From Takashimella koratensis (lineage: Eukaryota > Basidiomycota > Tremellomycetes > Trichosporonales > Tetragoniomycetaceae): 64,000 bases of DNA. The translations under genes were made by a program, and so were the position numbers. Each line of letters starts with the position of its first letter. Within the stretch, counting starts at the first letter, position 1. Below the pieces are notes generated by a model that did not search any database, had not been told where the DNA came from, and worked only from the letters and a program-made list of their open reading frames with translations. Of this stretch, positions 1-64,000 are shown in pieces. The stretch is taken from the NCBI GenBank assembly GCA_003116875.1, contig BCKT01000009.1, positions 806,001-870,000 of the forward strand, read 5' to 3'.

Positions 1-560
1 GGTCTTTGACCTCTGCCGCAGAAGTCACCGACGAGAGCAAAGATCAGACTATACTAACCTTCGCAATGACTCAGGTTGACGCACGCCATGCTCCAAACCC
101 GACGGATGTTGAAGTCAAAGACCTGGAGTTTTTGCTTGCGAGTATGAAGGTCAGTCTAGGCTGGTTCGCTACATGCATCTATCAGGGACGCTACACTAGA
201 ATTGCAAACACCATTCGTGTGTCTGAAGACCTGGGAAAAAGAGGCGTTGCTTGGTTCAACGAAAGGCATCGATCACGAGCTACAGCTCATACCAATGCGA
301 TAGACCCAAACGTCTCCACTTACCTCACCAAGACTTGCGATTCCGAGAAAGGTCAAAACGCTGTGGACGATCAGCTGCTATTCAGTATTTTCCTTGATGC
401 AGAGGACACTGCCGCGATGGCTGGTGCAACGGAAGGGACGACCGTGGACTTGGGCAATGAATATAATCGAGAGTACACGGGTGATGATTTCAACCTCGCC
501 CTTGCTGGAAGCCTTGCAGGCCAAATCAACGCAGCATTCTCCCTCTCCATCCCAGAGTAA
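1..560 (+). CDS. Array-1 family protein, copy 1 (5' truncated by window edge)
   Basis: Open reading frame that is already open at the left edge and ends with TAA at 558-560; about 185 residues are visible. I do not recognise the family. It aligns by eye with the gene at 2155-2829: both have an LTF-type strand, then an acidic 'D..(D/E)L.(F/Y)LL.SM' segment, then a block ending AWFNERHRSRAT (SWFNGRHRIGAT in the neighbour), and a C-terminal block with GTTVDLG (GTSADMG in the neighbour). No signal peptide, membrane segment or catalytic motif is visible. It is the first of five related plus-strand genes, so local tandem duplication is the likely origin. The true start lies outside the window. Confidence 0.6.
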   Translation, partial: SLTSAAEVTDESKDQTILTFAMTQVDARHAPNPTDVEVKDLEFLLASMKVSLGWFATCIYQGRYTRIANTIRVSEDLGKRGVAWFNERHRSRATAHTNAIDPNVSTYLTKTCDSEKGQNAVDDQLLFSIFLDAEDTAAMAGATEGTTVDLGNEYNREYTGDDFNLALAGSLAGQINAAFSLSIPE

Positions 561-852
561 TAAGGAAAGAGTTGCTATGACGGAAGACTGCGGGAGGAGG
601 ATTACATGATCTGGACGTAGCGTAGTACATGCTTGCGGCACATGCTCTCATCACATTATGCATGTACCGTCGCGAGCTGAGCTGCCGTTAGGCAAGACAA
701 CGAGGGGGCTAGAGGGACGCTCCTTCCATATGCTCTCCTTTGCATGGATCAGACTCCGATTCATGCGAAAGGAGTGTAAAGTGGTATACTGTATATGGGG
801 TGGTGTTTGGTGGATGTCCACTACCGTACATCAACTCTCTCGCCATTCATGA

Positions 853-1376
853 ATGTCGACAATGACCCTGACGTCGTCTGAAGGGATTGTCACTCAGCCT
901 GCCGCCATTGCGCAACGTCTGAGATGGAAGTATAAGTCGCATACTCGCGAACCACTGGAGAGCACAGCGGAGCTGAAAGAACTCCTCGAAGACCCTCGCG
1001 GATCTCCCTCCGGGTCGCCAAGTCTCATGGGAATACATTTTTTGCGAATTACCTGGAGAAGAGGACTAGATCGTCCAATGCGTGACTGGGAACATAGCGG
1101 ACGCAGTCAACAATTTTAGACATCGAAACGAAACGGGTGCTCTCTCGAAGGAAAAATGTCTGGTCCCACTCCTCGAATTTGTTCTGAACCGAGGTGTTTC
1201 CTACCATGACATCAAATTCGGTCTGACTCATGGGGATGCTGCTTCCACAAGGTAATATCACCACACTGTGTGAAATCTCGATTGGACGTCCAAGGTCTCT
1301 TCCCCTTGGCTCTGGGGTGACTGCCTTTTCGAAAATTTTGTCAGATCCGCCACTGTTTTCAAACGCATGCTGTTGA
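853..1376 (+). CDS. Possible small spliced gene or gene relic, function unknown
   Basis: Two pieces here read like real protein. From 1070, just after a TAG that could be a splice acceptor, a frame runs to 1251 with sense such as LLEFVLNRGVSYHD and FGLTHGDAAS, then meets a GTAATA donor. A 43-nt candidate intron (1252-1294) joins it in phase to 1295-1376, which encodes GSGVTAFSKILSDPPLFSN and a stop. Upstream, an ATG at 853 opens a frame of about 70 sensible residues (ELKELLEDPRGSPSG), but no donor joins it in phase to the second piece. It is therefore either a gene with an unfound junction or a decayed gene. No family is recognised. An opposite-strand frame over 1049-1459 is treated as its shadow. 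Confidence 0.3.
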
Positions 1377-2154
1377 TGGATTTGAAAGGGGCAGACTGTA
1401 CACGTCTGAGAGGCCAAAGTTAGCACATTCAGCCGACATGGACCTTCTATAGCACGCAATGATAGCTAGTCGTTCTCGCCTTTCTCGCCGGTAGGTCAAT
1501 GAAGCCATGCGGCGCGTTCCCCTTTCGCCTGACGGTGGGGTGAAGGTCTCCTAGCCTTTGCAGCACCTCCCACTGTCTACTCGCCTTCTCACCTCGAGGC
1601 CTACCAAGTGACGCAAGTCCCCCTTACTATCACATTTCGGCGCCTTACCCTTTCGCCTTCGCACGCTAGAGACTCTCGGCCGGAACAACGTCCTTACCTC
1701 TGACAACGCCAACATTTTGACCACATTTGAGAGTCTCGCCTGCCAAATCAAGGCGAAAGAACGTGCTACAACATGCAATCCTTTAACGTCTACACACTGT
1801 GTCGGCCGAAATTGGGGTTAATTCTTACTGACAGCTGACTTTCCAGCATCGAAATGTGAAAAAAAGACCCGAAGTAGCACTGACGCTTTTTTCTCTCAGA
1901 TGATGGATGACTCATCCTCTGAGAAGTCGCGTACTTTGCCTGCTGTACAGTGCGCTAGAAGGCTTGGGAAATCGTCATGTGTACTAGAAACAGTTCTTGC
2001 CTATAAAATGACATGACCCCACCCACATTTTATCCACCATTCTTGCCCCAACTGCACACTGTTCGGCTTTTCTGTCGCATTCACGAACACACACGTACAC
2101 GCACACGCACTCATGAATATACTGTATACTCAGTAACCACACCTCACATCAGAC
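1377..2154. other. Intergenic, upstream of array-1 copy 2
   Basis: No convincing gene. The second half is a probable promoter and leader: a TATA-like box at 2002-2008 and a stretch of ACAC/CACG repeats at about 2085-2112 lie ahead of the ATG at 2155. Confidence 0.4.
2002..2008 (+). promoter_or_regulatory. TATA-like box of array-1 copy 2
   Basis: TATAAAA lies about 150 bases upstream of the start codon at 2155, followed by a C- and A-rich leader typical of fungal 5' UTRs. Its role is inferred from position only. Confidence 0.35.
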
Positions 2155-2829
2155 ATGTTGTCCGACCTTGAAACAACTTCACACACCATGGTCACCTTCT
2201 TCCTCGGGCAAGATGCCTTGATGACGGTTCACCTCTCCTTCAGCTCTCATCGGATCGCATGGAGCGACTCGACCCAACCGCCGGTCCATTACCATCCCTA
2301 TTCCAAAGATTACAACCTTTCTCCGAAGGCGCTCACTTTCCGAATTCGTCCGACGTACGACGTTCGCCTTGAGGAGATCGATGATCTTTCTTACTTGCTT
2401 TACAGCATGGACTTTACTTTCCGAATTGTGCGATTCAACATAATGCGCACCCACTATGCCACAAAGGAGAGCGTTTACGACTTCATTAGATGTGGAGCAC
2501 AGTACGGTGCCAGTTGGTTCAATGGCCGCCATCGAATCGGTGCGACTTGGGAAACACCGACAACGGAGCAGACGGATTTACGAGACCTTGAGGTCAAGGA
2601 AACGGAGTTGAGAGACGTGCTCTCCCTCACGCAGTCCTACGCAATATTTCGAATCGAAATTCCCCTATCAGAAGGCACATCCGCGGACATGGGCACGAGT
2701 GATTTGATCGAACAAGGGGAGATGAAGTTCTCGGAGGATGCGGTGCCCTCGGATCACGGGCGTCCAAACATTGCACTGGCTACCGAAATTGCGTGCCAAG
2801 TCCTGTCTGATTTGCGGAGTAAAGAGTGA
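2155..2829 (+). CDS. Array-1 family protein, copy 2 (224 aa, intact)
   Basis: Intronless gene of 224 codons ending TGA at 2827-2829. The first ATG (2155) is used; a second ATG at 2188 begins MVTFFLGQD and may be the real start, because the same VTFFL strand opens copy 5 (DVTFFLDSN) and appears in copy 3 (VTFYLVGRD). The middle holds the family block ending ASWFNGRHR, near-identical to copy 1. The C-terminal part (GTSADMG and a final helix) also matches copy 1, so copies 1 and 2 form one subgroup. No known domain, secretion signal or membrane helix is seen. The function is unknown; the protein is probably cytosolic or nuclear by default. Confidence 0.65.
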   Translation: MLSDLETTSHTMVTFFLGQDALMTVHLSFSSHRIAWSDSTQPPVHYHPYSKDYNLSPKALTFRIRPTYDVRLEEIDDLSYLLYSMDFTFRIVRFNIMRTHYATKESVYDFIRCGAQYGASWFNGRHRIGATWETPTTEQTDLRDLEVKETELRDVLSLTQSYAIFRIEIPLSEGTSADMGTSDLIEQGEMKFSEDAVPSDHGRPNIALATEIACQVLSDLRSKE

Positions 2830-3635
2830 ATGTGCGCTACGGAAAGATCGATTGTTGTACACAATATGCAGAGTTATGATAAGACCACCACCTTGGGGCA
2901 TCATGCTCCCAGTGAAGTCATTGATCCAACTGTCAGGAGTGTGGCTCATAGCTCAGTGCAACTGCATTAGTTTGAAACGTCACAAAATGGCTTCAACAGA
3001 GGATTAGAGGGCATCGCACCGGTCGGGGGCCTGCCTGCCCTCACGTCTCCGTGCACTCCGACCACTAAGCGAGGCATGACCTTGGCGAGTGTGTTAGTGT
3101 AGTCGTGATGATACTGCCTCTCTATAGGACGAATAAAATCTTGACCGATTAGTGATTTGCGTCAACCTCCTCCAAACCAAAGATAGTTGGCTCAATCATC
3201 AAATAAGCTTTTCCTGGCGTGTGCACTGCTCTACCTTTGTCGCACCACCCAACTTTTCAGGAGATGTCAAGCCGCATACCTCTTATCCTTCCATCGCCCC
3301 GGTTGAACGAACCGGCCAATGGCTGAGTCACGTCCCCTCCTATCCCAAGAGGTCTCTTGCGGCGCCTTGCCTCTGTCCTCAATTTGAAGTAGCGAATGTC
3401 AAGTAAAATTCCAAATGCGGAACATATACGGCGAGCCTTAACATCCTTTCACTTCAAGGCGAGGCGACACTGGCAGCCTGTACTGTACAAAAATACCTTC
3501 CCCCACCTTTTTTTTTTCTTCTCCTTCGCATTCACCACCCCAGATATCCTCCCTACCTCCCTATTTCCTCACCGTTTCAGGAGCCAATCACCATCAAGCG
3601 ACGTGAAAACCTTGCGATATCACCCACAACCAACC
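2830..3635. other. Intergenic between array-1 copies 2 and 3
   Basis: No gene supported. It contains pyrimidine-rich stretches, including a poly-T run at about 3510-3520, of the kind found in fungal 5' leaders just ahead of the copy-3 start at 3636. Confidence 0.4.
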
Positions 3636-4713
3636 ATGTCGAAAAATTTCAAAGCGCCTACCGTTTCTCTGCTTCCAACTATCGTGGAAGGAGAAGTGAC
3701 AACATCAGAGCCGGAAGGCTCCTACTCCCGCTTGGGGCTCGCCAGGGCTCCCAGAGACGAAATGCTCATCCTCCCAGTCCACCCCGACCGACTTCAAGCC
3801 CAGGCTCTTCGAACGAACTGACTCCACCGAGGAGAGTGCCGAGAATAGGTGCGAGGCGGAGCCTGAAGATGAGGACAACCGCGCACCCGATTTTGCGGTA
3901 ACGTTCTACCTGGTTGGCAGAGACATGACGTGGGCGGTCCGCGACGCGAACGGAGACATCCTTCCGACATCGTCTTCACAACGAGAAGACCCAGTTAAGT
4001 CGGCAACCGCGGATTTTCCTACGGACCCCGGACACACGCCACTCCGACGCGCCAACGTATCGTTCATGCTTCGATGCGACAGCTGTCTGAACCATGTTAC
4101 CGAATAGATACCAATTTTCATCAACCGCTCATCCATAGTGGTGCAAACGTGTGTGGATGCTCATCGCCTTTCGGACGAAATCACTATTGTCGACGTGATT
4201 ACATTCCTCTCAAACGGCTTTGCCAGCTGGTTCAACAAAACGTCAGGGTCGTTTCAACTCAACGCCGAGCCGACTACTCTACCGGAAGAACAAACCGCTT
4301 TCAACGCCACTCCGGTATATCAAGGTGTTCAGACTGACATTCCAAGGAGAACTCGGTCACAATCCGAGGACATTTTCGATTCTTTAAACGCCGAAACGAT
4401 ATCAGATTCCGGCAATCTTTGGGAGATTTGCAATCGCCACGACAACGTTTTGGATGATAAAGACCGAGAGGTGTTTTCGTGGTTAATTGCTCGGCTGTGG
4501 TGGAAATTCAGGACTACTTCTCAGGCGTCGTTGCCGGGTAGTGACGTAGAGTTGGAAGATGTGTCCGCGGTGGAACAGGCATTCGCATTGAATGAGGAAG
4601 AGGCGGTTGAGACATCTCAAGCGGGAGAGGCGAACACGTCGAGGTTGAGGCATTGGTTGAGATCCGTGAAGGGTGGGAAACGTGCCAGCCTTTTCCCTCA
4701 GAGTCAACACTGA
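3636..4713 (+). pseudogene. Array-1 family copy 3, frameshifted and with an in-frame stop
   Basis: The ATG at 3636 opens a frame that ends at 3821, while the family-like sequence continues in another frame from about 3700: acidic region, then VTFYLVGRDMTWAVRD, which matches VTFFLDSNEKVTWIVKD of copy 5. That frame meets TAG at 4105-4107 and then continues in the same frame to 4713 with the core FLSNGFASWFN...GSFQL (copy 5: FVSNRICQWHN...GSFQL) and a terminal block ending LWWKFR. No intron of normal length removes both defects in phase; a 43-nt GT-AG candidate across the TAG breaks the frame. The simplest reading is a decaying duplicate with one frame change and one nonsense codon. An unrecognised splice pattern is the alternative. 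Confidence 0.55.
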
Positions 4714-4744
4714 GTTCTCGGTAGTCGAATCGAATTTTCCATAG

Positions 4745-5449
4745 GTTGCCCGATTGGAAATCTGCCATAGTCATACCAGCGTTACACTCAGTGTGTTTGA
4801 GGATTCGAGAACCTTGGTCGCGATGTATGGCTTCCTTTTTTTCTGTCCATATCCCTCTTTTGTGTCCAAGTGTTTCAAGTCTTACCTAGGAAGTTCAGAA
4901 ACAGAGGCGAAAGCTTCATTCAGGCTCACAAGTTCATCTTGGGATGCCGCGGATGGCAGGCATGAACGTTTGCCCAAATACACCAGTCTTGTGTTCGTTG
5001 CCGTGCAGAATTCAATGGAGACACATCCACTCTCACAGGAAATCACGGCCTACTCCATTATCGCATTCATCTCTAACCGGATGTCGCAATGGATAAATCA
5101 TGCAGACGGCAGCTTCCAGGACGACACCGAGCCTCCCCCCCACACTATCTGCAGTGACGCAATGATGACGACCATTCATCGAGATGACAAGTATGTCTCT
5201 CCTCAGGCGGTCGAATCGGCAATATCGGCGGCTGAAGAAATCCTGCCCACGTTGACAGTCCACAGTCGCTTGGATGACCTATGGGAAGAGGTTAACCAGG
5301 GACTCTTCAGCCTCAGGAACAAGGACGGTCATCCTGTATGGTCTCGGATCATCGCCGAAGCGTGGCAGAAGTTCGGCGATAACAGACGTACGTTCATGTT
5401 GGTCTCAAGACACAAGACAACTGAGGAGACAACTGAACCACCGTTTTGA
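4745..5449 (+). pseudogene. Array-1 family copy 4, apparently lacking its start codon
   Basis: The frame is open from 4745 to TGA at 5447-5449. Its first residues (TSVTLSVFEDSRTLVAM) align with the conserved N-terminal strand of copy 5, yet there is no ATG before 4823, which already lies inside the conserved region. The core (AFISNRMSQWIN...GSFQ), the middle ('EILPTL', 'LWEE') and the end (IIAEAWQKFG) all match copy 5. It starts only about 30 bases after the stop of copy 3. It could be a gene that lost its start, a gene using the internal ATG at 4823, or one with an unseen first exon. I call it a probable pseudogene. Confidence 0.45.
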
Positions 5450-5995
5450 AGGCGATCTGATGGTTGAACTCGAGTGACGAAGTGTTCCCATGTTTGTTCA
5501 AACTTGAGTGCTTCATTGACAACAAGATGCTTGTTTGGCTTCCTGACGGCTGTTAAGTTAGAACCATCGCATTTGATATGTTATTTCCTTCCTCAGAACC
5601 GATACGCTGAGTATAGGCACCCCCTCTTACCCCACCTTCTTCGGTTGGTCATCGCTTCCGAAGCTCGGCACTGGCATCAAGAAATATCTATACCCCACGC
5701 TAACCGCAGTCCATCCCATCAATGCTTGATAGTCTCCCTAATCATCCCGAGGCCTGCCTTCGTGGCAGTCTGGCGATTATCACGCCATTGATGTTATTCG
5801 TATTTACAGGCTTGATCCTTTCATGCGGTGTTTGGATTGGGCGTTTCCACGTCTTTCCATCCCTCCGTACCAGGTCTATTACCCCTTCCTCGAGCCAGAG
5901 TTCCCCTTCCTCTACTTTCATCCCCCAACTTCTCACATTGATTCAGTCCCCAATTCAACGTCAACCACAAGCAACTGTCCCAGGACGAAGCCAAC
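5450..5995. other. Intergenic, upstream of array-1 copy 5
   Basis: No gene supported. The last 150 bases are a pyrimidine-rich leader ahead of the ATG at 5996. Confidence 0.4.
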
Positions 5996-6718
5996 ATGTC
6001 GTTGCAAAATTCTTCGGATCGACTTGATGTCACATTCTTTCTCGACAGCAACGAAAAGGTCACCTGGATTGTGAAAGATGCACTCCGCTCCATCTTGACC
6101 TCCGCATCCGAGCTGTCACACACCGCTACGAAGGATTTTGCGTTGGGCGGGAGAGGGGTACCAGCAAGCTCGCTCGACCACACGAGATTCTCCTGTCAGC
6201 TCGTCACCTCCGATGGGGGTCAAGAACTCATACATTACCTCCTGCCAGAGCACACAGCTGATGTGCTAGTGGCAGTCAAGGGTGCCGCTTGGGACGATCA
6301 TCCCCTGTCCGCACTTGCCACCGCTTACGACATCATCGCTTTCGTCTCCAATCGCATCTGTCAATGGCATAACCAGGAGCTCGGCTCGTTCCAACTCGAG
6401 AAGGAGCCGTCAACCGCTCATGATGTTGTTCAATACATCACAGATCCCTTCACCGAGCGACCCAAATATCCTGAGTTCGCCAAGGGTTTCATCACCTGCG
6501 CCAACGAAATCCTACCCTCGTTGATTTCGAAAGCGAACCTTTCCGACCCACTTTGGGAGACGTACAACACGTCCGAGGAAGGCATGCGTCATGAGGATGG
6601 CAGCTCCATCTTTTCTCGGATCGTCGCCGAAGTTTGGGGCAAGTTCGGTGAACGAACTTTGCCCGAGGCCGAGGATTCCGCGATCGAACCCGAAGCGTTC
6701 AAGCCCGAGGTCGACTGA
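5996..6718 (+). CDS. Array-1 family protein, copy 5 (240 aa, intact; best reference copy)
   Basis: Intronless 240-codon gene starting in good context (CCAACATGTCG) and ending TGA at 6716-6718. It shows the family layout best: an N-terminal strand VTFFLDSNEKVTWIV (residues 11-25), a middle segment, the core AFVSNRICQWHN with GSFQL (about residues 113-133), an 'EILPSL' helix, a 'PLWE' turn, and a final helix SRIVAEVWGKFG followed by an acidic tail. Copies 3 and 4 share this core; copies 1 and 2 have the shorter WFN.RHR version. I recognise no known domain. A cytosolic, lineage-specific protein is the safest description. Confidence 0.7.
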   Translation: MSLQNSSDRLDVTFFLDSNEKVTWIVKDALRSILTSASELSHTATKDFALGGRGVPASSLDHTRFSCQLVTSDGGQELIHYLLPEHTADVLVAVKGAAWDDHPLSALATAYDIIAFVSNRICQWHNQELGSFQLEKEPSTAHDVVQYITDPFTERPKYPEFAKGFITCANEILPSLISKANLSDPLWETYNTSEEGMRHEDGSSIFSRIVAEVWGKFGERTLPEAEDSAIEPEAFKPEVD

Positions 6719-7388
6719 GCCGTTGGCGTTTCAGTATGCGAAGAGAGGTGGTTTGGGGTGGATCTGGGTTTTTTACTGCTGTGATTGTTTTGTCCGTACA
6801 AGGTCCTACCCCCTTCTGGTTTCCTTATCACTCTGCAAGGCAATTCCCAATTCCGAAGTCCGGTGGCGATTTCTTCGCTGGAATCTGATACGGGGAATGC
6901 CACCAACCGGTTCCGGCAAAGAGCACTTGATTAGCCACGTTTCGCTGACGACATCCCATGGGATCGCCACCTGCTTTGGTTGATCTCAAGCACGTTGCAG
7001 GGTCCCATGCAATCCAGTGATTGCTTACGCACATCACCTGGTCGGGATTCAGCGGTCGAAAGGTCTCAAGGGTTCTTGTATTGAAAGGGTTACGCAGAGG
7101 TCAGCTGGACGAGGACTCGCAACTAGCTGTGAGACCTGAGCCACGGGCTGGTAAGGATTGGGTGGGGGGCGTTAGACAAGCCCAGCAGAGGTTCCATAGG
7201 TTCAAAAGGCACCCTCGTCGACGTCATGTTGGAGTCAGCCGTCGTGCGCGGGTCTACACCGTCTTGGGCCATCGTCACTCGCCTGGGCGAGTATATAAAG
7301 AGACCCCTTATACCCGGTCCTGCGTTCCCCAACCTGCTATCCAGCTAAACCCATACTCACTACCACTACACCATCACAAACATTTAAC
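6719..7388. other. Intergenic, promoter region of the gene at 7389
   Basis: No gene supported. The right end holds a clear TATA box and a pyrimidine- and ACC-rich leader. Confidence 0.45.
7292..7298 (+). promoter_or_regulatory. TATA box of the gene at 7389
   Basis: TATATAA lies about 95 bases before the start codon, with GC-rich flanks and a CACTACACCATCAC-type leader. A strong consensus TATA box suggests a regulated or highly expressed gene; this is inference from position. Confidence 0.5.
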
Positions 7389-7946
7389 ATGCACGACACG
7401 CTTCAGACCGGTCCCAACGTGAGCGGATTCGACACGGAGAACGTCCTCCCCGAGACTGTCGACGACATGACCCGCGACGGCGAGCGCACTCGGGCTATCT
7501 TTGGTGAGTTCCGGTTACATATGCATCCCGCGTTTGCTCCACCCACTTAACGCGTCCGTCGTTCTCTGCCGCCCCGCCCGAGTCTGCTCCATGACCCGCT
7601 TTTCAAACGCAGCTGACACCATATAGCCGATACTGGGGCTCGCTTTGGTGCAGCAATGGACCGCGCGGGCCAGCAGATTGCGTCCGATGGCAGTGTTGTC
7701 GCCGACACCGCCGCTCCGGCCTCCACGGGCGCCGCTCTGTCCTCCTCCTTCGGCTCCTCCGTCATGGAGGAGGAAGGGACCAGTAACGCCGATTTCAACT
7801 CGGGCGCGGGTTACAGCAAGGTACGAGCTGTCGACGCTGAGCCTGAGACTACGGTGGCGACCGCGGCGCCAAAGTCGGCCACCGTCACGCTAGGCAGGCA
7901 GGGGGACCATACGGCCGATGTCGAGTTCCCGCTGTCTGCTGCGTAG
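7389..7946 (+). CDS. Small hypothetical protein (144 aa), two exons
   Basis: Exons 7389-7503 and 7627-7946; the intron has GTGAGT...CTGAC...TAG signals and joins in phase 1. The product is hydrophilic, rich in Ala, Gly, Ser, Thr and Asp, and begins MHDTLQTGPNVSGFD. A middle segment (TRAIFADTGARFGAAMDRAGQQ) could form an amphipathic helix; the rest looks disordered. There is no signal peptide or membrane segment. I recognise no family. The consensus TATA box and low-complexity hydrophilic sequence are reminiscent of small stress-induced fungal proteins, but that is only a guess. It is the first gene to the right of the array-1 cluster. Confidence 0.65.
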
Positions 7947-8320
7947 GCTGGTGCGCATCGTGCCTACTTGCAGAGGGGGATCGCTGATAGACTGACAGAT
8001 TACCGGCGAGCCGAGCTACGCGCCTGGCAAGTAAGCTCTGAGAGGGGCTTTGTAAGAAGTAAGAGAGGAATGTACGAAGAGAAATCGGAAGACGTAAGAA
8101 GTGTAGCACGTCATGTACAACTGAGAATGCAGCAAGAAGTCAATAAACAAATGCACAAATGTTCATGGGAGATAATTCATGAGAGAAATCCGACTTAGAC
8201 ATGTGGGTTCATACAACAGGGAGAGTGTCACTCAGAGCTCGGAGGGGAGGAAGCACAATAGTTGTCCGGTCTGGTCCCATCGAGAATAGGGAGAACGGGA
8301 AAAGGGAATTGTTGCTCGAT

Positions 8321-9441
8321 CTATACCGCCCAACTACGTCCACCCATTCGGCCTCCAGAGCTGGAGAAGAACCGACTCGCGCGATCCTTCTGTTTCTCGA
8401 AATCATCTGACCACGTCGCGCCGACAGAAGACGGTGTATCGTCCCATTTCGCTCCCGCTTTCTGACCCGTCTTGGCCGCCATCATCGCCATTGCTCTCTC
8501 CCTCTCTGTCTGTTGTCCACCCCCACTCCTCCCCGCGCTCCCACTTCCCACTCTCGCTGTAACCCACCGACTCCCTCCCGTCGCGGTCCCATGTCCGCTC
8601 TTCACAGGTTTCGTCGACAAAAGCCGATTGATATCAGTCAAGGGATCGTGCCTCTCCTTAGACCGAACGTCTTTCCGCTTATCTCTCGCTCGACGTTCCT
8701 CAGCCTCCTCACCCACGGCCTTCTCGTCGACGCGTTTTAGGTCCCGGTCGGTGTACCATGGTTTCGTTTCGCGGTCGGGTCGAGAGAGGTACATGGTGAG
8801 TTTATCGGCTTCTTGATCTGCCTTGACCTTGGCCGGGTCAGGTGGAGGTGGGGCGATCGCTTTCGTCGGCTGATAGACCATCAGCTTCACCTTCAACCAG
8901 CTTTGAGCTAACTGACATTCTTCTCGAGATCTGCCCAGAAGTTGACATGACCATCGGTAGTAAACTTGTCCCTCCGACTCCACCCGCTCCCCGACTCCTT
9001 CTCTTCACCCCGGCCTTCTTCCTCATCTTCTCTTCCCTTTCCCTTGCCTTTGCTCTCCTCTCTCCTTGCCTCCGAAGGGAAATCAAAATTGAGTCGACTC
9101 CGTTCACTCTCTTTCTTTTCCCTTCGCTCTTTCCGCGCCTTGTCCCGCCGGTGTTTCTCAAGCAACGTCTCGGCCGAGTCTCGCGTGGTCGAGGTGGATG
9201 GAAGATCATCTTCAGGAGATCCAGCTCGTCGACGGAGCATCGCTAGTCGGGCCTCTGATTCGGCATCGATGGCACGTTGCTCGCGTTGCAGCTCCTCGGC
9301 AGCTGCCTTGGCCTCGTCCTCGCGAACCCGTTGTTTGTTCTTCTCATTGTATGGGTGATAAGATTTATGACTAGCGGGGGTGTCAGCTGTGTTCTTCTCG
9401 TTCAGATCTAGAGCTCACTGTAAGATCTGAAGCCGAGGCAT
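8321..9441 (-). CDS. LENG1-like protein with CIR_N domain (341 aa)
   Basis: Three exons on the minus strand: 9441-9419, 9370-8917 and 8869-8321; both introns (48 and 47 nt) have GT-AG ends and the total closes in frame. The N-terminus after splicing reads MPRLQILHHKSYHPYNEKN, then basic charged helices with arginine repeats, the pattern of the CIR_N domain found at the start of human LENG1 and of Cwc25-type splicing proteins. Later landmarks of LENG1 are present in order: GHVNFWADLEK, a TMYL segment, PWY, and 'DPLTDINRLL' in place of DPL..M...L. The C-terminal part is Ser/Gly-rich and ends with a DWSDDF-like WSDDFEKQKDR segment. A nuclear, pre-mRNA-splicing-associated role is known for CIR_N proteins; the exact role here is inferred. 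It is divergently transcribed from NPL4 across about 230 bases. Confidence 0.8.
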
Positions 9442-9668
9442 GGTTGTTGAGCTCGACCAAGGGTGGATAGGAAAAGGAGGGAGAACAAGGGCTGAGACGT
9501 GTGGGCAGAGGAGGGAAACATTGAGTGGCAACGGGTCCACGGAGATTAGTCCATCTCCGCCCCGCTGACGTCTGTGTGCGCGTGTGTGTCACGAACCTCG
9601 GACAACTTGGGACGGGTGCTTCCTAATCTTGTCTCTGTATCATCCACCATCACCTCATCCCTCTCGCC

Positions 9669-12214
9669 ATGGTGAGCAACCCACTCTCCGTTCCCTTCAA
9701 CCATTATGACTCTACTAACACCGACCTCTTCCCCCTCTTTCCTGCTGCTCCACAGCTTCTTCGGATCCGCTCGCCGACCGGTACACACCGCCTGACCGTC
9801 GAGCCCATGACCTCGGGCGAAGATTTCTCGACCCAAATCCTAGCGCTGATCCCGACCACCGAGGGAGAAGTTGACCATGCGTCGGTCAAGATTAGCAATG
9901 ATCCTCGGTCGACGAGTCAAAGTGTTGGGCTTGATGCGCTGCAAGGGAGGAAAGTGGGCGATATGGGGTTCAGGTAGGTGGTTGATATACTCTCTCTCAT
10001 TCTAATTCATCCGAGAAGCCCGCCCGGCGTTGCTGACGTTAAACAATTGCTCTTTCTCGTATCGCAGCCACGGTGACCTCCTCTTCTTGTCTTACAAGAC
10101 CGGTCCTGACCCTTCATCCCACCCTACTACGCAAGCATCCACCTCCCACCCTCACCCATCCCAGCCCGACCCTTCGCACCCACACACGCATACCGACCCG
10201 CCGCTGCCCAACACCATCCCGCTCGTGGACCTGTCTCATGTCGTCGAGCCCGAAGTAGACCAGTACTGGGCTGCGCAGGACGGGAAGATTGCGCGAAGTC
10301 GGGACCCGGCGTTTTGTCGGCATGGAGAGAAGGGAATGTGTGATTACTGTATGCCCCTAGAGGTGAGTCAGCTGCCTTGCTTCGTGTCGGGAAACAGAGC
10401 TGACCCTCGCCATCATCAGCCTTGGGACCAGAAGTACCAAGCCGAGAACCAAATCAAGCACTTGTCGTACAACGCCTACCTTCGCAAACTGACATCCTCC
10501 CGCCTCCCCTCCCAATCCGCCGGCACGGAACTGCCCCCACTCAATCCCCTTTCTCTCTCCGTCATGACCCCCTGTCCTACTGGCTCCCACCCTCCTTACC
10601 CCGCGGGAATCTGCTCGACATGCCAACCGTCCGCGCTCACCCTCTCGTCACAGGCCTTCCGGATGGTCGACCACGTCGAGTTTGCTTCTCCATCCATCAT
10701 CGACGGGTTGTTGTCCGCTTGGCGGAGGACGGGGACACAACGGATCGGGTTCTTGATTGGTCGATGGGAGAAGTATGAGAAGGTGCCGATGGGTGTGAGG
10801 GCAATTGTGGAGGCTGTCTGGGAGCCAAAACAGGAAGGAGAGGTGGATGGGTTGACAGTTGAGACGCCATGGAGTGACGAGGAAAGGGTAGCAGAGATCG
10901 CCGGGTGGTGTGGGCTGGGCGTTGTTGGCATGATCTACACCGATCTGACACCGTAAGTCACCGTAGCTGTGGAGGAAACCACACCTAATCTCAGCTGACA
11001 CCGGCCTCAGAGATCCCGAGGATATCACGAAAACTTTGTACAAACGCCATGCCCAAAGCTTTACCGCTAGCTCATTGGAGATGCTCCTTTCGGCGGCTTA
11101 CCAAGTCTCCCACCCACTAGCTACCAAGGCCTCCCCCACTGGCCACTTCTCGTCCCGTTTTGTGACGTGCTGCTTGACAGGGACAGAGGACGGGCAGGTC
11201 GACGTGATTGCGTGGCAGGCGACAGAACAGGCAGAGGCGATGGTCAAGGCTGGAATCGTGGAGGCCAGCGTGGATCCAGGAATCGTTAGGGTAAGAAAGG
11301 CGGAGGAGGGGGAATATGTTCCCGAGGTGTTCTACAGGTAAGCTCTTTGTACTCCTCCACTCGAGGTGATCAGAGCTGACGAGAATATAGTTTCAAGAAC
11401 GAGTATGGAATCCAGGTAAAGATGCCTGCGAAACCTACATTCCCCGTGGAGTATCTCTTTGTCAACGTGAGTCAGCTCGCTGTGTTGTCTTTGAGAGATT
11501 AAGCGAAACTGACAACCAACCTCTTCTATTACCCAGATCACAAACGGTTTCCCAGTTACTCCTTCACCACTGTTCAAATCAACTACTTTCCCTATTGAGA
11601 ACCGACCGGGGCTACACGACCAGTCCCTCGAAGCAGCCGTCAACGGTCTTGCTCGGATCTTATCTGGGTCCGACTTGGAGATGGGTGACTCGGCAACATG
11701 GCCGCCACGGATCAAGACCGAGGTCGCGAACTGGTTGAGTGATTGGCACTTGATTTGTTTCTTGTGCATGCAAGGGATCTTCTCCCTGGTAAGTCTTGGT
11801 TGTGCGATCATGTGTAACTTTCAGCCGCTGACACTTGTTGTTCTCTGCCCACTTGATGTGTTATTCTTGAAATAGGACGAGCAAAAACTCTTGTGTCGCG
11901 TAGCCACCGCCTCATCTCGAGACGACACGACCTCGATTGATCTTTTGTTCCATTCCCCTGGCTGGGCTACTTTCCTCACCATCACCGAATCGCTCGCCGC
12001 CTCTGGCTCAGCTGGGCGAGGATCTACTGCACCCGCCGCGCAGTTTGATCGTATGGACTTGGCGTCTGCATCCCCTGCGCCGGGAGGGGCGAACGGGACG
12101 AGTTCAGCTGGGGGTGGCGGAGCCAGTGCGGGACCTAAAGAGTGTCCTCATTGTACGTATATCAATGAAGCTGGCGCAACCGACTGCGACGTCTGTGGGC
12201 TCCCGCTCTCATAG
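9669..12214 (+). CDS. NPL4: Nuclear protein localization protein 4 (Cdc48 cofactor, 680 aa)
   Basis: Eight exons: 9669-9671, 9756-9973, 10068-10362, 10420-10952, 11011-11337, 11391-11466, 11537-11788 and 11876-12214; all introns are GT-AG and the sum closes in frame at 680 codons. The first exon is only the ATG, so the protein starts MLLRIRSPTGTHRL, the ubiquitin-like N-terminal domain of NPL4. Next come a Cys/His zinc-binding stretch (CRHGEKGMCDYCMPL) and the central MPN-like NPL4 core. The C-terminus carries an NZF ubiquitin-binding zinc finger (CPHCTYINEAGATDCDVC). In known biology Npl4 pairs with Ufd1 and the Cdc48/p97 ATPase to unfold ubiquitinated proteins in ER-associated degradation and chromatin extraction. 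All key cysteines of the NZF finger are present. Confidence 0.95.
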
Positions 12215-12493
12215 GCACCCAAGCGAGGGGAAGGTAGACGGAGAAGGGAGAGAAGAATGAGGAAAAGAGAAATGAAGAAGAGAAACCCCCATGTGGTTTG
12301 TAACAAAGCCTGTGTCGCGATAGACAGACATCCAACCCTTACCGTCCATAGACGTGGGGTTATCATTGTTGGCATGAGACTTGATCATCTTTGCGCATAG
12401 TATCGATCAGGATCCATGTATTTGGACGTAAAAAATACAACAACAAATAAGGGCGCTACTTAACCCTCTCGACCACTTCATTCAACCCTAGAT
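12215..12493. other. Short convergent 3' region between NPL4 and ATG6
   Basis: About 280 bases holding both 3' UTRs; an A-rich stretch at 12428-12450 may serve 3' end formation. Nothing else is seen. Confidence 0.4.
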
Positions 12494-14392
12494 TTATCGC
12501 TTCGCATCTATCTGCGCCGACACGGTTGCTCGTTCAGCCTCGCTCTCAACCGCCAATACCCTCTTGAGCACCGCCAACACCGTCCTGCAAGCTCTGGTCC
12601 ACTGCTCATCCGCTGAACCTTCTGGATGAGCCTTATCCCGCCCGTGACCGTGCCCTGATCCCACAGCATCGCGGTCGCCCTGTACCGAGGAAGTGGAGCC
12701 GCGGTGGGTATCGGATTTAGTGTCGTCGTTCCCTAGGCCCATGATAGACATGCTAGGTAGCGCCGAGGTCAAACCCGGTAGGCGGATAGGATGGCCGTTA
12801 ATCCGATCTTTGGTGATACTGCCAAAGTGTGAGTAGTAGCACTGACATGTTTGGTGAAGAAGCCGGAACTCACTCAACATCCACAACCCAAGACCTCGAG
12901 TTTGCCCGACCCCAAACAAGCAACTGTCTGAGCAAATCGAGCACCCCAACCAGGGCGTAATTGAATCGCCGGTTCTGGAGCAGTCGGGCTGGGGAAATAT
13001 CTGAAGAAGCGTAGAGTTCGTAAACGTTTTTACTCGGTGGTAGTTCTTCAACCCTCGAGAACGAGCCCAAAGGTACTATGCGATACCTTGAGTAACATCA
13101 GCAACGATTCATCTACTTCGCGCTGTAGATTTTGTCTTCAGTCCTTCGACTCACGTCTCAAACTTGAGACCTAGGCGCACCGCCAGTCGGTCAATACAAA
13201 GCGCAACCAATCCCCAAGCGGCATTAATTTCGTCCCAATCGACGACGGGCCTTCCACCTAGTCGGAGCCCATTGATAGTCCCCACTGATACAGAGGGGTC
13301 AAGGACGACATGTCCGATCTGGAAGGCGTCGTTGTAGACGTTGGTCGACTCGAGGTGGGATAGTAGAGAAGTGGAGAGGAGGAGTTGGGTACGGGCAGAA
13401 GAGAGAGTGTGCGAGAGGTGTTCGAGGTCGGCGTGAAGGGCGGCGTGGGATAGCAGTAGTCTGAGAATCGTGATGAGCATCGGTCTTTCCTGAGGGATAG
13501 AGCAGAATCGATGTGGGGTGAAAGAGAGGCTGACTCACTCGTCCTCGGCAGCGGCAACACTTGCTTCCTCCGCCTTGACCCGTGCGTCTTCCTCTTTCGC
13601 AAATTCCAACTGCCTCTCCTTTTCTTCCAAGACCTTCCTCAACCTCTCTTCCTCCCCTTGTAACTCCTCTTTCCTTTTAACCAACTCCATCCACTCCTCG
13701 TCATCCCCCTCAATATCATATTCCCCCAAAGCTCCATCCACCCCGTTCCCCTTGGCTTTTCCTTTACCCTTCCCCCCTGCTCTCGTTTCGCGGGCACGCG
13801 TTATCCCCCTCTCAAAAGCGATATAAGCATCACGTTCGCGCGAGAGCTCTTCGAGTTGTTTCTGGAGCTCGGCTTGGAGGAGGTTGGTGCAGTCTGCGCA
13901 GAGAGGGTGGTCGATTGGGGTTCGAGAAGAGAGGATCTCGTGCAGTTTATGCGCAAGAGAAGAAGAGCCTGAAGAGAGTGGGGATAGGCCGGGTGCTTGG
14001 GGTGTATGAGGGGAAGAAGAGTTGGGGGAGGTGGGGGAGGTGGAAGTGGGGGTAGGGTCGGAGAGGACGATATAGGATTCGGAAACGGGTGGATGGGAGG
14101 ATGAATAAGAGGAGGTGGACCAGATCTTGGCAGACGGCTGGGCGGAGGCGGGGAGGGAAGAGAGTTTGGAGGATGTGGGGAGTGAAGAAGGGGAAGAAGA
14201 GGTGGGAAGGGTGGAAGTGACCAGTGCGTGTTGAGATGGCGTGAGGGAGGCGAGTGTTGGGTCGAGCAGGAGTGGCTGGGAGTAAGAGATAGTGTCAGCG
14301 TAAAAGAGCAGGGGCACAAGCTCAGCAGCCATGTGAAGACAGGTACGTACCTGGTGACACCGCTGACACGTTTCAGAGTCGGCGAGCGCCAT
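12494..14392 (-). CDS. ATG6: Beclin-1 family autophagy protein Atg6/Vps30 (540 aa)
   Basis: Five exons: 14392-14351, 14275-13539, 13460-13155, 13086-12874 and 12818-12494; the frame closes at 540 codons. The protein starts with the family's paired cysteines (CQRCHQPLLLDPTL), has a long Ser/Pro-rich segment, a coiled coil of about 100 residues rich in Glu, Lys and Arg, and then the conserved evolutionarily conserved domain: NVYNDAFQIGH, GTINGLRLG, 'VDWDEINAAWGL', LGLKFETYRIVPLG. Atg6 is a subunit of the class III PI3-kinase complexes with Vps34 and Vps15, acting in autophagosome formation and endosomal sorting at membranes. The exon 2 to 3 junction was chosen because it is the only CAG acceptor that preserves the frame; a nearer CAG at about 13490 does not. 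The last 90 residues are low-complexity. Confidence 0.92.
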
Positions 14393-14986
14393 TTTGAGAG
14401 GGTTCAAGCTGTCTGACAGCTATGAAGTAGGGTGAGTAGTCTGGATAGAGACGAGGTTGCACAAGACAGCGACGACAATGCTCAACCTCGAAGAGACAAT
14501 CTCTTGACCGGGGGTTGCAGTGTCACGTGATTGGAAGCTCGATCGACACGTCATATTGGGGACGGGACTAGTCATGCTCACCGACGATCACACCGCACGT
14601 CGCTGTGACCAAACGCCGTATGCATGCATGAGTACACCCGTTGCTGGTCTGGGGGCGGCCTCGGCGTCCGACTTTATCTCCTTTGTAATCTACCCTTTGA
14701 TCTGAGCTCTCGGTGGACTTGACTCTACTGGGGGGTTTCTTTGGGGAGGGAAATCAAAGCCGACGACAGCCGACGCCACGTTTAAACTTTGGTCTGGGTG
14801 TGTGTGTTTGCCGCCCATCCAACCGCTCCCCTTGTCCACACTACGACTCGACCTCGTCCCACCTTTCCATCCTACAGCTTCTCAGCCCCGTCAAGGCCAG
14901 TACGAGAAGTCAGCGAGTCACTTGGTCAACTTGCCATACGAAATACCATCAGGACGTGACGAAACAGCGATTGAATTCCATCCAAG
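14393..14986. promoter_or_regulatory. Divergent promoter region of ATG6 and the acyltransferase gene
   Basis: About 590 bases between two divergent start codons, with no gene supported. It contains C/T-rich leader sequence near both ends. No specific factor site can be assigned with confidence. Confidence 0.4.
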
Positions 14987-17900
14987 ATGATGACGTCGGG
15001 TTTGGTCTGTGAGTTGCATTCCATTCCATTCCCATCACTTGCCCACGACACGTCCACGGCGCACGCTGATATCGCCAACCATCGCTAACACCAAACCCCT
15101 CTTTACACTTGATTCCTTCTACTCATCCCCTCGACTGCTTTAGACGACCTGGTCATCCTCTTTTGGAGAGTCATCATCAACATCTTCTTCCGAGAAATCA
15201 GGTCAGTCCAAGTTCTTCCCCATTACTTCCACCCTACCCCCAACCCCCAACACTTTCGGTCTTGATTCAGCCAGCCTATCAACTCAACTCTTCCCCCGCT
15301 GACAGCTAGCAGACCCCGCGGCGCGTTCAACATCCCCCGTGAAGGACCCGTCCTGTTCATCTGCGGCCCACATGCAAACCAGTTCCTCGACCCGCTCCTC
15401 CTCTTCTCCGAGGTCAGGAAGGAGGCACATCGTCGTGTCGGTATCCTGACCGCTGCCAAGGTGGGTTGCGACTTTTTTCAATACATGGCGTAGCTCTCTG
15501 ATTCAAGTCTGACGCTGACGGGCATAGAGTATGGAGCGCCCATTCATCGGTCTCATGGGTCGTGTCCTCAACAGCAGTATGTTCTCCTCTCCTACTCTTC
15601 CTTTCCACTTGGCTAATTCCCTTCCTCCCCCAGTTCCCGTCGCTCGAGCCGCAGACTACGCCAAAACCGGTGCTGGTCGTATCAACCTTTCCGACAAAGA
15701 CCCTCATATCGTGATCGGCACAGGAACCAAATTTCTCTCCCAAGTTGCCGCACGGTCCCAACTCGTTCTTCCCAAATCCGCGGGCTACGCCTCCGCCCCC
15801 GTTGACGAAATCATCTCGGATACCGAGATCCGACTCAAGACCGAGTTCACCGTTCCTAGCTCGGACGGAAACACCAACGTCAAGGCGTCCAACCGCGTGA
15901 GGAACGAGAGTGAGAGTAAAGATGGTTTGGAGTACAAGGTCCTTCCGCACGTCGAGCAGGAACAGACGTATGGTGCGGTCTTCCAGCGGCTTGAAGAAGG
16001 TGGCGCGATCGGTATCTTCCCAGAAGGTGAGTTAGGGAGGCTAAAAGCTCATGGAAGTTCCGTTCTCAGTCGCTGATCAAATCCAGGCGGATCTCACGAC
16101 CGCACCGACTTTCTCCCTCTCAAGGCCGGGTTCTCCATTATGGCTCTCGGTGCAATGGCCAAGAACCCGTCCCTTGACGTCAAGCTCGTCCCCGTCGGTC
16201 TCTCCTACTTCCACCCACACAAGTTCCGTTCTCGCGCTGTCATCGAGTTTGGCCCACCTATCTCTGTCGACCCAGCGCTCGTCGCGCAGTTCAAGGAAGG
16301 CGGAGTGAAGAAGCGGGAAGCGTGTGGGAAGTTGCTCGAGACAGTGCACGAGGGGTTGAGGGCGGTAACCCTTCGTGCGCCTGATTGGGAAACGATGCAG
16401 GTTATCCAGGCCGCTAGGAGACTGTATCGTACACCCGGGCAACACCTCACCCTCGGACAAGTCGTCGAGCTTAGTAAACGGTTCATGGAGGGTTACCTCC
16501 ATTACCAGCACGAACCGCGAATCATCGAGCTCAGGAAGAGGGTCATCGCGTATAATCGCTTGTTAAGGGATATGGGGATCGCAGATCATCAAGTCGAGCG
16601 GGCGTCGAATAGAAGTATCAAGTCGTTCCTCCTCCTCATCTACCGTACGGGTTTGTTGCTGTGGTGGGCACTCCTGTCGCTCCCTGGTGTCATCCTCCAC
16701 GCGCCGGTCTTCATCCTCGCCAAGACGATCAGCCACCAAAAGGCCAAAGGTAAGCCCAATCACTCTCCATCTGATCCACCTGCTCTGTCTATTGTCTTTC
16801 TCATAATGCTAACTGCGTCAACCACAGAGGCCCTCGCTGCGTCCACTGTCAAGATCCAAGGCCGGGACGTCTTGGCAACCTGGAAAGTCCTCGTTTCCCT
16901 CGCCGTCACCCCAATCCTGTACATCTCCTACGCCTTCCTTGCCACCGTCATTGCGTACAGGTTCAACCTTGCGCCAGCATGGAGACACTGGACACCTGTG
17001 GCTGTGTTCTGCTTCGGACCAAGCTTGGGGTACAGTGCGCTCAAGTTTGGTGAAGCGGGCATGGACGTGGCCAAGTGAGTAATGACTGGGTGTCTTCTTA
17101 GGGTCTGCCAAGAACTGACTCGCTGGGAACAGGTCGTTACGCCCACTGTTGTTATCCGTGTTCCCTGGAAATCAGCGTGAAGTCGAACGTCTTCGGCAGA
17201 TGCGCGAATCGCTCTCGAACGATATCAGCGAGGTGATTGGTGAGTCAGCTGATCGGAGTTCAGTGTGATCTGATTTAGCTGACCCTTGTAGATGAATTTG
17301 GACCCAAGCTGTACGAAAACTTTGATCGCGTGAGTTCAGTTTTACACAAGCATACGTCAAGACCATAGCTGAAAAATACACAGGCCCGTATCCTCCCTTC
17401 GGCGGCTGCGCCTCAAGGGAAACGTAAGAACGCCGTCGAATCATCTGTCCTCTCTCACCCGATCTTATGGCTCGACGAGCGCATCTTTGGTGAGTCTCAA
17501 ACTGTCTACGTGTCACAAGTTGCCCTAAATACTTTCAAAGGACGCGAGTGAGTCGACTTGATAGCTGACCCGACACAGGCTGGAGCCGTAGTGGGTCGGT
17601 TGGGCAGGTGTGGAGCGGGACAGCTATGGATAAGAGCCGAGCCGAGCCATCTGAGATCCCTGGCAGCCCTGCAGAGTCGGAGGACGATGAAGAGGCCGAT
17701 GTCGATTATGACGATGTGAGAATTTATATTGACTGTCCTCTCCTTAGTCTATCTTGCCGATATCCTCCTCTCCTCCTATGTCACTCTCCTCAACATTCCG
17801 CTGACTGCCGCAGATCCTCTCCGTTGTCGATACCCGCCGCAGCGGTGGTGGACCCGGCAGTCCACGTGGGAAGCGTACCGGGATGTCCTACCATGATCTT

Positions 17901-18146
17901 CAAAGTGCTCGACTGCAATCTCAGCCTACCTCACCTTCAGGTGGTCGAGGTGACCTCGCCCTCCCGCGAGCGGATGACGACGGCGCAGGGGAAGGGTTAC
18001 ATCTGAGGAAAGCGGCAAAGGAGAGGGAGGAAAAGGAGAAGGAGGAGAGGAGAAGGAAAGAGAAAGAAGAGGCGGAAAGGGAAGAGAAGGATGGGAAAGG
18101 GTTGGGGTTGGTGAAGGGTGATGAGGGGAAAGAGAAGGGAGAGTAG
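14987..18146 (+). CDS. Glycerol-3-phosphate/dihydroxyacetone-phosphate acyltransferase, SCT1/GPT2 type (767 aa)
   Basis: Twelve exons (14987-15008, 15144-15201, 15310-15460, 15528-15576, 15634-16026, 16087-16749, 16828-17074, 17133-17239, 17292-17329, 17384-17489, 17579-17715, 17814-18146), all GT-AG, closing at 767 codons. The plsC acyltransferase blocks are in order: RGAFNIPREGPVLFICGPHANQFLD (split here only as a pattern: P-H-A-N-Q-F-x-D), a central region, and IFPEGGSHDRTDFLPLKAG. An N-terminal hydrophobic segment follows the start, and further down lie two hydrophobic clusters (about residues 370-400 and 430-480) that fit ER membrane helices. The C-terminus is a charged Glu/Lys/Arg coil. 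In yeast, Sct1 and Gpt2 carry out the first step of phosphatidic acid synthesis at the ER. An ATG doublet opens the gene; the first is used. Confidence 0.9.
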
Positions 18147-18774
18147 GTTGATGGGAGAAATGAGAGGGAGGGAGGAGGGGGGTCAAAAGAGACAGGGGAT
18201 TGTGGGGATGGAGGAAGGGGGAGATGCAGAGGGTAGATGTGAAGAAAGGGATGAGAATGGGCTTACGAATCGATGACGAAGATCTTTAAAAAAAACTTTT
18301 CACCACGATTCTACTCGACTCGAAGTCTCTCTGAATAGCGCCAACTTCAACTGTACTCGCACCCTCCCCCCAAAGAAACCACAGAAACAATATAAAATCA
18401 ACTCAATCATATGAGGTGATTCTTTCAACAGTACTTGTGTCGATATTTACATATATGCAAACAATGGGATTTGTGTAGTGCTTGGACGTTGAGTGAGTGT
18501 GAGTGAATGGTTGGTGGTTGCAGATTGATGGTTGGGTACTGGAAATTGCATGACTGGGAGAATAGAGACTGCAGATTGGTATCGTGCTTTGTGCATGGTA
18601 TTGGATCTATAAATGCAGACGACCTCGACCTCGACCTCGACCTCGACCTCGACCTCGACCTCGACCTCGACCTCGACCTCGACCTCGACCTCGACCTCGA
18701 CCTCGACCTCGACCTCGACCCCGACCTCGACCCCGACTTGGAACTGCGACTTCCACCCTCGACCTGTGACCTAT
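18147..18774. other. Convergent 3' region with a large hexanucleotide repeat
   Basis: Contains the 3' ends of the acyltransferase and bromodomain genes and the GACCTC repeat listed separately. No further gene seen. Confidence 0.45.
18621..18737 (+). repeat. Hexanucleotide microsatellite (GACCTC)n
   Basis: A perfect period-6 tract runs from 18621 to 18720, nearly 17 units, followed by a few imperfect units to about 18737. It lies immediately downstream of the bromodomain gene's stop (18775), so it would be in that gene's 3' UTR as GAGGTC repeats. The flanking frames on the plus strand encode only Asp-Leu repeats and are not taken as a gene. Confidence 0.9.
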
Positions 18775-21700
18775 CTACTTGGGCGCAACTTGGTTCTCAG
18801 GTTTACTCATCAATTTTCTCACATGCGGTGGGAGTAATCGATCGGCATCTTCTTTATCCATTTTCTTCAATGATGCAAGAGGGTAAAACTTGGCCAAAGC
18901 GAGAATCTCGAGTCGAATTTGACGCATTTCTTCTGATTCAGTTTCAGTCGATGAGGAGGACGTGGAGTTTGAGTTGGGGTTGGAGTTGGCTTCGGTGTTG
19001 GGGTTGGGATCGGGGTTGGGGTTGGGGTTGGGGTTGGAGTTGGAGTTGGGGTTGGAGTTGGGATTGGGGTTGGAGATGGTCGTTGAGTCGTCAGATACCG
19101 AGCGATCGGTCGAGTCGACATTGGGTTCTGCGTGGCCGTTGGGTTGCGCCTCAGGCAGAGTTTCAATTTTATCCTTGACCCCTCGCTCGACTTCCGCTTT
19201 GATCTCTTCCTCGACCCTCTTCTCTACCTTCATCTTCTTCACCGCATCCTCCTCCTCACCTTCAGCCTCATCCTCCCTCGCTCTCTTCCCCGTGCTCTTA
19301 CCCTTGCCCTTCCCCCCCTCCTCTCCTTCTTTCGTCATCCTCTCCGCCGCATCCTTAATCCACCCTCCCACAACCGCCAAAGCCTCCTTACTCCCTTCCA
19401 CCTTCTTATCAACCACCATCCCTGGGTACCCAAAGTCCCCCGTATCGTGGAGCAGCGGGATCAAGTCGAGTGGGTGGTCTGCGGAGTTCAAGTAGGTCAA
19501 GTTCGCGAGATCGTGTAGGGCTTTAGCGTGGGTGAGGATCTCGGAAGACGAGGCGTAGCCCGGGACGACGGTTGATGATGTGGGTACAGAGGAATTGGAT
19601 GGATCGAGAATCGAGATGACGCCGCGGACAGCGGTCTGTTCTGGATCGTCGCCAAGGATACCACCGCGGTATTTCTCCCTCACCCACTCGTCCAACCGAA
19701 TCCTCTCGCTGCCCACCCCTCGTACCCCATTCTCCTCCTTCACTCCCTCCATCCTTCCGACATCTTTCTCGACCACGCCATCCTCAGCCAATGCCATCGC
19801 GCCCTTGACAAACCTCTCCACACTGCGGACATACGCTTCCCCACTCGTATCACCCAACACCATATTTCTTACCCACTCTCCTGGTCCTACTTTCGCCATT
19901 TTGGGCGCATAGACATTCTCAAACGACTGGACTGGTAGGTCCGCTCTCGTTGGTAATGCAGGTTTGGACCTGGTCTGAACAGGCCGGAGGTGGTCGGATA
20001 GGATCTCGAGCGGGTCGGTAATCTTGGGTTTGGGACGTTTCGTACCAGCCGTAGCAGAGGCAGCGAGTGCAGCTTTCTGAACGAGGCTGGCGAGTTCTTG
20101 TTCAATCTTAGGGTAGACCCCCCAGTCGAGCGTAGACAACGCCCGAGTCTGAAGCGGTTCAGGTCGTGGTCGAGGGACACCTGAGATCGGGGCTTGACCA
20201 GTTGGCCCACCGATCCCATCCACGTCCCACCACGCCCCGTCATCTCTAAGCCCTTTCCAATCCACCACATTCTTCCTCCACTCTTCTCCCGTGACCAGCC
20301 TCCATCCATCCAACACTGCCTCAGGCTCGTCCATCTCCGCTATATCCCTGCTCCCATCGGGCGCCCAGTCCCTCCACTTCCCACTGAACCTCTCTCTCCC
20401 TCGCACAAACTTCCTCGCCCACACGCGTTTCCCGCCGTTGAGGTTCCAGCCAACCGCGAGGGCCTGGAGCGAGTTGGGCGGGAAGGAAAGCATCGGCTCG
20501 GGAATGGTGGATGTCGCCAGCTCGGTGACGCGCTGAGTGGTGAAGCGGCGCCCGGCCCAGCCCGAGCTAGGGTTCGAGTTGGGCAGGGATTCGGAGAGAG
20601 GTGTAGAGTCGGTGCGGTAGCGAGTTGGGGAAGGGGATGGTGTCCGGACAAGTGGGCGGGATCGGCCGATGTGTTTCACGCCGACGTTGAGCATCCGGCC
20701 AGCAGCGTTGTAAGGAACGGAGCCGGGTGGGTTGAACGCGTGAGCGGCGGCGACAAGTGTTCGCAAGTCGGCCTAGGTCATGTCAGCTTTGAAAGGCAAC
20801 TGAGAATATCGGGATCGAGCTCACCTCGAACTGGTCAAATCCGTCATACTCGTTCCCGTCAATCTTGCTCTGCATCGTACCCAGATCCATCATCTTGTCG
20901 GCTCCACCGACTCTGTCCAGGTAGTCTGGATATTCGAGGGTGTTGACTGTACTTAGTCAGTATCGGGAATTCCACACTTCCCTCCTATATGACCTATATA
21001 AGAAGGGCGGCAGGAGGGAGATCTACGAACCTGGTTCAAGGAATATACCATACTGAAGGTCGTCAGCTGAGCTTCGATGGCAGTGAAGTCCACAGCTGTG
21101 CCAGATATGAAAACTCACCTCATCCTTTCGCCGAAGCTCTACCATGATCTTCCCTGCAAGCTCCCGGAACGGTCTCTTGATCCGCATCCACTTTCTCTCA
21201 CTCGCGGCTCTCCCTCTTCCTCCTGACCCGGGCGTATCAAGCCCTTCCACAGACCCATCACCATAGGGTGTACCTACGACGCTCACATCTCCTTCCGCTG
21301 GCGAGGCCTGCAGAGACAAGGGGTCGATGTCCGCGCTGTCGTCGAACGAAAGTGGAAACCCATTGGCTGGTGGGGAGGAGAACGAGACGGAGGAGCGGGG
21401 TGTGAGATGCGCGGGTAGGGCGGAGGGTCGGGAAGCGAGGGACTGTTTTCGACTGTTCTTTTTGGTTCGGGGTCGGGGAGTTGCGGATTTAGGTGTGGAG
21501 ATGGAAGATGAGAGGGGAAGGGAGGATGCGATGGGGGCGGTGGAAGGTCCAGCTTCCGGCTGGGTGAAATCGACTTTATCATTGTATTCCACATGCTCGT
21601 ACACGTTGGCGGAAGCGGGTTCGGCACGCAATTTTGAGGCTGGTACGGGTTTACTAGGCCGACCCCGTTTCACCGACTTGCTCGATGAAGGGGTGGAAGG

Positions 21701-21817
21701 AGCGCCATGGCCGTTGTTGGGTGTTGGAGTTGCAGGAGTGGTTCCGTTGGTTGTAAGAGTACTAGGGAGTGATAGTTTAAGCTTGATGGACGGGATCTTT
21801 GGAGTGTCCATAGCCAT
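18775..21817 (-). CDS. Bromodomain protein, BRD7/BRD9-like (946 aa)
   Basis: Four exons: 21817-21119, 21052-21031, 20946-20825 and 20772-18775; the frame closes at 946 codons. The N-terminal 230 residues are Ser/Pro-rich with an AT-hook-like KRGRPSK. The bromodomain spans three exons: [53 protein letters not shown], and 'AHAFNPPGS', where the Asn of 'FN' is at the acetyl-lysine-binding position. MDLGTM and the following KI...EY match the BRD7/BRD9 branch more than the BET branch. The long C-terminal half is of unknown fold with Lys/Glu-rich stretches and an Asn-Pro/Asn-Ser repeat near the end, then a conserved-looking final segment. BRD7/9 proteins sit in SWI/SNF-type remodelers; that assignment for this gene is inference. 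Confidence 0.82.
18970..19073 (-). repeat. Asn-Pro/Asn-Ser coding repeat inside the bromodomain gene
   Basis: A degenerate GGGGTTG/GGAGTTG tract of about 100 bases. Read on the coding (minus) strand it gives alternating Asn-Pro and Asn-Ser, over thirty residues. It keeps the reading frame and looks prone to length change. Confidence 0.8.
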
Positions 21818-22436
21818 GTCCAGTGGTAGGAGAAGAATGATAGGAGGGGTGAAGACCGATCGACCAAGGGAGTTGGGTAGGTCAGAATCGGTGGTCAAAG
21901 ACGTCAACGACAACAACAACAATCGGAAATGAGATGGTGGATAAGAAAGAAGTGAGAAAATTAACCCGTCAAAAAAAAAATATTATTTAGAGGGAATTTG
22001 TCCCGCCGCTGAGTTAGTGGAGCGCAGCCTGGGTGTGCGAGGTGAGTGGGTGGAAAGGATTGGTGCAACAAGATGCTGGAGAGAGAGGGGGAGATGGAGA
22101 TGGAGAAGAAAAGAGAGATGGTCATCAGCAAATGATTCATATCATATCGGGTATTGATTGACCAAGCTTGGACACAGACACACAAGACTGCAGCCAGTAC
22201 GATGGATCCATCCATCCACACACACACACACACACACACACATCCATCTCGGATCCACAGCCAAACCTTCCATCCAAATATCACTATCCGCCGTCCTTTT
22301 GTTTTCCCTCTTTTTCACAACCATCCCCCACCCCTCACGTGACTTTACCCCTGTCAACCTCCACCATTGAAAAGATTTTGAGCGGTTGATTGTCTGTTGC
22401 ACTCAGTACACCTTGACCCATCCATCCATCTCAACG
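21818..22436. promoter_or_regulatory. Divergent promoter region of the bromodomain gene and BMS1
   Basis: About 620 bases with no gene supported. It holds a (CA)n microsatellite at 22217-22242, CATC-rich stretches and CACGTG at 22337-22342, an E-box-type palindrome just upstream of BMS1. Function is inferred from position. Confidence 0.45.
22217..22242 (+). repeat. (CA)n microsatellite
   Basis: About thirteen CA dinucleotides in the shared promoter region of the bromodomain gene and BMS1. Confidence 0.9.
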
Positions 22437-25400
22437 ATGGACAAGCCTCAGAAGGCACATCACAAGCCCTCGGCCGGGTCCAAGGCGTCGAAGAAAGATG
22501 CCGCAAAAGGCATCGACCGCACAGGCGGGAAATCCTACAACCCAAAGGTAAGTGCTGGACCTCTATCACCTCCCAACCAAGATCTCATCTTCTTTGGGTT
22601 CCTTGTTGACACGGTGCATTTGTGCAGGCTTTTACCTCGCAATCATGGCGATCGGGTAACCTCGCCGCGCGGAGGACCGCAGAGAAGGACCAGAAACGTC
22701 TCCATGTCCCACTTGTCAACCGTAACCCCGAGGAACGCAAGGTCACCTCGGAGAAAGGGAAAGGGATGGACGAGGGCCGACTCCCGCCACCGCCTATCGT
22801 TGTCGGTATCGTTGGTCCTCCAGGTGTGGGTAAAACCACACTGATGCGGTCTCTTGTCCGAAGATACACCAAACATAACCTCGGGCAACCGCAGGGACCA
22901 GTTACCGTTGTTTCGGGAAAGACGAGGCGTATTACCTTTGTTGAATGTGGGAATGACTTGAACAGTATGGTCGACGTCGGCAAGGTCGTCGATCTGGTCT
23001 TGCTCATGATTGACGGTAGCTTTGGCTTTGAAATGGTGAGTTTCGTCAAAATGCATTTGAATATCTCAGCACGACCAACCACTAAAAATGGCTCCAGGAA
23101 ACCTTTGAGTTTCTGAACATCCTCCAATCCCATGGTTTCCCCAAAGTCATCGGCCTCCTTACCCACCTCGACCTCATCAAGAAACAATCCACCCTCAAAG
23201 ACACCAAAAAACGGCTCAAGCACCGATTCTGGACCGAGATTTATCAAGGCGCGAAGCTCTTCTCCCTCTCGGGCGTGATCAATGGTCGATACCCTGATGC
23301 CGAGATCAACTTGCTTTCTCGATTCATCTCAGTCGTCAAGTTCCGACCTTTGATTTTCCGCAACCAACACCCGTACCTTATCGCAGACAGGTTGCAGGAT
23401 CTTACCCCTCGCGAGGCAGTCCGTGAGAACCCAAAAGTCGATAGGACAATCACGCTGTACGGGTACCTCCGTGGGCCCAACCTCCCTGCTCGTAACGCCA
23501 AGATTCACATTCCAGGCGCTGGAGATCTCGAGGTGAAAGAGGTCGAACGATTGGCAGACCCGTGTCCCTTGCCTACCCTTGAGAGTGAACGGAGAAGGAG
23601 GATGGGCGAGAAGGCCAAGCTCATTCACGCGCCAATGAGTGACGTCGGCGGCGTTATGTACGACAAGGACGCGGTCTACGTCAACGTCCCAGGATCATTT
23701 ACTCGTGGAGGTGACGGTAAGTGCGGCTGTGAGCAACGGGATAGTTCAACAGCTGATTCAGTTCTCAGCTCCCCAAGGAGAGGGCGAGCGTATGGTGATG
23801 GACCTCCAAGATGCTTCGACGACATTCGGCGAAGGTATCCAAAACTCGCAGATCAGGTTGTTCGGCTCCTCGTCTGCCCCGCTAGACGTTTCGCGAGAAC
23901 GTCGGCGCGCCGAACCTCGATCCGGTGGGCCGATGCTCGGTTCTGCGGGGGACGACGAGTACGACGAGGATGATGAAGACGCCGAGGACTTTGACGAGGC
24001 CGATTTTGATGATGAGGACGGCGAAGGGGGCGAGTTTGGAGCGAACGATGAGAGCGATGAGGGTGACGTCGCGTATGCCGAGTCAGACGAGGAGAACGAT
24101 TTGGACCAAGCGGTTGGGTTCGAGCAGGATAACCGATTCGACGTCGCCGATGAGGACGACGACGAAGATGAGGAGGATGAAGAAGATGATGACGATGACG
24201 ACGCGCCGCGATGGAAGAGCAATCTGACTCAAAGGGCCACTGCGAACCTTGCCAACAGGCGTCGCCAAGACCTCATGAGTCTCATCTACGCATCCGAATT
24301 ATCTCCTGACGAGATCGCTGCTGGCAAGACTCGCTCGTCCGCCTTGGATGCTGAGTCTTCGGTCGATGGCGAAGACTTTTTCCACGTCGCGCAGGAGGAC
24401 AACGCTGGCGACGAAGGCGACCAGGTCAAGGTGGCCATGGACAGCAAGGCGCTCGAAGCCAAATGGACCGACGAGGCGATGTTGGAGAAACTCCAGGGGA
24501 TGTTCATCTCGGGTGCGATGGGGGAGGGCGACGAGTACGAAGAGGAAGGCGGAGACTTTGAAGATCTCGAGGGCGGTGAAGGTGAAGGAGGGGAGGAAGG
24601 CGGGGAGGTCCCTTACGTTGGCGCGGTGCCTGACCACGCGGCGGCTCGACAAGCGGCAATGGAGAAAAAGAAAGCCGCGCTCGCGCACAAGTTTGACGAG
24701 ATGAACGACGACGTCTCAGACGACGAAGGAGAGAAGATGGATTTCTACGACGCTCAAAAGGCTGAAATGGCTCGACAGCGCGCTCTAAATGAAGCCGAGT
24801 TTGAGGGACTTGACGCGGATGCCCGAGCCCAGATCGAAGGTTTTAGGTCGGGGACGTATGTTCGGCTCGAGATTGAGGGTGTACCTTGCGAGATGGTGGA
24901 GCACTTTGATCCAAAGTTCCCAATCATCGTAGGAGGATTGTTACCTTCCGAAGAAGCGTTTGGGTTTGTCACTGTTCGTATCAAGCGACACCGTTGGTTT
25001 ACCCGAACTCTGAAGACGAACAACCCTCTGATCCTCTCGCTCGGATGGAGGCGGTTCCAGACCCTCCCCGTCTACCATCTCGACGACCACAGTATTCGAA
25101 ACCGAGTACTCAAGTACACTCCCGAGCACATGCACTGCTACGCGACATTTTATGGGCCCGTCTCTGCCCCAAACACGGGTTTCTGCGCATTCAACTCCCT
25201 TTCATCGGACGCACCAGGGTTCCGCGTATCAGCCACCGGCGTCGTCCTCGATATCGACCGGTCCACCAAGATCGTGAAGAAGCTTAAACTCACAGGAACT
25301 CCGTACAAGGTGTTTAAGAATACCGCGTTTATTAAAGACATGTTTGGGTCAGCGTTGGAAGTGGCCAAGTTTGAAGGAGCGAATATTAAGACAGTCTCGG

Positions 25401-26197
25401 GGATTAGAGGTCAGGTGAAGAGGGCGTTGGCGAAGCCTGATGGAGCGTTTAGGGCCACGTTTGAGGATAAGATCTTGATGTCGGGTAAGTCTACGTCGGT
25501 AGCTGTGCCTCTTAGACTCAGCTACCTCTCAGACTCAACATGGCTTGCTAACATGGTTCCCAGATATCATCTTCCTCCGTGCCTGGTACTCGATTGAGCC
25601 GAAACGGCTGTACAACCCCGTCACATCCCTCTTGTCCGCCGACAAGTCTTGGCAGGCGATGCGATTGACTGGCGAGATCCGACGTGACGAAGGTATCAAC
25701 ACGCCGAGTGACCCCAACTCTGCCTACCGCGTGAGTCTTTATCGGCCTCGCCTCTATTTTATCTGTTCGTTGCTGACATTTTACCCATTTGACAGAAAAT
25801 CGAGCGCACGACACGTCGTTTCAACCCTCTTCGAATCCCACGTAAACTCCAAGCTGCTCTTCCTTACGCCTCCAAGCCCCAAATCCTCAAACCGCAACGC
25901 AAGCCCACCTACCTTCAATCCCGTGCGGTCGTCATGTCGGATGAAGAGAAACGCGCTGTCAACCTTCTTCAACAGATCCAGAGTCTACGCAAGGACAAAG
26001 CAGCGAGACGAGCGGAGAAACAGGAGACTAGGAAAGAAGTGTATCGAAAGAAGAATGAAGGGAGTGAAGAGAGACTCGCGGAGAAGATTAGAGAGGAGAG
26101 GAAAAGTAGGATTAGGGATGAGGCTATTAAGAGAAAGAGAGCGGAGGCGAACGAGGGGGGAAGGAGAGGTGGAGGGAAACGGAAGCGTGACGAGTAA
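22437..26197 (+). CDS. BMS1: Ribosome biogenesis GTPase Bms1 (1140 aa)
   Basis: Six exons (22437-22547, 22628-23035, 23098-23716, 23769-25484, 25564-25730, 25796-26197), closing at 1140 codons. The basic N-terminus is followed by a GTPase domain with P-loop GPPGVGKTTL, FVECGND in the G3 position, and a THLDLI motif in the G4 position. The middle is a very acidic stretch (about residues 430-560). The C-terminal half has the AARP2CN/BMS1-TSR1 domains: FGFVTVRIKRHRW, 'RFQTLPVYHLDD', HCYATFYGP, FLRAWYSIEPKRLYNPV, and ends in a basic Arg/Lys coil. Bms1 delivers Rcl1 to the small-subunit processome in the nucleolus and is needed for 40S maturation. All expected domains are present at the usual length. 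Confidence 0.95.
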
Positions 26198-26583
26198 GGC
26201 CCAGGCTGGCCATTTGGTTACCGTGCTGGTAGAGGCGGAAGCAAAGAACTTTCATGCATCTTCGCCTAACCGTGAAACGAATGACCTCAATGACCTTCGT
26301 GCCTCTGCCCATCTATCGCCCGGACACCCCCCTCACCTAACCAGTTGAGCATGCGTAAACTTTGGTTCTCTGTAGCCTCGGAGCCGAGGGGGGTTGCAAA
26401 GCGGTGATGAGTTTGTATGCGTTCCATAAGTCTGCGGGTGTAAAGTGCCACACTCGTCCTGGTTGACGGGGACCCTGGTTCCGGTCACGTCCTCCACCGA
26501 CCGACCGATAATCTCGCGCATGTCTTCTCTCACCCTCCCATCCACCATCCATCCGCCAATTCGAGCATGCTTTCGACACGACC
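26198..26583. other. Intergenic between BMS1 and COG5
   Basis: About 385 bases; no gene supported. It should contain the BMS1 3' UTR and the COG5 promoter. Confidence 0.4.
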
Positions 26584-29500
26584 ATGAGTGAGACATTCAT
26601 CGGTACGTGTCTCCCTGCCCCTCTTCTCGCCCGATGATTCCTTCTTTCCCTTCACTCACCCTCCCTTGTTCTCCCCTCTCCCATCTCCCCGTTAACTTCC
26701 TAACTCGTCCAGATCACAAACCCTTCCTCTCGGACAAGTTCGAGGTCAACGACTACGCCAACGCCGTTCTCCAAGGCCGCGCGTATCGCCCCGACGATGA
26801 GGAGCCCGAGTCGTCCAAGAGCAATGGCAGGAGGGAGGGCGGAGAGAAGGGCGATTTAGGAGTCGAGGTAGCGAGGTTGAATTATGGGATTGTGAGTGAC
26901 TCGGTGGGGTAGGGCAGCTAGCTGGTTTCCAGTAGGACAGAGCTGACAGACCCTACAGGAGGATGTGACTCGACAGTTGCGACAGGAGGTGAGTCCAAGG
27001 CGATGATGATAGTAGATGCGTGCTCTTCACTACAACGGCAAAGCTCCCGAGGCTGAGCTGACCCTTCGCAGATCACAAACTCCTACCCACTTCTTCTTGC
27101 CCACTTGACCACATCCCTTGCGCTCTCTTCCCACCTCTCCCCTATCCGATCCTCTCTCGATTCTCTCTCCACCTCTATCGACCGCCTCCACACCAAGATC
27201 CACGTCCCTCACGACCACCTATCTGCCCTCGTCACGCGTCTCACTCTCGCCGCACAAGCGTCCGACCTCGCAAGACGGGCGGCCCGGTTCGTACTCGTCG
27301 CGCGTCGGCTGGAGGGGCAGATGGCCCGCTTGAAAGAGAACGCGGGAGAAACGGGTGCCGGCAAGGTGAAGGGGTTCGAACTGGGGAAAGAGAAGGAAAA
27401 AGAGGTCGTGGAGAAGGAGAATGAGATGGCCAAGGCAGCGTTGAGCGTCGCGGAGCTGGACGCTTTGTTGAATCCAGAAGCTGGGGAGGAGAATGCGATC
27501 GCTGCGAATGGGAATGGGAGCGAGGAATCTACCGAGGTCATCCCGCTCCAATCACTCGATTTCGTCCGCACATACGTTCCCCACGTCAACAACGCACGCG
27601 ACACCATCATCCGTGAGATGGAGAACATGGTCGTCAACGGTCTCGCCGAGCTCGATCAACCGCTGCTCTCGTCGTCACTACAGACTGCTCACAACCTCAG
27701 GCTCTTGCCTGATTTGGTCTCGAACTTGTTGGCCGACTTGAATGACGCGGTGACGTTGAGAGTTCAGCGCGCGTTTGATGTTGCTGCGATCGGTCGCGAG
27801 GTCGCGGGCAAAGGTAAGTTTGACCCGCACATTTTGCGCAACGAAATGGATCAATCCTTGTGGTAACGAACTGACCATACCCCTCTCTATTACAGAACCT
27901 CAGCACAGCGCGATCAAGTTTACCGCGCGCAAGTCCACCGAGCCCTCCGCGGCCGCCGCACCACAATGGGCCGCCGTCCTCTGGGCTCGTCTCGAACGAG
28001 TCATTGAGGATATCGCCAACTGCTGCATCAAAGTCTACACGCTGGAGAAGGTGTTGCGTGTGAAGAGGGATGCGGTAACGCATGTTGAGTTCTTGGATGA
28101 GGTTATGAAGGTGCGTAGGGCTTGGTGGGGGAGTCTGCTCGGTGTGGATCGAAGTCAGGATGGAGAAGGACATGGGAGTAGGCGCTGACGTTCGTACCGA
28201 CTGGGCAGAAGTTGGACGAGAAGCCGAGTTTTACCTTCTGGACGACACTCGCCAAGGCATTTGAATCGCAGAGCAAAGACACGAAATGTAAGTACAGGTA
28301 CTATGCCTACAGATATTGGGCCCCAACCTAACACCTGCACTCAGCGACGTGGTTGCAGCAAACACTGAGTACTGGCTACCCTCGACTTCTTCGTCTGTTT
28401 CACGACTTTTTCGCAAAGATTGCCGTGCACACGGATACCGTGTACACTCTTGACCACCAAAGGTGAGCTGCGTGTTCGCTCACTCACCTCTCGTCTCATG
28501 CTTTCGCATCTCTCCGCTCCATGACTGCCTGCACGTCGACCTTGACACGTGCTGATCTTCCCAGCCCCGAGACTGTCCTCGTCCTCCGATCCGTATCTTC
28601 CTTCGAGACACTCTACCTCTCTCGTTCGACATCGCGAATGAACGAAGTATCAACCAGTGCGATGGCGAGCTACCTCTCGGCTCGTGGGAACCCACCGGGC
28701 GCCGGCGAGGGCGTTACGATCGCTCGCACGATCACCAACGAGCTGGATTCAGCCCGGTTCGATCCCTTGCTTGTGCGCACGGTCGCCAGGAACGCGGTGA
28801 AGGTGTTGGATGGGCTGGTATCGCGTATTGATGGAGCGGTGAGTTATTTTTACGATTCACATCATGGTTCAGGCGTCCCCTTCGTAATTTGAGCAAAGCT
28901 GATAATCACGCTTCGATAACAGATTGTGAAAGACTTTACGGCAACGTCGCTCATTGGCCCATCAGCGACGCCTGCACAAACTATCAACGCCCAGTTTGTT
29001 AGCTGTCTGTACCACTGCCGGATCAACTTGTCCTACATCGAGCAGCAATTTGGCTCGAAGGTTGCTGAGATTCTTCACACATCTGTCAAGGTCAGTCCGT
29101 GAACTGTTCCCTCTCCATGTATCCACCGCCATTGAACCTGTGGAGACGAGTACACAGCTGACACGTGGATATGTTCAGTCCCTTGAAACGTCGTTCCATC
29201 GGATCTCCGACGCTCTCGACATTGCGCTCAAACGCGAAACAGCAGCAATCATTGCGCGTATCCACCGCGTGGACTTTTCAAAGCCTATGGACCCAATGGC
29301 GGGATCAACCTCGAGTCCATACATCCAGGACTTGACAGACAAACTTGCCTTTGTTCGATCTGAGATCTTGGGTCGAATGTCTCTGGGCGATTTCATGAAG
29401 GAATGGTACGTGCCTCGACAGCTGCGCTGGTGGGTTCAAAGCTGACAAGGTAACATTACTCGTGTATAGGGTGGTCAAGCTTAGCCAACATGTGATCCGG

Positions 29501-30077
29501 ACGTTCCTCCTACATGCGTCGATTGCTAGACCGCTGGGCGAAAGCGGTAGACTCAAGTTGACGAGTAACATGACGGAACTGGAGATGGCGCTGCAAAACT
29601 TGCTCATGACGGGTCAAGTCCAGGGTGTCAAGGGGGGAGTGAAGTTGGATAAGATCGGGGACGAGTATTTGGCACTGAGGTCGTTCCGGTGAGTGGGAAA
29701 AATCATACCATATAAGGGCAATCTTCTAACTTTCAAACTCGACACCCAGTCAACTGTTGTTCGCGGATAAGACGGCTCTCTCGAATCCCGTGGAGACGGT
29801 GCACCTCCCCACCCTCGTCGTATTACACCACGTCATTGTCCTCTCTTCGCTTAAACTCCCACATGAAGTCCACGGGTGGACTGAAGCAGAGTACGTCGCT
29901 TGGGTGGGGAAACATGACCCCGAGGAGGCCATGGCATTAGTGGAGAAAGACGTGGATGCACAAGTCGGTGCAGCGGGTGCAGGGTTGGGGAAGGATGAAG
30001 TGGATGCGGCGCGTTTGGTTAGAGAGGTCTTGGAGCATGCGCGGCATCATGAGGAGGCGACACCTAGCCCATCATAG
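26584..30077 (+). CDS. COG5: Conserved oligomeric Golgi complex subunit 5 (865 aa)
   Basis: Twelve exons (26584-26602, 26713-26891, 26959-26988, 27072-27813, 27896-28110, 28209-28287, 28345-28462, 28565-28838, 28923-29090, 29179-29405, 29470-29688, 29750-30077), all GT-AG and closing at 865 codons. The N-terminus has the COG5 signature around FLSDKFEVNDYANAVLQG, then the 'LNYGIEDVTRQLRQEI' region that in this family sits in a coiled coil, followed by long helical bundles typical of CATCHR tethers. Landmarks later in the chain include 'WAAVLWARLERVIEDIANC' and FWTTLAKAF. COG5 belongs to lobe B of the COG complex that tethers retrograde vesicles at the Golgi. Exon 3 is a micro-exon of 30 bases inside the coiled coil. 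Confidence 0.9.
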
Positions 30078-31498
30078 ATAGTTGGACAGTAGGAGTTGGC
30101 TGTGTCAAGGACAGGAGAGATACATAACGGGAAGGATGATCGGTCTTCCAGCACAATCGGTTCCATGAGGTCGTACTCGGATTTGCTAATGTACCAATGT
30201 ACTGCACACTCCACCTATGGCCGTGAACTTGGCTTCTCTATCTACACTGCGCTGTACACAATCTTTTACTCGCTTCCGATCGGAACTATGGGTAGCTGAC
30301 GATAAGCCTCATCTAATAAAAGAGCAAGACCAATCAGTCTCCAGGCGGTCACACAACTTATTACGTGAGACGCAAAGAAAACTCTTCCTGTGGAATTTCA
30401 ACGAATTCTTCTCCGACAACTTTGAAAAAAAGCACGTTGCTGTAGATCCGTGGCTCGGGGCTATCATGCTGCGGGACAGCAATGCTTTCACTGACAATTT
30501 TTCAAAGTGGCTTGGGAACCAGGTCCCTGTTCCTCGTCATTGGTCTCACCGCAGCTCGACTCCAGCCAGCGTTGTCCCATTTCACCTTTTGAACCATGAC
30601 ACCGAGAACAACTGCCCTCTCCGAAGCCGCGGGGGACTGTTGCTAATGTCAATGACTCTTTTTTATGAACGTTGCAGAAGAAAGCGGGGGATCACCATGT
30701 CAACGGATAACGTACAGTATCAGCAAGGACTTCAACTACAATGCAATGTTTTTTTTTGCGGCCCCAAGTGTCGCCCCCTTCGAAAATTGCGCTTAGCTGA
30801 TCGGCTTGATCACGAGAAAAGGCGGCAAGTGCAGCGTCTCCATCTCGTATGCCGAGGACATCAAAGTTTGGGGCACCCGGACGTTCACGGCACGAGGTGT
30901 GGGCAAACTGTTCGAGCCATTCCGAGGTTGGATGAACGAGCTGATCTTTCCCCGATTAGCGCGGTAGCTGAACGAAACGATCTTGCAGGATGGTTCCTAC
31001 AAAGATCACTGATCGGGGTACCCGTACAATGAGAGGCACGCATTTGGCGTCCGAAGTCACGACTAGTCTTGAGAACGCTTGAACATGACTTTGTGTCATG
31101 GCCAATGATTCAATGAGAAGGGTCAGAGAACGCCCAGAAGACCCAGGCATGAGCTTACCTCGTGGACGAAAGCGAGTTCGGTCTTGACGGGGTTCTGATA
31201 GTGGTGGATGATGCGAACGTGAGGTGAGAAAACGCGATGACGAAAGACGATAGCAGTAGGCGCGCCAAAGGACCTGCTGTGTGAAGAGAGTTCAGAGTTT
31301 TGAGTCGTGTGTTCCCAGGCCCAGCGCCTACTGATGACGCATGTGTGTGGGTCTGTGCGTCTGTGTGTGTGTGTGTGTGGCAAACACTGCCTCGTCCCTA
31401 TCTTCCAACCTGCCCATCAACCCTCTCTCCCATCGTACTCAATTCTGGTCCATAACACTACCACCACCATCCTCACACCCGGTACCTCACCCCACGCA
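30078..31498. other. Intergenic region with gene relics
   Basis: No intact gene. Two short stretches look like old coding sequence. On the plus strand, 30804-30962 reads LITRKGGKCSVSISYAED...VWGTRTFTARGVGKLF...GWMNELIFP and stops. On the minus strand, about 31280-31161 reads SFGAPTAIVFRHRVFSPHV and then 'IIHHYQNPVKTELAFVHE' before a GTAAGC donor-like site. Neither extends to a full gene and neither is recognised. The right end is the leader of the gene at 31499, with a (TG)n tract at 31362-31379. Confidence 0.3.
31362..31379 (+). repeat. (TG)n microsatellite
   Basis: Nine TG dinucleotides about 120 bases upstream of the start codon at 31499. Confidence 0.85.
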
Positions 31499-32542
31499 AT
31501 GCCTCCCGCAGTCCAGCAGAAGCTCCGCTTCTCCAGCTACAACGATACTATCGAAAGTGTCCTCAAGGACGGCGCGAGTCGCGAAGCCATCTTCATCGGC
31601 ACCGTCATGGACCACAAGTACCTCACCAACCCCAACCGCGCGAGTTGGATGAACCGCGTTCACGCCAACGACGAGTGGCTCAAGCGCTACGCCAAGGCGT
31701 GCACGCCCGTCGAGCTCAACGAGTCTCGCCGTGTGGGCAGGAACTCCGATCTGAACGTCGGGCTCTTGGGCATCAACCACACCGGTGGGGAAGCGGTGCA
31801 AGAGAGCTACACTATCACCTCGAACGGCAAGTGCGACGTCTGGGAGATGGTCGAAGTCGAAGTTGCGTTGAACGCCTTGTCCACCTACAACCACGAAGCG
31901 CTGGAACAGCTCTTCACTCGTGTTCCCGACTCGTCCGACAAGGCCAAGTTTTACGTCGTCACCCGCGTCTACATGGCCAAGGCGTGGACTTACACCCGTG
32001 ACGTAACGGAAAACGATGACCACTCCACTGGCGTCGGCTTGCCCATCGGTGCTGCCCTTACTCTCGCGACCAACGCGATCGCGGTTGCCCATGGCTCTCC
32101 TACCGGCCCTATCCCTACCGGTACCCTCGACAGGATCAACGCCGAAGTCAACACCACCACCCACACCACCAACGAGGCGCACGGGATCACCAAGACCGAA
32201 GAGCTCAAAGCCGCCAAGGTCAACTATTTCTTCGCCGAGCGTGTCAAGTGGGCTAACGGGGTGAAGAAGTGGAAGCGCATCTTCCGCAACAAGGCGAAGA
32301 TGAGGGGCAGCGACGACGAAGGAGAGGGGAAGAAGGAGTGCGAGGAGGGGGAGAAAGATAACAAGGTGGAAGAAGGGAAGGACAAGGGGGTTGGGCAGGG
32401 TGAGGAAGAGGAGGACGAGGTCGACGACGAAGATGATGACGAGGATGAACCCGAAGACGACGAACTACTTCACGGCTGGTTCCCGTTCCCCGCCGATGTT
32501 ATCGCCCTGCAGACCACTACCGAGGATGCAGAGGAGCAGTAA
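31499..32542 (+). CDS. Hypothetical protein, possibly gasdermin-like (347 aa)
   Basis: Intronless, 347 codons from the ATG at 31499 to TAA at 32540-32542, with strongly C-ending codons suggesting good expression. The first 270 residues look folded: a short N-terminal segment 'IESVLKDGASREAIFIGTV', a central region with alternating beta strands, and the segment LEQLFTRV...FYVVTRVYMAKAWTYT. An acidic, low-complexity tail of about 60 residues follows, and the chain ends with a tryptophan-containing segment. The strand pattern 'YVVT.V', flanked by polar beta hairpins and a Gly-rich loop (GVGLPIGAA), resembles the pore-forming domain of fungal gasdermin-like proteins, a cell-death effector family. 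That is a by-eye likeness only. There is no catalytic motif, signal peptide or transmembrane helix. A shortened paralog lies at 33211. Confidence 0.5.
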   Translation: MPPAVQQKLRFSSYNDTIESVLKDGASREAIFIGTVMDHKYLTNPNRASWMNRVHANDEWLKRYAKACTPVELNESRRVGRNSDLNVGLLGINHTGGEAVQESYTITSNGKCDVWEMVEVEVALNALSTYNHEALEQLFTRVPDSSDKAKFYVVTRVYMAKAWTYTRDVTENDDHSTGVGLPIGAALTLATNAIAVAHGSPTGPIPTGTLDRINAEVNTTTHTTNEAHGITKTEELKAAKVNYFFAERVKWANGVKKWKRIFRNKAKMRGSDDEGEGKKECEEGEKDNKVEEGKDKGVGQGEEEEDEVDDEDDDEDEPEDDELLHGWFPFPADVIALQTTTEDAEEQ

Positions 32543-33210
32543 TTATTCCAAAGACGGGTGAGCTTCACCACACCACAGTTCAATGATTCAGCGCTGATCG
32601 TGATGCCACCTGAAAGACTAGGCCAATCCCAAGCCTACATCAAGACATTCGAGACAATGGTGACCACGCGTGGACGAGAGGGATTCAAAACAGTACCATT
32701 CGGCTGCAGGTTGGCAGTTTTCCACCTCATTATGCATTGTTTATAGATGTGTGTTACCTGGAAGACACTGGAAGAGACACCCTTGCATCCGCTCTCCGCT
32801 ATCCTCGGACGACGTCAATAGAGATCTACCGAATATATTAGCTACCTCGACCTTGCAAGGAGGTGACGTCGCGCTATCATTGCCTCCTGGCTGTGTCACT
32901 CAAAGGAGGGGCGGTGCCCTCAGTTCCAGCTTGCGATCCCTCTTTCGTCACTTTTCTCTCTCTGGCTCTCTTTACCTCTCCTTCACCAATATACCTCCCA
33001 GCCTCAGTTCAAGACATCGCTACCACTCGCCTACTGCTTCGCTCACCCTTTTGAACATCATAGGTGAGTCCACTGCCACCTGAGTCCTCCCTCCCGCTTT
33101 TTCCCACCCACCCTCGCCACCCAGTCCTCTCTCCTTCCCACGAATCAAAAAAGACCCTTGATTCTGAACAGACGTGTCACACCCATCGACTCCGCTCTTC
33201 GTGTATCCCC
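32543..33210. other. Intergenic between the two gasdermin-like paralogs
   Basis: No gene supported. The right half is a long pyrimidine-rich leader with a GTGAGT at 33063-33068 that could start a 5' UTR intron. Confidence 0.35.
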
Positions 33211-33549
33211 ATGTCTCCCGTCATCCCTGTAGACCGACCGCCTGCGTTCCCCCAGTCCGGCTCGATGCCTACCTCATCCCCCTCCATCGGATCCATCAGG
33301 GGGTCCCCCTCGCCCCTTTCCGAGCCCGGTCTCAAGCTCCCCGACGAGCGGAAAACACTCCCTCAGTACCTCGAGGACGGCGAGCTCCGCAAGAACATCT
33401 GGGTCGGTACCATCCTTGATCGCCGCTACCCGCTGTCGGGACTGACTGGCCACGAAGGCAGAGCACAGTTCACCTGGTCTTTGAGAGGTAGTCGAGAGCC
33501 GAGAAGTCGTAGATTGGCAGCCAAAAAGGCAGACGTAGATAACCACTGA
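33211..33549 (+). CDS. Truncated paralog of the 31499 gene (112 aa)
   Basis: ATG at 33211, stop at 33547-33549. After a Pro/Ser-rich start, the segment LPQYLEDGELRKNIWVGTILDRRYPL aligns in pattern with SVLKDGASREAIFIGTVMDHKYL of the 31499 protein (shared spacing of L..DG..R...(W/F)(V/I)GT(I/V).D..Y). The likeness ends at about residue 90 and the frame stops soon after, so only the N-terminal fifth of the domain remains. A GTAGTC at about 33488 could be a donor, but no second exon of the family is found downstream. It is either a truncated gene or a pseudogene; whether it is expressed cannot be told. Confidence 0.4.
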   Translation: MSPVIPVDRPPAFPQSGSMPTSSPSIGSIRGSPSPLSEPGLKLPDERKTLPQYLEDGELRKNIWVGTILDRRYPLSGLTGHEGRAQFTWSLRGSREPRSRRLAAKKADVDNH

Positions 33550-34308
33550 CCGGATTTCGAGCCGGAGCTGGACCGCGCCAAGTGAGCGGGGAGTGGACGA
33601 ATACAAGTCAAGAAAGGCGACGCTTAAAGCTGGAAAGGGTAGATGGGAGAGTGGTCACCTTTCAGAATCTTGTGATCTACTTGATACAACTACTTACTCT
33701 CGTGCAAGCCACGAAGAGCGAACTAGCCGCCTTGAACCGGCCGAACCGGCCGAAGCGGCGAAGAATTGGGTCTGCTGAGAGAAAGGGATGAGGATGAACA
33801 GGGTGATCATTGTATTGTACTGCACAGAACGTGACATGGGCGTGACGCGTTGTTGACATGTCCCGAGGACGCGTGGGTCATTTGAGACCACTCTCGAGAT
33901 AAACAACACGCTCAATGATCCAGCACTTCGTGACGCGACTCGTGTTGTTGACACGGGAACGTGCCGAGGGGTGAGCGTCAGTTAACACGCTCTAGCCTCG
34001 GTGGCAGCAGTCGTCAACGGTGAAGTACTGTATCTCTGATCCAGCAGATTAATTCGATCACTCCATTATCAATATGGTCATCCTATCGGCGCGATATGTA
34101 CAACACAAGAAATCCAAGTCGGGGTCCTCACCAGAGCTCGACGGTTTCTATCTACTGATAAGATACTGATATGGTAACTGATATCTCTCCCGTCTCCTCG
34201 CCTGCCACCTCCCCACTCCTCTTTCAGGGTTACCAAAAGTAAAAACGCCCGCCTCGTCTCGAACCTCACTCACCACACGTCGCGTCTCAAAACCTCATGT
34301 CTGCTTGT
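33550..34308. other. Spacer before array-2
   Basis: About 760 bases between the plus-strand truncated paralog and the stop of array-2 gene A. No gene supported. Confidence 0.4.
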
Positions 34309-37300
34309 TCAGCCAATCAATCTCGTCTCAAGAGCCGCCAACTCATCTTGCAACGCAAACATTGCCTTCTCTGTTGCTTCAATCCTCCCTTGCAAAACTT
34401 CCGACTGATGTGGCAAGGTCTTGACCAATTTCTCCCACCTATCCAATTTTCCCAACTTCTCTTCCAATTCCCTTTTGATCGAATTCATCCTTTGCGCGGT
34501 CGTCGTTGTGATATATGTTGTATTCATTGAGAATGGAGAAATGTGTTGAGAGTAGTCGTTGGCTGTCGATGTGCTGGTGGACGGAGCATCGAAAGAGTCG
34601 TTCCGAATAGGCGTCGAGGACAAGGGAGAGTGAGAGCGACCCGTTAAAGCAATCGGATCGAGAGACGCGGGACGATTCGTATCAGGCTTCTCGTCCTTGT
34701 CTTCGTCTTCTAAATTGTCTCCGCCCTCGCTGGATGCCGAGTCCCATTCAGTCACAGGCGTAGGATCCCTCAACTTTCGGCTGTCGAAACGCGAGAAGGT
34801 AGGTGCTGGGAAATCTACCGTAGGCTCCGGTTGAACTGTTGGCGACTTGGTCTTCGTCGATTGGCGACGAGCTGGTGACTCGGGCAACAGCTGAGGCAAC
34901 GATTTAGACGACGGTTCAGGTGACGGTCTCGACGACGGCTTGAGCGAAGGTTTCGTCGATGGTCCGGGTGAGACTCTTGCGAGTTTTCGAGGACGGCGTG
35001 GCTTTCGCTTCGGCGGCTTCACCGGCTCTGGCTCTCGTTCGGGCTCTGTCTGTGGTTCTGGCTGCGGCTCCGGTTCGAGCTCCTCATCAGACAACACGAG
35101 CTTCTGCACACGACGCCGTTTTCTCTTCCTCACCTTTCCCTCCTCCTCCTCTTCCTCCTCCGAGTCCACCTGCTCATCCCTTTCGGGTTCTCTCTCTGTC
35201 TCCACGAGCGGCTTCGCAATCGGTTCCAGCGCCCAACCTTTCCGCGGATAGAAGTAGAGTAGCATCGACTGACTGTTCCAAGACGGACGCAAGCTGAGGT
35301 TGAGTTTGTCTTCCCACTTTGCTGTCTCTCTTTCGATAAACGCCTTGCAAGCCTTTTTGGCCATTCGTTGTTCATTCGTATAAAGATGCTTGTAAGCCGA
35401 CGGGATGCGGACGCTTGCAGCGTACTGGGGAGCACCACGGGGACGGCCTCGCTTCTTGCTCTGCTGGGCCGGGACGTGGGAGGCGATTGGGACGGTGGAG
35501 GCGGTAGACGTGGAGGCGAGTGAGAGGGAATTGGCCATGGCGGAAGTCGTCGTCGGCGAAGGGGTGAGCTGAGTCAACGTGCTGGAGGAGTGAGCCGAAT
35601 TTGACGTTTTCCGCGCTCGTCTTGCTGGCCTGATCTCTCGTAAAGGACGTTCATCGTCGACAGTTGATGTTCCCCTGATGTCGTCCCCTGCACCACCGGC
35701 TGATAACTCCGTCTTCTCTTCGTCGTCTCTCTCCCCCACCACCCCGGACCCAGCCGTTGCTCGTTTCCCTCCTCTCTCTTCATAAAGACTGTCAAAGTCG
35801 CTGCCTCTCTCATCCTCCTCCTCAACTTCATCCTCGTCCCCCTCATCCTCATACTCGTCCTCATCATAGTCCGAATCGTCTTCGTTTTCCGATGGGGACG
35901 GTGACCGAGGAACAGTCACCGGTTTTGCCATCGACCTCGTTCGAGGGCGGTGCATGGTGAATCTCTCATCCTCGTCTTCGTGCTCACTCCAATCCTCCAG
36001 CCCTGCAACACCCGAGTCATCCGCTTCGGCGGCTATCGTTGTAAAAGTGTTGTCTGGACGAGCCGTATCTGCTTCCTTTTTCGTGTCCTCCTCGGCAGGG
36101 GTCGTGTCGATCCCATCACCCTTGCGAGTCGCGCTTGTGTAATCGTCTGCAGGGGTTATAGGGATCGCGCACTCCTGGGGCGCTGAGTCTGCGTCGTCGT
36201 CCGGCATATCGATCAGAGTGTTCGCCGGGTTCTCGATAGGGTCGTCTTTACGAGTAGCATCTTGTTCTTGGTCTGCTTCTGGGTTGCCCTCACCCTCTGT
36301 CCCGTTGTCGAACCAATTACCCAACCCGTCCCCCAACTCATCCTCCAACCCATCCTTCGACTCGTCCTCAATTTCATCCCGCATATCATCCTCCACTACA
36401 TCCTCCATCACGTCTTTCACCTCATCTTCTACCCCATCCTGCACTCCATTCTCCACTCCATTCTCCTCCAAGCCCCCAGCCTCAACATGCACAGACATGG
36501 TTGAATCAAGCACTTCGAACTCGCTGGTCTCGCCAACCTTCTCCTTGCTCTGCTGCTTCCGTTCGTGATCTCCATTGTCCTCACACTCCCCCTCGGCGAC
36601 GTGTTCGATCTCCACATCTGCAGATGTGACCGGATCGGGGACATCGACGTCCATGGCATCGCTGGCCTGGTGATCTCGCGAATCGACTTCTTGGGGTCCT
36701 GGATCGCTCGCCCCTTTGCCCCAAGTCACGTCATCCGTCTCGATCTCGATCTCCATGGCGGAAACCGCCTTCGGCCCAATCGGTGTAGGACTGACGGCGG
36801 CAGGCTTTGCCGGGGCAGGTTTTACAGAGATAGATTGAATCCCGCCAAGATAAGTTTGTACGGGCTTGATCGAGACGCGCTCGAGCGGTATCGGGTCGAC
36901 CGGAGCCGGCCTGTCAATGGTTGGCTGGACGCGGAGAGACTCGACGGAGAGAGGCTCAAATGGGGACGATTCAACGGGGAGAGGCTCAACTGCAACACCC
37001 TCGATTGGGACAGCCTCATCGATTTCCATGGTTGCCCCGTCTTCGTCGCTCCCCGCTTCCAACTCCCCGGATCTGACCTCAATGTCCACCTCCATCGTGG
37101 TGTCGACCGGGTCCACCTCGCTCGTCGCAACGTCTGCAGAGACCATTTGCTCGGTCGTCTCCATGCTGGCCTTGCCGTCGTCTTTCTGTGGCTGTGATAC
37201 GTCCTCGTTGGCGGCTTCTTTGTCGACACCATCCTCCTGCCCATTGGGTCGTGTGTTGACCCGTCTCTCGACACCGTGCGGTTCGTACGAATACTCATCC

Positions 37301-40249
37301 TCGAAAACGGGCTGGGGAATGAAAACATCCTCCTCCATATCGACTGGCCCATTGATAGTGTCTTCCTCGTCATCGTGGTGCGCAATGACGACATCCGCCC
37401 GGACACTGGAAGGACCATTGATCTGATCCTCCTCGTCTCCATGGTCCAAGGATCTCGGTTGTTGAGTGGAAAGGGTCGAAGGGCGGGCGAAAGGCGGCGG
37501 CACGACGTTCAAAGCTGGCTTTTGCACAGACTGAGACGGCTTCGGTAGCGGTTTGGCAGTGGTTTGGGCTGGCCGGGTACCAGTCTTGGCGTTTCCCGCT
37601 TTATCCAATTTGGCAGCAGATGCCCTCTTTGCCATAGCGACACCAATCTCCTCGATGCGGGGTTGTGATTTAGAAGGAGCTTTGACCGTGCTCCCTGAAC
37701 CGGGAGTCGAAGTCGGCTTGTTTGACGTAGTGGTCGCTGCCGCATCTGAGGGTGATGCTCCTTCCGAGGCTGAGGTAGCTGTCGCCTGGGAAGCAGGTTT
37801 CGGAGTAGCCGATCTGGTTTTGCTCGGACTTCGCTTGGATAATAAAGCAACCATTGGCGAGGTCTTAGGCTTTGAGACAGGTTTTGGGGGTGGTGGCGCC
37901 TCTCGCCAGTGTAAAATGATACCTCGATCGTCCCATATCAGTTTATGCACAAGCTTCCCCACAACTGCACTCCTCTCCCTCGTCTGTTGATCGTATGCCT
38001 TCCGAGCCTCCTGCTGTCTCTCCGGGTCCCAACAATCGGCCGGGATCATCTCTTTTCTACACTCATTGTCAGCAGAGTGCAAATGAAGCTGTGAGTACAA
38101 ACTAGTCCGAGCTTAGGCTTACTTTATCCTCCTGACGTAGACACTTGAGAGCGAAGTGGTTGTTGATGCCGTCTGTGATGGTTTTACCGGTGTAGTTGAG
38201 GCTGCCGTTGTCGCGGGAGTCGAAGACGTGGCGGCAGAAGAAGTTACGTCACCGTCTGGTTGAGTGGAAACAATCGCCGCAAGAGGCGAGGTAGACGAGG
38301 GCTTCTTGGTAGGTTGCTTCGCAGAGCTTTTTCCTGTGGTCGAAGGTGTACGAGACGCCGACGCCGAGGAAGGGACCACCGGCGTTGTTTGGACGGAGGC
38401 AGTTTCAGATGAAGAGTCGATAGTCGGAATCTCCTTGCGCTTTGGCACCAGTCTCTCTTGTGTAGGCGGCAACGGCGTCGAGGTCTGCTGGTTGGGATCC
38501 ACAGATTCTGCTCGAGACGAATTGCCGCCACCGCCATCTGAGGGTTAGTTCGAGACCATGTAAAAGGGGGATTTGTGTGATGAGAAGATGTGAGTGGTTC
38601 GAGAAGCAGAGGGACAGAGGAGTGGGTTGGAGGAAGACAGTGCAGAGAATCTCAACTTACCTCGGCTGCGTGCTGTTTCGACCGGTGGAGCCGGGGCGTT
38701 GGTTCCTGCTGCCTTGTTCACACCACCAGCTACGTCCCCCGTTCCATCGCTTGATCTCGGTATCACGGTCTGGGACGGACCCTTTGCCGTTGTCCCTGAC
38801 GGTCGACTTGGAGGTCCAGATTCCTTGCTTGCCTGGTGCGATGCCTCCGAATCCTTCCCCACGTTCACCACTGGTGGCGTAATGAACGTTAGATCCTTAG
38901 GCGGAGGCGGGATCTGGACTGTGGGGGTATTGAGCAGTTGGACGGTCGAGGAGTCATTACGAGGTAACGAGGGACGAATACGTGGGTCGGCAGTTGAGAC
39001 CTGCCGACCAGGCTTGGAGCATGGGTCCATGACCTTCGGAGTAGATGTCATTGAATCCTTTGCCTTCATCGAATCTTCCGCCGCCACGGTCCAACCAGAC
39101 GCCGTGCCGGGGCTGGACTGTCTCACAAGATTCATGTCATCAACGTTGACAGAGTTGTTGGCTCGTGCGTCCTGCTCCATGCGGTACGAGACGATCTCCA
39201 TCGCCCTTCCAGCCACTAAATGGCGACGGGAGTCCGACTTAGTCATAGTCGGAGGTGTAGGCAGAGGCGGGGGTTTGATTGGAGCGGAAAGGGAAGCGCT
39301 GACGGGGGTAGGAGGGGGTGATGATGGACGCGGTCGAACCCGGGGCACGTAGGCTGGTATCGCAGGTCGAGCTGATACCTTTGCAGCTGCGGATGGCTTG
39401 GGGGCTGGAGTAGCTGCGGTTTCTGGACGTTGATGAGAATCGAGTTGAGGGCTAAAAACGATGGTTTGGATATGTAAGCATTTGAGAAGACAATAATAGG
39501 ATTAAGGCTCACCCGGGTTTGAACTGGTATTCGCGGTAGACTGGCCGCTCGTTCGCACTCATCGCGGTCGCCGGCAAGAGGAGCGCCGAAGGGGAGCGCT
39601 CTGCGGGTCTTACGACAGGAACGGACGTGGGCCCCGTAGGTGTGGACTCCAAAGGAGGAGATATCACAAGCGTGAAAGGCTGTGAAAATGGTGCTTCAGC
39701 GTGCTGGGTTGTTGGGACGCCGGAAGTCGTTATTGGTGGTCGAGAAGCGAGGGTGAATCCGGGATGCGGTATGAAAGCGAGAGGCTCGATAGATGATGGC
39801 CGTCCCAGGAACGAAGCCGGCTGGATTGGAGCCAGTTCAAACGGCGGGAGACGCATGTTAGGAAGTGATGCGGTGGGAAGAGGTGTAGGTGTTGGACGGA
39901 TGGAATTTGTCGCCGCTTGGACGTTCTTAATGTTCTCGACGGTTTTGATGGAAGGCTGGCTACCATCTTCGCTCTTCTTCCGCTTCGTAATGGGCGTGCT
40001 TTGGATAATCTGAGATCGATTGGCTCGCTTAAGCTCTCGATCAACGGCGTCATGGGCTGCGGCTCCTACTGAAGAACTGAGGGGGTAAGCGGTTAATGGG
40101 GGAGGACGATCAGAGGATGAGCTGCCGGACTGGGAGTCGGTTGAGGGAGAGAGCGACCTGGTGGTAGGACGGGCGACGGACGGCGCTGCGGGTAGATGAG
40201 TGGTACATAGAGGTAGCGGATCGTCGGCTGGGGGTGTGAGCATGGGCAT
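34309..40249 (-). CDS. Array-2 gene A: giant member of the CW/IPxHL/coiled-coil family (1896 aa)
   Basis: Four exons: 40249-39513, 39451-38661, 38537-38123 and 38056-34309; the frame closes exactly at 1896 codons. The N-terminal 650 residues are Ser/Pro/Thr-rich and contain KPGRQVSTADPRIR. A phase-2 intron, flanked by VYVRRIK and KKEMIPADCW, precedes the first conserved module (37890-38056: ADCWDPERQ...LIWDDRGIILHW). A disordered acidic linker of over 800 residues follows, with several MDVD-like motifs. The second module (35215-35405) runs from IPSAYKHLYTNEQRM to LLYFYPRKG. A basic KKRKRRR-type stretch follows, and the C-terminus is the family coiled coil ('LDRWEKLVKTLPHQ' to the stop). This is two to three times the size of its neighbours, the growth being in disordered parts. 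Function unknown; nuclear location is inferred from basic clusters. Confidence 0.7.
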
Positions 40250-40797
40250 GGTGGTGGAGTGAGGAGATGGACAAAGAGGGTGAAGGAAGGTTGAAGATCA
40301 GCAGACGGGGTCTGAAATGTTGAACTTGGATTGATTGTTTCTTTTCTCCCATCACCAGCCTTTCATTTCTCACAGACCCATCACTGCCCACCCCCCCTTC
40401 GGCCTTCCCAGCGCCAGGTTGCTCAGACCTCGTCGTCGATCTAGCAGTTAATGCGCAGCAACGTGCGTAACTCCACAGGTTCCCAAGCCTAGAACAGAGG
40501 GCTCGGACCGCCTCTTTCTTTTTTTTTCGTCCAAGTGGACCGGGACGCGGTGCCTGGTCGCTCGCTGAGTTGCTTGCTTCACGTTTCAAAAAACGCCACC
40601 ATACCGCTGTGGCTCTATTGTTTCGCGGGCACCAGAGAAAAAAGGACTTGTGCAGCAACAAGTTACCCCAGATTGGGAGTTTGCCGCTTCGAATCTGGCT
40701 CTCTCTAATTACCAATCTCGTAGAGACTGAATGCTTATGGTATCTTACAAGGCAGTGCTACAACAATCCACAAGCTGTGTTACGTAAGATCAATATA
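40250..40797. other. Spacer between array-2 genes A and B
   Basis: Promoter of gene A and 3' region of gene B. It includes a poly-T run at about 40515-40528. No gene supported. Confidence 0.4.
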
Positions 40798-43027
40798 TCA
40801 TGAAGCAGTCATAGCCCTCTCCAACTCCTCGCGCAACTGGAATACCGCCTTTTTCGTCTGCTCAATCGTATCCGTCAAGAACTGCTGCTGCCTCGGCAGA
40901 GCCTTGGCCATCTTCTCCCACTTTGCGAGCTCCTCGACCTTTGCGTCGAGGCGAGCGACGATGCTCTCGACGTCCTGACCGCTGCTGGGGCCTACCTGAT
41001 CAGGGGCGGTAGCTGACGAGGTAAGGGTGTTGATTACGGGCAGAGCAGGGAATTGGTCGAAAGGCGAGGCGATTTGTGCTGTGGAGAGGAGTGGGGTAAC
41101 TGGTGTGAATGTCTTCGAGGTCGACGCTCGGGCGGATCGGGTCGACGGAGTGGGCCGTGACGGCGGGGTAATGAATGGTACGAGACTGCGTCGTTTGCCT
41201 GAGGATGGAGGCGAAGGGGTAGGGGAAGGGGATGAGATGATGTCACCTCCTCCAGACTCGGGAGTAGGCGGGTAGGTAGTCGACGACGATGGCATAGGTT
41301 GAGTCGGCGTAGATGTTGTATTCAGTGACACTTGGCGCATAATCGTGACCGCCTCATCCGCTGCTCGTGAAAGATTGGCGTGAGCCATTTTATGCAGGTA
41401 GATCCACGGATTCCGCCCTCCCCATCGCGGATATAAGGCCTCGCGGATGACTCGCTGCGCATGCTGGGTTGCCATCTTGACAAACGACTTGCACTCGTCG
41501 TCAAGTCGTTCCTTTTCGCGAGGCCGAGTGGAAAGGATGCGGAGTAAGTGGTCCGGAATCTTCACTCGGGCGACTTGTTTCCAACTGTCTGCGAAGGTTT
41601 ACAGTAAACGTTGTGGAGATCATCTTTGGTACTGAAGCTGGTCGACGATACGTGTGGTTTGGTCCGCGAGTTGTTCCTAGTGGTCGCGCGATCTGTTCGC
41701 TGATGGCATCGATACTCGTTGAATTCCGATTTTGCATAGATGTGGATGTATGACTTCTTGTGAACACCGTTATACGTGAGTGCGACCCCCAGTCGACTTT
41801 CGGCTTCCTCGATAACGGCTTTGGCGAACCGTTCGAAAGTAGCTGTGTTGCCTCCGGCTTGAGATTGAAGACCTTTCGGAATCGACACTCGTGCCACCCA
41901 TGCGATGTGTTGACCAGCCGCCTTCGTGAATCCGGCAGGACGGTACTCGATTTCGACATCAGCTATTGGAAATTCGGACGGCTGGGACGGAGATTCGGTC
42001 TGACTTGACGCCAAGCTAGCACCGGGCGCAGTTCGGACGCGATTGAAAAAGCCTTGCAAGCTGAGCCGAGGGAGCGAGGACGAAGTGGAGGCGGTATTGT
42101 TGTCACTGCCGTCGGCATGTCCAAGAGAGGTATCGGTAGGCGTTGTAGTGGGACGATATCCCACCTCGCTGCTTAGAGCAGCGAAGAGACCCCTGGTCGT
42201 CTGTGAATTGTCCATCACAGCGGCATCCGTTCGAACAGAAGCATCCGCTGGTGCAGCCAAAGGCGCTGACAAGGTCAACCGCTCAACGGGTCGGACATCC
42301 ACGCCGAGACCATCCTCTTTCCAATGTAGCCTAAGGGCCTCGAGGTTTCGCTTCGCGAGAGACGTATTGAGCTGGACATCGTACTTCATGCGCGCCAAGC
42401 CAACACCAGGCCCCGTCTCGTAGCAGAGAGCAGGGAGCAAGCTCTTTCTGTGATAGGGGTCAGCTACCGCCATTACCACAACGTTTACATCACAACGAAG
42501 CAAGGTGTAACCTACTTGATCCACATGACTCTGAACCCTCCTGACATATCAGGAGTAGCGCTCGAGATAGGCGAGACCATTGACCGTGCACTCGAAAGTC
42601 CCACTCCCGCCTCGAGACTCGCGATATCGGGCTTGATGTCCTGCTCTTCCTCATCGCCTGTCCCCAGCTCACTAAGCTCATCAGCCTCGCCCGTGCGCCC
42701 ATCCATCGGATCGTCCTCGCTTTCCGAATCCACCGAGAGCGTACGATTGATATCAGGCAGGGAGACATCGATCACTGAGGCACTAGGTTGACTCGACGTC
42801 CGGACACCGGTGATCAGAGCGTCGGTCGGAGCCGGCTCGCTGAACATCTCGACGATCTCCTGGCTCGAGTGAGACGCGGCATCGCTTAAGTCTCGAAGAT
42901 CTATGACGTCGGCGGCATCCAGCGCGACGTCAACGTCGACGTCCATAGCGAAGGGTGCGCAGCGGGGGAAGAGGGTCGGGATGGCTGGGAGGTGAGAGAG
43001 TGCAACATTGAGAGTTCGGGTTTTCAT
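40798..43027 (-). CDS. Array-2 gene B with two second-type modules (about 676 aa)
   Basis: Exon 1 43027-42516 is acidic (MDVDVDVALDAADVIDL, SESEDDPMDG) and ends FRVMWIK at a phase-2 intron. Exon 2 begins at 42447 with KKSLLPALCYETG and the first module, LRLHWKEDGLGVDVRP. A second-type module (about 41710-41890) reads VSIPKGLQSQ...AESRLGVALTY...YIHIYAKS. A further intron follows, and exon 3 (41584-40798 in the model I prefer) carries another second-type module, VKIPDHLLRILSTR to NPWIYLHKM, and the coiled coil AKWEKMAKALPRQQ. The last intron was set at 41585-41715 by phase; a 44-nt alternative ending at the neighbouring CAG also keeps the frame. It is the only member seen with a doubled module. 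Start could be the internal ATG at MDVDVDV. Confidence 0.6.
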
Positions 43028-43440
43028 TTAGCGTCTGAGCGTCGTGACCCGGATAGCCCACGTGGTTCACACGTGGCTCAAGGCAGAAACAAAATGCATC
43101 TCACGCGGCTAACATCACCAACTCCTCCTGAAGGTTGAGCAACTCTACTTCTATCGCTGAAATTCAGTGATTACAGGACTCTTCCATTGCTGAATATGAA
43201 TCGCGAAAGCTTGCCATTTGGCAATCCCACCAATCTTCTTCCCGATGAGAATTTGAAAGTCTGCGACTGGGCGATTTGATATTGTGGCGATCGGGTTTGT
43301 CAATTGGGTACTGTGGTATTGGAGTCGACAGCGCTGATCGAAGTCAAGGTTCAAGGTTGCAACTTTCACGCAACTGATAGGTCTTTGATGTTGACCTAAA
43401 GGTTCGGAACGACATTACATGTCAACCCTATGACATCTGC
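43028..43440. other. Spacer between array-2 genes B and C
   Basis: About 410 bases; no gene supported. Confidence 0.4.
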
Positions 43441-46105
43441 CTACAGATGGGAAATGGACGACATCTCATCGTGTAAGTCAAACATCTCATCTCGTAGCCG
43501 CCTCACCCTCTGGTCCAAGGCCTCTTTCATCTCTGGGAGATCGGCGCTCATGGCTTCCCACTTCTGCGACTCGGCAAATTTGGCGTTGATCTTTCGTTTG
43601 ATCTCGTCCAATGAGCGAGTCGACGCCGACGCCTCGGACTGTGACGTGTCGGTGGCAAGAGGCTTGGGCTGGTTCGTTGACGGCCCTGGATGGGATTCTT
43701 GATCGTTCTCCGGGACGTCGGTGACATCTAGCTCAGTCGGAGGCGCTGCGGTGACTTCGTTCGATCCCGTGGTCGCGTCATCTCCCTCTGCAACTCTCTG
43801 ATATAGCAACCGTCTCTGATTCTTGCGGGGATACATATACAACCAGGACATGCTCCACGTGTGCGATACCGCAATCCCTTTCTCCTTCTCCGTTTTCATG
43901 ATACAGTCCGCAACAAACCGTTCGACCTCCTCGTTACCGTCGCGAAGCGCTTTGGTTGTCAAATGCAACAAGTGAGCAGGAACTTCGTGTCTGTCAGCCC
44001 ATAGGCCCGGCGCTTTTCGACGTCGTCTGATCTTTTTGGCATCGAGGACCTTCTTCTTTTCGCGTTTCGTTTCCTCCTCTCGCTTGGGTATCTGAGCGGG
44101 TGATGTTGCGGACTTGGAGGAATTTTTAGTCGAGACTTTGTTAGCACGGGAAGATCGAGACGAAGAAGCCGTCGGTCTTGCTGTGCCCGCTCCGCCGGCG
44201 CTATGACCCCCGCCCTCGTCATCGTATTCCTCGTCCACGTCCATTGCCTCTTCGTCCGAGGAGGGACCGGATTCCGAGTCTTCGATTCCCGGATCGTGCG
44301 TGGGGTCCAGTTCGCGTGCGTCCAACGTCGCATGAGAATTACCTTCTGGAACGGCACTAGCCTGACGGTCTTCCGGCTCCAATTTCGGGACCACCGTCTC
44401 ACTGGTGCTCTTCCTCATCGACAGCCGCTCCCTCGAGGTCGAGCAGCTGCTCGCGTTGGGATCAATAGACGATTTCTTGGTGGAACCGCTAGTCGTTGCT
44501 GTTCGTTGGGCGATAACTCGTTCGGGAGATGGAGTGTCCGGAGTTGTCCCAGGATGATTGTGGAACGTAGCACGCGAGACCGGCATCTTCTTTGCACTCT
44601 TCTCAGTTGAGGGAGGACGAGAGTCCCGAGTAGGAGGTGGTGAAGATTTGACCGTGGGCTTGAATGTTGGAGACGGAGCGATACGAGTGTTAAGAGTTGG
44701 AGATCTGGAAGGAGGAACTGGTTTGAACTGCCCAGGGACCGATTTCGAACCTGTTGAGGTCTTACTCGAAGTCGTCTGCTCCCCGTTGGCGGTCTCCGTC
44801 GACTGTGACGCTAGGGCAGAACGGTCGAGAGATCGATAGTTGACACCCAGCCCGTCCTCTTTCCAAATAAACCGCCGAGCTTTGAGCCCCCTCCCTTTCA
44901 GTTCTTCCATAAGGAGTCGTTCCTCGCTTGTCTGCGCCTTGAGCATGTGCCGCATGTTCGATGACCAGCATGCAGGGGGTAAATCGCTTTTCCTGAATGA
45001 AAAGGATGATGATCAGCTTTGACGTATTGACATCAGGTGTATAGAAGCTGGGACAGGGGTCGACTCACTTGATCCGTAAGACAAGATACTCTTCCTCCGC
45101 ACCGGTCTGGGGTCGCTGCTGCGCCGCTGTTGAAGCAGCAGTACGAGCGATGTCTGGCTTGACATCGACGCTATCATCTTCATTCAGAACGCCGCGCGTG
45201 CTTTGGCCTGCCTGAGGGCCCATACCGGTAATTGATGTCTGCGTACTGCTTGACAAACGCCCAGTTGTCAGTGGCGTGGTTGAGAATTGCCGAACGCGCG
45301 GGTCTGCACTGGATACGTGTCTCCCGGGCTTGGTACGAGGGTCGATTGTCCCTTGAGCCGCGGCTTCGGTATACGGCCCTCGCGTGTCCATCTGTGTGCT
45401 TCTCGCCCTGGGTCCTAGTATGTCCGACATTTTGGACGGAGACGAAGAAAAAGTCGGACTCCTCTCAGTTCGAATGCTTGTCTCGTTCCCGTCTGACGGC
45501 GGTACTTCACGTACCAACGGTGTCGTCTTCCATCGAGACTCTCCCAGCGGCCGAGACTGTCGGTTGTCCCCTCGATCATCACGCCGATTGTCCGAGACGC
45601 TTGTTGAGGACCCAGGTGCTTTGTCGAACTCAGGTCGATAACTGTTCCTCACTGCTGCGTATCCACGGGGGACTTGGATCATTGTCGACGGCGACGGGCT
45701 CCTCGCACCTAGACCGCCGCCACGGTGACCTGAAATATGTTCAGGAGGGGGTAAAGGAAATTGGTCGGGCAATGGCGAGTATCTTCTCCCCGCGGAGAGA
45801 GGCGATTGGTGAGAACGGTAGTCTGGGGATCGTGATCGTCGGCGGGGAAGATCAACTAGTCTCGGCGACGACTGACCGCAAGGTCGTGTTGGCGATCTGT
45901 TCTCGTTGTCTCTCATGGGCCGGTGGTACTTTCTCGTCGGGCTGACAGACCGCTGTAGCTCGCGACGCTGCTCACAAATCGTCGGCGCTGGGCCTCGGTG
46001 AGTTGACTTGGACTCGGAAGCGGTTCCTACATCCCGCCGGGGGCGAACAGGAGAGTCGCCATCGGCACCGCCCCCATCGGCACCGCCCCTTCGGGTGTCC
46101 ATCAT
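43441..46105 (-). CDS. Array-2 gene C (862 aa)
   Basis: Two exons, 46105-45069 and 44992-43441, closing at 862 codons. Exon 1 encodes an Arg/Ser-rich N-terminus (PRRRSRSPDYRSHQSP and similar) with KPGRHVSSADPRVR near its end, closing with EEYLVLRIK at the phase-2 intron. Exon 2 starts KKSDLPPACWSSN and carries the first module (ARRFIWKEDGLGVNYRS), a long linker with AMDVDEEYDDEGG, a KKTRKEK-like basic stretch, the second module (EIPAHLLHLTTKALRDGNEE to WLYMYPRKN) and the coiled coil (SQKWEAMSADLPEMKEAL) ending near FDLHDEM. This is one of the cleanest reference copies. No enzyme motif is seen. The Arg/Ser repeats suggest a nuclear protein that could associate with RNA or splicing factors. Confidence 0.72.
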
Positions 46106-46605
46106 GTCGGCCAGACGGATGGTGTTGAACTCGTCGACGAGGGCTCAGTGGAGAGGTGCAATGTGTTCAACGGCGCAGTGTCGAGGTCTAGTATATCGAT
46201 GGTAGTGAAACACGAGCATCGATGAGAAGGGCGAAGATGGCAGATCAAAGATCGAGTCCCCCCAGGAAAGAGCAGGAGGGGGATGGGTGCAGAGCACGAC
46301 TACGCAACCCTCGCAACGCCGTTTCCTCTGACCTGCTTCCCGCCGCTCCACGCGTAATCTAGTGATGGCAAATTTTCTAGCTCGTTGGTTCAACAACTCC
46401 GTCTCCAGGCTAGGACTCTGTTGATGATCACTGCGCACAGCTCGTCCGCCTCAGCCCCTGTGGCTTGGTTCCTGTAGAGCAGGTTTGAAACGAGCAAAGT
46501 GTCTTATTATTCGACAATCTCCTTGTGGCTAGGACGCGACGTGCTTCACGCTCGTACACTACAATGAGCGTGGTGGGCATGGTGTATGATGTGCATTCGA
46601 CTCTA
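46106..46605. other. Spacer between array-2 genes C and D
   Basis: About 500 bases; promoter of C and 3' region of D. No gene supported. Confidence 0.4.
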
Positions 46606-49279
46606 TTACTTTGGTTTCATCTGGTCATACAGGTCAAAGATCTCCGCCCGCAACTGCTCCACCCTCTCATCAAAGTGCGCCTTCATCTCTGGTATATCTT
46701 TCCCCATCTTTTCCCACTTTTCCGACTCTTCAAGTTTCTTGCTGATCTTCTGTCGAATCGATATATCTGCGTCGCTTGCCGTCACGGATGCCGGATTGTT
46801 CCTTTCACCAGTCGAGACGACCGGAACGGTGATGCTCGAAGTTGACGTGTCGGGCTCAGATGGGGAAGCCTGCTCTTGGATCGAGGAGAGAGTTGAATCG
46901 GCAGAGATTGGGAGATAGGATTGAGAACCGTTCATTTCGATTGTTGGCGTTTCCGACACAGGTCGCTCTAGGTGTGTTATGGTTGCCGCATGGACAAGGG
47001 GACCGGGTTCACTGTCTTCAAAGATAGATGACTCTCGAGATTCATCGGTCAAGTCCGAATCCGTCGACTCCGCCCCGGTCTCCGTCGTCAACGTGGTCGA
47101 CGCTTTGTCGGCTCCTGCGCTCAGCACCTCTAGGTTTTGATTCTTCTTCGGATAGATGTAAAGCCCGCTGGTTCTCCAATGATAAAACACGGCGATACGC
47201 AACGAACGTTCAGCCTTTTCGACAGCGCGCTGGACGAACCGCTCGCAATCAGCGTTGCCATCTCGTTGTGCCTTGGTGGTCAAGTGTTCGAGGTGTTTGG
47301 GGAAGTCAAAGAATGCAACTGCCTTCGGTTTGTATCGTTTACGCTGCTTTTTGGACGCCTTCAAATCGGCAACTCGTTTCGATCGGCGAATCTCGTTGTC
47401 TTCATCTAGGTGGGCAGTCGATGATCGGGTACGCTTAGGTGGAGGGACCTTGGTCTTGGCGGTGGTGTTGATCTTCGTCTGAGTTTCTGTCGAAGAACGA
47501 TTAGTAGACGCGATCGGCTTCGATCCAGATTTCGATCTGGTTATCCTGATCCCGGGCATCCCGACTTCCTCAGCGTCGCTACCGTCATCCACCCGTAATA
47601 TCATTGTCTCTTGATCGGGTGTCAAGTCCACATCCAACTGCTGCAAAGCCTCGCCGTCTTGCGGCCGGTCGATATCCATAGCGTTGCTTGCGTTTCGGGG
47701 GTCTATGGATGGCTTCGTTTGTCCGTGGGCTTGGCTGCTGGGAACATCGGACGGGGCACTGGATCGTTTCGAAGGCGGTAGCTTCACTGAAGGCTTCGGA
47801 GGAGTTGGAGTCGAGCGCTTGCTTCGGGAAGATGTCGAGGTTTCAACGACGACAGGGGCTCGCAGGTATGACGGCCTAGTAGGGGGTGTAGAATCGTGCC
47901 TCGTCTTTTGATCGGGTTGAATCGAGTTGTGTGGAGCCGGAAGATCTAACTTGATCGTCTGAGACGACGGCGTGGGTTTCGATTGTCCTCGTGCACAATC
48001 CCTTGGAGCAGTAGTCTCAGATGTCGAAGCCACAGTGGTCGACCCCACCGGATTGGGCACCGCAGCGACCAAGCGCACACAGTCGATACCCAACCCGTCT
48101 TCGGCCCAAAGGAACCGGACTGCGTGATATCCTTGATCCCTCAGCCCCTTCGACAACGTCTTCTCCAGTTCTTTCCGTGATCGAATGAATTGAATCCGGT
48201 CTATGGACCAGCACTCTTCCCCCACCTGGTCACGTCTGGAATCGAGACCATTGTCAGCGCCTACAGGTATAGCATAAATGCGAACTGATAATGACTCACG
48301 GGATCGTTACCACGCGGCTGGTGTCTGAGGGGGACGGATCGGAGGGCGGGCTCGGGGAGTCAGAGAGCTGGTGAATAACTGGCTTCTTGTCTACCCTCTC
48401 TTGGTCCTTGTCCACGGGGTCCCGCTGGCGCATTGACTGTGTCGCCGGTGAGATCTTTCGCGTCAAGTCGGACGAGGGGCGCGGCTCAAGGGGGGTCGAC
48501 GAAAGGGTTTGGAAAGATGCAACAGGGCTGGGTGGGAGATCATGGTTGATGGGTAGAACGGGTCTGCTCGGCCTCGTCTTGGGCCCGGAGGCAGGCGGCC
48601 GAGACGCAGATGACTCGGTCGAAGGTGGGTTGTTCTTCTGTCTGACCTCGCTCTCTCCGCGAGTCGTAACGGATGTCGGTAGAGTGGATTGGAGCTGGGG
48701 ATCGGGTTGACGCCATCGAGAGGACTGGCTGCTTACCGAAAGAGGGTTTGGAAGAGTCGGTAATGCCAGCGGGGATGCAGGGTGTGGGGGAAAAGAGACT
48801 GTGTCACTCCGCGTGGGCGGCTTTTGATTGACAGGTTGAACCGAATGGCGACGATATTGTGATGGAGAGGGTGGGCGACGAACACTCTTGTCTGCGTCGG
48901 GAGGTAAGAGTTCACCAGATACTCTTTCGGCTCGCCTCTCAGTCGATGGTCCCCACCGCCCGCCAAATCCCGATCGAGAGGAATAACGACCGCCCTCGAG
49001 AGTCGATCCTGAAGCTACATCATATCTTCTCGATCTCGCTGGTTCACGGTCATCCGGAGAAAGGGCCCAGGGTCTCGCAATGGGTAAGTAGAGCTCCTCC
49101 ACCCGCGGAGGCGAGGTCAATCGATACCATGGGTCGGGTCGGTAGTACCTCCCTTCGAAACGACTTTGACGGATGGGTACTGGTGCTGATCGTCCAAAGC
49201 TGTTCCTTCTGCCTCTGGCTAGTTCTCCATCGTTGTTATTGCCGCCGAAGAAGCTCTCAGCTTGCGGGCGGGGCGGCAT
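46606..49279 (-). CDS. Array-2 gene D (869 aa)
   Basis: Two exons, 49279-48300 and 48235-46606, closing at 869 codons. The start MPPRPQAESFFGG leads into an Arg/Ser/Tyr/Gly-rich N-terminus and ends SRVVTIP at the phase-2 intron. Exon 2 begins RDQVGEECWSID, with the first module (VRFLWAEDGLGIDCVRL), a Ser/Thr/Pro linker with NAMDIDRPQDG, the second module (FPKHLEHLTTKAQRDGNAD to GLYIYPKKN) and the coiled coil (SEKWEKMGKDIPEMKAHF) ending FDLYDQM. The second module and coil are the closest to gene C, so C and D look like the youngest pair after F and G. Its N-terminus lacks the GR.VSS.DPRI motif found in A, C and E. Confidence 0.72.
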
Positions 49280-49724
49280 GGTCGAGAGCGAGGCAAAGAA
49301 GTGATTGGAGTATCAGAGATAGTATGAGAATACGAGGGGGGTGGATCTAGTGGGTGGTTAAGATGTTGGACGAGGACGCCGGCAAGGTCAGCGATGAGTC
49401 AAACCGGGAGGGCAAAGGTATTTGTCAGACTCCAGGGTGGAGCCCGGTTGATGTGTTTCTCTTCTCCTCCTACGCCTCCTTTCCTGCCCCTTCCCCTTTC
49501 CCCCACCTCCCTCAGTGATGGGAGGATTGTCCCATCGGTACGTGTGTCTTTCCCTGATGGCCGAGAATGATCAACTCGCACAGTCCGTCTCCAGGTGTCG
49601 TGCGTCGTGTGGCGTGTGGCGTAAAAACATCCTGACTTCTGAAACGAGCCATGGTAAACGTTTTTGTTCGAAACCAAGGGCAAATACATATTCTTATTCT
49701 CCTATTGTTTTTTGCACAAGCGTA
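49280..49724. other. Spacer between array-2 genes D and E
   Basis: About 445 bases; no gene supported. Confidence 0.4.
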
Positions 49725-52700
49725 TCAACTATGGAACGCAGAATCTCTCATGGCCCGGACCTCTGCATGAAGGTCAAAGATCTCTTCCTTCGTCCTACAA
49801 ATCTCATGGAAAATAGCTACTTGGTACCCGGGATGCTCTTTCTCTAAATCCTGCAATTCCTTCAGCTCCCTGAGCTTGTCTTCTATCCGTTTATGAATGC
49901 TAACAGTGGATGGGATCGAGACTATGTCGGATTCATTCACATTAGGGCTGGGGGGGGGAGACTTGGTGGTCAACGGAGACAGAGGCGGAGTTGTCTATGT
50001 CCATCTCGCCTTCCTGAATACTTGATACCGATGGCAGCGGAGGTAGAGTTGGGAGTAGGATCTAATGCTGGCAATTCCAGTGCTGGTATCGACTCAGACG
50101 TAGATGGCACGGTAGAGGGAGCAAGACGGGGGCTTGGAGAAAGTGTCCTGAAGGCTGAAGCTAGAGTTTGATGACCTTGCGGTGGTGTGATTCCCTCTCG
50201 CTGCTCCCGAGAAACTGGTCCACCCTCGATTCCCGATGCAGAAGGCGGTTTCTGAGCCGCCTCAGCGAGCCATGTGATAGTCGAGGTCGATGGTACGCGT
50301 AGTATCGGACGAGGTCGCAAACCATCCGCAGGCTGTCTGGATTCCATTGTCTTCGTCGCCGGTCGAGATTGCTTGACTCTTTTGGTTCGACGTGACGGTT
50401 GTTCTGCCCACTTGGCCGTTCTTCTCCTCCTCTCCTCCGCTTTTCGTACTCGACTCTCCAAGAAGTTGGCCGGGTTTTTCCTCGGATACATGTACAGCCA
50501 TCCCCTGTTCTTCCAACTCGGATAGACAGCCACCTTCAACGCCTCTTCAGCCTTTTCGATGGACTCTAGGATGAAAGCTTGACACTCTTGGTGGTTCGCA
50601 CGTTGCGATATGGTTCGGAGTAGGCCTAAGTGATGAGGGATCTCGTGACGTGTTCGGTAGTAAACAGGTTGCTTATCGGGACTGACGATTTGATCCACTC
50701 GTGTTGTGGAGCGAGAGCTCGTAACACCCGCTTGCACGGTCGAAACGGGCTGAGCGGATGTCGCGCCCTCAACGGGTAGATAAAAGGATAAAGTCGTTCT
50801 AGCAGACCCGTCGTACGTCTCAGCCTCCTCGCTTTCCTCGCGACATTCGTCCTCGATATTGTTATCCAACTCGTCATCGCCCTCGTCGTCAAGCTCGTCC
50901 CCAGAGCTATCAGAGTCGGCGGTGTCGTCATCATCGCTTGGCTCGTAGTTCGAGTCCAAGGCGTCCGTGGTGGCGCCCCCGAGATTCGACTCGTGCTCCG
51001 TGAGCCAGGTCTCTGTCGTCGCACGCGTAAGTCGACCAGAGGGTGTAGGTGGCTCAGACTCGGGGTGGATCGGACCGGGAAGAAACAAGTCGGTGGATAC
51101 AGGCTCTGGTTCAGATGTGATTGGAATGAACAAGAGAGATCCAAGGGCAAGCTGGAGGGGGTCGATAGCGTCCACTGAGGTCTCGCCCAGGCGCTGGGGG
51201 TAGTTGATGACACCGGTGAAAGGGACCACGCCGGGCTCAGGACGAGGTGTCGGCGGCGGAGTCGCAGGCGGTGAGGGCTGCACCGTCTCGGATGAACGCT
51301 GGGAAGCGTGCGCCGAGGCCACGGATGAATAGCTTGTTGTAGCTGAGTCTGCAATATCGCCATCCTCTGAGTTTGGCGTTGGCAGAGGTTGACCGAAACC
51401 ACTGGGGATGATATACCCCACGCCTTTGCTTGCCGATGGCATCGCCCCTTGAGTCGATACGCTTGATGTGCCACACGTAGCCATTGCAGGTGTAATCGCT
51501 GTCGTCGAAGACATAGACGGCTTTCGGACTACTTCGGCGTCGCTCTTCACTGGTGGTCGGAAATTGACGTTGATGCCGTCATGCTTCCACGTAAACGTCA
51601 TGTTCTTGAAGCCCCTTTTCGAAAGATCCGCGTGAAGAGCTTTCTCCAATATCACTCTCGCTGCTATCCTCTTGACAGGCTGCTCGGACCAAAAGTCCGT
51701 GGAGACTTCGCTTCTCCTATATCCAGTTAGTAACGAAAAGCAATGTCGAGTTGGTCGTAAGTGGTACTTACCTGATCCAATACGAGCTGGTGGAAGTAGA
51801 GAAAGGGGTCGGTACGCGTACAGGCCGTGCACCTGGAATGACGGGCTTCATGTCCAGGGCTGAAATCTCGACAGGTTCGCCATCGGAGTCAGAGTTGACC
51901 GAGATCGGGGCAACAGTTGGTGGTAGAGTTGTGGACGACTGCACAGCTGGTGGGTGGGTAGCCGCTGGTGACGGCTTTGCGTGAGGGAAGGACTTGATCC
52001 GTGGGTCGTTGCTGGACACGTTTCGACCCATTTTCTGTCTCGGATCGACCGCTGGTTGCAGCGCCTCACCGACGATGTCGTTAGGCTTCGATATGGTAAG
52101 AGTCGAACGGGGATTTGACACCGTCTCCGAAGCCGACGCTGGGACATTGACTGAGATATGAGCGTATGGAATGCCCTTGGCCGGAGTTGTTTGAGATATC
52201 GCTTCAATCTGGCGCTTCATAGCTAGCTTTGGGGATGCCTGTACGCTTCGTACTGGGCGTGCCGAGTCCCGACCCGTGAACGGTGCGGGCTTCGGGGGCA
52301 GAGAGTGGGTTACGTCCCCCAAAGTCGCAGGGCGTGGACCCTCAGTGCCTCGGCTGGGACCGGGTGGAGGAGGGCGAGAGTGTGGGGATGGTGTCGTTGA
52401 CTCAAATCGAGGCGGACCTCGATCAACAGGGCGAAAGGGAGAACGGCAAGACGCTTGAGAGTAGGTTGATTGTCGGTTGTCGGTACGGTGACGAGGGAGA
52501 GGAGAGTGGGAGCGAGGATCTGTCCGAGAATTACGTTGACTCGAGTGGTAGTCGGAGGACCGGCGGGGTGAACGACTTCGGGGCCGTGAGAACTGCCTAG
52601 AGTGGTCGAGAGGAGGGTAGGTATGACGTCGAGGACTGCATGACTGTCGCGGGGATCGATAACCGCCTCTCTCGCTTTCGAGCCATCTGTCCCTCTCGTC

Positions 52701-52793
52701 ACAGCTGTCCCTGCCATCCCATTTGTCCCTTCCATCCCATCTTTCCCTTCCATCCCATCTGTCCATATCTCTGCCCCTGTCTATGTTCCACAT
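49725..52793 (-). CDS. Array-2 gene E, with a one-base frame break at a homopolymer (about 987 aa)
   Basis: Exon 1 52793-51772 (first in-frame ATG, MWNIDRGRD) is Arg/Ser/Asp-rich, contains RWDGR repeats and KMGRNVSSNDPRIK, and ends SSYWIR at the phase-2 intron. Exon 2 from 51716 begins RSEVSTDFWSEQP with the first module (MTFTWKHDGINVNFRP), an acidic linker, and the second module (EIPHHLGLLRTISQRANHQE to WLYMYPRKN). Continuing to the C-terminal coil needs a 49-nt intron at 50062-50110 and one base fewer in the run of nine identical bases at 49950-49958. With those, the chain includes GEMDIDNSASVSVDH and the coil IEDKLRELKELQD to IFDLHAEV. A sequencing error or a real frameshift are both possible. 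The true start could also be in an upstream exon, since ATG-led coding-like sequence exists up to about 53160. Confidence 0.58.
52713..52764 (-). repeat. 18-base tandem repeat coding for (R/K)WDGR units
   Basis: About three copies of an 18-base unit, read on the minus strand as RWDGRE, RWDGRD and KWDGRD, within the disordered N-terminus of gene E. Confidence 0.75.
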
Positions 52794-53669
52794 GTGTTTG
52801 TCACTGTCGTTTCGCTGGGAACGAGATTGGTCGCGAAGAGGGGAAGGGGAGAGATCCACTGGGTCTGGACGGTAATGTCGATCTCTACCTTGTGGATGGT
52901 CTCGAGGGGAGGACGATTTGAGCTGCACCGCGTACTCTCGCGCTCATTATCTTGTCGACCGGGAGGAAAGGAGGTATTGTTACCGGTTGCACTGCCTCTT
53001 GGACCCATCCTTTGGAGCCGGTCACGAGCAAGGTCGGGCGGAGTTACGACTACCGATTGCGAGGGCGATAATATGGGCGCAGGATTGGGTGGTGATGATG
53101 GTGGAAGTAGGTGGAATCTGTCGAGAAGGGAAACGCTAGGGGAGATCGGCGGGGTGGTCATTGCTGAACAAGGATTCAGATCGGCGAGGCAAGGATGATG
53201 GTGGAAGAAGAGGTTACTCATAACCCTACCCCTCGAGTGCCAGTTGTTATAGAAGCTTAGACCAAACCAAACCATGGACGGACAAGGTCAGCGGGCAACT
53301 GAGCGGCCTTGCTACTGGTCACCGTCGGTCACCCCTCTGCTCCATCTAGGAACAGTAGCTAATGATGGCCCACCAACCTCCACCTTCAAGCCTTATCGCT
53401 CAGACCTGAAGAAAGGTCACCTTTCCTCGTACCATCACTTTCTCCTCCGGCCCGACAACATCGCGCCACAACGTCGCACGTGCCTCTGTGCAACAAAAGA
53501 GTCACCTGTCGCACTTCAAGGATGAAACCATGTGCGCTCGGATTTTCTTTCCCTGTCCACGTTCTTATTGTTCCGAAGCATGTAATTTCCCTTTGGGGGT
53601 ATGTCATATATCGAGTCAACTTAAGCCGGCCAGATGTACGTACTCGCCGCGCTTCTCCGCCTCATCATC
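52794..53669. other. Spacer or possible extra 5' exon of gene E
   Basis: On the minus strand, an ATG at about 53160 opens a coding-like frame (MTTPPISPSVSLLDRFHLL...) to about 52920, in a different frame from exon 1 of gene E. A GTACGC donor lies near its end, but I could not fix an acceptor. It may be the true first exon of gene E. The rest is intergenic. Confidence 0.3.
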
Positions 53670-56072
53670 TTATCGTCTCGCCTCTGCCAGTTCTTTGTGC
53701 AACTCAAAGACCTCCTCTTTTGTCCTCTCGATCAAGCTGGTGATATACGACTTTCGATCCGCGAGCTGCTCGTCGTTGCTAATCTCCTCCCACTTCTTCA
53801 AATCGTCGATTTTCGCCGTCAATTGCTTCAAGAGGCTTCCCACGTTCGGAGTGTGGGCGGCGGGGGTTACAGAGATGGACGACGCTTGGCTGGTTTGGGC
53901 AGAAGGGTGGGCTGCGGGCTGATCAATCGCCCCTGGGGATCGGATGTCGGCCTGATTGCGGGATGAAGACGAAGCTGATAGACGACTGTTCTCTTGGCGA
54001 GAAATAGACGAGGTCGGCGCCGTCGATCGAAATGATTTGTGCATATCCTTTTGAGTATACTTCTCTCGGTCTCGAGGCCAGGAGGAATGTACCACCGACC
54101 CCGTGGAGGGAAGGGGTGAGAGCTGTTGTTTTTCGTTCGTCTCATGTCTCGTCATCGTCACTGTATCGGCCGTCTCGGCCACCGAATTTCCACTCTGTTC
54201 TATCTTGCGATACAGGTACACCCATTTGCGGCTCCACGAGTCGATGATTTCAACATTCTGCTCACGTTCCGTCTGCTCGATACACTTCTTGATGAACTTG
54301 ACGCATTCGGAGTTGGCGAGGCGCTGCTTTTTTGTTACCAGCGTGATGAACTCCTCTGGAATTGTGAATCGGGCGAGGTAACACCCGGTCCTGGCGTGAC
54401 GCTTTGGACGCATGGTCGAGGTCTCCTTTTCGCCGTTTGAGTCATAAGAGGAAGGGACAGCGAAAGGGGCCGGGCGTTTCGGTTGGTTTCGTAACTGTTC
54501 CTTGTCGAGTCGTTTTTGGACATTCGGAGGTGGGTTTCGAGAAGATACCGTTGTCGGATCCACACGTGGACCGGAGAGGATCTCGATGTCGTCGTCGTCG
54601 TCTGACGTCTCGTCAAGCGACGAGATACTGCTGGTGTCTATTGAGGCATGATCCTGGTTCATGGGCATCACGGGGTGGTCGACGATACTGGGTTGGTGGT
54701 CGGTGGGAGAGACCGTACGGTGGCGGTCAACTGCGTCCTGGGCCGCTGAGCTATGCGACTTCGGCGGCTCACTGGACTTTTCCGCCGAGGCTGCTGCATC
54801 GACTGAGAGTATCGAGCTGTCTTGTGCAGCGCTTCCCCCAGACTCTGTCGTGTGCCCTTGAGTACTGCTTCGGGCTTGACGTTTCTCCCCTGACGGCCAT
54901 CGCGGGCGTGGTCGGAAGTTGGCGATTGACGATTCGACGACGGCGGTGGGATAATGCCGGATCGCGAATTCTTGGAGACGGGAAGGTGGATTCGTTGTAG
55001 CCAGCGATGTCGACGTGGCCGATGATGGTGCTTCAGGTGCGGTTTTGCGACGCTCATGGCCAAAGGCAAGACCATGTTCCTGCCATTGAAATTTGATGAC
55101 TTGTCGATTGAGCCGAAGGCAATCTCGTCGAATATCTTCCTCGTGAAATGACCTTGCCCGCGCTACTCGTTCTGGTTCAGATGACCAGCAGTCTGATCTG
55201 AGTTTGGTTCTTCTGTCGACTGTTAGATTATTACCCTACCACGTTGTTCGATCCAGAATCCTAGCACTTGTGAGATCACTCACCGTATCCATTGGAACTC
55301 CAGGGGAGGGGCAGGAGCCGAGTGTACCGCGTTTTCGCGGGACACATTGGGCTTGGAAGGGAGGTCTGTAAGGTCCCCATCGTACTCTAGCTCGTCTTCC
55401 TCAATGCCTATGACAGCATCAAGTGGTGTGTCAGCCAGGTGACATCAAATGAAGCAGCCGTGAGCGTGACATAGTTGACTCACGACTCGATTCACCGACA
55501 GGAGGAAGCAACTCTCTGTTCGTGTCACTTTGCTCCGTATGCCATCGAGGTCTCTTCTCGGGAGGCTCGGGGTGGTACGTAACTGACTCCCGGCCCCAAG
55601 ATGCGCGACGATCCCTCTCTACGCTGTCTTGAGTGCGGTCTTGGGTTTTGGACTTTTGCGCAGCGGCCATCTGCCAGGCGATCAACTTTGACGAAGGCTC
55701 CCTGTCCTTCCTGTCTTCAGATCGTCCATGTTCAGCGTTGGACAGGCGATCCGAGTACCTTGCCATGTCATGTAACGGCTGGCTAGGTGTATACGAGCGA
55801 AACCGATCTCGGCAGAACCGACTTCTCTGATCTTGCGAAGATGAAGACGAGCGGTAGGTATCATTGTGCGGAGGTGGGGAAAGAGGGAGAGAGGGGAATG
55901 AGCGAGCTGGGTTCAGATCGAGGGGCCCGTGGTCGTCACGGAGAGAACAGGGGGAGGTCGGAGGAGGTCGGGAGCCCCATCCTTGTCGGTCGCTGGAACG
56001 ATCCGACGTTGGAAAGACTGTTTTCTCTACTCGTCCCACAGGACCATCACCACGACAGTTGCGGCTCTCCAT
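53670..56072 (-). CDS. Array-2 gene F (751 aa)
   Basis: Three exons: 56072-55484, 55407-55284 and 55212-53670, closing at 751 codons. Exon 1 (MESRNCRGDGPVGR...) is Arg/Ser/Pro-rich. Exon 2 is a short acidic exon (IEEDELEYDGDLTDLP) ending PLEFQWIR at the phase-2 intron. Exon 3 starts RTKLRSDCWSSEPERVARAR with the first module (IKFQWQEHGLAFGHE), then a Ser-rich linker with a DDDDIEIL stretch. The second module is divergent (TIPEEFITLVTKKQR to KWVYLYRKI), and the coiled coil (LKKWEEISNDEQLADR) ends VFELHKELAEARR. The three-exon layout with an acidic middle exon is shared with G, H and I, which therefore form a right-hand subgroup of the array. Confidence 0.72.
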
Positions 56073-56429
56073 CCTCTTCCGGGTCGATCCTCGAGTTGAG
56101 GGGAAGTTTCAACTTGGTGTCAATGGTGCAGTAATGCAATACACGTCGGTCATTCGTTGATAATCTCAGCGAGCGGAGTTTCGGATGCCCAGATCCCTTT
56201 CATCACTGTGGCCGTCCTTTGGACAGGGAGCACATGCCTCGAGGTCGCTCACGCACGCGCATCATACTGTGGCGATCGCCTGGGATCAAGTCAGAGGACT
56301 AGTCGAGCTGAAACGCAAGAGATCTCCGAGAGACGAGATGACAACGTATTCGCCACTTTGGTCATGAGTCTGAGCTCTGCGTGTACCATGGACCCATGCA
56401 TACAATCTGCCAATTCCCGACCCTTGCCA

Positions 56430-57578
56430 CTTCGAACGTTCCGCCAACTGCCTATTGAGCTCAAAGATCTCTCCCTTTGTTCTCTCGTGGAGAGATTGTG
56501 GTGATGTGAAGGCCGAGAGTGGCGCTGAGTGGTCTCATTGCTTGAGCTGTTCAGAGGCCGATGCTCGAAGGCAAGACCGTCTGGAGTCCAAAAGAATTCA
56601 GTGATCTCCCGTCCGAGGCTGAAGTGTCTCTGCCGGATGAAATCTTCGTGAAATCGGCGCGATTTTGCCGCCTTCTCAGGATCCATCGACCAACAGTCGG
56701 GCTTCAGCCGTCGACTGCTCTTCCTAACACCCGTCAGTCGGCCACCGATCAGATTTGTTGAAAGTTCCACCGGCAGGTAAGGGTCTGCTTTGTCACTCTA
56801 TGCTATTATGACCATAAGCTTCTTGGTCTCTGGTTGACGCTGGCGCCAGCGGAGTTTCTTCTGACGTTTCACCAAGTTGTTTACCTTGGTGATCAGGTTG
56901 ATGCGGTGACTGTCGTCGTCAAGTTCGTCTACTTCGCCGGCTGTATTGGCGACTACGCCCAGGAGAATGAGTGAGCCAGGAGCACATACCATGCGGCTTT
57001 TCATGACTCACCACTCGATCCCTTGTGCGTCCCGTCACCCGTACAATCTGCGCTCCGCCCTAGGCTCGTTTGACGCGTTCGCCAACGAGGGGTTGTACTA
57101 TCAGCCAGCCAACCCGTCCCTGCCGTATGATATCTTTTCCCGTCACGAGCAATACCTCTTGATGGGAGAGAAGTGGCGTACGAGGGGGCGCGGGCCTTTT
57201 CGCTGCTGCGAGTCTCAGACTCAGGTCGACGCGTGTCGTTGGTCGAAGACTGGGACTGTTTGCAGACGCCTTTCGGGGGTATGATCGACCGAGACTGGAT
57301 TGCCGGAGACGTCGGGCGATCACCTGATGCGGGGGGGACCTCTCGTCCGAGGTCATCGTCAGACCTATGGTGTCTGCTTGGGGGAGATAAAGGGGGAGAT
57401 GGCAATCTAAGAATGGGGTAAGGATCGGTCGAATCACGACGCAAACGATGAGTGCGTGGAGACGTCGGGTCAGGACGAGACTCCCAGTCCTGGCGAGCGT
57501 TGGGACGATTGGATCGAAACTTTAGGGTGTCTTAGAGCGGTCAAATAGCTCTTTTCCACGGTAGCTGCGGCTCTCCAT
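56430..57578 (-). pseudogene. Array-2 copy G, decayed duplicate of F
   Basis: The minus strand from 57578 begins MESRSYRGKELFDRSKTP and then stops; gene F begins MESRNCRGDGPVGR. In another frame the sequence continues DWESRPDPTSPRT (F: GWGSRPPPTSP) and LPSPPLSPPSRHH (F: LPLSPPPHND). A middle acidic piece (GEVDELDDDSHRI) parallels F's exon 2. Next comes a first module (LKPDCWSMDPEKAAKSRRFHE, FFWTPDGLAFEHR), which is joined after only a few residues to a remnant of the coiled-coil end (ERTKGEIFELNRQLAE) in a different frame. The whole linker and second module are missing. Nonsense, frameshift and a large internal deletion make this a clear pseudogene. Confidence 0.8.
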
Positions 57579-57930
57579 GCTACCTTACGCGTCGACGATG
57601 GGATCGATACTAAGACAAATGGTAATGGGATGGGTCGATGATCAAGCTTAAAGCCCAACTGTTGGCGGAGTTTCGAGTACACAGGCCCATTTTATTATTG
57701 CGGCCTTCCTTTGACCAGGGCGTGCTTGACTACGGTCGCGAGCCGGCTCGATCGTGGACACTGTAAGACATGCAACAGATTGCTTTAACAAGGATATCAA
57801 GGTCGTTGAGCGTAAAGGCTTGGATTGGGCCACCAAGTCTACGAGGCTTCGACGAATTTGCATGTGTCTGTCTGTCCAATACTACGAACTAGCGATACAC
57901 AAATGGATCTCATACGCAATGGGAGCTCGT
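57579..57930. other. Spacer between array-2 copies G and H
   Basis: About 350 bases; no gene supported. Confidence 0.4.
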
Positions 57931-60423
57931 TCACACTACCTGGCTCAATCTCTCATGCAGCTCGAAGATTTCAGCTTTAGTCTTCTCAATGTGTTGTCGG
58001 ATCAATGAAGCTTGTTCAGGGATGCCAACCTCCATGGATTCCCATTGCTTCAAGTCCTCGAATTTCCCGTTGACTTGCTTTCGAAGTTTGTCCGCCGTCC
58101 GTGACTTGTCCTTGTTTGCTGGATACGAGAGCTCGAGGGACGAGAGGAATTTGTCGGATTTGTGAGGTGTGCTTGCCAGCCCACCCGAAGACCAGCGCGG
58201 TCCCCACGTCGGCGTCGGTAGAAGAAACTCGTCGTCCAAATGATCCGGTGAAGCCGACGTCGAGTCTTGTGAGAGTGCTGGTACCGTTGTTTGGCTTGAG
58301 TCGATGTCAGAGTCGACAAGGGGATGCATGTAAAGCCAGTCTCCTGCCCATGACGCGTAGACGCTGATTTCGAGTCGAGCCTCGGTCTCGTCGATCGACG
58401 CCTCGAGGAAAGTTTGGAATTCCGGGTGGTTATCGCGAAAATCGGTAGGTACATTTTTCAGGTAGTCGGGAAGTTGGTAACGCGCAAGGTAGCTGTTGGT
58501 GTTGGAAGTGTGCCTCGGTGGGTTCGAAGTAATGTCGGTCGTTTTGAAAGTTGGGTCGTGGTGGTTGGTCTCGCTAAAGCCCCGGGTCGGGATGTTTTTG
58601 CCGGGGGAGAAACCCGTCTCTTTATCGATTGAATGGGCGATATCGTCGGCGGAATGAATGCTACCGGTCAGCGAGTTTGAGCCAGCAGTCAACGTAGTCG
58701 TGGCGTCGTCACCCATCCAATCTTCGGCATACATCCGCCCCTTCCTGGGCTGACGGTGATTGGTATGATTTCCATCAGAGACACGGCAGTCGTGAAAGGC
58801 AGAGGCGGAAAGTGTTGAAGAGGCAAGATTGTCGACGGGAGAGACAAGAGGAATGGCGCACATGTGTCCCGCAGCCGAAAGAGGGATAACTGGCGAATGA
58901 TCGTCAACATACTCCCCCTGAACCAAGTCCTCCAGAACTGATGCATCGTATTCGAACTGGTCCAACATAGGTGTAGGGCCTTCACTCCATCCGCTCGTTC
59001 CGTAAGACGCTGACCGGGCAGTGGCGCTACTGGCTGGGACCCCTCGATCGCGATCAGCTGGAGTATGCCAATTGGGTCGGTGATCACCCGTTCCGAACTT
59101 GGTGGCGTTTGTGTCCCTCTGCTTATCAGACCACGACTCAAAAGACCGAGGCGGACTTTCGGGATCCGGTTTCTTCTCGCCTTCAATATACAGCCGATAG
59201 TAGATCAGAAGCCCTTTATTCCGTTCCCAATGAAGATGTATGACTCTGCGACCAAGTCGAGCATAGTATTCAACAGTCTTCTCCTCGTGGTACATCCGCG
59301 CAGGCAGGGCTTTATCTGGATCCGAGGACCAGCAGTCGCGCTTGAGCTTGATAGCTCTGGTGACAACAACAATTACAATCATTGGATTACTTCTACTAGT
59401 TGGAGCTATGGCAAAATCAGCTCAATTAGGACTACACACATGGCTACCTGATGCTTCTTTGAACATGTAGTATGGGTGCATTGGAATTTTGTCTGAGTTT
59501 GAGTCTAATCCTAATGGGTTACCACTTCCGTGTGTGTGTAGTGTCATTAAGTGCATAATTGCTAATGCAGATAGTAGGAATGGAAGTAAGTAGTGTAGTG
59601 AGAAGAATCGGCGATTCGATCAGCACGGTCCTCATGCGTGCATGCCAGATGCCAGGGAGAACTCACTTGAGCCGACTAGTCTCGATCTTGAACGGTGCAT
59701 CAGCGGGCCCAAAAAGCTCACGCAAATACCCCTCACCGCCGTCGGTATGGATGTCGTAGCCAGCTCCGTCCGGTGGAGTATCTGGATCTAAGGTTAACAA
59801 CCCTGGAATCTACTATGCGAGGCTGATCGCCAGAGTTGACAGCCCAACTCACAGAATGGACCGACATCAGAAAGTCTAGACAAGAGTAAACGCCCCTCTG
59901 TCAGGTCGCGGTCGATGGTGTTGCTAAGAGGTTCATCCTCTGGGTGGAGGAACCATCCGACCCCTGCTCCTTGTGAAGCATTGCAAGCAGGCGCCTGCAG
60001 TTTGTACGTTCGGGGCGGGTTCCTCGACTGGTGCGCAGTTGATGGCGGAGGTGAATTGCGGGTGTTATAGATTGGAGCAGATGGACGCCTATCGTATCGG
60101 TCACCATTACGAGACTGCCTATCTTCTTGGTGTTCATATCGGGAGCGGTAAGAGGCAGCAGGTGGGAGAGAGTACTGTCTCGACCTTGGATAGTCGTAGC
60201 GGGAAGGTTGGTAGTCACGAGGAGGTTGGTCACGCAGAGTTGGAAGATGAGGAGAGGGCGACCTGTAACGAGCTCGAGGGTGGTACGCGTCGTCGTCGTA
60301 TGAATGGTATCGCGGATAAGGACGCGGGGAGCGGGATCGAGGATGGGAGCCCCGGTGATCCCAATCGTCGAGGCGGTTTCGCTGCCTGCCTCTCGCCGGC
60401 TCTGGATACCAGTGGCGATCCAT
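57931..60423 (-). CDS. Array-2 gene H, intron carries a mitochondrial insertion (705 aa)
   Basis: Three exons: 60423-59853, 59787-59667 and 59356-57931, closing at 705 codons from the ATG of [16 protein letters not shown]; an upstream in-frame ATG at 60546 would add 41 residues. Exon 1 is an Arg/Ser/Tyr-rich RS-like tail ([13 protein letters not shown] and similar). Exon 2 is short ([14 protein letters not shown]) and ends IETSRLK at the phase-2 intron. Exon 3 begins with [13 protein letters not shown] and a divergent first module ([15 protein letters not shown]), a polar linker, the second module ([14 protein letters not shown] to WLYMHPLVD) and the coiled coil ([14 protein letters not shown]) ending IFELHERL. 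The intron between exons 2 and 3 is 310 bases, far longer than its 55-76 base counterparts, because of the mitochondrial fragment annotated separately. Confidence 0.7.
59362..59607. other. Nuclear mitochondrial DNA insertion (NUMT): nad5 + cob fragments
   Basis: Plus strand 59362-59454 reads [19 protein letters not shown] followed by [10 protein letters not shown], a diagnostic stretch of NADH dehydrogenase subunit 5. Directly abutting, minus strand 59607-59455 reads [19 protein letters not shown], then [14 protein letters not shown] and [10 protein letters not shown], a diagnostic stretch of cytochrome b. Both fragments are uninterrupted and A/T-rich, unlike the flanks. They come from two mitochondrial genes in opposite orientation, joined end to end. 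They lie wholly inside an intron of gene H; removing them leaves about 64 bases, a normal intron size. This fits capture of mitochondrial DNA during double-strand break repair. Confidence 0.92.
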
Positions 60424-60763
60424 GCTTTGAGTAAGCAGGTGAGGTGGGAAAGAAGAAAAGTCGATGGAGAAGAGAAAAGTGGGATCAAAGTAGACGCGCT
60501 GCGGAGTTTCGCGTGCGGATGGGAGGGGGTCCTTTGAGCCATCCATGTGGCCCTCGACCCATCATTTCTGTATCCTTGCGCCCATCAATAGGGAGGTCGA
60601 AAGGGATTGCGGGGGTCAGACGAGTGCGTAGATACAATCACTGTGCGCAGACCGAGTAGCCCGGTGCCACCTAATCTCTCCCGTGGAACTCTTTCTGACT
60701 GAACTGATCATGTCTCCATTATTTTCTCACATGAACGTTGTATGGACCAAGCCATGCGATACT
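60424..60763. other. Spacer between array-2 genes H and I
   Basis: Promoter of H and 3' region of I. An extra N-terminal extension of H up to 60546 is possible. No other gene supported. Confidence 0.4.
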
Positions 60764-63030
60764 TTACCCACTCTGAGTCTCTGCCAACTTCTCCTGCAGC
60801 TCAAACATCTCCCTCTTCGCTCTCTCTACCCGATCTTCGATGTATCGCCTTCTATCCCGTTCGAGCGCCGAGTTGTCCCTGACCCTTTCCCAGTTTTCCA
60901 ATTCCTCCACCGCCAAGTTGAACCGTTTGCCCAGCTCCGCCGTATCGTAGACCGTGGTGGTGCTTTCTCGCGTCCGCCCTGCTATTGCCGCGCTTGATGT
61001 CACCGAGGACGTGGCTGATGACGCGCTGGTGATTGTCTCGCTCAGTCGCTTGGAACCTCCAACGACAAGGTCCGGGCCGTTGGTCAAGCTACTGGGCTGT
61101 TTGGCGGGTTATTGAGTTGACTCTGATTGCGATGCTGTACCTTTTGACTTGCGCTTCTTTCGAATCGATAGGAGAGGAGAACAGCTTTGAGACCGGCGAG
61201 TACGGGTTGACGTCGATCTGGGGCCCAAAACACCAGAAGAAGATCGATTCTCTAGACCTGTCTGGAGGGCGATCTGAGAGTTGTCATATCATGCTCACCC
61301 GCGTCGCTGCTAGAAGCCGGTGGACTAACGGGAGCCTCGACGGACACGGTGCTTCGCCACGCCTGGTACTTTCTTGGATAGAAGTACAGGAAGCGTGCGC
61401 TCCATTTATGATAAAGAGCCATGTTGGTCTTCGACTCGTATTCTTTGATTGCTGAGTTGATGAACTCGTCGCATTCGCGGTTGCCGGATCTCTGTTCCGC
61501 CTTGGCGAATCTTCTCAGGTGCTTGGGGATAGATTTCTTGTCGACATGTCGTGGTCGTTTGGCAGGTGGCCTCCCGTTGCCTCTGAACTGAGGAGTTTTG
61601 GGTGAAACCTGCTTGGGGGAGGATAACTCTGGTGACGAGTCGTCGAAGAGAGAAGGCGGCAAGATGTCTGGGATCGAGCGGCGAGCAGGTAGTTCCTGCT
61701 CCAGTCGTCTTTGGACACGCTTGGGGGGATGCACCGAGAAGATCCCTGCATAGTCGGAAACCGAGTCCTCGCTACTTGATTGCTGTTCAGAATCTTCGCA
61801 AAGGTTGACCACGTCCGTGTCGGAGCTTTTCTTACCGTTCGAGTCGTCGTACGTTTCGTTGGCTTCGTAATCGGAGTCGATTGACGCCCTGACTTGGGGA
61901 ACAGACAAACGTGCTTGGCGGTCATCGGCAGCATTCGGTGCGGAGAGGGTGCCGGGAATAAAGTCTAAGATGCGGACGCCTTCTTGACCTTTTTCGGCGG
62001 CTGACTTGGCTTGCTCGGAGGTGGGAAGTTCATTTGAGTTCCGGAGAAAACCTTTGCTAGAGGGTTTGAAGTTGGCCGAGAGGGTATGTTCGGGCGACAA
62101 CGTGAGAGTGAGAAGATCTTGTGGCGCTTTGGGTTCCTTCTTTTTCGTCACGAGTTTGTGTCGTTGAAAGTCCACTCCTAGTCCCTCGGCGGCATCCCAG
62201 CGAAATCGCAGGATTGTTCTTCCAGTCCAGCTTTTTCGAACACTGTCTTCATGACGAGCACGCGCAAGCGACGCCTCTACCGGATTTGAAGACCAACAGC
62301 TTCTCTTCAGTTGCGCAAACCTTAGGGAAAAAGTTGAGCATGCGAAGGAAAGACAGCGTCACATAGCTGAGCATTGACTCACCGTATCCATTGAGCCTCA
62401 ACAGGAGCAATCTGCAGCTGTCGAGGAGGCTGTGAGGGCGCAGAATCGTTGGAGTTGATAAGTGACCTAGGTTTCTCCTCGATGAAATGACTGTCGTTAT
62501 CGAGCTCATCGACTTCAACTCATGTATAGGAAGTGGGAGGGTTCTGAGCACGAGCATAGATCACCGACAGAAGCTGAGTCTACGTACCACCCCTTGCTGT
62601 GGACATGCAACGTTGCGGAGTGGGTGAGGTAACACGCCAACCAGGTCTTCGTTCCAAACATCCCGGGGTCGATGTTTGTTTAACAGCCGTGCGATTCTCC
62701 TTGGAGGGGCGAGATTGGGGGTACGGTACGGCCTATAAGACAACTTCAGCCAGCAAGACGACTACAGAAAGCTGGGACTCTCCGGTGGTGAAAGGAGAAA
62801 ACGGTCGCTTAGTAGTGGGGTGGTGAGGAGCCTATGGCTGTAGGACTCACTTGTGAGACAGTCGAGAGGCTTTCAGGAGATGAAGGCCCTGATGGTGGCC
62901 CAGAATCCTGCGAGTGTTGTCTCGGAGATACGTAGGTTTGCTGTCGATGTGGAAGTGGAGAATGGGGAGCGCAGCCGTGAGTCACGTGAACAGTGTGCCG
63001 CTTCGTCTGTCGCAAAGTTAGCCCCTCCAT
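60764..63030 (-). CDS. Array-2 gene I (618 aa)
   Basis: Five exons: 63030-62851, 62732-62588, 62518-62383, 62320-61258 and 61096-60764; all have AG acceptors and GT donors, and the frame closes at 618 codons. The N-terminus is short and lacks strong RS repeats. The third exon is the acidic one (VEVDELDNDSHFIEE) and ends EAQWIR at the conserved phase-2 intron. The fourth begins FAQLKRSCWSSNPVEAS with the first module (LRFRWDAAEGLGVDFQR), a linker, and the second module (SIPKHLRRFAKAEQRSGN to FLYFYPRKY). A 161-base intron separates this from the coiled coil (VEELENWERVRDNSALERD) ending MFELQEKLAE. An intron before the coil is also seen in E, but not in C, D, F or H. Confidence 0.68.
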
Positions 63031-63623
63031 GATTGAGAAGGGGAGCAACTCCAAGTGGAATCAAAATGATTGTGAGAGAAATGTGAGAATTTTGTGAAAA
63101 GGTAAAGTGGAGATGCAATTTCGAAGTCGGCAAGATACTGTACTGGCGCTCCGTGCGGTGACCGCTTGGACCATATAGACCTGCCTTTGGGGCAAGAGGG
63201 GTATCAGGGAGTAGCACAATGCAGGTGTTTGTGACTGCTAGATTGAGACACGCAGGTACACTAGTACCTTGCATACTGTAGCCTCAATCAGCGACTCAAT
63301 AAACAGATGTAACAGCTTTCCACGAACAGTTTCGCCAGGGGTGGTCGCCGCAAATATCGAATTGGGCGCTGTTTATGATAATGTGGACTCGTTTGGAGAC
63401 CATACGTGTAGCCCTTATGAAGCTGATACGAGCCTCGGGCTTAACCCTGATGATGATACAGTATCAACTACAAATTGCCATGTTACCCTTTCCCAAATCA
63501 TAGATAATGATATTTTGACCGAGCGACCGAGTGTATCACTGAGCCTACTCAATATCTTACAGTTGCTCGCTCAGTTCGATGTCTTTACGAAGCTATTACA
63601 GTTGATGAGAATCTAAAATATCT
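63031..63623. other. Spacer between array-2 genes I and J
   Basis: About 590 bases, locally A/T-rich. A plus-strand open frame at 63269-63616 has no ATG start and no recognisable sequence; not called as a gene. Confidence 0.35.
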
Positions 63624-64000
63624 TCACTTTGATCTCGTCTCTCCCAGCTGCTTGTACAGTTCCATTACCTTTGCCTCTGTCTTCGTGATCATCTCAGCAC
63701 AGAACGAGCGATGCTCGTCGGCATGCGTCCCAAGTCCCTGCCACATCTTGAGTCGGTCGATTTCAGCATTCAAGCTATCACGGATCTTGTCAGTCGGCGT
63801 GTGAATATCCGTAGTGTCGCTGTTTACCGCCTCGGGAATAATGTTGCTCGAGCCTGATCCGGTCCCGTTGAAGGCCTCCGATTGGAAGTCAATGCCAGTA
63901 GGAGTGAAGTCAGATCTCCAATTGCCTCCCTTCCTTCGCACTTTGGGCCGCGGGGATGAACGCGTGTCATCAACGTCAACGTCGGTGGTGTTGTCGGTGT
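63624..64000 (-). CDS. Array-2 gene J, 3' end only (runs off the window)
   Basis: Open on the minus strand from the right edge to a stop at 63624-63626. It shows an acidic Asp/Val-rich stretch (TDVDVDDTRSS), a short basic stretch (RPKVRRKGG), a linker, and the family coiled coil (NAEIDRLKMWQGL, then 'AKVMELYKQLGETRSK'). Its Trp is at the position of the KWE tryptophan of the other copies. The modules upstream must lie beyond 64000, so the array continues to the right. Confidence 0.6.
   Translation of the reverse strand, partial: TDNTTDVDVDDTRSSPRPKVRRKGGNWRSDFTPTGIDFQSEAFNGTGSGSSNIIPEAVNSDTTDIHTPTDKIRDSLNAEIDRLKMWQGLGTHADEHRSFCAEMITKTEAKVMELYKQLGETRSK

Follow-up and report, generated by a model that had tools for sequence, protein, structure and literature searches.

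The minus strand of the window, by which we mean the whole stretch of 64,000 nucleotides that was analysed, is occupied from position 34309 to position 64000 by a single tandem array, which continues to about 69.7 kb in coordinates continued beyond the window. This array of co-oriented paralogues is real and has eleven members, A to K. Ten of them extend into the window and K lies outside it, so that the ten copies of the original prediction are right for the window, while the whole array comprises eleven. The array is old and has been kept at one locus, and the protein family that it encodes is apparently undescribed.

Profiles were built for three parts of the proteins: module 1 (CW..W..DGLG), module 2 (IP.HL..LYMYPRKN) and a coil. 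The members within the window, with the places of these parts and the open reading frames (ORFs) assigned to them, are as follows.

34309-40297, minus strand: member A (profiles and splice sites), last exon from 34312 to acceptor 38056; module 1 at 37897-38037, module 2 at 35233-35415, coil at 34327-34491; upstream exon ending at donor 38122, with ORFs 38548-39501 and 39512-40297 further upstream assigned by adjacency
40798-43027, minus strand: member B, upstream exon 42515-43027; module 1 (CW changed to CY) at about 42285-42440, module 2 at 41721-41891 and again at 41380-41568, coil at 40810-40974
43441-46144, minus strand: member C, upstream exon 45068-46144, module exon from 43444 to acceptor 44992 (AlphaFold2 model); module 1 at 44827-44973, module 2 at 43816-43992, coil at 43450-43614
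46606-49312, minus strand: member D, upstream exon 48299-49312; module 1 at 48070-48216, module 2 at 47137-47313, coil at 46609-46773
49746-52943, minus strand: member E, upstream exon 51771-52943; module 1 (FW replacing CW) at 51551-51697, module 2 at 50471-50650, coil at 49746-49910 (other frame)
53673-56108, minus strand: member F, N-terminal ORF 55434-56108 by adjacency, short exon ending at donor 55283; module 1 at 55047-55193, module 2 at 54195-54371, coil at 53676-53846
56294-57531, minus strand: member G, reduced, ORF 57004-57531 by adjacency, no clear matching donor; module 1 at 56552-56698, weak coil trace at 56433-56498 (E 0.0062), no module 2
57934-60561, minus strand: member H, N-terminal ORF 59797-60561 by adjacency, no clear matching donor; module 1 at 59191-59337, module 2 at 58309-58482, coil at 57934-58098
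60767-62500 (end approximate), minus strand: member I, exon ending at donor 62382; module 1 at 62158-62301, module 2 at 61363-61539, coil at 60773-60946 (separate ORF)
63627-64000, minus strand: member J, 3′ part in the window, coil at 63633-63797; beyond the window, in continued coordinates, module 2 at 64104-64280 and module 1 at 64825-64968
38968-39033 (A), 45284-45349 (C) and 51987-52052 (E), minus strand: DPR-like motif

The profiles were run over all six-frame ORFs in 104 kb, made up of the window and the 40 kb that adjoin it on the right, and found 32 places at a domain E below 0.5, namely 11 for module 1, 10 for module 2 and 11 for the coil, one of these, in G, being weak; without exception they lie at 34.3-67.8 kb on the minus strand. 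Since most of these places had served in building the profiles, the fair test is a leave-one-out search, which covered modules 1 and 2 only. All 17 held-out modules were recovered, seven of module 1 at E 5.1e-5 to 1.6e-13 and ten of module 2 at E 2.4e-5 to 2.4e-21. Places outside the profile-building set were found as well: module 1 of B (2.9e-9) and of J (1.9e-5), the coil of K (2.2e-5) and the weak trace in G.

Module 1, module 2 and coil follow one another in this order in A, C, D, E, F, H, I and J. The fixed order of parts that had been claimed is supported as a largely fixed architecture, from which B deviates with its two copies of module 2, G with module 1 and a weak coil trace only, and K, beyond the window, with module 1 and coil and no module 2. 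The coils of E and I lie in an open frame other than that of modules 1 and 2, which calls for either an additional intron or a break in the frame. The module-bearing open frames span 313-1267 codons in nine members, 266 and 328 in B, and 168 in G. To call the copies partly decayed is too strong: G alone is clearly reduced, B keeps module 1 (with CY) and carries two copies of module 2, and E and I may be either intact or broken.

Common descent of the copies is supported by a shared intron. All eleven have, in frame, an AG that would suit a phase-2 junction and, behind it, nine residues that run to the end of the CW place (CY in B, FW in E); each copy offers two to five candidate AGs, so that the AG is weak evidence by itself. 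A consensus-like phase-2 donor, chosen among two to eleven listed candidates per copy, lies 48-76 nt upstream in nine of the eleven (A, B, C, D, E, F, I, J and K), the sequences being GTGAGT five times, GTAAGT, GTAAGC, GTAGGT and GTACGT; no such donor was found among the candidates listed for G and H. The open frame before the donor ends in a short hydrophobic stretch, for example VLRI, VMWI, QWI or VLYL, and from this exon end and the donor upstream it follows that module 1 probably begins in the upstream exon. Since place, phase and exon end agree in nine diverged copies, their descent from one gene is well supported.

The modules are 17-46% identical between members, and similarity at the DNA level is nearly gone. 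Self-blastn of the array matched only the coils of C and D to each other, over 117 bp at 70%, and showed neither recent duplicates nor conversion tracts. In a tree of ten members (G dropped) only C with D is starred, and identity declines slightly as the distance between members grows (r -0.29, a value that 157 of 5000 permutations attained, G again dropped). Codon differences, totalled over all pairs, are 0.56, 0.45 and 0.66 at positions 1, 2 and 3, as compared with 0.72-0.74 for unrelated bases, and the third position differs more than the first and second in each of the ten pairs listed. Third positions, which differ most, are near saturation. These counts show that the modules are under protein-level constraint; the statement covers the modules as a whole, and linkers or single sites may nevertheless be under diversifying selection.

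Within the genome (25.1 Mb in 24 contigs), whole-genome protein searches with four queries, in which the best candidates were scored, found the family only on C9, the 1.28-Mb contig of which the window makes up positions 806001-870000 and in whose interior the array lies. Copy C gave 17 matches at E ≤ 10, 15 of them in the array and the others at E 0.022 and 0.298, and all 11 matches of copy F fell in the array. Copy K gave eight at E ≤ 1, two in the array and six elsewhere at E 0.019-0.56; none of these six lies over module 1 and three touch the coil region. Module 2 of E found nine of the ten array copies of that module and had one outside match, at E 0.95.

Searches in a set of 5.8 billion proteins gave no homologue of copy C at E ≤ 0.1 among the 7991 scored candidates sharing most words, and none of the module 1 part of K at E ≤ 1 among 30 candidates. 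As a control, a fragment of the neighbouring Bms1 found 1014 proteins, fungi included; Bms1 is far more conserved than the array family, and the control therefore shows only that the set contains fungal proteins. A tree of the Bms1 fragment with 16 proteins chosen from 120 listed groups it with Serendipita and Leucoagaricus (99/98) and so marks it as basidiomycete. In Pfam, none of ten ORF pieces (from A, C-F, H and I) reached any family cut-off, and the best matches of single modules, for which cut-offs were shown for the first member only, were E 0.0045 among ten of module 2 (3HBD, in one member) and E 0.11 among nine of module 1, taken without its first strand. A profile search of PDB sequences gave at best E 0.81 for module 2 and 0.34 for module 1, and so yielded, like Pfam, no assigned domain family. 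Accordingly, the view that the family is unnamed is upheld by Pfam, PDB sequences and, for the limited candidates scored, the protein set. A literature search, in part broad or centred on Microbotryum and judged by title and start of abstract, recognised no description of the family, which is weak evidence.

In the AlphaFold2 model of the C module exon, 114 of 517 residues have a pLDDT of at least 90, and these are located in module 1, module 2 and the coil. Module 2 alone is modelled as beta-alpha-alpha-beta-beta with a mean pLDDT of 82.7 and a pTM of 0.68, and a comparison of its model with PDB structures gave no convincing match. In the fold comparison of the 517-residue model, which holds module 1 without its first strand, the list of PDB matches was filled by the coil. 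Both modules are predicted to be of helix-plus-hairpin type, and the C-terminus is predicted to form a helical hairpin. Helical hairpins are common and do not imply oligomerisation; examples from the PDB to which the array coil comes close are those of EncB (7s5c), FemX (6snr), the Vps23 C-terminal fragment (2f6m) and the Cep57 C-terminal domain (8ibh). The idea that modules 1 and 2 are repeats of one domain found no support in the sequence: hhalign gave a probability of 0.1%, the profile alignment score was reached by 35 of 300 column shuffles, and what the two have in common is confined to the order in which helices and strands are predicted.

Hydropathy over 19 residues has a highest mean of 1.53 in 20 exon pieces, so that no membrane segment is obvious, and by this measure, with predicted starts that are approximate, the N-terminal segment is strongly hydrophobic in none of the pieces measured. 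Arginine makes up 12-14% of the N-terminal ORFs in seven of the nine members measured (C, D, E, F, G, H and K) and is not high in A (6-7%) and B (4.7%). In the 22 residues preceding module 2, raw counts of lysine plus arginine are 10 in C and D, 6 in I and J, 5 in A and F, 4 in E, 3 in B and 2 in H; C, D, I and J thus have a clear basic patch, A and F a moderate one, and E, B and H a weak one. From the low hydropathy, the arginine and the basic patches we infer that the proteins are intracellular and likely nuclear.

The arginine-rich, disordered N-terminal tails of those seven members resemble those of RS/RGG-type nuclear RNA-associated proteins. However, an RS-domain reading is unsupported except in H, the one member of the nine measured in which RS/SR pairs exceed shuffles (18 of 1000), and no RNA recognition motif or other RNA-binding domain rises above the Pfam cut-off in the ten ORF pieces. 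RG/GR pairs exceed shuffles in K (0 of 1000) and E (5 of 1000), and RD/DR pairs in F (3 of 1000). The tetrapeptide RGRP is the AT-hook core; it precedes module 2 in A only, one of nine upstream stretches, and the proteins were not taken for AT-hook proteins. The DPR-like motif listed above, DP-x-x-K-x-GR-x-VS-x-x-DPR, was found, by a model built from A, C and E, in the N-terminal part of these three members alone.

As a tentative best explanation, short of an even chance, we propose that these anciently duplicated single-locus paralogues are intracellular, probably nuclear adaptors that oligomerise via the coil. One ancestral gene of basidiomycete type would have undergone several rounds of in-place duplication in the distant past and given rise to at least eleven co-oriented paralogues. 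A full copy would be a mostly disordered protein with an N-terminal tail that is often arginine-rich; the phase-2 intron would, in most copies, interrupt module 1 behind what is likely its first strand; a long linker and module 2 would follow, with a basic, nuclear-localisation-like patch before module 2 in several copies, and the C-terminal helical hairpin may serve oligomerisation. The proteins would remain inside the cell, probably in the nucleus, the two small modules serving to bind partners that vary from one paralogue to another, and the array may thereby provide a set of related adaptors. Against this reading, K lacks module 2 and G lacks both module 2 and a full coil, B, E and H have no more than a weak basic patch, and A and B are not rich in arginine. 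A more specific version, which we think quite unlikely, is that the modules represent a new small fold that an oligomerising nuclear scaffold contains twice (in B three times), with paralogues kept for combinatorial partner choice, possibly in silencing or self/non-self control.

Tandem arrangement, low identity, variable length and the absence of any relative found beyond this genome would fit a conflict family (genome defence, or recognition of heterokaryon or killer type) whose paralogues diversify toward changing targets, and the original prediction had leaned toward such rapid change. It is unsupported by the constraint on the modules, the lack of visible recent duplicates or conversion, and the single locus, in the contig interior and adjoining housekeeping genes; Pfam, moreover, recognised no catalytic or pore-forming domain. 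We therefore regard a conflict family as unlikely. Effector genes are often found in lineage-specific tandem arrays, but the proteins considered here are long and disordered with basic patches, lack, in the pieces measured, any N-terminal segment of strong hydrophobicity, and belong to an organism with no known host, so that an array secreted or delivered to a host seems highly improbable.

Mostly non-functional copies, drifting after an ancient duplication, could explain the reduced G, the extra intron or frame break needed for the coils of E and I, and the lack of a clear donor in G and H. It is difficult to reconcile such a relic, which we hold to be very unlikely, with long module-bearing frames in nine members, position-specific constraint in widely diverged copies and splice signals kept in nine of eleven. 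A mobile-element origin is disfavoured to the point of being barely credible: one of ten copies of module 2 weakly matches the Pfam DDE transposase domain (E 0.011), which we take as chance, whereas no transposon domain rises above the Pfam cut-off, no convincing copies occur elsewhere in the genome, and self-blastn gave the one match inside the array and no repeats flanking the copies.

Whatever its function, the family adds at least one confidently predicted domain without a clear counterpart, and it is a clean case of an old tandem array retained at a single locus. If the family is nuclear and also polymorphic, it would open a test of how fungi keep diversified paralogue sets; otherwise, it is one more orphan family.

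To the left of the array, Pfam identifies NPL4 (10-11 kb) and COG5 (27 kb), and a BMS1-type gene lies at 23-25.6 kb; to its right are a DEAH-box helicase and a WD-repeat protein, recognised by eye only. Lineage-specific fungal tandem families are, as a general kind, like the array in consisting of adjacent, co-oriented, diverged paralogues without Pfam domains, and C9 carries two more of them; the array differs in its two structured modules and coil, shared intron, larger proteins and almost complete lack of DNA similarity. A small tandem orphan family of three copies, 27-41% identical, occupies 3877-6715 of the window on the plus strand, and a third, of at least six copies, lies to the right of the array at C9:898274-909860 (L040/L041), also on the plus strand. 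For each of the two, the one copy tested had no Pfam match at E ≤ 0.01, and none was found elsewhere in the genome at E ≤ 0.001.

M. lychnidis-dioicae is reported to have seven secretory lipases and four enzymes of family GH26 (PMC4469406). Genome-wide searches for PF03583, PF02156 and PF00221 (aromatic lyase) gave 0 matches each, in an exon-by-exon search that can miss genes, and this makes M. lychnidis-dioicae an unlikely source of the DNA. On the plus strand of the window, the adjoining frames 31304-32539, with no Pfam match at E ≤ 0.01, and 33064-33549 share, by eye, a common motif like IFIGTVMDHKYL / IWVGTILDRRYP. Simple-repeat coding frames (DLDLDL..., with NSNPNP... opposite) occur at 18507-19178 on the plus strand, at the end of the minus-strand frame 18775-20772.
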